DNA of 64,000 nt from Scenedesmus sp. ARA3 (lineage: Eukaryota; Chlorophyta; Chlorophyceae; Sphaeropleales; Scenedesmaceae), in contig RWJK01001821.1 in NCBI GenBank assembly GCA_004335835.1, positions 124,001 through 188,000 on the forward strand, written 5' to 3'. The notes beneath the pieces are model-generated. The model saw nothing but the letters and a program-made list of their open reading frames with translations. It was not told where the DNA came from and did not search any database. This document shows positions 1 to 64,000 of the stretch, piece by piece (position 1 is the first letter of the stretch; each line of letters begins with the position of its first letter). Made by a program: the position numbers and the translations under genes.

Positions 1-185
1 CTGGGCTAGCCTGTTGCCAAGCATCTCAAGCACAGAGCTTGCGTCATGGCGTGTGGTGTGTGCTGTGCCATACTTTTCAGGTTGATGGTGATGTCCCCGT
101 TCGCTGGTTCAGCAGCGCCTGCCAAAGCTGCAGGGTGTTCAACTTCCTCCCATTCATCTTGAAATTCGACATCGCTGTCATCCAT
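1..185 (-). CDS. First exon of a gene leaving the left edge (acidic N-terminus, possibly Rad4/XPC-like)
   Basis: An ATG at 185 on the minus strand opens 37 codons plus one base down to 74, followed by a good donor (gtatgg at 73-68). The rest of the gene lies beyond the window. The peptide begins MDDSDVEFQDEWEEVEHPA and continues through a short Ala/Gly stretch to GDITINLK. Acidic patches with a D/E-W-E-E-V-E core followed by a beta-like I-T-I-N-L segment occur near the N-terminus of Rad4/XPC nucleotide-excision-repair proteins, so that family is a possible identity. One short exon is too little to decide it. It is divergent from the gene starting at 654. The peptide and the donor are seen directly; the family is a guess. 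Confidence 0.4.
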
Positions 186-653
186 ACCTAAAACTGCACA
201 AGTGTCTGGTCACACCATCAACCTGTACTTGCTGTTCTGGATAGCACCTGCACAGTATCAGCACCCACAAGCGTCAGCTTCCAAACTATTACACTGCGCA
301 TTGTGTCGCTCCACACGTCGCTTTGCTAGGGCAAAGCCAGGGTGACGAAGGCCCAGGGTTTTGCTGGCTATCATGAACGATCCGTTTCAACATGGTGAGC
401 ACACTGATGCAACTGCAATCAAATAGAACTGTGCGCGATCAAATTTCTCAACCTTGTTCCTTGGCTGCACTTGTTCCCGCCGTAACAGTTACTGCTCCTG
501 TTTGAAACAAACACTGTTGCCACAACAACCAGCGAAGCCTCGTCCATCGCAGAGCTACACCGACACGTCAACAAACAATTTTGAGTGGCAGACATCCCCA
601 CAGTCTTCCCCAGATATCCACAGCTTGCGTCCTTGGCGGTCACGCACGCTGCC
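186..653. promoter_or_regulatory. Divergent intergenic region
   Basis: About 470 bp lie between two start codons that point away from each other (185 minus, 654 plus). The stretch must hold both promoters and 5' leaders. I see no TATA box or known element in it that I could defend. Confidence 0.35.
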
Positions 654-1883
654 ATGGACGCGGGCGACCCATTTGGCTATGTCAGCTACGAAAGAGGACA
701 CCGTGCAGCTGTGGACTCAGCTGAGGTCGAGCCTGATGGATTCGCCTCTCCTGCACACTGCCAGGTGCGGGAAGCACCGCTTGTTGTGGGTTGTCTTGCT
801 TATGAGGAAATTCATATGCGTAATATTAGCTGCATCGCAGACAGCACTCGACCACGCTGGCTTGCTAGTGTGGCCATGCCACGCCAAGCTCTTTGACAGC
901 TGTGTCTGTGTTGCAACGCGTTGCAGGCTCGCAGCCCCGGCACTTTGAGCAGCGAAGATGGCACGGGGACACCAAAGGCACCACTGCTGGCCTTTGAGGC
1001 CAGGCCAGGCAAACCATGCCCTGGTGCACCCAGGAAAGGAAAGGCGCCGTTCAGCCATTTTGACGTGAGTACGGGTCGCAAGCGGCACTAAGTAAACTGT
1101 GGAACCAGCACCGGTACTAGTCTCTGCTACGGAGGGTTGTGCGAGGGGTCAGGCTGGGAGCATCAGGCCTAGTCACATCAACCACCCTGCACTGAGCAGC
1201 TGGCGTGTGTTTGTGTTGACTGGCAAGCATCATAGTCCTGATGGCTGTCTCAAACATGGAGAGAATTGCTAATGTCCTCATCTTGCAGTAAGGCTGGTGG
1301 GTGATTGACCTCTGCTTTGCAGTACATATGAACTGCTGCTGCTGTTGTTACTGCTGCTGACTTAGTATGCTTGCAATGACCGGTCCCGTTGTGTCCTGCT
1401 GTCCTGCAGCTCTCTGGCGAGGCACCAGTGCGCAGGCTGAGTTTTGGCACGAACGGCAGCCAGTCGACTGAGCAGGACCTGGATTCTGATTCGTGCAGCA
1501 TGGACGAGGATGATTGCATGGAGGAGCAGGAGCCCGAAGAGCAGCAGCAGCAGCAGCAGCCACAGCAGGTGGTACAGCAGCAGTATCTGAGGCGGCCCCC
1601 TCCGCAGCTGATGCAGCAGCACATGCAGCAGCCGTGGCAGCAGCAGCTGATGGGCCCAGCACTGCCCAGCCCACAGCAGCTGTTCCGCCAGCAGCTGGTG
1701 CAGCAGCTGCAGCCGCTGCGGCCCCCGCAACCCCCATGCAGCCAGCTCTGGGGCAGCCAGCCGCAGCAGCCAGCTCAGCAGGCAGTGTGGAACCCGCTGT
1801 CACCCACAGGCGCTCGGCCACCACCACTTGCACCTAGTGGCTTGCCACCGGGCAGCACCACACCCGTGCGGCTGTTCAGGTGA
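654..1883 (+). CDS. Gln-rich protein of unknown function, three exons
   Basis: The exons are 654-764, 927-1064 and 1410-1883, giving 240 residues; all introns are phase 0 with GT/AG ends. The start sits in gccATGg, a good eukaryotic context. The protein begins MDAGDPFGYVSYERGH, has a basic KGKAPFSHFD segment around residue 80, then LSGEAPVRRLSFG and an acidic Ser/Asp/Glu patch (SDSCSMDEDDCMEEQEPEE). The last 110 residues are mostly Gln, Pro and Leu, with a run of CAG codons at 1540-1560. Low-complexity Gln/Pro tails of this kind are common in algal transcription or RNA-binding regulators, but no domain is visible and I do not recognise it. The exon set is inferred from phase agreement. The final TGA overlaps a possible donor, so a further exon cannot be excluded. 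Confidence 0.45.
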
Positions 1884-4800
1884 TTGCGTTCTAGTGAACG
1901 TGCACATGCTGGCCTGATGCGCGACCTTCAGCGCGTCGTTGTGTACCAGCTCGTTGCCTGTTGATAAGGCGGACGGCGACACAACGATTTTGGTGCCCAT
2001 GCAGCTTGCTGGCAGATGAACATCTGCTGGTTGTTCACTGATGACGCATGTGTGTACTGGATGGACAGAACTGCTAGCCTTGCGTGGCTGCTCGTTTGCT
2101 GTGCTGCAGGATGGTTGCATAGGCTTGTGCATGATATGTGTTCCGAAAAGCGCTCAACAGTTTATATCAGAATGGTCACTTACTGCTGTGCTGTGCGAGC
2201 AATAGCCAGCTGTCAGGTGCCAAAGCGCGTTGCTTGAATTGCGTGTGTTGACTTGCCTGGCAAGCGGCAGTGCAGCTGCAGCATTAGGACCTGCAGGCAT
2301 TGCAATCTGCAAGCAGGTGTTGTGGTATTGCTGCAGCAACTGCGCGCTGCAGTCTAGCCTTGTTTGGTCTGCTTGAGTCGCCAGACGTAGGTGCAATGTG
2401 TTCGTACATGCAGGTCAGTTTCACAGTTGCATGCAGCAGCCACTGGCATCGGCTTTCACTTGCGTGTCCGCCTGTTCTGCTTTTGCCGGCAAAAGTAGTG
2501 CATGGTGCACCATGCTCTGCCATTGATCGGTGCTGCTGTAGGACAGCGTTGTTTGTACAGAGGCAGGCTTGGGTTGCCGGCCATGGACTAGCCTAGCATG
2601 TGCGTTGCTTTGGGCTTGAGCTGAATGTGCTTTGCGCCAGCAGTGGTTCAGCTTTGTTTGCAGGAGGCAAATATGCATACATCCATGGGTCAGTAAGTAG
2701 TGTCAGATGTTTGAGGGACAGCCGCTGGCTGCGACATGCCAGGTTATTCGACTTACATACAGCATCTGTACGTACCGGATGGGGGGAAGGGGAATGTGAC
2801 TGTGCAATGCATCTCAGTGGCTGGGCATTGCAGTTCACCTGCAGATCTGTGCGCATGATTTCTGCATGCATGCGTCTACATTCTCGTTGGCATGCGTCCT
2901 GCAGTCGTGCTGGTGGTGGCTGCTTGATGGGTTGACTAGTGTTCTGGGGAGGCTGCAGGCACTTTGATTTGCCATCAGGGCCTCAGAGGTTTGCAGGCCG
3001 GGACTTTGGGACTTCAGGGGTTGACGGCTCGGACTGCATGCTGCGAGTCAGGGTGGGGTGGGGACTTGACGACCGTTTTGCTTCCCGTGTGCAAGCTCAC
3101 AGCGCTGCGCATCAGGTGGACTGCGCACCTGCAGCAGCATGCGTGTGTGCTGCGACCTTCAGAGAGGTTGGGTTCTGCTGGTGTTTGGCGTTGTGTAGCA
3201 GACATTGCGGCACTGCAGACATTGCTGGATGTAGCGGCCGTCAACTTTCAGGTGCCCTGTTGCTGATGCATTGCCGTCAGTGTTCAGGGTGCTTGCTATT
3301 ATGGGGACGCACCGTTGTGTGCTGTGTTGTGTGTGCTTGTGGGCTGTTTCACGTGTGCTGTTGTTGTTTTGCAATGCGCGTGCTTTGAGTATAACCAGAG
3401 CGACTCAAATGAGCAGCTGCATGCTGCCAAGACTAGCGAAACCTACCATGTTTGGGTATGCTGCGACGGTGTGTACGGTGTGTTGAACGCCCATGTATGG
3501 TACCCGGTTTGTTGTGCTTGGTGTGGCAGACTTGACAAACACAGTAGTGTATTCTTTGGGCAGGGATGACCTTGCTGATGCTTTCAAGGGCACACGGGTG
3601 CGGCAGTAGATTGCCTGCCTGCCATGTCAGCTTTGATGCTGGCTACCATGCTTGCTTGAAGGGCTGTTGTGAGGTGTGGTGCTGCATAAACAAGAGTTTA
3701 CCACGGAAGCAAAAGCAAAAAGACAGTCGACTGGGAGACACCCCTTGTGAGTTGGCTGTGTGTTGCCTGGCATGCTGCACTCAAGACATGCGTAGTGGTG
3801 GCTTCAGCACAGCACATCAGTGGTTCCTGAGCACACCTGGCTCATTTACATCTGGCAAGCGTGAGATGTTGCTTAACTCATACTTGTTGCACCTTTCAGT
3901 GCTGGCAATTGCCATGCACGGATGTCGTGCGGCACCTGGACATAGTTACACTGTGCTGCCGCAATACCTTTGGGCGGCACCTGCTGGGCTATGGTCTGTT
4001 GCCCAAGCAAGCAAGTGCTTGCAACTTACTATTGCCATGCCATGCACATACAATGTCACGAATATTGATTGTATGTCATGCTTCTTGCAGTCAAGTACTA
4101 GGAGTTGTTTGCTTGTTTGGCATGCCCAGCTGTGTGAGTTGCTTGCTTTGCTACATGCGAATTGCCGCCTGCGAGGGGTATTGTAACAGACCTCAACGCA
4201 CAAGCTTCTGCAAACCTTTGTCAGTATTCTGTAATTGATCGCAACCGCCTCAAGCTGGGGCTGTGGAATATATTGCTAAAACCGTGACAGCCCAGGCTGT
4301 TGTGACGTGTTCTGCTGGTGAGGCATTGCCTCCCGCTCCCGGCAGTTGGGCTGGCCCAATTGTGCTGTGGTAGCGAGCCAGTAGGATTCCGTCCCCCCTG
4401 GTAACAAAAGAAAACCGTGACAGCCCAGGCCTGTGCTTCGGCAGTGATGCAATCCGCCATACTATTGTAACGCGCATCTGCAGCTGGTGCTGAGCCTGTT
4501 GTAACAAGCTGGCCTGGAACATACAAACTTCCGTTTCGCCAGCTTGATCTGTCTCTGCGTGGTGCAACACAACTCAAACACTTACATGTAGATGAAATCC
4601 CTCTGTCATAACACACCACAACTTGGAAGTAACGTCACCCGTTTGGCAAGCCAATGACAGGCTCAATGGGCAGAGAAGAACTGTCAAGAACAACAAGAGC
4701 ATTCCAGGGCATTGGTTCTTTGTAGAGACAATGAAATAATCAACATTTCAAGACACCACCACCAAAGCTCGTCCTGGAAATCATCACACATAAGACCGCA

Positions 4801-5715
4801 TAAAGGCGCCTGGTGGCTTGGCGGCGGCTAGTATGACAGCTCATCAGCCGCGCCCTGCACCAACTACGGGTCGCTGCAGCATGGCATGCTCCCTGCTCGC
4901 CTGCTGCCGTCAAGGCCCTGTCAACAGTGTTCACCTCCAGCCTGGCTGAGCCTATGCTATCTGCAGCTCCGACAGAGCTGGGCCCTGCAGCAGAGGTTGG
5001 CTGACTTGCCCCGGGAGCGCCAGCATGCCTGCACAATACTATTGTAGTACACAGGTGTTCTTCCCTGCGGCAGGGCAGCAGGCACGAGGGCTCATTAGCA
5101 GGTGCACAACTAGTGGTGCAGAAGGCATGCATTTTTGATGTTATGCTGAGTGCCATGACTAGGAGTTGTTGGTCCAGACCTAAGCGGACATCACAGTGAC
5201 CTGCACAGAACTGCAATGCATTTGTCCATGGCATGTTCTAACAAGGTGCTGTGTGCTGAGCAGGCGGTAGCCATGAAAAGTACTGGCCTGGTTGAACTTG
5301 CCTGTGTTGCGATAACCTGCAGGTATCCTGCAACGCAGAACGCTCCTCAATCTTCATTGCTGCTCCTTTGGTGCCACAGGTCACTGCTCTAACTGAGTAC
5401 TAGCTCATGTGCCCTCACCTAGCGTGCTTTGGGGTGTTTGGCAAAGACGCACAATGGATCGTGCAGTCCCCGGTGCCATTTCAGTCGCGGGGTGCACCAC
5501 TTCTTAGCACCACCCTCGCGGCGGCAAACTTGTGCCACAGCAGAACTGCTTGAAGCCACTGCAGCAGGTTGCCAAGCGCCACATCCTGCGGGTTGCTGCC
5601 GCATCAGCGGGTGCACCTGCAGATGATATATTTTATGTGCATGGATGTGAACATCAAGATCTGACTGTTCATCTTGAGCTGCTGAGCACTGCCGAAGGTC
5701 AGCGGCTGTACACTA
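1884..5715. other. Long stretch without a supported gene
   Basis: The 3.8 kb is rich in G and T in its first half. It is open only in short overlapping frames with Cys/Leu-heavy, non-family-like translations. It may include a long 3' untranslated region of the 654-1883 gene and the 3' end of the minus-strand glycosyltransferase. The only structured item I find is the SINE-like insertion at 4278-4430. Confidence 0.4.
4278..4430 (+). mobile_element. SINE-like retroposed element, 5'-truncated copy, with 20-bp target-site duplication
   Basis: A 113-bp body (4298-4410) is flanked by a perfect 20-bp direct repeat (4278-4297 and 4411-4430). The body ends in a short A-rich tail at 4404-4410. A second copy of the same sequence at 8200-8366 is also bracketed by a direct repeat, of different length and sequence. 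Variable-length target-site duplications, an A-rich 3' end and 5' truncation of this copy (it starts where position 8246 lies in the longer copy) are hallmarks of LINE-mobilised retroposition. No open reading frame is present, and I could not identify a convincing tRNA-type A/B box pair. Confidence 0.7.
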
Positions 5716-8660
5716 TCAGCTGGCTGCCACAGCGCCGCCAGCAGCAGCAGCAGTGCCAGCCCGCAGCTGGTGCACCTCTGCCAGGGCTCCTGCTAGCCCC
5801 TGCTGCAGCTGCCAGCTGTAATCAATGCCAGCCAGGTAGCTGCAGGGGTGCTGTGGCCGCCGGGCGAGCTGTAGGTTATAGGGTTTGAGGTAGCCTGCTG
5901 ACTCATCACACCAGTCCGGCCGCATGAAGAGAGCATCTGCTGGCTTCCAGAGTAGATCAGCAACGGCCGCATCATTGCTGCCATCACTGCTGCTGCTGCT
6001 GCTGCCGTAGAGGGAGCTGCTTGTCAGTTGCTGCTGCAGATGGGCAGTAGTGGTGAGGTGGGGCCCTTGGTAGCCTAAAAATGCATGCTGCATGTCTTGA
6101 CCTACAGCAGCGCCGGTGCTTTCTGTCATGAGGCAGCACCAGCCGCTGGTGGCTGTCAGGCTGTACATCAGATCTGTGGCAAACGCAACATCGGACTGAT
6201 CTGACAGTCCAGTCAGCCACCCAGGCGCCAAGCCTTGCAGAGACACAATGCGCTTGCCAGTATGCGCAGCTAGGCTAGAGACGATGTCAGCTTGGCTTGA
6301 TCGCAGCGGCAGTACAGGCATGCCAGCCGCAGCTGCTGCAACCCTCTGCATTGCTGCCAGGCTGCTGCTGCCATCTACAGGTTGTACTGCCACGCTGCTG
6401 CTGCGCAGCGCGTCTTGCATCTGTGGGTGTGCCAGGAAGTTAGGGTACCGCAGGTGCTGCAGCAGCTGTGGCTGCGAGACATCCAGGAAGAATGATGTCG
6501 AGCAGTACATTGGCAGTCTGCGGTCGGTACCTTGCATCTCGCAGGTTGACAGCATGTCTGTGTAGGCTGATGAGTCCTGCCAGCAGTAGCAGATGAACCT
6601 TGGAGGCACCAGCACACGGCCTAGCACACGAGCAGCAGCAAGAGCCTCTGCCAGCACCTGCAAAGCCAGAAAGCACACGCAGATCAACATACCAGGTGCT
6701 GTTGGCGATGAGGACGACCTGAGAGCTGGCAGCATGTTCAATGGGCGTCAATCAGTGACTTGTCGACTGGACGAAGACAAGCCTTGCTGGGTAGCATGCA
6801 GTGCTATAAAAGGAGTGACAGAGCATGCATGCATTTCACCAGCAGCTTATGTGGTGCCTGGGTCCCTGCTATAGCTTGGAATATCAGCAAACTGCTGGTC
6901 CTGGCTGCGACAAAGGATGTTTGGAAATCACATCGCACCTGGAGCTGGAAGGCAGCTGCCAGCAGGTGCTGGTGCAGCAGCGCCATTGGCTTGCCAGTAT
7001 GCTGCTGCCACACGCGCGCCACGCGAGCAACGTACTCCGTCACCAAGTTCTCATACGTCACAAAGTTGGCAGCAAAGTGCTCTTGCCGGTGCAGCAGCCA
7101 GAGGTTGTTTTCCTGCATGCGTGACAGCTTCCCTGCTTCCGCACCATACACTTGAAAAGTGTCATGCACCGCAACAGGCGGTACGCCGAGCAGCTCTGGC
7201 AGGCGCTGCTCGAATGCAACGTGACCGTTGGCAACAACCAGCGGCGGCAGTGGTACAACTTTCACCCGCTTGTTCCAGCCCCACAGCATACCGCTCCATC
7301 TGGCACTTGTTGCGTTATCGCTGCTGTTACTGTTGCTGCTGTGGTTTGCTGGCAGGTCTGCACTTGTCCATGGCAGCGATCCTTCGTCTATCATGTTGCT
7401 GAACCCCAGCTGGTCGTCAATCTGCCAGCCTTCTGCTGTCTTGCTGAGAGCGGCAGGGCCCAACCTGCAGGGCATCAAGGCAAGACAGCACCAGGCATAC
7501 ATGAGGATGTGTGCAGCCGCTGACGGCGCCATCACACTGTGTGTTGCAGTATGGATACAGCACCTGCTACCTCTAGAATCCCGTGCCGACTTCACCGCAG
7601 CTGGCGCAACAAACACACCTGTTGGCCCACTCCTGCAGGGCAGCAGCTGCTGCTGGTGTATTCCTTGCCACTACAATGCCTGTGTTCCAAGCAGATGTCC
7701 AGCCCCCAGGCATCATCTGGCAGCGCGGCACAGACACGTTTTGCGCTGCTACTGCTGCAGCAGACAGGCAGTCTGTGCTAACCAGCAAGTCAGCAGCGGG
7801 CCAGAAGCGCAGCAGCAGCGCCGGGTGCTGCAGCCATGCTGTGTCGGTGTCGCTGAGTACCATGGTGTGCCACTGGTACTGCTGCTGCAGCTGCAGTGCT
7901 GTACTGACCTTGATATGGCCCTGCAGGGTGTATACAGTGTAGCAGGGTGGCGCACAGAGGCTGAGTTGCAGCAGAAGCTATTCAGGCTGGGCAAGTTTAG
8001 ATGGTTTGGTGTTACAGATGTGGTCTGCAAGCAGCCAGTATTTTTGTCCCAGAGGTTTGCCATGGTGCAGGTGAGATCTGCTCAAGGGCATGTTGTGACG
8101 GTGGGCTCTGCTGTTGCACTGTTGCTGCAGAGAGTGCAGCTACTTCAGCAGCCGCCTGTTGCTTTTAGGATAACAGACAGTATGCTAAAATTCAAACCCC
8201 CCCGCTTATTTTTTGGTCCGGGCGCTGGGCACCTCCGGTATAGGGTGTTGTGACGTGCTCTGCTGGTGAGGCATTGCCTCCCGCTCCCGGCAGTTGGGCT
8301 TGCCAATTGTGCTGTGGTAGCGAGCCAGTAGGATTCCGTCCCCCCTGGTAACCCCCAAAAAATAAAAAAATTCAAACCCTGCTGTGGGGTGCTTTTGCCG
8401 CTCACCATGAGCCTGAAGAGCTCTGGTGTCTCCCTGAACCTGGTTGAGCTTGGCAGCGCTGCTGCTGCTGCTGAGGCGTCATGCACCAGGATGCCATTCA
8501 GCTGCAGCGCTGCTGCTGCATCCCTGTCGAATGCGATGACGAGGTGTTTGACTTTGATGCTGCTGCAGATGGCAGCCCAGTTGAGGGCCCACCTCTGCAG
8601 ATGGCAGAAGCAACAGTAGCAGCAATATGAACAGCATTAGCAGCAGCATGCACCAGCAGC

Positions 8661-8715
<55 letters not shown>

Positions 8716-9084
8716 GCACCTGTAGCAGCGGTAGTGGAAAATTCAACCAGCAACTGCACAGCCATGCACGACAGAAGTGGCAGCCCGATGCTGGCAATTT
8801 GCGCATCATGTCAGCAATCGGCAGCTCACCATCAAGCCAGAGTTGGTGTAGCTGACCATAACAATATCAGCTCCCTGCAAGCTAGCCATCCCAGAAAATG
8901 CTGGGTAGTAGTCTGCTACTGCTGCCCCAGCAGCTGCCTGGGATGTCAAGGTCTGCAGCAGACCAAGTTTGAAGTGCACCAGCCATATCACTGCGCATGT
9001 TGCAGCTATCGCTGACACCCTTCGTGTGTACTGCTTGCTGACATGCTGCTTGCCGGGGTGCTGCATCTCATGTCGCAAGAGCAA
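5716..9084 (-). CDS. GT77-family glycosyltransferase (XEG113/RRA arabinosyltransferase-like), type II membrane protein
   Basis: The exons are 9084-8830, 8594-8406, 7920-7619, 7464-6939 and 6657-5716, joining in phase to 737 residues. Residues about 22-46 form a hydrophobic signal anchor (VSAIAATCAVIWLVHFKLGL), as expected of a Golgi type II enzyme. The nucleotide-sugar-binding DxD motif is in VLSDTDTAWL, about D172-D174. It is followed by a DLLVSTDCLS stretch, a WNTGIV motif and, in the C-terminal half, GRVLVPPRFICYC with CSTSFFLDV. That order is the layout of plant XEG113 and RRA proteins, which add arabinose to hydroxyproline-linked chains of cell-wall extensins. Green algae have abundant Hyp-rich wall glycoproteins, so this role fits. 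A poly-Ser run lies near residue 660, and intron 2 carries a SINE-like insertion (8187-8379). The family is well supported; sugar and acceptor specificity are inferred. Confidence 0.8.
8187..8379 (+). mobile_element. SINE-like element, longer copy, inside an intron of the GT77 gene
   Basis: A 167-bp body (8200-8366) lies between 13-bp direct repeats (8187-8199 and 8367-8379) and ends in an A-rich tail at 8356-8366. About 105 bp match the copy at 4298-4410. This copy has about 46 extra bases at its 5' end. It sits antisense in the intron between 8406 and 7920 and does not touch coding sequence. Confidence 0.75.
8662..8712. repeat. CAG/CTG microsatellite (17 units) in GT77 intron 1
   Basis: Seventeen perfect CAG units on the plus strand read as CTG in the sense of the minus-strand gene. 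The array lies 68 bp upstream of the exon-2 acceptor. Confidence 0.95.
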
Positions 9085-10103
9085 GGATGCGCGGGTTCAG
9101 CGTTAGGACTGTTAAAAAGTGTACTCAAACTGATATGCAGCACACATGCATGCTAATGGGTGTTTGCCTGCAGAATCGTCGTGCCCGCGCCCAAGAAACC
9201 GCCAAGTGGATCGCTCAAGGTCTCGGTCCAAGGCCATAAAGTCTTTTTCACCAACTTCACACATGAATTGAATGATAATCTAGTTCGAATTACCTCGACA
9301 GACACGTGCTGGGGCCGTCGAGTCGCAAGGCTGGCATACCTGGAACCTGTGTGCGTTTCAAATACTTGTGCCAGCTAGCGAGGGTGGCTGCAAGCTGTCC
9401 TGCGAATACTGAAGACCATGCTTTGAAAGTGATCTCAACAGGTTGTATCATACAGCTGCCATACGATTTGGCGCTCAGCACACAGGCACCTGGCAAGCGG
9501 TGGTGCGGACAGCCACAGCAAGAGCGTTTGAATCTATGCATTTTTGAACCCATATGGGTTCAAGGCCATGCCAAACGTAGCACACTGTCCAATGTGCTAA
9601 GCTTCATACCCAGCAGGCAAGTCACATGCATACCAGGACCAGCAGAGCACGTCAATACACACAACGCTGCACTAGCTGCATCACGTCCCGTCCGCCGTGG
9701 CGACCATCATGCCACGTGCAGAAGGCTGCATGACATGCGCATGCGATGACAAGATGCATGTGCTGCAGCACAGCAGCCGCTGCTTCCGTCACCATCCTGG
9801 CATCCCATGAGTCATGACTTGCCAGCCGTTTGCCAACAGCGCAACCAGGTCAAGCACTGCTTGGCCTTTCTGCTGCACATCCTGTGCAATTAAGCACACC
9901 TTCAGCAAACCATCCAGCAATCCTAGCTATAGCATTCTCTGTTCCCCAGCCTGAATATTTCGTAAATGTCAGTGCTTCACCCAGTCCCGCCAGTCAACCC
10001 AAAAAGACACCTGCCATGTGCTGCACACGGCCTGCTTGAGCGGCAGCCACAACGACAGCAGCACACATGCCAGCACGCCAGCACAGCAGCTGCAGCCTGC
10101 TGC
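9085..10103. other. Intergenic, no supported gene
   Basis: One kilobase between the start of the GT77 gene and the stop of GMP synthase. A 72-codon plus-strand frame at 9160-9378 (KKPPSGSLKVSVQGHKVFF region) follows an AG and looks faintly protein-like, but I could not attach it to any family or to further exons. Confidence 0.4.
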
Positions 10104-12529
10104 TTACTCCCACTCAATGGTGCTGGGTGGCTTGCTGGTGATGTCATACACGACACGGTTGACGCTGCGTACCTGCGGGGCAGAGACAGAGAGGCACAGG
10201 ATGGATTCAGCATGCGGCAGCAACCTGAGTCTCAACCATCCATCCGCAAGCACAAGCTATGCAATCAACGCCATTGACTAGACCACATCCAGCAGGCATA
10301 TCTGTCACATGAAGTTCAAGTCAAGCTGTGACCACATCGAGCTGCAGCCAAACCCACCTGGTTGCAGATGCGCGCCGACACCGTGCGCAGGAATTGCAAG
10401 GTGTGGCCACATTACGCTGTACCCAAAACAGAAACATACTAGTCAAACCCTTCAACCCTCTGCGCACCTGGTTGCAGATGCGCGTCGACGCTGTGCGCAG
10501 GAACTCTGAAGTGTGCCCATGTTACGCTGTACCCAGAACATAAACATACTACCAAACCCTTCAACCCTCTGCGCACCTGGTTGCAGATGCGTGCCGACAC
10601 TGTGCGCAGGAACTCGGGTGTGAAGGGGTACCAGTCTGCGGTCATGCCGTCGCTGCTGCACACGGCGCGCAGGCCCACCACGTGGCTGTGTGTGCGCTGG
10701 TCTCCCTGCACGCCCACGCTCTTGATGGGCAGGAAGACTGCAAAGGCCTGCCAGATCTCGTCGTACAGCCCAAACTCCTTGATGGCGTTGATGTAGATCT
10801 CATCAACCATGCACAGCACCTGCAGGGGACAGGAGAGAGGGCAGCAGGCAGCACGGCAGCACGGCAGCGTCAGCGCCTGGCTACTCGTGCAACGCGCCAT
10901 TCCTGCTAAGCTGCTGTACTGGTGCTGCCTGCTTGTGCATGCACGCCGTCCTGCGAGGGAGGCTGGCATCCCAACCTGCGCATGCTGCAGTCAAAGTTTG
11001 CACAACAAAACAATCAGATTAGCCAGCCAGCCAGCCAGCCAGCTGCAGCAGGCCCTCACCTCCAGCCTGTCTCCCTCCGTGACGTCCCCCAGGATGCGCA
11101 CGCCCATGCCTGGCCCTGGGAAGGGGTGGCGCTTGATGAAGGTCTCAGGCACACCCAGCAGCCGCCCAATCGCACGCACCTGCAGCAGCGGCAGCACACG
11201 CCAGGATAACCAGCAGCAGCAGCAGCAGTTGGTGCAGGGCTCAGCCAAATCTGCAGTAGCACCTTCTTTTCAACTGACTCGCTGAACATATCTACGCATT
11301 GGCCAATGAACAACTTGACGCTCAGGTAGCTGCCACACCACTTACTACCAACGCTGCTGCTGCAGTCCAGCTGCTGCTGCTGCTGCCGCCTCACCTCGTC
11401 CTTGAAGAGCTCCCTGAAGGGCTCGATGAGGGAGAACTGCAGGTCCTTGGGCAGGCCTCCCACGTTGTGGTGGCTCTTGATGGTGTGGCTGTGCTTCTGG
11501 CCGCTGCCGGGAGGCGGGCAGCTCTCAATCACGTCAGGGTACAGCGTGCCCTGCAGCAGCAGCAGCAGCAGCAGCAAGGTCAGGTCACAACACCTGGCAC
11601 GATGCACGAGCAGGACAGCGCAATGAAACCAGAGGCAACACCTCGTTCTTCAATCGCCTTGCCTGCCTTTGTATTGGACGGCGACACCATCCACAACCCA
11701 TGTGTTACTTTGAAGTTACAAATATTGTTACACTTGTTGTTACAAATTCCTCGCGCACCTGCACCAGGAAGGTGGGCTTGTGGCCCAGCTCCTTCTCCAT
11801 GTTGTTGGCAAAGGCCTTGAAGACCTCAATGAACTCGGCCCCAATGATCTTGCGCTTGCGCTCGGGATCTGTTACCCCCTTGAGCTTGGCCAGCATCACG
11901 TCCTTGTGGTCCACCTTGGTCACGGGCAGGTGCAGGTGCTGCGTGAACATCTCCATCACGCGCTCACCCTCCTGCAGGCGGATGAGGACAGCGCACAGAC
12001 AGTTTGATGCAGGCAGAGGACGGCGAATGAGCGCAACTTGTGATAAAGCAAGAGAAAAGCTGCAGACGTGGAAGCAGGCGGCGTTGCTGCCAGCATGCCC
12101 AGCAGCAGCTGTCCAGTGTTGTCAAATGCCGCTGTGCAACAGCTGCCATTCAACACTGCATGCATTAATGCAAGCCATGCCTGCCTCATTGGCCGCTGCA
12201 GCCTGCACATTCCATCTCCGCAACAAAACATTGTTACAAACAACTTCCAGACAAACTAGTGACACCGCTGTCCCACTGGTTGCTGCGACCACACCACCAC
12301 ACAGCAGCAGCAGCAGCAGCACGGCACACCTTGTATCGCAGCAGGCCGTGGTCCACGAACACGCAGTGCAGCCGCTCGCCCAGCACCTTGTGCACCAGCG
12401 TGGCAGCCACGGTGCTGTCCACGCCGCCGCTCAGCGCACAGATGGCATGCTGCGTGGGGCCCACCTGCGGAAGAAGTGTGTCCAAGATGCGCAGCACGCA
12501 GCACAGCGGACGGTGTGAGGTGGCGCTTT

Positions 12530-12572
<43 letters not shown>

Positions 12573-14179
12573 TCGATCCTCCGCTACGGGCATTCCTGCA
12601 AGCCTAACACTCTACAACAATCTGCACTTACTACGCATCCCGCACGACTCGGCAACACACAGTAACAGCTGCGCACAGTGCTGCTCTGCGCTTCAGCAGA
12701 CACTCAGCATATGCTCAAGCGACGGTATGCACAGCAAGCGATGCATACCAATCCACAACCTCTGCTGCCCAGCACCGCCAAATACCCACCTGCTCTTTGA
12801 TGAGCTTGAGCTGCGTCTCCAGCACCTCGGCCATGCTCCAGTCTGCCGTCAGCCCCGCGATGTCCAGCAGGAAGTGGCGCAGCGTGCCTGTGCCCTGCTC
12901 GGTGTGCGCCACCTCGGGGTGGTACTGCAGCCCAAAGATGCGGCGCGCCTGGTCCTCAATGGCCACCACGGCGCCCTGGGAAGGGGGGGGGTAAATTGCA
13001 GCGGAAGCAGGTGGGGCTCAGCAACTTTGCATGCAGCAGATGAAGGAGTCCAAACAGCCAAGCTTGTGACTTCCAAAGCTGGTTGTTGTTGGTGGAGCAC
13101 TCCTGTGAGCGCCACGGCAAACCACACAGGCCCATTATTGGTGAGCCCTGCATGCACGCTCTGTTGCGCACTTCAACTCTGCACCCGCAGCACGCCAACA
13201 CAATGCAGCTGCTTCAGCCCAGTCACCGCCTGTGCCCACACAACAGTAACTCCACACGCTGCGCCAGCAGCTAGGGCTCCTACCGCTAACACCCCCTCTT
13301 CTTCCTTTCTTCCCTCGTCACCAGACCCTGCAACACAAGCACATCTCAACTTGACAACCTCATCAGCGCACCTGCTCGCTCTTGGCCACCACCTTGAAGC
13401 CCTCCGGCAGCTGCGTGGCCTCGTCCCCGTGGCTCATCCACACGTTGGGCTGCGTGTTGTCCTGGAAGCTGTAGAGGCGGCTGCCGGGCTGGATGAGGAT
13501 GGGCATGCGCCCGTACTCGCCACCCGCCACGCCGCTGCCCACCACGCCGCCCAGCATCTGCAACATGCGAGATACAAAAGCAAATGTGACATACAAACAA
13601 ACCAAGATAAAAGGTTGTTAGATGCGCAGCGAGGGGGGCGGTGAGTACATGTGCTGTTGGGTGTCATGAACCAGGCGCGTGTGCAGTGCAAAGTGACATG
13701 CAGCTGCGCTGAGGAACAGCAGCGCAGCATGCAACCAAGCTGAAGCTCCAACGTACAGCTGGCATTGTGCGGGGCTGACTGAGGCACATATGCACCTGCT
13801 GGCCCTCGCTGCCTGTTGCACCTCTACACGTCGCTGCTAGCAAAGCTGTTACCAGCAAACAACAAGCAGCGCTGGCACAAGCAACAGCGATGGCACAAGC
13901 CACTGCTAGCTCTGGATCTGGCTGTGCACGCGTGGCTCGACTGTGCACGGCTCCACGCTGCACCAACGCTGTTTCCATGTGTTAAATGTATGTATATCCT
14001 TGCGCCGCACCTGCACGATGAGCTGCATGCCGTAGCAGATGCCCAGCACCGGGATGCTGTTCTGCTGGCAGTAGCCAAAGAAGTCCTCGGGCACGCGCGG
14101 CGAGCCCTCCACGTGCACGCTGTTGGGCCCGCCCGACAGGATGACCACCTTGGGGTTCACGCTCTTGATGCGCTCCTGC

Positions 14180-14216
<37 letters not shown>

Positions 14217-15180
14217 TGTGAGCAGCAGCAGCAGCAGCAGCAGTTGTGAGCAGCAGTAGCATGGCAGTAGCAGGTGGGTGCGCAGGGGCATGTGTGTTGT
14301 TGGGCAGGCTGGGGCAAGGCAGCTGCTCTGTGGGCTTGCTGGTGCTGTGTGGCATACAAGTTGACAGCACTGGCTGTGTTATGTGTAATAAATAACGGGC
14401 AGCTGCTTTTGCACTGCATGTTTGTGTGCTAGTGTACGTGCAGCATATGGCTGGCGTCACCCCACAACCCATGCTATGTACGCAAGCATGATCGAGTTGT
14501 AGCAGAGGAACATGGCTCGTGCGCATGACTACCGCTTGCAAGCAATTTACTTGCATGTGTTGTGTTAATGCGCATGCAGCTTTACGGTCCCTTATAGCTA
14601 CAACTGAAGCCACAGCAAGGGTTGTACATACGGCCATGGCAACTGCTGCCAGTGCTGGCTGCTCCTAACCCGCAGTAGCAGCACAGTGCCTGCTGCAGCC
14701 CAGGCTGCACGACATGATGGTGTGAATCAGCATTGCTGTAGACATAACGTGCTGACAAGGCCCCCACGCTCCTGCTAGCCCTGATCAGGTTGGTGTCGGA
14801 CAGAGTCAGAAGGGCCAGTGCAGCAGGCACACAACACGTGCACAGTCCAGACTCACCATGGAGGCATCGCCAGGAAACATCATGGAGAAAACACCAATTT
14901 CACGGATGCGGCGGCAGATCAGCTGCGTATACTGCGAGCCATAGTCCAGGACCAGCACGCACTGATGGTCATCGTGCAGGGAGCTTGCTCCTGTCTTCTG
15001 CTTCTTTGATGCCGGAGCGTCTCCATTGGTGAAAACAGTGGTAGAATCGTTTGCCGACATGGCTGCAGCGCGAACTAGCTGTCGGTGTTGGCTGGCAGGC
15101 CTGCTTTTGAAGGCGAAGAGGGCGAGAGCAGCTCTGCCTGTGCTTGCCCTGATGCAACAACTACGAGCAGAGGACTGCAT
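10104..15180 (-). CDS. guaA: GMP synthase (glutamine-hydrolysing)
   Basis: Makes GMP from XMP, ATP and glutamine, the last step of guanylate synthesis. Ten exons, all joined by phase-0 introns: 15180-14857, 14175-14011, 13557-13372, 12975-12790, 12464-12330, 11971-11759, 11550-11395, 11179-11060, 10819-10577 and 10172-10104, giving 598 residues. The glutamine amidotransferase half carries the nucleophile Cys in GICYG (about C155) and the His/Glu pair in YHPE (about H244, E246). The synthetase half has the P-loop SGGVDST (about 299-305), [22 protein letters not shown] and the dimerisation-domain ending [10 protein letters not shown]. The first 40 residues are basic, Ser/Ala-rich and look like an organelle transit peptide; a second ATG at residue 41 (15060) could give a cytosolic form. 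The gene is divergent from the Clp-like gene. Its exon-9 donor has been triplicated (10353-10577). Confidence 0.95.
10353..10510 (-). repeat. Two intronic copies of the end of GMP synthase exon 9 with its donor site
   Basis: The last roughly 35 bases of exon 9, the junction and about 70 bases of intron recur twice downstream of the true donor, at a period of about 109-110 bp. The exon/intron boundary is at 10577 in the real exon, and its equivalents fall near 10468 and 10358. The protein requires the first (outermost) donor because the next exon continues [13 protein letters not shown]. Confidence 0.85.
11027..11046. repeat. Short (AGCC)n tract in a GMP synthase intron
   Basis: About five AGCC units lie close to the donor of exon 8. 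It is a simple repeat of no evident function. Confidence 0.7.
12531..12570. repeat. CAG/CTG microsatellite in the GMP synthase intron before exon 5
   Basis: About 13 CAG units on the plus strand, CTG in the gene's sense, lie some 65 bp upstream of the acceptor at 12465. A shorter run at 12303-12320 flanks the donor of exon 5. Confidence 0.9.
14182..14243. repeat. CAG/CTG microsatellite abutting the acceptor of GMP synthase exon 2
   Basis: Two runs of CAG (14182-14215 and 14222-14243, split by ttgtg) read as CTG in the sense strand. They end only a few bases before the AG at 14177-14176. The triplet tract therefore occupies the place of the polypyrimidine tract. Confidence 0.9.
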
Positions 15181-15577
15181 GTGCTCCTCTTACTGCCCGA
15201 GAACGGGAGGGGTGTGGGCCACCACTCTGCTGCCACGTTTCAGCCATAACAGTTATCAGGTGACTAACAGGCGAGGTTGAGGATCGGTCCGGTTGGTGAA
15301 CACGACGGGCGTTCAGTTACATAATCAGTCTGAGATTGTTGGTTGAGCCGTGTGCGTTGGCTGGTGCGCTTACGGACAAGTGTGACCCATCTTGAGTAGT
15401 GTGATGCGTTATGGCGAGTCCTGCAGCTTTTCAATCCTCGATCCAAGCTCAAGTACGCACTCACACAACTGTTAAATGAGGATTCAACGCACCTGGTCAT
15501 GTTGCTGATGTAATGTGTGGTGTACTGGCTCATGTCGCTGCTGCTGCTGCTGCTGCCACTACTTCACTCAAAATCTC
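15181..15577. promoter_or_regulatory. Divergent promoter region between GMP synthase and the Clp-like gene
   Basis: About 400 bp separate the GMP synthase start (15180, minus) from the first plausible ATG of the Clp-like gene (15578, plus). It must drive both genes. No defined element is visible; a short CTG run at 15539-15556 precedes the plus-strand ATG. Confidence 0.4.
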
Positions 15578-17283
15578 ATGCAGATAACACCAGCCCTGCT
15601 ATCAGCGTTATTCCGGTCAAACAGGCATACAGTATGCTTTTGGCGCAGCGCAGCTAGTGTCACCCAGCCTGGAGGGCATGGCAGGAGCAGTGCAGGCTAT
15701 GCCACCAGTGCAGCACCAGGAGAGCCTGGCGCACCTGCCAAGTAAGCAACACACCTGCAGCGAGGCAGTGACTGCGCTTGAAACGCCCAATTGAGCAGCA
15801 TGCACTGGCAGCCTGAAGCAATAGGCTGCTGTTTGTTGGGTTTGTGCACGTGTGCATGTGCAACACACTATGTACTGACCCCAGCAGACCCGCAGTGACA
15901 CACAGACTTGCAACAGAAGCAGCAACAGCAGCACGAGCAACAGCATGTGGGTTTTGTAAATACTTTGCTTCTTTGCATTGGCAGCTCATCAATGGCTGCT
16001 GTGCTCACCCAGCTGATGCCGCTGCTGATGCCACTGCTGCTGCCGCTGCTGCTGCTGCTGCATTGCCCTGGACATGCAGGAAGGACCGGAGCCGGCAGGT
16101 GACAGCCACCGGCATACTGCATGTCTGGTTGCATGCATATTTGCAGCGTGCTCAGCCATGCAAGCATCATTCAGCTGCCAGGCACGCAGCAGCCTCCTTC
16201 TGCTTCACTGCCACAAACAACACACAGCCCTGGCAGGCAAAGTGCTTACTCGCATAAGGTTAAGGCTAAGTTATGTCTGTCGTTTCCCCGTGACATGCGT
16301 GCTGTGCCTCTCAACAAACATTGTACCTGCGCCGCTTTGCTGACAAAACGGGTCACATATCAATCCCCTGGGCTGTTATGTATGTTGCTGCAGCTGTCAG
16401 CGCTGCAGCGCTATGGGCGTGACCTGACGGCAGAGGCGCGCCGCGGGCTGCTTGACCCTGTCATTGGCAGGCAGGATGTCATCCAGCGCACAATGCAGGT
16501 GCGACTACAGCAGCAGCAGGCGGCAGCAGGCGGCAGCAGGCGGCAGCAGCCCGGCAGCAGGCGGCAGTAGGCGGCAGCACCACAGGCGGTGCGGTGAATA
16601 GAGTGATGGCAGCTCCGGATTGACGCTGGCACGAGCGAATGCACATGTCAGGCCACCAGCAGCATCAGGCAGGCATTAGCAACGAATTGCTGGTGACAGC
16701 TGTGTCTTCTTGCAGCAGCAGCTGCTCTTGGAAACCTGCAGGGTGCCTCCCCTCAGCGCCACACAGCACCGTTTGATGGCAGCTGCTGCTGCTGCTGGCG
16801 GCGCAGGTGCTGCTGCGCCGCTCCAAGCACAACCCGCTGCTGGTGGGCGAGGCCGGGGTGGGCAAGACGGCCATCGTGGAGGGCATCGCGCAGATGATGG
16901 CGGGGCAGGCGCCACCACGCGGGTGAGCATGAAATAGAAAAGTCAACAGACCAGTGACAGCTGCAGCGTGTGTTATCCCAGCGGGGCTGGTGCAGCGTTG
17001 AGCGAAGGTGCATTGATGCATTGCGCAGCTCATGGCAAGGCCGGCGTCACCGCGGGGTGAGCAAAAAATTAGCAGACGTTTTCAGCTGCAATGTGTGGCG
17101 CTGGTGGGCGTGGCTGGGTGTTGTAGAGGGCATTGCACAGATGATGGCGGGGCAGGCGCCACCACGGGGGTGAGCGGCTTTTGACGTTAGCAACCTGCAC
17201 CCACCCGGTGCTCTGCAGCCTGGCTGAGCAGCACGCCAGCCCTGGTGCAGCCTGCCCACCTTCACTTCTCCGTCTGTTGCACC

Positions 17284-17314
<31 letters not shown>

Positions 17315-17392
17315 AAGGCTGGCGAGCAAGCGCCTGATTGCGCTGGATGTGGGCAGCGTTGTGGCTGGCACCATCTACCACGGCGAGTTCAA

Positions 17393-17434
<42 letters not shown>

Positions 17435-17526
17435 ACGTAGCCCTTACGAGGCTGCATGTATCATACACACGCACCTGTCAAGTCCCCTGACCTCGCTGCT
17501 GCCGCTGCTGCTGCTGCTGCTGCTGC

Positions 17527-17568
<42 letters not shown>

Positions 17569-20161
17569 GCTTCAGGCTGGCCAACAAGCGCCTGATTGCG
17601 CTGGACGTGGGCAGCGTGGTGGCTGGCACCAGCTACCGCGGCGAGTTTGAGGAGCGGCTGCAGGCGCTGCTGCAGGACTGCGAGGCGGCTGGCGGCAGCG
17701 TGGTGCTGTTCATTGATGAGATACACGTGCTGGGTGAGGGCTGTTGACCAAAACTTGTTAGGAGAGACATATATGCTTTTGAGGCCGTGTTGCGGCCGGG
17801 TGGCGGCGTGGTGCTTTTCATTGATGAGATCCACGTGCTGGGTGAGGGTTGTGTTGTTTATGCATGTGCTGTTTTTAGGGTGGGATGGAATGGGGTGCGG
17901 GCATGTCAATTGGGGTGGCAGCTTGGTGCTGTTCATTGACGAGATCCACGTGCCGGGTGAGCAAAGCACATAACAGTCAGCCCTGTAACAGTACTACTGC
18001 AAATGACTAGTAGTAATTTACGTGCTGGGTGAGCTAAACACATAACAGTCAGCCCTGTAACAGTACTACTGCGGATGACTAGTAGTGATCCACGTGCTGG
18101 GAAGGGGGAGGGCAAGGGGCGGGGGCTGGGGTGGCTGCAGTGTGTGGTGATGTTCAATAACGAGAACCACATGCTGTGTCAGAGTTCAGGATGCGCACTT
18201 TTCATGCATTGGACATCATTGGCAAGAACAGGCGGTGTTGATCAGACTATAATTCATCACATGGTCGCATGCTTCGTCATGATTATTCTGCCGCCGCAGG
18301 GGTTGCGGGCAACAGCGAGGGCGGGCTGGACTTTGCCGCTCTCTCCAAAATCATATCACAACACCTTCTGATATAATCACATTGACTGCTGCAGTGGGTG
18401 TGGGCAACAGCAAGGACAGGATGGACTTTGCCTCTTCCGTCAACTCTGATTGTCTAAAACCCATTTGTGACATTGTCATACGCCGCCGCAGTGGGTGCGG
18501 GCAACAGCGAGGGCGGGCTGGACTTTGCCGCTCTCTCCAAACTTTTGAAATAACAATGGTTGTTACAACTTTTTCTTGGCCACTGCAGTGGGTGCGGGCA
18601 ACAGCGAGGGCGGGCTGGACTTTGCCAACATGCTCAAGCCGGCGCTGGCGCGCAGCGCGCTGCAGGTCATTGGGGCCACCACCACGGACGAGTTCCGGCA
18701 GCACATCGAGCCAGACCCCGCGCTCAACCGCAGGTTCCAGGTGGGTGGAAAGCCCAGCACTGATCGGCAGCTGCACCAGCTGCTGTGGTGCATGCAGAGG
18801 CTGTGCTGTGGTCAATGCGCAGTAGCTGGGTGGCTTATTGGCGCGCTAGCTGGCTGGCTGGCTGGCTGGCAGCACATCGAGCCAGGCCCTGCGCTCAACC
18901 GCAGGTTCCAGGTGCTGTGCTGGCTCAATCACTTAATGGCTGACTTCAGTTCATGGTTTTACCTCCTCACCCACCCCCGCAGCCCATCTTGGTGGAGGAG
19001 CCCTCCCCCAGGAGGGCCTGGCGCTGCTATCGCCCCGCACTGGCACCCCTTCAACCACTGATTTCAGTTTCTGGGTGTTTATGCTGCTCTGATTCACCCC
19101 CGCAGCCCATCCTGGTGGAGGAGCCCTCTCCGCAGGAATGCCTGGCTCTGCTGGCACACCTTGCACTGGCACTCTTAGGCCACTAACTTTACTTTTTTGC
19201 CTTCCTGTTTGCCTGTGTGTTCATCCTCTCTAATTCACGCCTGCAGCCCATCCTGGTTGAGGAGCCCTCCCCGCAGGAGTGCCTGGCACTGCTGGCAGAC
19301 CTTGCACTGGCACTCTTTGGCCACTAACTTCAACTTATGTCTTACTGTTTGCCTGGGTGTTCATTCTCTCTAATTCACCGCCGCAGCCCATCCTGGTGGA
19401 GGAGCCCTCCCCTGAGGAGTGCCTGGCACTGCTGGCAGACCTTGCACTGGCACTCTTTGGCCACTAACTTCAACTTATGTCTTACTGTTTGCCTGGGTGT
19501 TCATTCTCTCTAATTCACCGCCGCAGCCCATCCTGGTGGAGGAGCCCTCCCCTGAGGAGTGCCTGGCACTGCTGCAGGGCCTGGCGCCACGCTACGAGGC
19601 CTTCCACACGGTGGCGCTGAGCCAGGGGGCGCTGGCGGCAGCAGTGGCGGCAGCACAGAGGTGCGGCGCAGTCAGGCGTGCAGGGCGGCACAGTGCGGCG
19701 TGAAGCAGGGACCAGGCAGCAGCAGCAGCAAGAGCGCTCTGGGAGGGGTCAAATGTAGCGTGCACTGTGCTGCTTGTTTCTTCAACGCTGTTGTCCATAG
19801 CCAGGGGGCATTGGCGGCAGCAGTGGCGGCGGCGCAGAGGTGCGGCGCAAAGCGCGGCGTGGAGTGGCACATCAAAGACAGCAGCAGGAGGGAGGGGCGC
19901 TGTGAGAGGGGCCGCTTGCAGTGCGTGCAGTGTGCTGCTTGTTTTGTCGGACGCTGCTGTGCAAAGCAGCTGCTTGTGGTTTGAGCTGCCTACATCTGGC
20001 ACTGACAGGATGCAGACGACAGCCAAGCTTGCTGAAGGTACTGTATCTCCACGTGGATGCTCCCTGGCAGGTACATCCCTGAGCGCCGCCTGCCTGACTC
20101 AGCCATAGACTTGCTGGACGAGGCAGCAGCAAAGGTGCGCCTGGCAGCAGTCAACCCACAT

Positions 20162-20211
<50 letters not shown>

Positions 20212-20546
20212 ACATGGAGGATATGGCAGCCGTGGTGCAGGCAGCAGCAGCGGTGCAGCTGGTGTTGCAGCTGAAGGCGACAGCCGCGGCGGCAGCAGCT
20301 TTTTGAGCAGCTTTTTTGGTGATACCACCACTAGTACAAGCAGCGTCAGCAGCAGCAGTAACGCCAGCAGGAATACATCTGAAAGCAGCCACAGCAGTGC
20401 AGCCCAGACATTGCAGCAGCAGCAGGAAAGGGAGAGTAGCAGCTCCACCAGTTTAGGTGGGTTTTCTGCTGAAGTTGAGCTAGCCCTGGCTGGCACAGCC
20501 GATGGAGCTGCTGCTGCTGCACCAAACCCTCCACCTGCAACAGCAC

Positions 20547-20640
<94 letters not shown>

Positions 20641-21215
20641 TAATCTGGGTGTAGGCCTGTTGCCGCAGCAGCAGCAGCAGCAAGCGCACTTGCTCAACAG
20701 CGCAACCTCCCCATCATCGTTATCATCAGCAGCAGCGTCCATCGGGCCTCCTGCTGCTGCTGCTGCTGCTGGCGGCCGTGGTCAGCCGCAGCGCTGGTCT
20801 GACTGGGTGACTGCGCGCGGCTGGCGTGGTGAGGCTGAGGTGCAGCGGCAGCAGCTGCTGGAGTGGTTTGGGGCCTCGCCCGCGCAGCCGCTCAAGGGCG
20901 TGGCAGGTGCGGGTGGTGGGCTTAATGGTGGGCTGGTTGGCGGCTGTTTGATCGCATGGTCGAGTTGCTGGCTGGCTGGTGCATGGTGATGCAGCTGTCG
21001 CACTGGGGTTAAGGCTGCTTCTTCAGTGCTAGCATGCGTGTTGTCCCTGCCGGCAAACTGCATGGTTTCCCTGAGACAATAAGGCTGAATGCAATGATGC
21101 AACCTGCTTGTGTGCACTGTGTGTGCAGGCCACAGGCAGACCACCCACGAGCGGCGCATGAAGCATGCACAGCTCTTCGGCAGCCCAGGCGTTGGTGCTG
21201 CTGCAGTCAGCCCAG

Positions 21216-21246
<31 letters not shown>

Positions 21247-21582
21247 TGAGCAAATGCCAGGTAACAGCAGCAGCAGCAGCAGCAGCGGCAGCAGTTGGGA
21301 AGCTGAGCTGCATCTTGGTGAGGCAGCAGCAGCAGCTCAACCACCCACACAGCAACAGCAGCGGCAGCAGCAAGGTGTGCTGCAGCAGCACAGCAGCCAT
21401 GACACCAGCCCCAGATCATGCCCGCATTGTGGCACACATGTGGCGGCACCGCTTGAGCAAGTGACGCTACGCTGCCCTAGCTGTGGGTTTAGGTTTCTGA
21501 ATGTAGCCCCAGAGAAGCTGCAGCTGGGCACTACAGTACTGCTAGGCAAGCAGCAGCAGCTGCCGGCTGCACAGCAGCAGCT

Positions 21583-21614
<32 letters not shown>

Positions 21615-23368
21615 GGGGGCTGAGCGCCTCGCGGCAGCAGCGCTCGTCTGTGGACGATGCTCAGGCTGCTGCTGCAGTGGCGAGCGCTTCTGCCACTGTG
21701 TTTGCGGCTGGGCCTGACAAGAGGGCTGCTGTGGCAGTGCATCAGAAGGAGCGGCAGCCAGCAGCAGCAGCAGCAGCAGCAACAGAGGCAGATAGAAGTC
21801 AAGAGCCTTACGGCAGTGCAGCAGATGCGGGCAGCAGCGGCTGGAATGCAGACTGGGGCATAAAAGGCAGTGTCTCGCAAGCAGCAGCAGCAGCAGCAGC
21901 CACGGCTCCACCTCTGGCAAGACACAAAGCATCGTTATCATCTTCATCATTAGAAGCAGCAGCAGCAGCGGACACTGGGCAGCTGGTAGTGACAGCTCAG
22001 CACATTCTGGAGGTCGTTGCAGAGGCAACCGGCATCCCCCGCTCGCTGCTAACAGGCATACCAACAGACACAGCTAGCACATCTGTCACCAGCCCGACCT
22101 TCTCCGGCACTGCACAAGCAGCAGCCCTGCATGAGCTATCATCTATCCAAGCTGCCCTCACAGCAGCAGTACTAGGCCAGGACGCTGCTGCTGCTGCTGT
22201 CATTGGTGCGCTGCGGCTGTCCCGCCTGGGGCTGCAGCACACCAGCAGCCCTCCGCTGCAGCCACTCTCAACAGGTGCGCTAGCACCAGCAAGCGCCACA
22301 CTACAGCAGCAGCAGCAGCAGCAGCAGCAGGCGAGGTTGTCGCTGAGCCTGCTGCTGTCAGGGCCGAGTGGTGTGGGCAAGAGCAGCATGGCGCGGCTGC
22401 TGGGTGAGTGCCTGCTGCCTGGCGAGCCTGCTGCGCTGCTGCACCTGAGCTGCGGGGAGCTGTCTGAGCGGCACAGCATCAGCAGGCTGGTGGGGGCGCC
22501 CCCGGGGTATGTAGGTGAGTGTTTACAGTGAGCCATGCAGCCGCCACACTACTCAGGTGTTTGGTACGTGTGGCAGATCTTTCCTCATTCTCTCAACCTG
22601 GTGGCGGGGCCGCCACACTACTCAGGCGTTTGATTGGCGCGTCAACCGCTGAGACAGGACATTTACATGGAGGTCCTTGCACCGCCTAAGGCAACATGAG
22701 CTGCTGCGCCACGGTGATTGATCTGAAGCTGTGTAGCGTTGTGCTGCTGCTGCTGCTGCTGCTGCTGCTTCGTTGTGCAGGCTACGGCAAGGGAGGGCTG
22801 CTGACGGAGGCCATACGGCGCCGCCCCCACAGCGTGGTGGTGTTTGATGACGTGGAGCGGGCACACCCTGACGTGGTGGGGCTGCTGCTGCAGGTGCGGC
22901 GGCTGAAGGCATTATCCAATAACATGGTTGAAGTGCTACTGCTGTTTAGTTGTGTGCGTATTTGCTGCGAAGCTGCTGCGTGGTGTATTGGCGCTGCACG
23001 CTGCAGCCTGTGGTTTGCGCAAAACACAATGGACAGCTGTCCTGTAGATTACAGCTGTCGCACCGGTGCGCTTGCGCCGCGCAGCGTGGTGGTGTTTGAT
23101 GACGTGGAGCGGGCACACCCTGATGTGGTGGGGCTGCTGCTGCAGGTGCGGCGGCTGAAGGAAATGGGTGCAGTGCTACTGCTGTTAGCTGTGGGCATGT
23201 CCGTGGCGAAGCGCCTTGCGTGCAGCGCCCTGCTGTCGTGTTGGTGCGCTTGCGCTGTGCAGTGTTCTGGCTGGTCATTTCCAGATACCAGCAGCTAGCC
23301 GCTCCCCTTGATGACATGCGACATGTAGCAGATCTCATTCTCATCTGCTGATGTGAACTTGCCGCTGC

Positions 23369-23416
<48 letters not shown>

Positions 23417-24384
23417 AGGCTGTTGAGGATGGCCGGCTGATGGACAGCCTGGGTCACAGCATCAACCTGCGCAGCACCAGCTTTATCTTCACAGCAAACA
23501 GTCGCGCCCCTGCAGTAACGCAGCCGCCAGCAGCAGCTGCTGGCGCCAGCATGGCAGCAGCACAGCAGCAGCAGCAGCAGGGTGTGCGTAGCGCGGCCGC
23601 ACCTGCAGCAGCAGCAGCAGCAGGAGTGAGGAGCATCAGTAGTGTCACAGTCAGCGGTCTGGCTGCTGCGCCTGGTGTGCGAGGCTTTTCTAATGGCTGG
23701 GGCCTGGAGGGAGCTGAACTAGACAGTGATGAAACTGCATCATCATCAGCAGCTGCAAACCCTCCTGCTGCTGCTGCTGGTGGTGGTGGTAGTCAGCATG
23801 CAAGTTCTGCTGCCTCCGCTCATCCCATTGCAGCTTCAGCTGCCTCAGCAGCAGCAGCAGCGGCAGCAGCAGCAGCCAGAGACTCTATCATCTCTGAGCT
23901 GGGCAGCAGGGTGGACGAAGTAGTCACCTTTGCTGCCCTCAGCCCTGCTGCCATGCAAGCCATTGCACAGCAGCAGCTGCAGCAGGCTGCTGCTGTGGCC
24001 AGCCAGCAGGGCGTGTTGCTGCGTGTGGAGCCTGCTGCTGCTGCATGGCTGGCTGCTGCTGGCTGCTCGGCCACTGCAGGCGCACGGCCTCTGCGGCAGT
24101 TGGTGAGGAGGCATGTGCTGGTGCCTCTTGCTGCTGCGATAATGCAGCAGGCAGGTGCTGCTAGCCAATCCGAGGAGCAGCAGCAGCAGGGTTTGGCAGC
24201 TGGATCAGCAGAGATAGGTAGCTTGGATGCCTCGGATCCTGCCCTTGCAGCAGCGCTGGCTGGTGCTGGTGGTGATGCCGCGGGGTGCTGGGGTGTTGCT
24301 GTGCTGCGTTGTGTTCAACCGGGGTTGGCAGCTGCCGGTGGCAGTGCTGAGCATGCACTGCAGCTGCGCTTTGCTAGGCTGTGA
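15578..24384 (+). CDS. Divergent Clp/Hsp100 (ClpB-like) AAA+ ATPase with zinc-ribbon linker
   Basis: Hsp100 proteins unfold or disaggregate proteins with two ATPase rings. Well-supported exons are 16394-16498, 16807-16922, 17576-17733, 18589-18740, 19527-19660, 20071-20906, 21129-22514, 22781-22893 and 23419-24384, giving 1321 residues in phase. NBD1 starts [20 protein letters not shown], with Walker A GEAGVGKT, pore loop [13 protein letters not shown], Walker [10 protein letters not shown] and [12 protein letters not shown]2 has Walker [10 protein letters not shown], pore loop PPGYVGYGKGG and Walker [15 protein letters not shown], with Asp in place of the usual Glu. Between the rings the coiled-coil M domain is replaced by about 600 low-complexity residues with a CPHC-X14-CPSC zinc ribbon (21419-21484). 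A Clp N domain is not visible. An ATG at 15578 opens a mitochondrial-presequence-like exon (to 15741), and 15985-16098 fits the phase of exon 16394, but these two do not join in frame, so the N-terminus is unresolved. Confidence 0.85.
16512..16575. repeat. Short cggcagcagg minisatellite
   Basis: Four to five imperfect copies of a 10-bp unit lie just after the donor at 16498 of the Clp-like gene. They are intronic. Confidence 0.75.
17103..17176 (+). repeat. Degenerate intronic copy of the NBD1 Walker A exon end
   Basis: It matches the last part of exon 16807-16922 and its donor, but has lost the bases coding the Walker A lysine region and has an in-frame stop. It lies about 250 bp downstream of the real exon end, so it is a dead exon-edge copy. 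Confidence 0.8.
17318..17392 (+). repeat. Intronic copy of the start of Clp-like exon 17576-17733
   Basis: Roughly 70 bases match the first 70 bases of the true exon (ctggccaacaagcgcctg region) with several substitutions, including Tyr codon to His near the pore loop. It runs directly into a CTG array and lies upstream of the functional acceptor at 17575. Confidence 0.8.
17394..17568. repeat. CTG microsatellites in the Clp-like gene in front of an acceptor
   Basis: CTG runs occur at 17394-17433 and about 17495-17568, with a further run at 17287-17313. The second ends in tgcttcag, the acceptor of exon 17576. All are CTG in the sense strand. Confidence 0.9.
17800..18175 (+). repeat. Series of intronic copies of the Walker B exon end with donor
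   Basis: The end of exon 17576-17733 (coding [10 protein letters not shown] plus gtgag) recurs at about 17800-17846 and 17918-17961. Shorter, more decayed remnants are near 18020-18033, 18088-18101 and 18150-18175. The family-conserved continuation ([11 protein letters not shown]) is only in the exon at 18589, so these are not separate coding exons. Confidence 0.8.
18291..18543 (+). repeat. Three intronic copies of the start of exon 18589-18740 with acceptor
   Basis: The acceptor and about 45 exon bases coding [12 protein letters not shown] recur at about 18291-18350, 18388-18440 and 18484-18543, roughly 100 bp apart. The true exon follows at 18589. In the copies the exon sequence runs into unrelated bases instead of the [10 protein letters not shown] segment. 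Confidence 0.85.
18872..18915 (+). repeat. Intronic copy of the end of exon 18589-18740 with donor
   Basis: About 40 bases coding the [12 protein letters not shown] stretch and its gtg junction recur some 170 bp downstream of the real donor at 18741. Confidence 0.8.
18978..19466 (+). repeat. Four tandem copies of the acceptor and start of exon 19527-19660
   Basis: The unit is about 125-140 bp. It holds the intron tail, a CAG acceptor and the first 60-70 exon bases coding [15 protein letters not shown]. Copies start at about 18981, 19105, 19247 and 19387, and the true exon starts at 19527. The last two copies are nearly identical, including the intron portion, which points to recent events; the earlier copies have diverged. 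Only the final one continues into [16 protein letters not shown]. Confidence 0.9.
19798..19850 (+). repeat. Intronic copy of the end of exon 19527-19660 with donor
   Basis: About 50 bases coding [14 protein letters not shown] and the gtgcgg donor recur some 190 bp downstream of the true junction at 19660. Confidence 0.85.
20162..20209 (+). repeat. Coding CAG run (16 Gln) in the Clp-like linker
   Basis: Sixteen perfect CAG codons directly follow the conserved NBD1 ending ([17 protein letters not shown]). Confidence 0.95.
20549..20638 (+). repeat. Coding AGC run (30 Ser) in the Clp-like linker
   Basis: Thirty AGC codons in a row. This is the same triplet array as the nearby CAG run, read in a different frame to give poly-Ser. 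Confidence 0.95.
23077..23160 (+). repeat. Intronic copy of the NBD2 Walker B exon end with donor
   Basis: About 80 bases, nearly identical to the end of exon 22781-22893 plus the first intron bases, recur 252 bp downstream. The copy keeps an intact open frame over the Walker B region and an intact donor, so it could be used as a competing donor or as part of a read-through exon. Confidence 0.85.
23367..23418 (+). repeat. CTG array forming the 3' end of the last Clp-like intron
   Basis: About 16 CTG units run straight into the CAG acceptor of exon 23419. No other pyrimidine tract is present. Confidence 0.9.
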
Positions 24385-25619
24385 GCTCAGAGGTTTACTA
24401 CTAGACAGTAGTGCCAGTAGCAGATGACGCACTGCCGGCATGTCCCGCCAGGCTAGGTGGTTTATGCCTAGGCTCAATGCTGGACTGCTGGTGTGTTTTT
24501 AGAGCTTGAGATGCCGAACCCTCTTGTAGCAGATCTCATTTTGCAAGGATGCGAGTCTGCTCTTGCACATGGTCAACTGTTTGCAGTGTACACTGCATGT
24601 GTGGTTGTTGGCGACGTAGTTCCAGCGTAATTTAACTAGCTGCAGGGCAAGCCCAGCTTGTACACATCCATGCATGGACAGGCATATGCCTCTGGCCACA
24701 GCAAGTTCAGGGCACGTCCAGTGAGGAAGGGGTGCAACTCCAAGTTAAAGTATGTCATTCGTTCAAAAGCTGCAGCAGGCAACTGCAACAAACTACAGCA
24801 CCATGGTGACCAGTAAAATATAGCACCAGCCAAGTGCCTAAATCATGGACGGTTGCTCCTCGCATGAGCAGGGCTGCTTCGCCAGCTATACTCACTGGCA
24901 CCAGCGAGTAAAGCATGGCACCGTGCCCGACCAGCAGGGGCAGCAATGGCCGCCAACCCAAGATATTGGCGCCATGCACTGCAGCAACATAAATCAAGCC
25001 AAGGACAGTGTCCTTGTCATGATGTTGTGAAATCCCAGGTGTAGCGCTAGCCTTCCCCAACATCCGCCGTCACACTGATGATATTGATGTCGATGAAGAT
25101 GCATCTCATGATGACACCGACGGCCCATGCGCCATTTGCACAGAGTGCAGAGCACAGCTTGCAACCTTCGCATTTGATGCACGAGCCTGACATCAGTAAG
25201 CAACCAGTAAGCAACCAATTACTACATTAGTACAGTGATGATGCGTGCAGTGCACACCTGTAGGACAGCCGTCCTGCAAGCAGCCATCCGCACCTGCGCC
25301 GCTTGCCAGCCACGCATGCACGAAACTGTGGCGGCACGCTGGTGCAGCTGCTGCACGCTGCTAGTAGGAAACAATGACCCAAAGACAACAGCACGCCAGG
25401 CAGCACGCCAGGCAGCACGCCAGGCAGCACGCCAGGCAGCACACCAGGCCACCCTGCAAACGAGTCGCTGAGCAGCACCCAAACATACCTGCAGCAGGTT
25501 GCGTGCCGCAGCCACACCCTGGCACTCCTGCAAGCAGCAGCTGCATCCAGCCCATGCAAGGCCATCATCCCAGCAGCAACGGCTGCCGTTGTGCCTCAGG
25601 GCTCCCCACAGCCACGCAA
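24385..25619. other. Intergenic with possible orphan exons of a membrane protein
   Basis: This lies between two converging genes. On the minus strand at about 25063-24930 and 24785-24690 there are two short open stretches, one hydrophobic (ILGWRPLLPLLVGHGAMLY) and one reading FERMTYFNLELHPFLTGRA. Each is preceded by an AG, and the first is followed by gtgagt. They look protein-like, but they do not join in phase and match no family I can name. On the plus strand near 25075-25195 an acidic stretch with CAICTEC ends in a stop; it is also unassigned. Confidence 0.3.
25391..25450. repeat. 12-bp tandem repeat (cacgccaggcag)
   Basis: About five units, the last one imperfect, lie downstream of the VDE stop. 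Confidence 0.9.
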
Positions 25620-28600
25620 CTACTGCCTGAAGATGCGTGTCAGCTGCTGCAGTGCTGAGCTGAAGCTGTCTGCCAGGGTGCGCTCCTCGTCTTCCACCTG
25701 CTTCTCAACCTGCAGGAAGCGAGGCAAGCAGGCAGGGGGCAGCCAAGCAGGTAGGTGAGGAGGCAGGTGAGCAGGCGTGCGTGCGTGAGTGCGTGCGCAG
25801 GGCGCTCAGCACAAGTCGGCAGGAGTACGGTACGACAGATAGAAAGCTACCAAGCTACCAAGCCACACTACCCCGCCGCACTACCAAGCCCCCCCTGAAT
25901 GCCACGCCACCCACCTTTGCCAGCAGTTTTTCTGCTGCCCTGATCTCCTCCCGTATCTCCTTGCGCACCGCCTCCTCCTCTGCCGTCAGCTCCTGCTCCA
26001 GCTTCTGCTCAAGCACCGTGAAGCCCTTGCCAAAGGAGGTCAGGCCTTGCTCCAAATCCTTTTCAAGCACGCCAGCCTCCTTTTCGAGGCCCTTTTCGAG
26101 CACGCCTGCCTCGTCCTCAATCTCCTGCAAGGCATGGCATGGCACAGAGTGTGTTTTTGCAAGGCGTGATGTGTGGGCTAGGAGTGTGTGGGTGCTGCGT
26201 GCCTGTTGCAATAGCATGTAGTGGTCTGAGGTGGGGCGTACATGGAGGTTGCAGGGACTAAACAGCAGCAAGATATGGCTTGTAACGGCAGTGGCAAGGA
26301 CTGCTTGGTTGGTGCAGCTGCGCACAACAGCACTTGCACACGCACACCAACATCACATCCAACCCATGCCAACTGACATACCACCTTGCGTTGAAAGGAA
26401 CCTCAACATGAAACAGCTCCTCCTAAAAAAGCAGCTGGCACTGACACACACCCCACACTCACACACCTGCACCAGGCTCTTAGCTGGCGGGTGCGGCTTG
26501 CAGCTGTTGTCTGTGACTGTGAAGTCGCTCCACTTGAAGCCAACCTTCTCCACAGCAGCAGTCAGCTCAGGAATCAACTCCTGCAAGAGACGATTATGCA
26601 GGCAGGCAGGCGATAGGCAGGTGAGCAGACAGTCAAGGCAAAGGGGTGAGCAGACGGATCAAGATCAACACCAAAAGCACTTCTACAGCAGCTGCAGCTG
26701 TTGCCAAAGCAAAACCCCAGGCTTCGCTGGCGACTTGCTCGTCACCAGCAAGCAAGTCCTCATACAAAGTAGCACAATGTTAGGGGCAGCCAAGGGCTTT
26801 GTGCTAGTGACCGTGCCGCACCTCTGGCAGCTGGCGCTCGCGTGTGTAGATGGTGGCCCCTCCGTAGCCGTCCCAGGCGTCGTTGGTGCCCTTGTAGTAG
26901 ATCACCACGTAGCTGTCAGGCTTGCTGGCCAGGATGTACCTGCGGTTTAAAGGTGACAGAGCGCGAGGCAGAACGTTTGGTGACAAGGCGCGGATGAATG
27001 GCGTTCATGGTGTCCCTGGAGGAGATGGCCTACAGCTGCCAGGCTTGCTGGCCAGTAACTGCAAGGCAAACACGTTAAGCCATAAGCACTGTGGGGTGCG
27101 TCCCCTGCTGTGATGCAAGAGCATGGCAGGCACATGAACCCATCAGCAGTCAGCTACCCTGCACCTCTGCAAGGCTGCAAATGCTCACAGCTGTGTCAAT
27201 ATCACAATGCGCTGAGCTTGTCGCCACTCTGCTGCCCTGCCCAGCGACTGGACAATGCAGCGCAACTTGTTCAGACTCCAAATGCCAGGGCACTTCTTGC
27301 AAACCACCAGTTGACCAGTCAAAGCCAGTCAAACATTGTCAAACTTGGCAACTCCAAAACAGCCATATCAATTTGCACTTTGGGCTGCACGTGCTCACCA
27401 GTCGTCCTGGTAGTGCAGGTACTCATTGCCGTGATTGTACAGGATGCTGTTCTTGTCCTTGTCCTGCACAAACGTCTGCAATGGCACAGCACAAACCATG
27501 CGCACAAAGACAGGCAGCGGGGCGTGAGCGGTGAGGCGCTGACACAGGGCTGTTGGTGATGCGCTTACAGGTGTGACTGCAACGGCATCCGGATGCTCCA
27601 ACAGCCCTGAGCGCGACATAGATGTTGTGCTCATGCAACAGCCACAAACAACTGGTTTGTGCTTGACGCATGGTGGTGTGGCCAGCGTTTATGCAGAAGC
27701 AGCGGCACTAATGCTTGCAGACTGCAGCCATCATGCCACTGTTGCACGCTGTGTGCAGCAGCGCAGATCACAGCCCTTGCTGACCTGTGGTAAGCCTGAC
27801 AGCAAACAGACACACATCGCCCTTGCAGGATGCAGGGCGCACTCCTTCTGCCTTCAACTCCCGCCTTCAAACACTTGAAGTATGCTCACCTGGATGGTGC
27901 TGCGCTCGATGAAGTCTCCATTGGGCTTGTTGATGCGCCAGTTGATCTTGGCCACCAGCCTCCCGGGCTCCGGCACAGCAAAGAAGTGCTCCTGCAAGCA
28001 GAACAACAGACAGACAGGCCCAGAGGCACAAATAACAAAACCTGCCATTTACAAGCACATCGCGAGCTGCACACACAGCAGCACGCATTCACAGACCACA
28101 TCAACTCTACCTCCTACAGTCGCACATCCGCACCTGGCAGTCGAAGATGTCAAAGAGCGGGTTCTGTCCCGCCGTGATGTACCAGCGTCCCTGGAACATG
28201 TTGATGTCAAAGCCCTCATCCAGCGCACAGTCCCCCGGGACGGGGTACAGTCCCTCGTCCTGGCGCTGCGGGACACACTTCTGGTCGCTGACCGCGCACG
28301 CATTGAAGGTGTCAATGGCCTTGTCACCATACAGGTCGCCGCACCTGTGATGTTTTTCAACATAGGCATGGCGGCGGTGCATGTTTACGGTGTGTCGGTT
28401 GCTGCACTGCATGTATGTGCACAGCGTGCCGTATATTGATTGCCTTATCGCCGTACAGGTCGCCGCACCTGGCATGGTACAGAAGGCAGTGTTATGATCA
28501 GGTAATGATGTCCACAGGCAGATAGTGTCGTGGCAGGCAGTGCCTTGACAAGCAGTCAAGGGGCCTACATATACATAGCATTTGAGTACTGCGTAGTTGT

Positions 28601-29923
28601 GTAGCAACACATTCCGTCCATGGTCTTGTTGCCATACAGCTCGACCCTTCTAAAGCCGGGGTATGGGATAGGTGCAGCTGACCCAAGGCAGCAACCAATT
28701 TGACTGGTCATGGTTGTTGCTGCTTGTTGATGCTTGAACAGATGCCCGGTACAGGGCGAGTGTGGTTCTGTGCTATTGCGACAATGCAATCCTCTTATCA
28801 AGTATTTGCACAATGCATACTGGCAGATCCACTGCGGAAAGCACACAAGGGCACGGCCCCAGGAGCAAGACACGCTGCACCCTACGCCTTGCACATGCCG
28901 TGGCTTGCAACTATGCTACAGCAGCAGTCAGGCATTCACCCCCAAGGATGTTGCAGCAGCAGCCTGTGATGTATGCATGTATCTGGGCCATCTACTGTTG
29001 CATCCACCCGCCGCACATGCTGCTGCTAGTTTAGGTACATCCCTGCGAGTTCCTGCAAGTGTGCAGCTGGCCCTACTTGATCTGGCAGCCTGCCTCGTCC
29101 TCTGCTGAGTTGCACAGGTTGAGGCACACGATGTTTTGCAGGCACATGGGGTCCCCTAGGCACTGCAGGCACACAGCAGCACAACATCACACACAGTGAT
29201 AACAGCAGCCGCGTTGCCAAGCTGTGTTGCCAAACAGTGTGGGTGACGTCATGACACAGCAACGCACAGCACTATCCTTGCAAGCACGGCACAGCCAGGT
29301 GCAACATAGATGCACCTGACAACGGTGCACTAGGCAGATATACGGCTGGCAACTCACAAGCTATGCCAAGTGTGTAGCATGCATGGTTTGTTCATGCAGA
29401 AAACATACCAGGAAGCATGTTACTCAGGGATGCATGCTGCTGTGCTACCGAGCAAGCAGCCGCTGCAGCAGACCCTGTGAGAGCAAGGCACTAACGCCAC
29501 GCACGAGCTGGCATGTCCTTGCAGTGATGCTGCTAGCTAGTGCGTGCATCACAGCAACAAGTCGCGCACCGATGCTAGCTGTCGTTGGCACTTCTGCAGT
29601 AGGCACGTCCCGACTTTCACAGTATCCGCTGCAAAACTAGGCTCTGGCATCACCAGCGGCGTAGCTGTAGCTGCAACTGCAAGCAGCCCTGCTGCAGCGA
29701 AGCTCTTCACTGCATTCCATCTCTGCTGCTGCTGTTGCTGGTGGTGCTGCTGCTGCTGCTCCTCCGCTGGTGGCCCGCATTGATTCCGAAAGTCCCCGTG
29801 ACCTCGTTTTGATGCAGCTGTTATTGTCCGAAAAGAATGTTGAGATCTGTAGGTGCGCGAGCATGGCGTAAATGCAGAACTGGACTGCTTTCGCAGCTGC
29901 TGGCACGATCTGTTCTGCAGCAT
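25620..29923 (-). CDS. VDE: Violaxanthin de-epoxidase, thylakoid lumen
   Basis: Converts violaxanthin to antheraxanthin and zeaxanthin with ascorbate at low lumen pH, for photoprotective energy dissipation. The exons are 29923-29570, 29162-29077, 28344-28134, 27991-27890, 27475-27399, 26939-26822, 26580-26467, 26124-25915 and 25709-25620, joining in phase to 453 residues. The N-terminus is a bipartite transit region: a Ser/Arg/Gln-rich plastid part, then a hydrophobic [19 protein letters not shown] ending before a SFA-A cleavage site. The Cys-rich domain follows ([19 protein letters not shown], then CGDLYGD, CVPQ). Next is the lipocalin core ([48 protein letters not shown]) and a Glu-rich C-terminal helix. 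All VDE landmarks are present in order. This is the plant type, distinct from the CVDE used by Chlamydomonas. Exons 3 and 6 have intronic exon-edge copies upstream. Confidence 0.95.
27028..27058 (-). repeat. Intronic fragment of VDE exon 6 start
   Basis: About 25 bases around cttgctggccag match the first bases of exon 6 (26939 downward) and lie about 115 bp upstream of it. The match is short, so this is less certain than the other exon-edge copies. Confidence 0.5.
28436..28655 (-). repeat. Two intronic copies of the VDE exon 3 acceptor and start
   Basis: The acceptor plus the bases coding [11 protein letters not shown] recur at about 28440-28475 (124 bp upstream of the real acceptor) and, more diverged, at about 28610-28650. 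The true exon, with the Cys-rich continuation, starts at 28344. Confidence 0.8.
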
Positions 29924-32900
29924 CTTACATAAAAGAATAGTTTGGGTTTCGGCGTGACTTAATCAAAACCAATTAGTGACCTTTGCCGCCTTGCCAATGT
30001 ACTGCGAACGGTCCTCAAAGGTGATCCGAGATCACTGGCAAATCTTGCAACGAATACGTCCGATACCAATGCATCGAGTGCTTTGACAAATGCTCAACGC
30101 TACTGTGGACGTCTTGAGAGGGGAAACAGCCCCAGTCAAGGCAAGACCCCAAAGTATCGAACACCGTGTCCACACCAGCAAGCGAGTTGACCAGGCCAGG
30201 GGTATGTGACACCGTCAGAAAGTCTCGGTGCCACCAGCACACGACCGTTTGAATCTCGGACTTCATTGTTGGACAGGCGGATCAGTTGGTGCAGAAGGTT
30301 ACCAGTCAGGCAGTACCAGTGCTGGCCATTGCAGTGCATGTGCCATGCTTGGCCAGCCTGGATCCGAAGCATAGCAGCTGATGTACGCCACAACAAGCAG
30401 CAACCACCCCCAAGGACATACCAATTTTTGACATGTCATGAGTTTCACACCTCAGCCGTCAACACAACTTAAGCTAGCCTCACAACCAGTGCACGCAATA
30501 CAGCCAGGTCATCTGCATACCGCAGTGCTGTGACAGCTGTGGACAGGACAAAGTCATACCGCGCCTAATCAGACTGCTGCTGCTGCTGCAAGTACCTGTG
30601 CACAGGCAAGGTAGTCACAGCGCACGCCAGCAGCTGCATGCACCCTGTGCAATGCACCCCCACACCTGCACACACACCTCAACACCCAGATCAGTGTCAT
30701 CTCACATCAAGCACCACTCCAAATGTCAACATCTACAATGCTGTCCAAGTAGAGCGTCAATCAGGCTGATTGGGCGTCAAGCTAGTATCACGCAGCAGCA
30801 GGCAGGAGATTCAGTCTCATGCACTCTGCACGAAGAAGACGCCAGGCAATGCAGGTGTGTGGCAGCTCAATGCCGCATGTGCAACATGGCTGAAGCCTGC
30901 TGCAGCAGCTGATCGTATATCCACAAAAAACGCAACACAGTTTTGTGGTTGAGGCCCTACAGCAGCACACGCAGGACAATGGCAGTGCGAACAAAAACAG
31001 CCCTGCTCGTGCCAAACAACTGCACACAGACGTAACAACGGTTTGCAATCCGGTCCACACTCAACAATGACGGTTCATACGCCCAACGCACAGGCTGCCA
31101 CATGCCGTTCAACCGTTACGGCTGACTCACAACATCACAAACAGTACAGCATTGCCAGATAATGGCATGAGCACGAAACTGCACACTGCCTTCACTGCCG
31201 CAACACACACGTGCTACAAGCCACCATGGCGAAAAGCAAGATCAACCACAAACCTCGACACGCCGCGTATGCAAAATGCCCTCTGGGGCACAGCAGCACT
31301 AGACAGAAGTACACAACTAAACCAGAGACGCCATCAACCCTAAAGCGTGGCCAGCAGCAAGCACCAGCTGCTGCCAATCACAAACAGAGCATGCCACCTT
31401 ACCGCCTACACAGCCCTACGGAGTGCAAAATGTGTTGTGATGATACCGTGTGATGGTGCATACATGAGCTGCTATCCCTGACCACGTTGAACCAGGTCAA
31501 ACATGCACACGTTGACTTGGTCAAACCAACACTAGGCAAGTTTGACCAGACGAGTTGAAGCTATATGCGCTTTACTGCCAACGGTGCGCAGGACACACCC
31601 ATACCTCCAAAACAACCCCAAAAGCAAAACAAAACTCGGCCTATAAACTGACCTAGATCCCGTGACAAGCACGACATGCCGAGCGCCGCACATGCTTGGA
31701 CCACTGCATCGGTTGCGCACAAGCTCAGGCAACATGTCAACACGCCACAAGCCCCACCCCAGCTCTAGCATTCAAACAGTGCAAACATCACAACGCTGAC
31801 AGCCAGGCCGAGATGACCGCGACATTACACAGCAACCGCGCGAGGCAGCAGGAGATGATGCGCCAATGCATGCAAGCTGCAGCACAATGCTGAAGGCAGT
31901 TTGCTGACACTGCAACAGCGCTGGAGCGGCAGGAGGGCTCAGCTGAGTTGACCTCCTGCAGACCGCTGTACCACCACACAGTAGTGCAGGAGCTCAAAGT
32001 GCAGTCAAAATCCAAATGCCATCCAAGCTACAAGGCCCGTGTGCAGTCAACGCCTGGTCAACGGCATCATAACCAAGATCAGTTGACTGGCAGATTGCAC
32101 CGTGTTGAGCTGCCCTCTCCTGTGATATGCTCTCTGCTGTCGCGTCAGATGTCGCGCAGGCATACACAGATGTGTGCCGCACCAGCAATCGACTAGTGCT
32201 ATGGTGGACCCAACAGCAATACGTCAAAGTCAACAGCAGCGCTGACATAAGCAGCAGGTACAAACATCCACGACTGCGTCCAAACTCACGCAAGTGCTGC
32301 GATTCGCATCGGCCATTTGAACAGCTGTAACATTCTAGCACATTGTGCACCCCAGCCCTGTATGCGCCAGGCAACTCAGCCAACAGACAATCCACCTTTG
32401 GCAACTGTTCATACCTCAACATTCCAGCCATTTGAATGATGGCAGCCAACAGCGCGCAATGTGTCGAACTCTGATCCCGCAAGAATGGTGCAGGTGGGCA
32501 GTTGGCCTGCCTAATGCCGTCACGCATAGATCTACCCCGCTCTCAACAGATCTTGCGGGCTAAGCGCCACACGCAACTGCGCCCGTCAATGCAACCTAAC
32601 GTTATAACTAGTTAAAACTCATCCCAGGTGCAGACATCAGGCTAGCTAGTAGACCTGCATGACGTAGCACCAACAGCGCAACTCCTGCCGCCCAATCCCG
32701 CGCAAGCACACCTCAAGCATCAACGTCCCCTTTGTCTATCCCTGCATCCCCGCACAGCTGAAGCCTGAAGCATACCAGGCACATCTGCATCCGCATCTTG
32801 GCAGCGGGCACACGCTACCAGCCGCTCTCGCAATACCCAAAGGCATATGCAACACCCACCGCCCCTGCGCCTGCCACCCTGCCATGGACCACCCACAAGT

Positions 32901-33520
32901 GCATAAACTGGACATCTGCCGCCTCCAAACATACAAACAGCCCTAGGGCTACCATATGCAGCCCCACATGCAGCCCCAGCCACCTTGCCAAAAGTGCGGC
33001 GCCCGTCCCCTGATCTGACGTGCCTATGATGCACCTCAGTGCCAGCGCCTTGGCGCCTGTGCAAGCATACGTTCCTGCTGCGCACGCCAGCAGCTGCCCC
33101 GGCACAATAGCCAGCGGCAACTGCTGCGCCGAGATGCGCACCACTACACAACACAATGTGTGCTGCACTGGTCACGCCACTTCCTAGCCCTGTAGCCCAG
33201 CAGCAAACCTACCACACCAATGTGGCTGCTACCAGCCCATCACCTAGCCACACATATCTCTCAAGCCCGCCAACCAAGTCTATGTGACCTGGCCACCAGA
33301 ACACCCATAACGCACCATGCCCTTCCCTTCCCACGGCAGCAGCAGCAGCAGCAAATCTGCTACGCTACCGCAAGCGCATCCCTGCAGCCTATCCTGCAAC
33401 ATCATCATCTCCTTCCGACCACGGCAGCAGCAGCAGCAGCAGCAGATCTGCTACGCCAGCGCAAACACATCCCTGCCGCCCACCCCACCTCACCACCACC
33501 AAACAACGCCGCAATACCCA
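29924..33520. other. 3.6 kb without a supported gene
   Basis: It lies upstream of VDE and downstream of the MIOX-like stop. Minus-strand frames at 30136-30396 (RLSNNEVRDSNGRVLVAPRL region) and 30015-30266 look weakly protein-like but match no family I recognise. The rest, 30500-33300, is CA-rich with only short frames. No repeat or RNA gene is evident. Confidence 0.4.
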
Positions 33521-36500
33521 TCACCAGAACAGCTTCTCCTCCCCGAGGTACCGCGCAATCAGCTCATCATAGTACTGCACCAGCCGCTCCCCCTGCAGCG
33601 CCTCAGGAGGCAGTACAACCCTGCGGTATGCCGTCAGGCTCTGGAACGCCGCCAGCAGCGGCAGCAGCGCCTTATCCGCCTCACTCATCAGGTGGCGGTA
33701 CGCGCCGCCAGGCTTGGTGATGGCAGCGCAGCGCTGGTAGCGCAGCATGAAGAGGGCTTCTTCTGGGAGTTGTGTTTGATTGAGGACTAGCGCCATGTAT
33801 AGGTACTCGGGCGCGCCCCACGACATGTACACGTTGCGCAGGCCGCAGCCGGGCGTGTAGATGCCAAGAGGGGTGGAGAGGCTGCGACGGCGCCTGCAAG
33901 ATTTGCAGTAGGATGCAGGGCAGTGGCGTGTGTGTGAAGGTGGTGTGTAACAGCAGAAATGGAAGGGCGTGTGAATGGTCAGCGGCGTGGACAGGGCGCA
34001 GTAGCGCCTGCGGTGATGTGCAGTGCGTAGGCGGAGCAGAGTGGATCAGCATGCGGTGAAGTGTGCGTGCATGTGTCTGGGTGGGCGTCCACCGAGCTGC
34101 TGCAAGCGACGAGCCCTACGCATCAGCCGGCAGGTCTACTGCAGCCCATGCCCTGTCCGCAACATACACTAAATCACTTCCGTACACTACATCAAAAATA
34201 ACAAGGACTTTCAAATGAGAGCCTGAGGCCAGGTCTCTAATGCTGCGGGCCGGCGCTGCTCCCCGCCCTACTACGCACTATGCACTCAGTCTGGGTTGGC
34301 ATGGGTTGGCGCTGAAAACATCAGTTGAAAACAAACAACACACACATGTAACAGAATTGCCTGTGCTGCCGCACCTGTCCGGGTTGGCGGAGAAGAACTC
34401 GCTGTGGCTGATCTGCGGCGCAAACTTGCAGCCCACCGGGTAGCTCTCGCCAGCCACCGCCCACTGCGGCTGCCCGCCCCAGCCTGGGTGTGCCAGCAGC
34501 TTGCCCAGGCCGTGCAGCAGGCCCGCCAGCGCCATCCACGGCTTGTCGGGGAAGGACAGCCTGCACAGCTCCGCCACCTGGCCACAGCGGCAGCACATAC
34601 GTACACACATATGTTTAGGCACGGTGAACACTATGGTTAGGCATGGTGAGTGTTGTGCGCAGCAGGCCCGCCAGCGCCATCCACGGCTTGTTCGGGAGGG
34701 ACAGCCGGCACAGCTCCGCCACCTGGCCACAGCGGCAGCACATACGCGTACACATACACATGGTCAGGCACGCTAAACAACGATGATTAGGAGTAGTGGG
34801 TGTTGTTGGGCGCAGCAGGCCCGGCAGCAGATGGGTGTGGCACCAGCGCATAGGCGTGCTCGCGCTGCGCGAGTGACCACCATGCAGTCACATATCATCT
34901 GCACCACATACTGCACGTAGCGCTGGAGCACCGCAGGCGCTACAAAAACATATGTTAGCCAACCGCTGGCTACCTTCAGCCGGCCCCACCTGCAGCGCAT
35001 GCTCCTTCAGAGGCATGTCAGGCGTCAGCGGCTCCTCACTGATGCTGCCCTGAGACACCAGCGGCGCGCCAAAGCACCCCAGCTGCTGCTGCTGCTGCTG
35101 CTGGCCTGCTGCATCTGCCGCGCCGCCGCCGCCGCTGCTGCTGCGCACGCTGCTGCTGCCAGCCAGCAGCACTGCCTCATATTCACGCATTGAGTTCAGC
35201 AGGTCCAGAGCCTCCCACACCCCGAGCTCAGCCCTGTCCAGCTCAGCAAACAGCTGCGCCTGGCGCTTCGCATAGTCCAGGGTCTGGCGCGCGCGGTTCA
35301 GCCGCACAAACAGCTCGTACGCCGCGCCGCTGCTGCCGCTGCCGGCGCCGCGGCGCGCGTAGAAGCTGGCATTACCCGCGCCCCTGCTGCTGATGCTGCT
35401 CACGCTGCTCGCGATGCTGCTCGCTGACATGAGGCTGATCGCGCCGGCTGCTGCACCCTGCTGCTGCTGGTGTGCTGCAGTGAGCGACAGTGCGCCTGTG
35501 TCGGCGCCTATGGCACTGTCAGCGATGCTGGACAGCCCGCTCCGGCCACCTGACAGCTGCTTGAGGTATGCTGCCTCATCCTCATCATCCTCCTCTTCCT
35601 CCACTTCCAGCACCACCACAACCTGATCCTGCTGCTCTGTGTGACGCTGCGCCTGCGCCTGCTGCTGCTGCCTGTGTGAGACGCCTGCTGCTGTCGCAGC
35701 TGTCGCCACAGCATGCTCCCTGTCCTGCGGTGCCGCCGCTCCTGCTGCCGCATCCCGCTTTTGCGCTTCTTGCCCCTCCTGCTGCTGGCCGCCAACTGCA
35801 TGCCGCAACCTGCTCTCAACCTGAGCGGCGCCCTTGCGCGCAAGCTCGTGCTGCTGCTGCTCCGTCAACCCCAGCCTGCTGCCATGGTGCTTGCTGTGGT
35901 AGTGCCCCTGCTGCGACAGCCTGCCGCTGCTGCCGCCAGCTGCACCTCCACCCATCCCTGCTAGCTGCTCTGTGGAGTTCCGCACACTCTGCAGCGCCAG
36001 CGCCCCATCTACTTCCAGCCCGTACGACTGCTGCCCGTACTGCCTGTTGTACTGCTCGCTGTCCTCAGCCGCATCTGCAGTACCCAGCGCATCATTGCCG
36101 CCAATGTACCCGCCAATGTTCGTGCTGCCAGGCAGGCCGTGGTCTAACGCCACGCTCGCGCCGCTGCTGCTACTGCTGCTGCTGCTGCTGCTGCTGCTCG
36201 CGCGCCTGCTGCCGTCCGTCTCACTGATGCTGCTGCGGCTGAGCAGCATGTGCGGGAACGGCGCAGCAGCAGCAGCATGATGCGCTGCACCATCACTCAC
36301 AAGGCTGCTGCCGCTGCCTTTGCTGCTGCCCCTGGCATGACCCAGATCAGCTAGCCCCACCACAGGGCCACTGCTGTCTGCCTGCGCCACATGTTCTGGC
36401 AGCGGCAGAAGCAGATCTAGGCCTGAGGGGTGCTGCTGCCGCAGCAGCGCGTGGCCAGGCTGTGCATTCCAACCACTGCCGGCCCTGTTGACCTGCAGCG

Positions 36501-38231
36501 CTGAAGCCATGGCGTCTGTCTCAAAGGGGTCGCCCGCCTCGACACTGAAAGGCTCCACTTGCTCCATCATGAGCGTGCCGCTGCCTTGCCTGCACATCAC
36601 AAGCAACCAACATTGTTGTCGGCTGATAAGAATCGAAGGCAATGCATCCAACATTGAGGCTGTGGCCAAAGCTGGAGCATTTTGTACAGCGCACGCAGAG
36701 CACAGAAGCACAGAAGTGCCAAGCATAGCTCAGCAGATGATGAGGGAGAGCAGCAACAGAGCAGACAGGCTGGGGTGCGGCGGGAGTCTGCCCCTATCGA
36801 CATAACCTCGTCTGGCAGCAGCCACTGGTAAGGCTCGTAACCACTGCGCCACAACAGTGGAAAATAAACAACCCCCTGCTGCAGCTGTACCCCGCTGCCA
36901 TCTCTCTCCTGCTGCCCTCGGCACACACACAAACACACTGCAGGCGCTGTCTCTTGAAACTGCTGTTTTGCATGCCGCGCCGCGCACCTGCTGCCGCCCT
37001 CCTCCTCTGAGACCTCTGTGGCCATGCTGCGCAGCGAGTGCGGCGAGCCTGCAGGGGGCGTGCCTGAGTCCAGCGCCTCTGACGCGACCTGCAGCCAGCA
37101 GCAGCAGCAGCAGCAGCAGCAGGGATAAGAACATACACTCCTCAATATGTACATGAGGTCTTCCCGGTCTGCAGCATGGCCGTCCTGCACACGCTCAGAA
37201 TGGGGCAGGTGTGAAGCATTGCTGCGCATCCTCCATGCCAATATGCGGCACGCCGCGCCGGAAACATCTGCCACACGGCAGTTGCAGCAACAATCCATTC
37301 CAAAACCCTCAGCACGCCAAACCTGCAGCTGACGGAACAGCAGCTCACGGATCCCACACACCCTGAAGCACACCAAACCGTGGTGTACGTTGCAGCAACC
37401 TACAAGGCAGCAGCTGCAGCAATACAACACAAAAGCCTCAGCAAATCGCACCTGTGCAATGACCGCGTCCAGCTTGGCCCGCCAGGGCATGTTCATCTCC
37501 AGGCTGCCGCGCCGCCGTGATGAGCCGCTGCCCGGGTGCGCACAGTCGAACGAGGCTGGCCGGCGGCTGAAGGACCAGCCGGGCACGCCGCTGCTTGCGG
37601 CTGCAGCAGCAGAAGTTGCATGTAAAGTTGAGCAATGTGAGCAAGTGAGGTACAACGGCGGATGCACATGATAATTGGGTGCTGCATTGCCTATCAGCAG
37701 GTGGATGTGTTACAGGATATGAGAGGCAGACCAGAGGGCATGATGCAGGTGTGGCTGGCGAGCATGCACAGGGCTGCAGCACAGACATGAGGGCATGCAA
37801 CGGCAGACGCTGGCACGGCAAGGCGTGCACAAACAAGCAGCAGCGAGCCGCTGCTATAGACTGCAAACACAACATAGCTTGAGCAGCACAGCCAGCAGCC
37901 AGCCACCCAGAACCACCTGCAGCTTCCACTGTACATCCCACGCAGCTCGCCTCACCTCCATACAGGTTGTTGCCGGCGCCGTCCAACTGCTGCGCTGCTG
38001 GCTGCTGCCCAACGTGCTGCTGCTGCTGCTGCCGCCACGTGCTGGCGCCCCGCGCATACTCACGCACAGCTGGTATGGGCGCTGACTGGATCGCGGCTGG
38101 CCCCACTGCTGTGTGAGCCCCTCCTGCGCTTGCATGGCACTGTGCTGCAAATGCAGACACTGTTGGCCTGCCGCCGGCAGCACTGCTGCTCGCAAACGCT
38201 GAAGGTATTGACAGCTGCGGATGCATACCAG

Positions 38232-38263
<32 letters not shown>

Positions 38264-38803
38264 GGGAACGGCGCAAAGGCAGCCCTAGCTGCTGCTGCGC
38301 CTGCAACAGCAGCGCCCCCGGTGCCGAAAAAGTTGAGCTTGGAGGCAGCTGCTGCTGACGCAGCACCAAAGCCAAACGTGTGGCTGCTGGGTGCCAGCAG
38401 AGCCGCTGACGTGGTGCTTGCAGGAACGGCAGCAGCCTGCCGCACAGCCACAGCAGCACTGCTGCTGCTGCCGCCACCCGGCATGCCGGCTGTAGCCGCA
38501 GCTGCCCTCAGCGCTGCTGCTGCCGCTGCTCCAGCTGCATGTGCTGCTGCCACTGTCGCTGCATCTGGAGTAGCTCCTGCACCTCCTCCAGCACCAACCA
38601 CACCACCACCAGCAGCAGCAGCAGCAGCAGCAGTGTGCTGCAGTGCGGCGCTGTTGGGTGTGGGGCTGGGCCCGATAACTCCCGATGAGCCCTCAAGCAT
38701 CAGCCACTGCTCGCCCTCGCAGCCAAGCATGGAGCCCATTGCCTGCAGCTCCACAGTGGGCCCGTCAAGCCCACTCTTCTGCGAGTCCAGCCGCGACAGT
38801 GGC

Positions 38804-38836
<33 letters not shown>

Positions 38837-40318
38837 GCCTGTGGCCCTGCGGCTGCTGCTTGCGGTTGCTGCCGGGGCCCTGCGGCTGCTGCTGCCGCTG
38901 CAGCAACTGCAGCAGCGACATTGCCGGACCCAAACCTTCCCGTCAAGCTGTTGCTGCTTGGTGGCCGTGGCAGCCCTGCAGCCCTGGCGCTTGGCGCAGG
39001 CGGTGGTAGCGGCGAGGGGTTGCTGCTGCCAGCGCCAGTACCCCCTGTGCTGCTGACCGGGCTGCCTAGTACACTGAAACACGGCCCGGCAGATATCTGA
39101 TCCTGCATCTGCTGCAGCTGCTGGTGCAGCTGCTGTGACGACTGCTGGTCGTCCAGCTGCTGCTGCTGCCTCTGCTGCTGCTGCTGCTGTCCTGCAAGCC
39201 TTGCTGCATCTGCAGTGCCGCTGCTGCCGCCTGCCGCCACGCCACTCTGTGCGGCAGCAGCAGCAGCAGTGGGTGTGGCCGGCGACTCCGTCCCTGCTGC
39301 TCTGCCGTACCCTCCCATCCGCATGAAGTGCTCCCCTGCCTCCACACTTGTAATGCTGTCCACGCTATCTACACTCCCAATCGTCACAAAGCCCCGCAGA
39401 TGCCCATATCCTGCTGCCACGCCGCTGCCGCCCTGCGCTGCACCACCGCCCGCAGCCGCAACCGGAGCCTGGAACCCAGCTGCCTTTTGCGACTGGATGC
39501 CGCCCCCTCGCAAGCCATAGCCAAAGCCAAGCGGCAGTAGGCTCCCAGAGCCCACGCTGCCCTCACGAGGCACCAGCGGACCCGGGGAGAACAGCGGCGG
39601 CGGGCTGTATGCCGGTAGCGGTGGCACCAGCTGCTGCAGCGAAGCCATATAACCGCCCGCTGAGCTCATGCTGCCGTCTGATGCTGTGCGGTCCAGGTTT
39701 GTGTGCAGCTGCGCCTGGGTCAAACTGGCCGCCGAGCCGGCGTTGACCAGCGAGTACAGCTGCGCGCTGCTGCGCTTGTTGTGGAAGCTGCGCAGCAGCA
39801 GCGCCGTGTCGCTCGGCGACAGCGGCAGCGGCGAGGGCGCAGCTGCTGCTGCTGCTGTGCTGCTGCGGTTGGGGCTGCCGCTTGCGCCGTCCAGCAGCAG
39901 CTGTGCTGCAGGCGCTGCTGCTGATGCGGGGCCGGCAGATCCTCTTGCTGCTTCTGCTGTTTCCATGTCCAGGCTCAAGAGGCTGGCACAGCTGCTGCCC
40001 ACATCACTCAGCACCACAGGCAGTGAGGGAAAGCGCTGCACTTTAGAGAGCTGGCTGAGCTGTCCCAGAGAGTAGTGTGCAGTGCTGTGGTGCAGGCCGA
40101 AGCTGCTGCCGCTGCTGTTTCCTGCAAACGGCCCCTCACCATGCTGCTGCTGCTGGCGGTGTGCAGCGCTCAGGCCGGTGTGTGTATAGGCATCGCCGCC
40201 ACTGCCGCCGCCTGCCGCAGCCGCTGCTGCTGCTGCTGCAAGCTGCGCTGTTTGTGAGAGTGACTGGTCACTTCTGCTGCGCTTCAGGGGCTTAAGGTCT
40301 TCGTAGGAATCACTATCA
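33521..40318 (-). CDS. Large low-complexity protein with a C-terminal myo-inositol oxygenase-like (probably inactive) domain
   Basis: The exons are 40318-37956, 37600-37452, 37088-36988, 36843-36802, 36589-34990, 34577-34375 and 33893-33521, in phase, for about 1610 residues. A further 5' exon upstream of 40318 is required and was not found. The first 1,300 residues are Ser/Ala/Gln/Gly-rich and lack a recognisable fold. The C-terminus follows myo-inositol oxygenase: LDRAELGVWEALDLLNSM, HALQVAELCRLSFPDKPW, LLHGLGKLL, GGQPQWAVAGESYPVGC, GIYTPGCGL, MSWGAPEYLYM and a terminal EEKLFW. MIOX is a di-iron enzyme that cleaves inositol to glucuronate. Here the Asp of the HD motif is Gly, the His of the PHCGL motif is Gly and the His of SWGHDEY is Ala, so three of six iron ligands are gone. 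I infer a regulatory or binding role. One short junction (36802) uses a weak GTCG donor chosen for phase. Confidence 0.75.
34650..34735 (-). repeat. Intronic copy of the acceptor and start of the MIOX-core exon
   Basis: About 80 bases coding VAELCRLS-P-KPWMALAGLL with its acceptor recur 154 bp upstream of the real exon start at 34577. The copy has a few substitutions (FPD to LPN) and then diverges. Confidence 0.85.
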
Positions 40319-41784
40319 CTGCGATCGCAACAGGCCGCATCAAGGGTGATGCAACAACAGAAAACGCAATAGCAGCAGAGGCAGCAGGAAGTGAGACCAC
40401 CCTTCAGCATGCACTTGCCAGCCACAGCGCCATGCACCGTTATGATCAGGTATGATTGAGGCGTGTGCTTGATAGGACAGGTGCTGCTGACTGCGTGCAG
40501 TGCAGTAGTAGGATGATCGTGGTAGGGTTGAAGATTGCTGCTGCAGCACTTGATGTCAGCAGGACGCCACACCGTAGCCAGCAGCTACACATCGCCCACA
40601 CCAATTTGTGTTTTGGGATGTGAAGGCAACATTGCAAGAAAGTGCAGAACAATCGCCGGGAAAAGCACTAGTGATGAGAGCAGCATATCTTCCACATCAG
40701 TTACATGCTGCCGTGAACAAACAGAGCCCATCATCGCTTGTTCTTTGAAGCAGACACTTGCAACTCATCTTTGAAATCCAGGATACGACGTATGCACAGC
40801 TGCTGTAGAGAGGATCAGTGCAAACTATACAAGGCTGCGTCTTGTGGGCACCTCAGCCAGAACAGCAAGCAGCAGCAGCAAGCTGCCACCTCACCACAGT
40901 CTTGCAGGCATACAGCACCCACCTGGAGCTATCACAGCGCGCGTGCTCTGCAAGCAGATAGACACGCAGAGGCAACACAGGGTGTGGTGAGCTTGCTGTT
41001 GAGTGCTGCTGTCCTGTCTGCTGCTGGCTCGCAGGCGCACCTGGGCGTCCAGCCTCCAGCTGCCGGACTGATGCTAGGTCGCAGTAGCTGTAGCACCGAC
41101 GCATCAATGAGGCGGGAGCATGCAATTGAAGAGGTTGCCCCTGCACCGTGTTCTGTCGTAATAGGTGGGGTGCGCTTTCGCAACAAGAAAATCCCTTAGA
41201 TGGTAATGATCAACCTCCGGGCGCAATTTGATTTGTCTGCCAGGGCCTGGTGTCAGTGGCGGGGTCTGGTGAAAGCTGACATGGATTCGCAAGATGCTCA
41301 GGGCGCCTGAAAACGTCGATGTCCTGCTTTCTGCTGATGTGATTATCAGAGTACTGTTTCTGTGAGTAAGCGTCGCTGCAGTGTGCCAGGAGCAATGCCT
41401 GGGTTCCTGCCTGTCACAAATCAACATAAATTGCAATAGAAGTTGCGCTTCGTCCTTGATCAGTAGATAAAACCAACACTCAAACCTAAATCGAATAATG
41501 TTTCATTGAACAACACACAGCAAAGCACGAGCCTCTGTACCACTATCATAACCCTGCCACCTCAGCCTCAGCCAGGCCAGTGACACCCAAGGCCACAACC
41601 CACAGCCAGGTGTAGCCACCACTGCATGTGCAGCACGTGCACGAACCAAACACTGGTCAAAGATTCATGTAGACGACATGACTGCCAGCTGTGCACAGCT
41701 GCGCCTGCAGCTCCCACAGCAGGCCCTGTTGTGCCTCCAGGAGGCAACCAGCAGACCCATCACAGGAGTTCCTGGCATGCTTGC
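40319..41784. other. Upstream region of the MIOX-like gene and downstream region of PSMG1
   Basis: It must contain the missing first exon(s) of the MIOX-like gene. Minus-strand frames at 41186-40932 and 41146-40853 are candidates, but none joins convincingly to the acceptor at 40319. The stretch also holds the inverted copy of a PSMG1 exon segment at 41751-41788. Confidence 0.4.

Positions 41785-41788
<4 letters not shown>
41751..41788 (+). repeat. Inverted copy of part of the PSMG1 last exon
   Basis: The plus strand here reads like the sense (minus) strand of 42165-42128, coding ADPSQEFLA. About 27 bases match with one difference, then the match decays. It overlaps the PSMG1 stop region in opposite orientation, so the transcript could fold back on itself. 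Confidence 0.8.
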
Positions 41789-43809
<2,021 letters not shown>

Positions 43810-45639
43810 CTGCAAATGCAAAGCAAGAAGTATCAGTTTGTGCAAGCTGAATGGATGGGAGGTGCAAGCCTAGTGGATGGCAAAGCAACATGCAGGCGTA
43901 GCTGTAGCAGTGGCAGCAGCAGTACTGCATAACGAGAAGTTCTGTTGCGCTGCCAAGACGCGCGATCATGTCATACAAGGATACCAAGAACTCGATACAA
44001 GGTATCTAGATTCCGCATTCTTTGCTTGCGGCTGCACACGTCCAGAATGCGGTGCCCGATTTCCCACCTTCGTTGTATTCAAAGATATCCATTGCTGTTA
44101 GCCCTAGTGTCACAACGAGCTTAGCTGACTCAATCTAAACATGTATATTAGAAACTTGATGGCTTGCCTGGGTTGCTCTTGAAGCGGCAAGCAGGTGTTT
44201 CGCAAACCCCAGCACTGTACCCCGGGGGCTGCAGGTCATGTTTGGCAAGCATGGGTTTTCTGTGAAACACTGCAGTGAGTTTTCCTGCTCCAGGTCTCAC
44301 AGCGTTCGACTAGTGTACCTGGGCTCAGCGTTTGCTGTACCTGGCAGCAGTTCACAAACTCACTTGTTGGAAGTTCAAATAGCCACACAGCCAGCTGTAG
44401 CAGAAACAAACATGCCCAGTGTGCTGCGCAAATGGTATCGTTGAACCAGCTTGTTACCATATATGGCTGTTTGACCTATCTGCAAGCATGCCACAACAGA
44501 TCAGCACTGTGTACAACTGATCAGTCATGAGTGTGTTATGTGATGTGCATGCTGCATACAAATGCAATTGCGCGTGATGCCACTCAACCGGAGTTGAAGA
44601 CATACCAGGAAATGCAAACAGAGAGCACCTGGATCTGTCCCTGCTGCCTTCAGCTCTACAAATGTGTGGTCTATGACAGCTGGCCTGCCCTGTCTTTCAC
44701 TCGGTCAAACGTGGGTCAAACATGCACTTGCTGCCGCTGGCACATGCATGTAACACACCCAGACCTACTCTCATGCATTGCGCAGTGCTACCATGCTGCT
44801 TCACCTAGGCGACGCTATCGGTGGCACGCTGTAGAACATACTGCAGGTCAAAGGGCCACAAACCTATCCTTGCTGAGCGCTGTGGTGACTGACCACGTCG
44901 GGCGTTGAACTCAAGCCACCATCACTGCGGCAGCAACGTGCATGACTCATTGATGATCAATCACCACGCATACACTGCCGGCTGATCATAACATACACTT
45001 TTGTCCAGCACTACTCAAACCCTACAATGCCCCAGTGCTGGCATCCACAAATCCTCCTACAGAGCCCTACACCACCCCTACACAACACGCTAGCTCAACC
45101 CGTGGCATGGCTACTGCCAAGGCTGCTGCAGCTGTTGAAACCTGCATGGCCAGCTGGCAAGCCAACGGCCAAAAGGAGACTGAAGTAAGCTACTTGCCAG
45201 AGTTATGCAATCAAGTATCGTTCACGCCGGCAAGGCTAGATGCGTTGGGTGTGGCAAGCTACAGCCAGCAGCAGCACGCTGCTTGCTGCCTGGATAGTTT
45301 CGGCCTGACCTGATGTAGAGGTGCAGACCGCCTGTCATTTAAGGGCCACAGACTAACGTGGCAGCAAATCTGACACCTGCCGCTGACTGAATCCAACAGA
45401 CGCAGCCAAAATGATGGAAAATCGCTTAGTGATCACAACCTAGCGGTCCCTACAACGAGGCGTATCGCCCAATTGACGCTACCACATGCTGGGGTGGAGC
45501 AACATGTGTTATGCATAAACAATGCGGCCGGTCACACAGTGTAGCACACAATCTGCAGCTGCAATGCATCCTGAGTCATGCAACCAAGCAGTGTCTGCAA
45601 GAAACTGCCTCAATGACCAGCTGGCTGCCTGCAGCTGTA
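43810..45639. other. Intergenic, no supported gene
   Basis: It contains the unresolved first exon of PSMG1 near its left end. A 125-codon plus-strand frame at 44531-44908 has two CxxC-like pairs (CPCC and CTCC) but no family match or splice support. Nothing else stands out. Confidence 0.4.
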
Positions 45640-48600
45640 TCATTTGGGGAGTGCTGCAGCAGGCCTGTTGGATGCTGCTGCTGCTGCAACCAGCTGACCG
45701 GCAGCTGCTGGCACAGCAGCAGCAGATGCTGACCTGGGAGCAGCTGGCAGCGCAACTTTCAATGCATCAGCCCGCTGTGCTGCTGCTGCTGGTGTCACTG
45801 CAGCTGCTGGGCTTGCAGTAGCTGTTGTTGCCGCCCTTGGTGCCGAGGACAAGACGAGCGCTGCTGGAGCAGCTATCACTGCACCTGCTGGGGGAGCTAA
45901 TGCTGCCTGCTGCCGTGCAGCTGCAGCATAGCTGCCTGCTGCAGGCTCCATTTGAGGGGGCACATTCAGGACTGCTTGCTGCACCCCTCCCCTGGCTGCC
46001 ATCCTTGGGTGGTGGGCACGCACTGCCGCAGCAGGCTGCTGCTGCTGCTGGCTGCTGGGCTGCGGTGTTGCCTGTGCTGCTACTGGCGCTTCACGCGCTG
46101 CACTTGCTGCTGGCCTCATGGGTGCAGATGTGTTGACTGTGGGAGCGGGCTGTGCTGCTGCAGCTGCGGCTGCCGCCTGTGCTTGCTGCTGCATGGTTGG
46201 CCGAGCTGCAGGAGCAGATGCTGCAGTGCTGACTGCTGCTGCTCTGGGAGCTGCACTTGTGGAAGCCTGCACTGCAACAGTGTTGTCACTCATGCTGCTG
46301 CTGCGGCTGCTGGTGCTGCTGGTGCTCGCCAGCTGCGCTTGCTGCTCGGCCCTCACAGAGGCCACTGCTGCTGCAACTGCCTGGCGCTGCTGGGACGCCT
46401 GCTGCTGCAGCTGCTGCTCCAGCGTGCTGATCTTTGCAAAGAGGCCCTGCATGACACTCTCGCAGCTCTCACACTTGTTTGCGCCGGCAGTGATTGCGTA
46501 CATGTGCTCAGGGCAGGCACTGCATTGGCCTGAAGCATCACCAGAGAAGCTCCCAGGCTGGCACTGCTCACATGTGGTGCTGCCACGGGGTGCGGCTGTG
46601 CCTGCTTTGCAGGGGCTGCACTGGCTGCCGAAGCTGTTTGCAAAGGTTCCTGCAGGACACTCCTTGCAGGACTCGCTGGCATCTGCTGAGAAGCTGCCGG
46701 GCTTGCAGGAAACGCACTGCGAAGATCCTGGCGGTGCGTAACTTCCCGCCTTGCAGGGGCTGCACTGGCCTGCACTGCCGGCTGCAAAAGTTCCTGCAGG
46801 GCACTCCTTGCACTCTGAACTTCCTTCCGCGGAGAAAGTTCCAGGCTTGCAGGTGATGCACTGCGAAGATCCTGGCGGCGCGTAACTTCCCGCCTTGCAG
46901 GGGCTGCACTGGCCTGCGCTGCTCTCTGCAAAGCTTCCTGCAGGGCACTCCTTGCACTCTGAACTTCCGAAGCCAGAGAAGCTCCCCGGCTTGCAGGAAC
47001 TGCACTCTGAAGATCCCTTGGCTGCATAAGTGCCAGGGCTGCAGGGGGTGCATTGGCCAACACCGCCTTGGGAATAAGTGCCTGCTGGGCAGGTGACACA
47101 CTGGCTAGCTGCAAAGCCGGCATATGTGCCAGGTGCACACCGCATGCACTTCTCACTCTCGGGGCCTGCGGCATTTGCACACATACGGCAGGTGTTGTGT
47201 GTTAGTGCTGTGGGTTAGTGTGCTTTCTAGTTGTTGTGTTGGTGCTGTTGACGCTGCAGATGGCGCAGAACAAGCCACTGGAGGCGATGCATCATGCAGT
47301 TTGTTCTCCCTATGCCAACAGAGCATTATTCTTATAGCGTAGCACTGTTGTTGATGACAAAGCCATGTCACCTACAACCAGTGCTGGCTGCTGCTGCATT
47401 GGAGAAAGCAAAGCTCACCTGAGTACGAGCCAATCTCACACTGCTCGCACTGCCCTGACTTGGCAGCAGCAAAGTAGCCAGCCTGGCAAGGCAGGCAGCC
47501 ATCTGCATTCCTGCCGGCAAACGTGCCAGGCTTGCAGGCAATGCACTCCTGCGCGCCGCGAGCCGAGTACGTACCAGGAGGGCAGCTGCGGCACCTATCA
47601 CCATTGGAGAATGTGCCAGCCTCACACACAGTGCAGCGCTCCGCGCCAGCGTCAGAATACGAGCCAGCAGCGCAGCGCTGGCACTGCGCCGAGTTTCCAG
47701 TAGAGAAGCTACCCGGCTCACACTCCAGGCATTCACTGGAGCCCTTGCTGCTGTATGTGCCAGGCGGGCAGCGCAGGCAAGCACTGGAAGCCGTCTTGTC
47801 TGCATAGGAGCCTGCGGCGCATGGCTCACAACTGTCTGCGCCCGTGCTGCTGGTGTGCATGCCGCGGGGGCAGGGGCTGCAGCGCGTCGAGCCCTCTGTG
47901 GTGGTGTATGTGCCTGCTGCACATGGGCTGCATGCCTTGGCGCCGGCACCTGCTGCGCAGCGGGGACAGCAACAAGAAGATGGCGGCAGTAACAGCTTAC
48001 ACAGAGCCCAGCAGCTTGCTGTGCGTGCTGAGCAAAGAGCTTCACACTGATGCTTGTGAAAGAACATCTGACGGTGTTGGCTGATTACATGTTTGCAAGT
48101 TGTTAGATGTAGTCCGCGGTAGTTCAGCCACCTGTGTCCATCCCTTTGCTCCTTTATGGCAGCACTGCTGGCCTGCAAGCGCTGCTGTCAACATGTGGTT
48201 GTACAGAATCCGCCAGGCGTAATGCTGCTCACCTGAGTATGTGCCTGGCTTGCACTGCTGGCAGGCTGTTGCATCTCCACCTGGGGATGAAGTGCCTGCG
48301 CGGCACTGCACGCAACTGCCACCAGACACAATGGATCCTGGAGGGCAGTTGCTGATCACTGCAGCAGCAGGAACAGCAGCAACACGGCAACACACAGGCA
48401 GTCAGTGCAGGCAGGATAACCTAGACATCCCCTCCTGCGCGCATTAAGCACACGGACACACGATTCAGCACTCTCTGCTGCAGATGCATTAATCATCAGC
48501 TTGAAGCTTTTTCTTTCTGTGATGCATGCAATGCCGTTGCGGCCTCTGACGCATCCCAACAGTCAGCTCACCGCGCTGCTGCGGCTTCTGTGCAGGCGTC

Positions 48601-49558
48601 TCCTTGGATGCAGGAGGCTTGGGTGTTGCCGTCGGAGGCTTCTTTGGCGGCTCTTGTGGTGCTATCCTGGGTGGAGGCACAGGAGCCGGAGAGGGGCTTG
48701 GAGGAGGCGATGGCGGCTGCATGCAGCCTGGCGCGCAGGGGTACTTGTGCGGGCAGCCGGAGCAGGGGTTGAAGTAACAGCCGCCCTTGCCCTTCCTGCT
48801 CTTTCCAGAGCAGGGCTGCGGGAAGCTGCAGCCCTTCTTGCTGCAGGGTGGCTTGCCACAGATGACGCCAAATGACGTGATGTAGCTGTCGCAGTCGCCG
48901 CTGCTGCAGGGCGAGCCGCCGAAGAACTTGCTGTCGTGCTTGTCGTGCTTGTCATGTTTGTCATAGTCGCCGCCGCGGCGCCAGGTCTTGCCGTGGATAC
49001 CGATGATCTTCTCATTGTCCTTGCAGGACATCTTGCTCTCCCTGCTGCCCTTGCGGCCATACACGGGCGAGTCGATATACTTGTCATCCTTTTTATCATG
49101 GCTGTGGAAGCACACCCCTTCCACGCCTGCCTCGCTGGCAACTGCAGTGACGCCTTTGAAGCCACCAGCGGAGCCAAATGCAAAGGGCCGGCCTGCTGCC
49201 TTGCCGCCAGCTGGCGCAAGCTTGCTGCCGTCGCTGCACATGACTGATACTTCCTCCACCAGGTTGCCTGATGCTCCTGTGAAAGCTGTGACGTACGTGC
49301 CAGCAGGGCACATGAGCTGGAACGAGTCGCCCACAGAGCTGCCCTGAGCTGGGAAGACACTGGCACCTGGCGCAGGTGCGAGGGTGCAGGCAGAATGGCA
49401 AGAACAAGCAGCACAACACGAACAATCAGCGGGCAGCCGCCGTGTGATTGATGATGACAGCGTGTGTGCCAACACAGCAGCTGTCAACATACTGCACTGC
49501 AACTGCAGCATAAATAGCCTCGGCTGTGGCCTCTTACATACTCGCACCGTTTCATGTG

Positions 49559-49611
<53 letters not shown>

Positions 49612-49661
49612 NNNNNNNNNNNNNNNNNNNNNNNNNNNNNNNNNNNNNNNNNNNNNNNNNN

Positions 49662-49717
<56 letters not shown>

Positions 49718-50208
49718 CTGCTGCGCTCCATTGCTGCTGAATGCTGGTATTGTGTCAGTCAAGCATGTAACTGTAGCTGCTGTGGCACGTAGTGCCCTCA
49801 CCGTACCTTGCTGCAGTGCCTTGACCATAGCTTCAGCTGAGTCTGAGCTGCTCAGACTTGACAGGGCCACTGCAGAAGATAAACCAGCACGAACATCAGT
49901 CTCATTTGCATGAAGGTGACCTTTGACTCAAGTCTGTATGCACATAACTTTAAGCACATAAGTTTACGGAGCGTCAGTACTTGACGGTGCCCAGTGGTGC
50001 AATGCTCAGGGCCCCATGGGTTGGCGCGCTCCCGCCGATCCTGGGCGTACAAAGGCATAAGCGCACAAAGCGCCTAAACATTATGGAATAAACTGTTTCA
50101 TGTATGCTTAAAACAGCGCGCACCTGTATTCTGGCTGCTACCCGACTGTACTGCAACACACAAGCACGCGACCAGCAGCAGGGCCGCAGCCCATGCCCGG
50201 CGTGCCAT
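45640..50208 (-). CDS. Secreted Cys-rich modular protein (GCC2/GCC3-type repeats) with jacalin-like region; probable wall protein
   Basis: Six exons, all joined by phase-1 introns: 50208-50124, 49869-49807, 49366-48572, 48358-48233, 47952-47419 and 47165-45640, giving 1042 residues. It starts with a classic signal peptide (MARRAWAAALLLVACLCVAVQS). Exon 3 has a jacalin-like lectin region (VGDSFQLMCPAGTYVTAF through KIIGIHGKTWRRGG) containing a DKHDKHDKHD repeat. After it come a basic Cys cluster and a Ser/Pro-rich stretch (PPSPPPSPSPAPVPPP) typical of hydroxyproline-rich pherophorins. About 28 modules of 15-17 residues follow, consensus C-x-PGTYS-x6-8-C-xx. The tail is a short Gln-rich coiled coil and a long Ala-rich region. 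An extracellular matrix role is inferred from the signal peptide, the Hyp-type linker and the repeats. The jacalin assignment is moderate. Intron 2 holds an assembly gap. Confidence 0.85.
49562..49715. repeat. Long CTG/CAG array with a 50-base assembly gap
   Basis: CTG repeats occur at 49562-49611 and 49662-49715, with exactly 50 N at 49612-49661. It lies in intron 2 of the Cys-rich protein gene, with CAG in the gene's sense. The true length is unknown. Confidence 0.95.
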
Positions 50209-50998
50209 CCAAGCTAGTTGCAACGCCGGTTACTTGTAGTCTGTTTTGGTCGGTGAATGAAGTCCCGGATTGTTCAGGAGTGCTCTTTCGACGTAGGGGA
50301 GTTTGCGTACTACTGCATCGGCCCCAAGCTGCAAAGCCACATACGGCAGCACTCGGGTCAGGTATGATAGTCTACAAAAACACAAAACAGCTGAAAGCAT
50401 GTAATTGCTGCTCACACGCCGTGTTGTGCTTGGCGCGAAACGGGCGGTTTTCGTGTTCTATCAATCGGTCCCACACAAGCAACACATTAGTACGGCTGCG
50501 AACACCGCAGAACATGATTCAGCTTGTATACATAATCCGACGTGCCTACAAACGTGGCGAGCAGGCAAGTCGACGCAGCTCATCAAATCAGGCAAGCGTA
50601 ACCCATGGCACGCGGCTGGGCCCAGCCACCACACTAGCTACAGGTAAGCAGCACACACTTTACGATCAAGTGGTTGCACAGGCTATCGGAACAATCAGCA
50701 TTGAATGCGTCACATGACACATATGTGCCACAGACATGCAGGGATGCCACAACCATGATGCTGCAGTGTGTCTGAGACGTGCTGATAACTTCCAACCTGC
50801 CGTAAAAAAAGGGTTACAATGTGCATGCAGGTCATACATTACAAGCACAAGCGTGATGCAACATGACTTGCCGTGCCGTTTCCTTTTACAGTGGAGTGGC
50901 ACTGCCCACAACATCTGGCACCTCCAGCTGGGGCTTCACATTCGTCGAAGCACTGACTCAACAAGCACCCTCAGCGGCTGCAGATTGGTCAAACTTGC
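50209..50998. other. Intergenic between two minus-strand genes
   Basis: It holds the promoter of the Cys-rich protein gene and the 3' untranslated part of the UlaG-like gene. A TGTAA on the minus strand near 50815, about 185 bp past the UlaG-like stop, could be the chlorophycean polyadenylation signal. Confidence 0.35.
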
Positions 50999-53408
50999 TC
51001 AAAGTGCCAGCGCTAGCGACTCTCCTGGTGGTGCTGGGTACTCCAGCTTTGTCCCTGACAGACCTGCACATGCATAGGAAACCATGAGCCAAGATGTCAG
51101 CTGTCAACCATACACGCATCGCCGTGTGTCTGAATACCACGCAACACTGCAAGGTGCGAAAGGGGACAGCGCAGTTGCCAGCGCTATCCTGCATGGCAAG
51201 GATACACGCCTATCTCCATCCCATGCCAGTGACGAGCTGCAGCAACCACTGCCCGCGGCACCTAATTTACTCAAAGCCAGCTGCAGCACTAGGAGCACCC
51301 CCGCAAACGCCACACCTACCTGCAGCCGCCAGCTGCTGCCGCACATCTGCTGCCAGGGAGCTGCCGCGCACTGACATGAGTGTGGTGAGCTTGCCCTCCT
51401 GGTCCAGGTCAGCATTGAGCAGCGGCACCAGCACCTTAGGCTGCAGCAGCTTCAGCAGCTTCAGCAGGTCAGTGTCACCCTTCAGCAGCGGGTACCTGCA
51501 GCAGCGATGCAGCAGCATCGCGAAGCAGCAACGCAGCAATTCAGAAGGATGCATGGACGGCAGAAGGAAGGGCTTGGTTAGCATGATGACATGTTTAAGA
51601 TGTGATAGGTGAGCAGCGCAGGGAAGGGAAGCGCCAGCCGCACGGTACAGGTTCACAGGAACGCGTGTTGCGTGCAAGCCATCAGCGGTGTGAGAGGCTC
51701 TCTGTTGCTGCTACAGCAAGTCTGCTTTCACGTCAACGTGTTGTCAGGTCCAGTTTGCAGTGAACTCGGTCAGTGTTCCCCGACCTGGGGCACTACTTGC
51801 ATCAGCACATGCATGCAAGCTGCATGCGAAACAGCACTGCACGCTGCACTCACCCAGCCAGCAGCACGCTCTGCACAGGCGACACCACCACATCCACAGG
51901 CCCCACGCCTGCCAGCGAGGATGCATCAAAGTCGCAGTGCGGCTCGTAGTACAGGCTGGCAGGCGTCTCCACGCCCAGTTCCTGCAAGCCGACGCAGCAG
52001 CAATAGCCATCGCGCAAGACGCAAGCACACCGTGAGTGAGCAGCAGCGCAGCGCTGGCTGACCAGCTAGCCGCACTTCAAAAGGCTGCGCCTCAACAGCT
52101 GGGTGCCGGACCCATCAGCACCTGTCAGCACTGCAACTGCTGCACAAACAGGCATCGCCACAGCGTCAAACCTCGCATGCACACACACTGCACTGCTCCC
52201 TGCTAATGCCTGATGCTGCAGGCGCATCAACGTGCCCACCTGTACTGTACTCCTGTTCCCCTAAAGCATCACTGCTGTTGGCCGTGCCTGGATGGTCAAA
52301 GCCCCACTCTTTTGCCTCACTCACCCGCAGTGCATAGCCGTTCTGGCGGGCAGACCAAGGAGGCCCCACCAGCGCCCCTGCTGTGGCTCGCAACTGCAGC
52401 TTGCCCCCACACAGCGGCATGCTCTGCCCTGGGCTGATAGTGGTCAGCGACTTGAAGCCAAGTGGCTTTATGCGCTCCGCTGCTTCTGGCTGCGCAATGA
52501 TGGGGATGTCTCGCGGCATGGCTTCTAGCGTGGGCATGTGTGTGTGGTCGTCCACCCACTGCCGGAAGGGTGTTATGCACAGTGGCAGGACAGCAGAAAG
52601 GGTGCCAGGTCATGAAAATTGAGACAGCGCAAAAAATCAAGCTGCTTGCCATGTGTGGCATGTTGTCCTGCAAGCTGCTATGCACCCCTTCCTCGCCATA
52701 TTGCTCCAGTGGAGCAGTCGCAGCTGCTGCCCTGCGCAGCTGCTGCACTGCTCACTCACCTGAGTGATGAGCACCACATCGGTGTCTGATGCAACCTCCC
52801 GTACGTCTATCTGCACGCCGCTGCCGCCTCCAAACCCGCGCTTTTTGCCGGTGTATAGCCAGCCTTGCTCAAAGAATGAGAGGTCCCCAACCAGCCACGG
52901 GTCCACCAGAACACGAGCTCCTGCAGAGACATCAGGTGCACATCAAACAACAGCAGCGTCTGATGCAGTTGCAGTGGTTCCGATGCAAGCAGTCACTGCT
53001 GCGGTGAATGTCAAAGCCAGCAAAGCATGGGCGGCGCTGCTGCCCTGCTCATAACACGACGTTGTGCGTACCTGAGTTGTTGAACTTCACCCAGAAGCAG
53101 TTGCCCTCATAACTGACGTAAGTGATGCCGTGGTGGAAGGTTTTCTGCCCGCTGCTGCCATCACCGCTGCTGCTGGCCACTTCTGCTGCTTGTGAAGGCT
53201 GTGCTTGTGCTGCCACGCGTATGCTGCGCCTGCTAGTGCTGGGGCATGCCCTGCGACAGCAAGTGGAGGTGGCTCTTGCGTAATTGTGGCCAGTACAACA
53301 TGACTGGATCAGGATGCTTTCAGGGCCATACTGCTGCTTGGTGCAAACAGCACTTGCAACACAGCTGCTGCAGCATACATCACAGGGCACTACAGATGCG
53401 CCGCACAT
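50999..53408 (-). CDS. Plastid-targeted metallo-beta-lactamase-fold protein (UlaG-like)
   Basis: The exons are 53408-53072, 52920-52760, 52558-52325, 51981-51854, 51495-51320 and 51063-50999, phase-consistent for 366 residues. The first 70 residues are Ser/Arg/Ala-rich (CPSTSRRSIRVAAQAQ) and look like a chloroplast transit peptide. The core opens GITYVSYEGNCFWVKFNNSG, RVLVDPWLVGDLSF. It has the metal-binding-type motif DDHTHMPTLEAMP, the AQPEAAERIKPLGF strand, PGQSMPL, a second ligand region YYEPHCDFD, and PKVLVPLLNADLDQEG near the end. This is the order of the L-ascorbate-6-phosphate-lactonase-like branch of MBL-fold proteins found in plastids of plants and algae, whose substrate is not established. 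The leading His of the usual HxHxDH is absent (WVDDHTH), as I recall from plant homologues. The ATG was chosen to match phase; an upstream start is possible. Confidence 0.8.
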
Positions 53409-54619
53409 GTTGTGCTGGCCACTGCAGAGCAACACTACCTGGGTGACCCAGACCACACAACCCCCAAAGGTCACCTGACTGGATTCCAACCAGCACTCCG
53501 CCCTGCAGGCGCTGTTGGCAAGTTGCAGCGCCGAGCAAACATGGTAGTGATGGTTGCAAGGCTCCTGGGACTTGCTGTGTGGGTGGGTAGGCTGGGATGA
53601 TAACGTGACGGTGACCCGCTGAAGATGGAACAGAAGCAATAAGTATTAGTTGATTGGTATCAGCTGAACGCGCTGTTGCTGCGAACGTTGAGGATTGCCA
53701 GCAGGTGAATGAGCCAGGGCTATGATAGGCGACGCAAGCAACGTCCGAAAACTGCAGCGACACTAAGTTCACCGGTTGATTGTGCTTTCGATGAAAATCA
53801 GTGGTTTGCGAGGGGTGACACACCACAAGGTTTCAACGCGAGTTCTGTTGAACACTGCACTCTTGTGCAATCACACGAAACACATAGTTCTGACTGGTAA
53901 GGTTAGTGGTACGTTTGAGATAAGCCAGTGATCGGACCGATCTGCGACTACTGCTGAGGTGTGCAGGGGCCTGCGTGTGCACGACAAACAACAGGCGCAT
54001 TCGCCCTCGTTTCATGCTTAAGCTTTGAGGTTGACTTGGGTATTGTCGTGGTCACGGCTAACTGGCGGGGACCCTGAGCTTCTGCCTGATCAGGCCCTTA
54101 CTGTATTGCTTGCAGATCACACCACACAAAAATGGAGCCAGCACCAGCAAACCCCCTGGTGCATCTTCAGAATGCGGCAGGCCAGTTTCAACGGACACTG
54201 AGCAATGCCTTCTCAGCACACAAGTGAGTAAGGCATCAGCTGATAGCTCGGCCAGTGCAGGCCACGCACAGTACAACTCCAACATGCTGTGGCATCTGCA
54301 TGGTGTAGCATCAATGTTAGCTGTTGTGTGTGCATAAGCGTATTCATAGGGATGTTGTTCAGCTGACTTGCCCTTGGTCAATCCCCAACACAGACGTAAA
54401 GCATTTCACTCCAGCAGCTGTGGAGTCTACGACGCACTCTGTCGCAGCCGTTGCTGTCATGCAGCAATGTGCATTTCACCCTTCACAGCGCATATGCTTG
54501 CACAAAACTGCTGCACTGCACCTCTCCATCGCAACCATATGCAAACATCTCTGCTCAGTGGACTGTCCCCACTCACAAGTTGGCAGCAGCACCGTCCCAT
54601 CCACCACGTGTACCCTGTA
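53409..54619. promoter_or_regulatory. Divergent intergenic region
   Basis: 1.2 kb separate the UlaG-like start (minus) and the YLMG start (plus), if both chosen starts are right. Either gene may have an additional 5' exon here; the YLMG frame stays open back to 54368. No other gene is visible. Confidence 0.35.
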
Positions 54620-55218
54620 ATGGGCCCTGCTGCACCTCTTGGTTCACTCCTGACAGACTCACAACTGCTGCTGTGCAGGCCGCAGCGCGTGCTCAAGCAG
54701 CGCCTGCTGAGCGCGCGCGCTGCACCCAAGCGTGTGCGCTTTGCGCCGCCCATGGCTGCCATCATCCCTGGTGACACTGTGGTGGAGCAGGTGTTCACAA
54801 CAGGCATCCAAAACTTCCTGTGAGTGCTGTGTGTGGTGGAGTGGTGCGTGAACTTCCAATGATAGCAAGTAGATAGGCCTGCCTGCCGCAGAAAGCACGC
54901 ATGTGTGCGACAGACAGGGTGTTGCTGATAGCGGAGTCTTTGCGGAAGCACCTGGCAGCTTCTGGGGCAGTGCTGCATTGCATGGTGCTGCAGCATGCTC
55001 TGCTGTGAGGGAGTGCAGCAAACACTGCCCGACGCCACGAACAACATTGCAGCACATTCTGCTGAGGCGCTGGTGGGGTGTTGCCATGCGCAGCGGTCCA
55101 GCAGCAACCAGCATGCATGCCTTGCACAGCCTGTGACTGCTGCAATGGGTGGCACTTGAGCCGCCTGCTAGCGCTGCATGTATGTACCACACCACTTGGG
55201 CTGAGCATGCTCTGTGAG

Positions 55219-55257
<39 letters not shown>

Positions 55258-56134
55258 GTGTCCTTCAGGGGGCTGTACAACACTGCGCTGGTAGTGCGCC
55301 TCGTGTTGACGTGGTTCCCTGAGCCACCCGCTTTCATCGTCGGACCACTTTCGTGAGTCATAGGAGCCCTGCTTGCAGCCCGCTTGTGTTGATCACGTGG
55401 ATAAGCCCGACCAGCAGGTGCTGCTGGCCAGAGGTAGCTTGTACTATCATCTATGCCTCTCCCTCCTCTTAATGTGTCGTCCGCTTGCGCCTTGCCGCCC
55501 TCCTGCAGCACGCTGTGCGACCCCTACCTCAACCTGTTCCGCGGCATCATCCCTCCGCTGGGAGGCACGCTGGACTTCTCACCCATCCTGGCCTTTGTGC
55601 TGCTGAGCGTGAGTCGCTGCTGCTGCTGCTGTTGCTGGACGGCTGCTGCAGCGTATGCCTGAGATGCTGCCTGCTGATGCTGCTGCTACCGCCGCAATGC
55701 TGATGGGCCAGATAAAGAGTGTGTTGATGCCTGCCCTGTGCAAGGTGATCCCATGCATGCCTTTTATGGTTTTTGTCCGGCTGCTGATGCTGTAGCCGTG
55801 CGGTGACCAGCATGTTTCATATACATGAACAGACCTTACCCAGCGCTCTCAGCCTGGTCCTGCTGCTGTTATGCTCCTGACGTCAAGCTTCCGGCCACCT
55901 GGTTTGCTGCTTGTCATGCTGCAGGTGTTCACCAACACTGCGGCCGCCCTGCCCTGTGAGTTGGCGCCGGATGATGAGGCAGCGGCAGCATCAGCAGCTG
56001 CGCGCAAGAGCAGCAGCAGACCCATCATTGACTGGCTGCCAGCCAGCAAGTATCAGGTGGCCTGGGCGCAGCGCGTGATGGGCGCCAAGCAGCGGCAGCA
56101 GCAGGAGGGGCCGGCCAGCGGCGCCAGTGCGTGA
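54620..56134 (+). CDS. YLMG: YggT/YLMG family membrane protein, plastid
   Basis: The exons are 54620-54819, 55269-55352, 55509-55608 and 55925-56134, in phase for 197 residues. YggT proteins are small membrane proteins; plant YLMG1 acts in thylakoid/nucleoid organisation and related proteins help cytochrome b6 maturation. The N-terminal 50 residues are Arg/Leu/Ala-rich and suit a plastid transit peptide. The family core is clear: YNTALVVRLVLTWFPEPP, LCDPYLNLFRGIIPPLGGTLDFSPILAF, with two membrane segments (about residues 68-85 and the VLLSVFTNTAAAL region). The C-terminus is a soluble tail rich in Ala, Lys and Gln. The frame is open back to an ATG at 54368, so the start is uncertain. Intron 1 ends in a CTG array (55221-55256) just before the acceptor. 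Confidence 0.85.
55221..55256 (+). repeat. CTG array before the YLMG exon 2 acceptor
   Basis: Twelve CTG units in the sense strand lie about 10 bp before the acceptor at 55268. Confidence 0.9.
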
Positions 56135-58579
56135 GGAGCCGGCAGGCATGATCATGAGCTTCAAAGTGGCAGCAGTGTATAGCTCAGGGAAAGCACCCGC
56201 TAGCCCTCCTCCTTTGCGGACTAATGGGCTGATCAGTGGTGGTCAATTGTGCTGGCAGGCCTAAGCTGCTGATGCTGCTGGCAACCTGGAGTTGAATGTG
56301 ACAGTAATAGGCACGCCTTCACTAGTGGGTGATAGTATGAGCAGGTTGCATGTTTGGTGCAACTGAATTTGCAGCTTGTGAGGGTGCTGGTGCCAGAGCA
56401 CCTGTGCATCCGATGCAAACACCAAACTGAGTCAGTTTGTGCAGAGCATATGGTCGAGTGCAATGGCACGTGCCGCAGCTGACGTCGCGCAATGCGGCAT
56501 TGCTAACATTTTCATAGCCCAAGGGACACGTCATGGCATTTACGTCGTGTTCCAAAGTTGTTGCGAGTGCAGCTTGTTGATGGCCTGGCACAAGTGACGG
56601 CACACTGCGGTGGCAGCACTGCTGGTGGCACCAGTATGGTGACCCTACACTGCTACAGCCATGGGTCGACGTGGTAACGGCATTACACCCCTGCTGCCGG
56701 CATGCTTGTAACTTGGCCTTGTGCAAGCCTGCACGGCTTCCACCAGACACCAACCATCAAGCTCACGTGCCTGCTCTCCAGCACGTTTGAAAAACTTAAC
56801 CGGCTGCACGCCAAAGCAACGCCCTAGCATCAACCACCAACTGATCATGAGTGGCCGATGCCATCAGCAGCCACAAGCGTACAAGCCGCCAAGTGTGAGC
56901 TCAAACAAGCCCATGGGCCAAGTGCTGCCGATCATCTGAGCACCTTCCGCTGGCCGTGCTTCACTGCACTGCCCACTGAGCATCACATGCTGCAGGTCAT
57001 ACCAGTACCATCACACCAGCAAAGAGCTCTGCCGCAAAGCGTGCGGCACAGGCAAGGACCTTTGCTGGTTCAGAACACGCCACCCTCTTTGCACACCAAC
57101 ACAAGCAGCCAAACCTATCCTTACCACCAGGTAACACCACACAGAGAATGAACAGTGATTGTCTGACATGGGACGCAGGGCCCGGGTGCCCTGGAAAGCC
57201 ACCCCCGGCCTGCGACCCGTAATAAACACAATTCACAGCACTAGCAGATGCCACATAAGACATGAACAGCACCGATCTCGTGCTGCTAGTCTTCAGCAGC
57301 TACTGCCAGCTGGCATCCTCTGCTGCTGTGACAGCACCAACACAGGCGGCCTTCGCCAAACGTCCCTGAAGGTGTTTGAAGCTGGTAAGATCATTGTGCT
57401 TGTGCTGCTCATAATGACGAACACAATGCACACAGATACAAGGAAACTGTAAGGAACAAAAAGTAACCACAAGCACATGACATACATCTGCAGTAGCAGC
57501 CGAAGGAAGCTGCATGCATTTGCGTGGCCAAAAAAACCTGCAGAACTTGGCAGACAGAACAAACCAGCTATGGGCAAACTGTGTCTGTTATTGGGATCGT
57601 AACACACCATGCGTAACAAGGCCTCCAGGAGCATATTGCTCCTGCACAGCCAACTGAGCAAAGATCAACACCTTTTGACCACACAACATGGCTGGCACAC
57701 TGCAGCGCTGCTACAACAAGCAAGAGCTCGAGGTGCAGCAGCAGCAGCAGCCATTTGATTGCATGCAGACACCTGCGCTCTCCGCGTAGCATGCTGCACT
57801 CAAGGAATGCGTGAAGGCTGATCGGCACGAGCGACAGGGCCAAAAAGCAAAACACACGCGCTGTAGCGAGTCACACATCAGGCACGCCTTGACAGCTGCT
57901 GTGTGCTTGATGCAGCTGGGTCTGCTGTCTCGGATGCGCTAGCAGGATTCTTCAGCCAGTACCAGGTGGCTCTACACAGCCATGCCATTTAGCACTCCCG
58001 CTCACTGCAACACACATAACAGCACAAGCAATGCAGCGCAACGCGACACTACCGTACAGCAGTGCTCGCTGGTACTCTCGGCACTTTGCCTGACTCCCTA
58101 ATGACCAAACCGCTGCTGCATCTGCTGACCGACTGTTAGAAAGCCGTCCCACCATTGTGCCCTCTTCGCTCTGCACACAGGGTTTGGCACTCCACAAGCA
58201 CTCTTCAGTCAAGCACAGACCAGTTCACCATGCATCTGCGAGGCGGGTCCTGCAGCTGCCAGCACGTGGATGACTTCTGCCACCATCACTGCCAGCAATA
58301 CCACCCGCCAAAGCTAGCAGACCAAGCTACACCAGGTGTAAAGCTGCGCACATGGACACTGCGTCCCACCTGCACTCCAAACGCTTGAGGCAAGCCACCT
58401 GCCAAAACTGGCTGCCACCTGCTGCATTCCTCCTGCCCTGCAATCCGCAAGCTCAAGCCCAAAAAGGAACAACCCGCAAGCCACAGGCTGTACACCACAC
58501 CAGCCCTGCTGATCCTCGTCGCAGTGCTTCCACTCCACTCAAGAAACAATGCAGCTGCTGCTACAACACGCCCGAGGCC
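56135..58579. other. 2.4 kb between converging genes, no supported gene
   Basis: The YLMG and desaturase genes point towards each other here. A minus-strand stretch at 56848-56720 (QPVKFFKRAGEQARELDGW) looks somewhat protein-like but is isolated and unassigned. A short CAG run lies at 57737-57751. Nothing else is recognisable. Confidence 0.4.
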
Positions 58580-61500
58580 TCACAGCCGTGCCAGCTGCTG
58601 CGCAGCCACGCCGCGTGCGGGCGTCTGGTCTGCCTCTCCCACCTGCTGCATGAACTTGGAGAAACGTGACAGGATCTCGGGCAGCGTGGGGTAGTGCGCA
58701 TACTGGATGCCGCGCTTGGCGCACTCGTCCGCAACGATCTTGGAGATGGCGGGGTAGTGCATGAAGGAGATGGCGGGGAACAGGTGGTGCTCGATCTGCA
58801 GCAGCAGCGCAGGTGGGAGGACGCGCTGTGAGCGAATGTAAAGTTATTGCAGATAGCGGCAGAAAGGCAGGCGATGCATTGGATGCAGGCGGTGGCAGGC
58901 AAACAACAGTGACTAGCTGACGCTGAATGATAATCTGCAAATTCCCAGCAATGGTGCTACACGATGCCAGCTGTTGCTGCAGCTGCGTGTTGTGAGCAAA
59001 CACAACAATAATTCAGCCATGCCTTTGAAGGAAGCATGTGGTGCGCACCTGCAGGTTGAGGCCTCCGGTGAAGAAGTTGCCGATCACGCCGCCCCAGTTG
59101 GCGCTGGTGAGCACCTGCTGCACGCCCCAGTCGCGCTCATCAATCTCTTCGTCAAGGGTAGCCTGCGGGGCAGCGGCAGTTAGCAAGCCCATGTGTGTCA
59201 GCTACATAGATACCACCAACCGCCCAGAAGCAGGCAGCATACGCAATGCCTCGGTGAATCTGGACACGCATCACTTACACTGCAAATTGACAAACACGCA
59301 CCTGTGTGGGGCCCTCCTGCAGCGGCTTGCTCTCAGGCACGTTGTGGCTCACAGCAAACGTTGCCGACAGCACGATGGACTGCGTCAGCGTGTACGCGGC
59401 AGCGCCGATCAGTGCAGCCTGGGGGCCATGCAGCAGCAGCGGGATGCCAGCCAGCAGCGTGTAGTGTGCCACCTTGCCTAGCAGCACGGTGTTCTTCTCC
59501 TGCTGGTCTGCGCCGTACAGCGTGGCTCCTGCTGTCCTGTTGGTAAGCAGCGCGTTGATGTCGCCGTACTGCACAGGTATGGCAGGAACAGCAACAAAAG
59601 ACACCCCCGGTGATGTGAAGTCAGCGAAAGAAACTACGGGCGGCTGCATGTTTGCGCGCCACACATTAGCAAAGGTGCAGGGTGCAACTGATACAAACCT
59701 CTTGGATCCTCTGCGTGTGGGGTCGCCGTGCTCGACAGCGGGCACAGCGTTTGGTGGTGCTCCTGTTTGCTGCCACGCCATGCACGTCAAGCTGCAAGCG
59801 TATACTGCTGCAGCCACTGCTGGTGCTGCTGCCAGAATACAGTCTACTTCTTGCCCTCGCCCCACCTGGAAGGCCAGCTGCAGGAAGGGGAAGGCCATCC
59901 ACATGTAGATGTGCTGGTACTTGTGGTACCACTTGCGCGGCAGCCGCGCGTCAAAGCGCAGCAGCGGGAAGGCTGAGAACACGTCCTCATCAAAGGCCTC
60001 ATCGTTGCAGTGGATGTGGTGGGACACCTGCGGGGCAGTTCGACATGCGTGGCGATGGGATACGGTCTCACTGTACGATACGGCATGTTAGCAGAACAGT
60101 TGTGCAGGGTAGAACCCGCTTGAGTGTATGTAAGACCGATTCTGGCTGAGCAGTACAACCGTTGGGGCAACTTGCAGGACAACGCTAAGGCACAGCTGGA
60201 AGATGCGTGTTTGCCTTGAAAGTGCTTCCCTGCCCATATACAACACGAAAGGCACACCATACTGCAATTGCAGCTGTTCACCACTCTGACGTCTGCCACC
60301 TATCGCTACACCCATATGCTGGCTGGCTAGCGCCTCACCTGGTGATGGTAGCGCCACATGAGGCTGGAGCCGCCGATAAGATCATCACACAGCCCCATCG
60401 CCTTGTTCACCCACGTGTTGGTGGACATCGCGCCGTGGTTGCCGCAGTGCTGCACTGTCAGGCCGATCCACGCGCCCGCCAGGCCTAGCAGCGTGCCAGT
60501 CAGCAGGTTGGCGTCCCAGCAGTACAGGCCATAGGCGGCCACTGCATAGCCCAGGATGGCTGCTGCTGCGAGCTCGCTGCCGCTGCGGTGCGCGCCCTTG
60601 ATCTCAGTGCCCTTGAAGATCTCTGCCCTCACACGCTGCCTGATGGTGTTGTAGAGGTCGCTGTCGTTGGGGTATGGTGCCCTGCGGGTGTGCAGCAGCA
60701 GCGCGTGCGGCAACATTGCGTGTGCAGGCGTTCATGTGCCTCAGCTGCCTGCATCACCACGGTTATGCATCTGACAGATGCTGCAGTGAACATATGTGCT
60801 GCCGTATGCTTTGCAGGTGCAAGTCATGCTTCCTGCAAGCACAGTGCTGCAAGGCTTTGTGTCAAGAGGCAATCACGCGACATCCGGCACAACTGTGCCA
60901 GCATTTGAATGCTCCGTGCGTACACTCCGTACGCCTACTGCAGCTGCTGTGCTGCGCCCACCTTGGCACTGCATCCACAGGGAAGTCCGCCAGCACTGGC
61001 AGGCGCTTCAGGTGTCCCACAGCAACCTCTGGCCGCAGGTGGTAGCTTTCAAACAGAGCGGTGCAGTCGCGCCCAATAGCCAGCTGGATGAGCCAGTTCC
61101 CTGCAGGATGCCTGTCGATGAAGCTGGTGAGGTCATATGCCACGCCGCGGTACACCGTCCACTGCATGGCCGTTGCCAATGTTGTGTGGATGTGTCCGAG
61201 GCAGCAAGGTTTGACCAAGATTGACCAGGATGATACGGCAAGCAGTAAGCGGCAGGAGCAGCGCGCGGGTGCGTGGGCAGCGGGCAAGGTTGGCTGGGCC
61301 TGGGCTCTTGCAAGGAAATGCACTGAGCAGGTTGCAGCAGAATACAGGCTGCTCGCTGCTGTGCACGTGGGCATATGCTGTGCTCTGCTAGGTACTCCAG
61401 TGTCTTGCGGTGCAAATGCCACTGCTGGTGGTCACGGCAACCAATGCCAGCACAGCTGCTTCTGCTGTGTGGTGCGTTGCTGCACATACATCACCACCAC

Positions 61501-61673
61501 ACCTTGTACTTTGTCCACTTTGCATCCTCCCAAGGGTCTCCTCCTGCAGGAACAGGGGCACTGGGTGCCTCTACTGCAGGCTGCTCTGCAACTGCCACCT
61601 CCCGCTCTGGGGCAGCAACAGATGGTGAAAAGCGGCGGGGGGCACGCAGGCATGACCTGCCAGGCAGGGGTGC
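58580..61673 (-). CDS. Cytochrome b5-fused front-end fatty acid desaturase
   Basis: Introduces a double bond between an existing one and the carboxyl end of a membrane-lipid acyl chain. The exons are 61673-61503, 61161-60962, 60681-60339, 60027-59866, 59568-59302, 59162-59049 and 58795-58580, in phase for 490 residues. No ATG lies in the first open block, so a short upstream exon is missing. The cytochrome b5 domain has HPAGN (the usual heme motif is HPGGN) and the second ligand in FESYH. The desaturase has three histidine boxes: HCGNH, HQVSHH and QIEHH, the last with the Gln typical of front-end enzymes. Membrane-type hydrophobic stretches lie between them (ELAAAAILGYAVAAYGL, LLGLAGAWIGL). 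The N-terminal APRRFSPSVAAPE segment could be plastid targeting, as in algal delta-4 desaturases, but regiospecificity (delta-4, -5 or -6) cannot be read from the sequence. Confidence 0.9.
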
Positions 61674-64000
61674 CTGCAGGATAGAGATGCAGCGCAGTCA
61701 TTGTCATATTCATAGTCTTTTAAGGTGCAAAGGACATCAATATGCAGCAAAGGTAAGGCTCAGGGTGCAGCAAGTGATCGGCCAGTATTGGTGGCAGTGA
61801 CCAGGTCAGTGCCACAGGAACATCCAAGGAGCAGCTGAGACAAGCAGAAGGGTTTGAAAAAGCCTTTTCTAGTAAGTAAATTCATATAATATCGACACAG
61901 GCGTGGCGATAGGTTGGCGTGCACGAAGCGCGCTACCATCACCAACACATGGTGCCGCCGGCCACTGCGCTGCATCATTGCTGCAATCATTCGGTTTATA
62001 ACTCACCACTCCATGCACCAGGGCGCGAGGGCGCACAATCTGCTTCTGGGAAAGCTGCTGGGCAATCATTTTGACTCCAGTCTCACCAGGGCAATTGCCT
62101 ACCCTGTCCTAGTCCTGGCTAGTCGGCAAACGTTCCAGCTAACAAGCAAATGTGCAGCGTGTGCGGGTGTGTGGTCTGCGTCGAGACAAGAGGTGGCAAT
62201 CGCGTTCAACAGGCTAGTGACAATTGACACATTTCACACGATCCCCACCGATCTACAGCTGCTCTTTGTGGGCCACGCTGCAAGCTTGTAACAAAACGCA
62301 CGTTTCCATCAACAAGCTGTTGGCACGAACTCCGTGCAGATGTGTCATCTGTAGATACATCAGGGAAGCACCAGTCTGTACTGCGTGCCAATTGAGTGCA
62401 AGCATGCGTCTCGTGAGGCATGCGTACTATGTGCATCAGCATGTTCTGCTCTAGCTTTGGCGGGGCACAGCCATCCCTGGCAAGCAGCTGGGTGAGCCTG
62501 TCAGAAGTACAACTGTTACATCCCACAGCATGTAACATCACACAGCACAAACTTCAACCAACAACGTCAATGGCGAAGGTCCTCTCCTCCCTCTGGAGGT
62601 ACCACAGCATGCAGATGATGCGGCAGGCGGTTCGTGCGCAGCGCCTGCAAGCCTTGCGCATAGGGTTGGTGCTCCTGTCAGTGAGCGACTGCTGCCAAAC
62701 CACCAACAAATGCTGCGTGCCCCACAGCCCCAGCCGTTACGGCTCCTGCAGGCACCATGTGGAAGTCCTTGATGAGAAACCGGCAGCAGAACGTGGCAGC
62801 GCAAGAGAACGGGGCAGCCATGAACGTACCAACGAGTGGGGCAGCCCGTCACGACAGCAACCAAAGTACGCCCTAGTCCTGGCATGGCAGGGGGCCGCAC
62901 CCACATATGCCTGCAGCGATGGTACGATGCATGTGACATGTGGCTGGATAATATGTACAACTACGCAAAAGAAGGCAGCATGTAGGCCTTCACTGCCGCA
63001 TCCCCTATCATGTAACGATCATATGATGCAAGGCACTTGCACAGCATCCAAGGCTGTCGCACCGTCAACCTCTAACCATAGCAAAGCACCAAACCACTGT
63101 TTTGCAGGCAACGGCTTCAGCCCCTGCACGTGCAACAAAACTGCTGACAGCTCCACACATTTTAGAGACTTGGGCAACCACAGGAGTCCACACCCACCTC
63201 CAACGAACCACTGCCGAGCTGTCAGCTACATGCAGCTGTCTGCACTGCACGGGTTTCATTCTGCACGTTGCCTGGCAGCACACACCCGTACCCAACAAGG
63301 ACCCAATCAGGCTTGCACAGCAAGACCAGCGACACTGCAGGAGACACAACCACCGGGTCTCACTGCAGATGGATCAGCTGACATGGAACGCAACATTCAC
63401 AGCAGAGCAACGCCAAGCTGTGCACGCAACCCCGCGCACTTGGGCCTTTGCTGTTGCTTGACCTGAAACTTCAGCTCAAGGCACCAGCCCAGCTCACCCT
63501 GCGATATACAGCAACAAGAAGGGGTTGGCACGCGGCCAGTCAGCACCAGGCTGCACGGCTGCCTGCCCTGCAGTCACAGCTGCAGCACGGCAGTGCTGTG
63601 CTTGCGTTTCATCGGGCTGACGCCCCGAGTATGCTTTGACCAGATGTGCGCAAGAATGTAACCACCGCAGGAGGAGCAGCAGCACACTACAACCGCTGCC
63701 ACTGCGATATACAAACTTCTAAACCCTGCATGCATGCGTTGACCAGATGAAGCCAAGAAAAAAAAATGCCAGGTGACAAACCTGTCCTGCTGGCTGCTGC
63801 ACCCCGTGCCGGTGCCCGCACAGCGCGTCAGACGTGCAACGCATCTGGGGTACAGCTGGCCAGTGCATAGCTGGCCAAGGCAATTACCATCTCCAAAAGT
63901 TGCCCTTCCTGCACTGCCTGCGAATTGCAGGCAGCAGATAGACAGCAACGGCTGAAGACAGCACTGCCACAATGCGCAACGAAGGTAGCAGACCTCAGAA
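61674..64000. other. Right end of window, no supported gene
   Basis: It includes the promoter and probably a short first exon of the desaturase. The longest frame is plus 62420-63466, with an internal ATG at 62570, but its composition (many Cys, His, Thr, Pro) and lack of any motif make it look non-coding. No RNA gene or repeat is evident. Confidence 0.4.

What the first reader, a model, noticed from the sequence alone, without database searches (positions are those of the whole stretch)
10353..34735. Introns across several genes carry ladders of tandem copies of the neighbouring exon's edge and splice site
In at least four unrelated genes (GMP synthase, Clp-like, VDE, MIOX-like), 30-80 bp of exon end plus the splice junction recur in the adjacent intron one to five times. 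The geometry is consistent: donor-edge copies are always downstream of the real exon and acceptor-edge copies always upstream. The protein families require the outermost donor and the innermost acceptor, while each intron carries competing, often intact, decoy splice sites. It looks like a recurrent local duplication process acting at splice junctions. Such duplication is a proposed route of intron gain and growth, and a source of alternative splicing. I know of no description of this systematic pattern in this kind of genome.
Basis: partly seen in the sequence, partly recalled or inferred. Interest (0 to 1): 0.9.

Follow-up and report, generated by a model that had tools for sequence, protein, structure and literature searches.

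The report
Exon-edge copies laddered into algal introns
In the green alga Tetradesmus obliquus about one intron in ten of those sampled carries one to five direct, slowly decaying copies of the neighbouring exon's last or first ~47 bases together with its splice site, the apparent trace of a recurrent local duplication at splice junctions that lengthens introns and fills them with look-alike splice sites.

Summary
In 294 kb (window plus 25 fetched regions) I curated 46 ladders with 75 decoy copies; 40 of 422 predicted introns carry one. Copies are direct (96 of 691 exon-edge probes; inverted 0 of 691). They peak at the exon edge and are rare in intergenic DNA (30/294 and 28/283 against 3/688). 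Unselected local repeats span a junction in 61 of 74 clusters, against 35.5 expected. GMP synthase and ClpB proteins need the outermost donor and innermost acceptor. That geometry follows from any tandem-type copy that must leave the protein intact, so it is no mystery. Decoys look neutral. Plain tandem duplication does not explain that donor copies usually stop ~8 bp into the intron: intron-side similarity is seen in 36% of pairs, ~80% simulated. I favour recurrent direct duplication anchored at splice junctions, amplification of edge plus spacer, then neutral decay; gene conversion is the main rival. It fits intron growth. I found no sign of intron gain or of selected decoys. RNA and related genomes could not be tested.

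The parts
10577..10615 (-). GMP synthase: real donor edge (last 39 bp of exon 10577-10819; donor GTGCGC at 10576-10571)
   Evidence: protein P0001 crosses this junction
10468..10506 (-). GMP synthase donor-edge decoy 1, 109 bp into the intron, donor GT intact
10358..10393 (-). GMP synthase donor-edge decoy 2, 219 bp into the intron, donor GT intact; sequence after it unlike the spacers
16879..16928 (+). ClpB-like: real donor edge 1 (exon ends 16922)
   Evidence: ClpB alignment
17018..17063 (+). ClpB donor-edge 1 decoy, decayed middle copy
   Evidence: score 56, z 9.1, none of 300 shuffles reached it
17126..17175 (+). ClpB donor-edge 1 decoy (junction after 17169)
17318..17415 (+). ClpB acceptor-edge 1 decoy (limits approximate, GCT-rich; real exon starts 17576); not in the curated 46
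17691..17738 (+). ClpB real donor edge 2 (exon ends 17733)
17799..17852 (+). ClpB donor-edge 2 decoy 1 (junction after 17841)
17914..17961 (+). ClpB donor-edge 2 decoy 2 (junction after 17956); a 72-bp tandem unit 17944-18101 repeats its donor again
18300..18337 (+). ClpB acceptor-edge 2 decoy 1
18395..18432 (+). ClpB acceptor-edge 2 decoy 2
18492..18529 (+). ClpB acceptor-edge 2 decoy 3 (exon part identical to the real exon over 38 bp)
18589..18626 (+). ClpB real acceptor edge 2 (exon starts 18589)
18697..18743 (+). ClpB real donor edge 3 (exon ends 18740)
18868..18914 (+). ClpB donor-edge 3 decoy (junction after 18911)
18983..19434 (+). ClpB acceptor-edge 3 ladder: decoys starting at 18983, 19106, 19247, 19387
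19527..19574 (+). ClpB real acceptor edge 3 (exon starts 19527)
19799..19845 (+). ClpB donor-edge 4 copy (real edge 19620-19666, exon ends 19660); not in the curated 46
23082..23161 (+). ClpB donor-edge 5 decoy (junction after 23145; real edge 22830-22909, exon ends 22893)
28436..28468 (-). VDE acceptor-edge copy, 124 bp upstream of the presumed real edge 28312-28344; not in the curated 46
34514..34568 (-). MIOX-like: real acceptor edge (exon 34375-34568)
34659..34713 (-). MIOX-like acceptor-edge decoy, 145 bp upstream; its intron side is also copied

Best explanation
Short direct duplications arise again and again at exon-intron junctions of T. obliquus. Each leaves a copy of ~47 bp of exon edge plus the splice site, mostly about 60-95 bp inside the intron (E X E). 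The unit of edge plus spacer (~123 bp) then multiplies by ordinary tandem expansion. Only alleles whose outermost donor or innermost acceptor still gives the old reading frame survive, so copies lie on the intron side. The decoys are spliced out, drift neutrally, and decay by substitutions and indels, so introns lengthen. Shown here: copies, orientation, side, spacing, junction-centred profile, homology of spacers within ladders, neutral pattern of decoy change, junction use in two proteins. Inferred: time order, the tandem step, the survival filter. Unknown: why the seed ends at the splice site; a break or template switch favoured at the exon-intron boundary, perhaps transcription- or splicing-linked, is my guess.
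For: Exon-edge probes have intron-ward copies in 30/294 (donor) and 28/283 (acceptor), against 3/688 intergenic, 6/333 intron +5..+45, 14-16/529 exon interior. Unselected local repeats: 61 of 74 clusters span a junction, 35.5 expected. 24-mer profile: donors 12.0% at -12, 11.5% at -24, 7.7% at the junction, 2.9% at +12, 0.8% at +24. Direct 96, inverted 0, reversed 0 of 691. 60 of 75 spacings are 80-175 bp (median 123) and 13 are 215-275; in 6 of those 13 a decayed middle copy is found at p<0.02, four of them strong. Spacers inside one ladder are homologous in 28 of 33 pairs. Decoy-decoy differences by codon position are .156/.123/.164, 1.6-1.9 times the real-decoy .084/.079 at positions 1 and 2 (third .169): decoys drift without coding constraint. 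GT is kept in 34/37 and AG in 32/38 decoys, near the ~84% that this divergence predicts (my arithmetic). Distance real-decoy modulo 3 is flat, 26/27/22. Protein use: GMP synthase, ClpB. Ladder introns are longer.
Against: Plain tandem duplication should leave spacer and distal intron homologous, but only 16 of 58 such pairs are, and simulation predicts intron-side similarity in 78-82% of pairs against 36% seen; so the seed step is not an ordinary tandem duplication and its mechanism is a guess. Random placement alone would make about half of the repeat clusters span a junction, and 13 of 74 do not. Acceptor copies extend further into the intron than donor copies, and some ladders do look like plain tandem duplication (L011 2845, MIOX). 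In one ladder (window 18300-18589) spacers of nearly equal length are barely alignable (p 0.40-0.45) while decoys stay close, as conversion would give. Gene models are self-trained, without RNA, and decoys called as exons blur the counts.
Confidence: 0.5

Rival explanations
1. Old tandem duplications whose exon-edge parts are kept alike by gene conversion from the real exon, while spacers drift apart.
For: Exon parts stay 86-89% alike while intron parts fall to 61-63%, unrelated introns giving 51%. Some spacers have nearly equal length but barely align (window 18300). 13 of 23 informative site pairs are incompatible with one tree (eight ladders, little power).
Against: Decoy-decoy difference is 1.6-1.9 times real-decoy at codon positions 1 and 2, close to the factor 2 of independent drift. 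In 28 alignable pairs spacers and decoys of one ladder diverge at broadly similar rates: 0.18 against 0.126 substitutions per site, with decoys chosen for similarity. Conversion would also be expected to homogenise young flanks (reasoning).
Confidence: 0.22
2. Random short tandem duplications everywhere in genes; mainly junction-spanning ones stay recognisable because one copy is protected by coding selection.
For: Explains geometry, direct orientation and the ladders with copied intron part (16 of 58 pairs). Random placement already makes 35.5 of 74 clusters span a junction.
Against: 61 of 74 observed, beyond all 1000 random shifts. Simulation with the same detection rule predicts intron-side similarity in 78-82% of pairs; 36% observed. 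Intron +5..+45 probes 6/333 against donor edge 30/294. Intergenic 3/688.
Confidence: 0.13
3. Decoys are kept by selection as regulated or competing splice sites.
For: Most decoys keep GT or AG (34/37, 32/38).
Against: That is near the neutral expectation at this divergence; codon positions are about equal between decoys and distances ignore the frame.
Confidence: 0.05
4. A mobile element (introner) or templated insertion by polymerase theta.
For: Edge-spacer-edge looks like an insertion with a long target repeat.
Against: The one spacer stretch searched alone, 17735-18290, has no other match in the genome apart from its own exon edge (the tool warns that it skips simple repeats and common words). 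The larger query 16780-19700 matched elsewhere mainly through GCT and CTGG runs and exon paralogues. No inverted copies in 691 probes, whereas templated insertions are expected in both orientations (recalled). Spacers of different ladders look unrelated on average (174 pairs, identity 0.47).
Confidence: 0.05
5. Assembly artefact, for example joining two haplotypes at shared exons.
For: Draft assembly of 1567 contigs; one ladder holds a run of N (L026).
Against: Alleles would differ mainly at third codon positions; real-decoy differences at positions 1 and 2 are half as frequent as at position 3, and decoy-decoy ones are about uniform. Some decoys carry indels. No second full-length copy of the ClpB region was listed.
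Confidence: 0.05

Closest known systems
[quoted passage not shown] Drosophila, PMC2891723; passages of both read)
   Same: Direct local duplication of exon sequence with splice signals next to splice sites.
   Different: Here the copies lie inside an existing intron, carry one splice site only, repeat up to five times at ~123 bp, and make no new intron that I can see. The potato paper mentions an 83-bp duplication inside an intron that did not change the gene structure.
Small tandem duplications from repair of breaks with complementary overhangs (CST/Pol alpha, PMC8355091, passages read; paired nicks in plants, Schiml 2016, recalled)
   Same: Direct orientation, tens of bases copied.
   Different: There the two copies lie side by side (my understanding); here most pairs are separated by a 60-95 bp spacer that I could not trace to either side, and they sit at splice junctions.
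Introners / introner-like elements (PMC9860276, search listing only)
   Same: A recurrent process that reshapes introns genome-wide.
   Different: No dispersed element found; each ladder copies its own exon edge.
Minisatellites in introns
   Same: Tandem units of edge plus spacer, regular period inside a ladder.
   Different: The unit is anchored on the splice junction and starts or ends in the coding exon.

Membership tests
[quoted passage not shown]
   Decoys look one-sided: AG near the far edge of donor decoys 16/37 (control shifts 8-19), GT near the far edge of acceptor decoys 4/38 (control shifts 2-16); they lie inside one intron
[quoted passage not shown]
   no related algal DNA at hand; a VDE search of viral and prokaryote collections found none
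Break-repair small tandem duplication | direct orientation only | tested here: met
   96 direct, 0 inverted of 691 exon-edge probes
Break-repair small tandem duplication | copies adjacent, whole unit duplicated | tested here: not met
   spacer homologous to the sequence after the last decoy in only 16 of 58 pairs; met in some ladders (L011 2845, MIOX)
Break-repair small tandem duplication | dependence on end-joining factors | not testable with these tools
   needs mutants
Introner | many dispersed similar copies | tested here: not met
   one donor-ladder stretch, 17735-18290, has no match in the genome away from its own gene (with the tool's caveat on simple repeats); spacers of different ladders 47% alike in 174 pairs
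Templated insertion by Pol theta | copies in both orientations | tested here: not met
   0 inverted of 691; the expectation of both orientations is recalled
Functional alternative splice sites | constraint on decoy splice dinucleotides | tested here: not met
   34/37 GT, 32/38 AG, near the ~84% expected from neutral divergence
Functional alternative splice sites | use in RNA | not testable with these tools
   no reads held

The most novel reading that the evidence does not exclude
A mutational process directed at splice junctions: the cell's handling of the exon-intron boundary (nascent RNA, R-loop, bound splicing factors, or a repair template made from pre-mRNA) makes ~55-nt exon-edge-plus-splice-site segments the preferred thing to be copied, in direct orientation, ~120 bp into the neighbouring intron, over and over across the genome.
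Probability: 0.27. Interest if true: 0.92.

Novelty: new variant of a known kind. Interest (0 to 1): 0.74.

Why it matters
It gives a genome in which the birth and decay of local duplications at splice junctions can be read at many stages, in about one sampled intron in ten. That makes testable how introns lengthen, how tolerant splicing is of near-perfect competing sites with the same exon context, and whether mutation is aimed at exon-intron boundaries. In a published comparison T. obliquus has a mean intron of 462 bp against 230-302 bp in three other Sphaeropleales (PMC5966456, table passage read); ladders are one plausible cause, untested. It also warns annotators: my own gene finder called several decoys exons.

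Tried and rejected
Codon-level function of decoys, functional splice decoys, dispersed elements, inverted templated insertion and haplotype misjoins: see rivals. I asked whether donor decoys are whole exons with an acceptor at their far edge: no excess. I asked whether the spacer is copied from exon sequence beyond the edge or is a reverse complement: few (of 45 ladders, local z>4 in 13 against the distal intron, 6 against the exon side, 3 and 1 against their reverse complements), so for most I found no source nearby. I looked for the VDE gene in viral and prokaryote collections: none. Family searches of the own genome with PF00004 and PF00504 show by eye two more likely repeats of one query stretch about 150-165 bp apart, but profiles are too blunt for 15-residue decoys, and only the best candidates were scored.

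Curation: 46 of 74 automatic families were kept. The 28 dropped are second readings of kept ladders, locus-edge cases (L007), low-complexity or protein repeats (L018, window 17327, window minus 15768, two in L019 that I did not print), and ladders broken by N or unclear (L011 323, L015 4233/4271, L023 4785, L026 2550, L026 7161-8032). Low-complexity probes and probes with N were left out of the probe counts.

Literature: ten searches (one search found nothing) listed no title or abstract start that describes exon-edge ladders. The library lacks most subscription papers. Passages only were read of PMC2891723, PMC8226300, PMC4974935, PMC5966456 and PMC8355091; no paper was read whole.
Full report
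WHAT THE WINDOW IS. The window is G000:C1411:124001-188000 of an 87.3-Mb, 1567-contig assembly. The GMP synthase it encodes is listed as 100% identical over the whole query to a Tetradesmus obliquus protein (P0001; one residue differs, a rounded value). The source contigs of P0001 reach at most 2638 bp for a 558-aa protein, while the gene spans about 4 kb or more in the window, so that record looks spliced (inference). It crosses the ladder-bearing junction with the outermost donor.

GENE MODELS. I wrote and self-trained a hidden Markov gene finder. On 294,046 unambiguous bases (window plus L003-L027) it gives 882 junctions, median exon 118 and intron 220 bp, with 60.5 kb intergenic, 109 kb coding and 124 kb intron. 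It has no RNA support and calls some decoys exons. The sample is not random: eight of the 25 regions come from the window's own contig.

THE OBSERVATION. In the window: GMP synthase donor (two decoys), five donor and three acceptor junctions of a ClpB-like gene, a VDE acceptor and a MIOX acceptor. Elsewhere the same is seen in genes whose edited predicted products match Pfam models for an AAA ATPase, a protein kinase, a tRNA-ligase anticodon-binding domain, an alpha/beta hydrolase, a Myb-like domain, a chlorophyll a/b-binding protein and an ABC transporter. A joined ClpB piece using outermost donors and innermost acceptors over four introns, with seven of the eight ladder edges, aligns to ClpB 4hse_A with a single one-residue gap, not at a junction.

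STATISTICS. Local BLAST repeats (direct, within 800 bp, 26 sources) form 74 clusters; in 61 the best pair spans a predicted junction, against 35.5 (SD 4.0, maximum 49) in 1000 random shifts; for matches of 90 bp or less 26 of 35 against 10.4 (SD 2.8, maximum 19 of 500); five inverted local pairs of any kind were seen. Labels are helped by decoys called as exons. 40-mer probes: donor edge, copies downstream 30 and upstream 15 of 294; acceptor edge, upstream 28 and downstream 9 of 283; exon interior 16 and 14 of 529; intron interior 25 and 29 of 839; intron +5..+45, 8 and 6 of 333; intron -60..-20, 14 and 10 of 336; intergenic 3 and 3 of 688 (up and down). Inverted copies of these probes: none at exon edges, exon interior, intron interior or intron 5' end, one each near the intron 3' end and intergenic. 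Fisher values are; the weakest is donor down against up, p 0.029; probes are not independent. 24-mer profile (junctions with exon and intron of at least 60 bp): donor copies intron-ward 12.0% at -12, 11.5% at -24, 4.5% at -48, 0.6% at -108, 7.7% at the junction, 2.9% at +12, 0.8% at +24. Acceptors 8.5-8.9% at -12 and -24, 5.4% at the junction, then 4.8, 4.3, 3.8, 2.7, 1.3% at +12 to +60. Exon-ward copies 0.4-5.6%. Direct 96, inverted 0, reversed-control 0 of 691 probes; intergenic 24-mers 6 of 1512 in one direction.

ANATOMY. 46 curated ladders (27 donor, 19 acceptor) hold 75 decoys. Exon part median 47 bp (donor) and 46 bp (acceptor); intron part median 8 and 6 bp (quartiles 6-12 and 4-27). 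60 of 75 spacings are 80-175 bp (median 123, SD 19); 13 are 215-275 bp, and in 6 of those 13 a decayed copy lies in the middle at p<0.02 (four with z above 9). Many decoys of one ladder share their boundary. Ladders occur in 40 of 422 introns; those introns have median 413.5 bp against 214.5 bp (p 5e-10), and ladders cluster by gene (41 ladders in 51 genes with three or more introns, permutation p 0.0056). By plain extrapolation the genome would hold some 10,000 ladders or more; that is a guess from a non-random sample.

WHAT THE DECOYS DO. Real-decoy differences per codon position are 73/868, 69/868, 147/870; decoy-decoy 80/512, 63/512, 84/513. Decoys therefore drift without coding constraint, each by about 0.08 per site, while the real exon changes mainly at third positions (inference). 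GT is intact in 34 of 37 donor decoys and AG in 32 of 38 acceptor decoys; at that divergence about 84% would be expected. Distances modulo 3 are 26/27/22. Nothing here points to selected use.

WHY IT IS NOT JUST RANDOM TANDEM DUPLICATION. Exon parts are 88.7% alike between real and decoy (75 pairs) and 85.8% between decoys (44 pairs), while intron parts are 63.1% and 61.2%; unrelated introns give 51%. Ladders were found by their exon parts, so I simulated whole-unit duplication with neutral decay under the same detection rule: intron parts above 0.62 identity in 78-82% of pairs for all nine settings, 36% observed. Spacers within a ladder are homologous in 28 of 33 pairs, but spacer against the sequence beyond the last decoy in only 16 of 58 (11 of 35 ladders by my count; Fisher 2e-7). 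A local comparison over 350 bp finds 13 of 45 ladders, some through simple repeats. So the usual form is E(XE)n: the first event leaves edge-spacer-edge, then edge plus spacer multiplies. Where spacers align (28 of 32 pairs, p below 0.36) they differ by 0.18 per site with 3.6 gaps per 100, decoy exon parts by 0.126 with 0.58 gaps; the second figure is lowered by how decoys were found.

WHAT REMAINS OPEN. Why the copied piece ends at the splice site; whether spacer or distal intron is ancestral; whether conversion helps keep edges alike (13 of 23 site pairs incompatible with a tree, weak). No related DNA, no RNA and no reads were available. The spacer stretch 17735-18290 has no match in the genome away from its own gene (simple repeats skipped by the tool), which argues against a mobile element.

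COMPARISON WITH PRINT. Tandem duplication as a route to intron gain is known (PMC2891723 and PMC4974935, passages read), and small tandem duplications arise at breaks with overhangs (PMC8355091, passages read). T. obliquus is listed with mean intron length 462 bp and 7.8 introns per gene (PMC5966456, table passage read). None of the ten searches listed a title or abstract start that describes exon-edge ladders. I therefore call it a new variant of a known kind, with a seed step that may be new.

Noticed in passing
window 33336-33480 (minus, downstream of the MIOX stop): A 54-bp direct repeat 91 bp apart; the gene finder puts a doubtful exon there, and I read it as lying outside a real exon edge.
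   Followed up: partly
window 46601-47091: Period 48/144 repeat in a cysteine-rich, probably coding stretch that the gene finder left intergenic.
   Followed up: no
window 4294-4405 and 8242-8352: 112-bp direct repeat, 96% identical, 3.9 kb apart.
   Followed up: no
window 41750-41785 and 42131-42166: 36-bp inverted repeat, 92% identical, within one predicted gene.
   Followed up: no
whole window, e.g. 20548-20639, 43177-43283, 49562-49724: Very many CAG/GCT triplet runs, read as poly-Gln, poly-Ala, poly-Leu or poly-Ser in predicted exons and also in introns.
   Followed up: no
L019:3434-9194: Long repeat arrays with 78-bp spacing, proline-rich and apparently coding in part.
   Followed up: no
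L012:5414-5704: Short-unit minisatellite in an intron, unrelated to an exon edge.
   Followed up: no
L026, minus-strand positions 7207-7297: A ladder interrupted by a run of N: repeat ladders may have hampered the assembly.
   Followed up: no
L023, plus strand, after position 5446: After the last decoy some 40 unrelated bases seem to precede a stretch like the spacer (by eye; local score): large intron indels can hide homology.
   Followed up: partly
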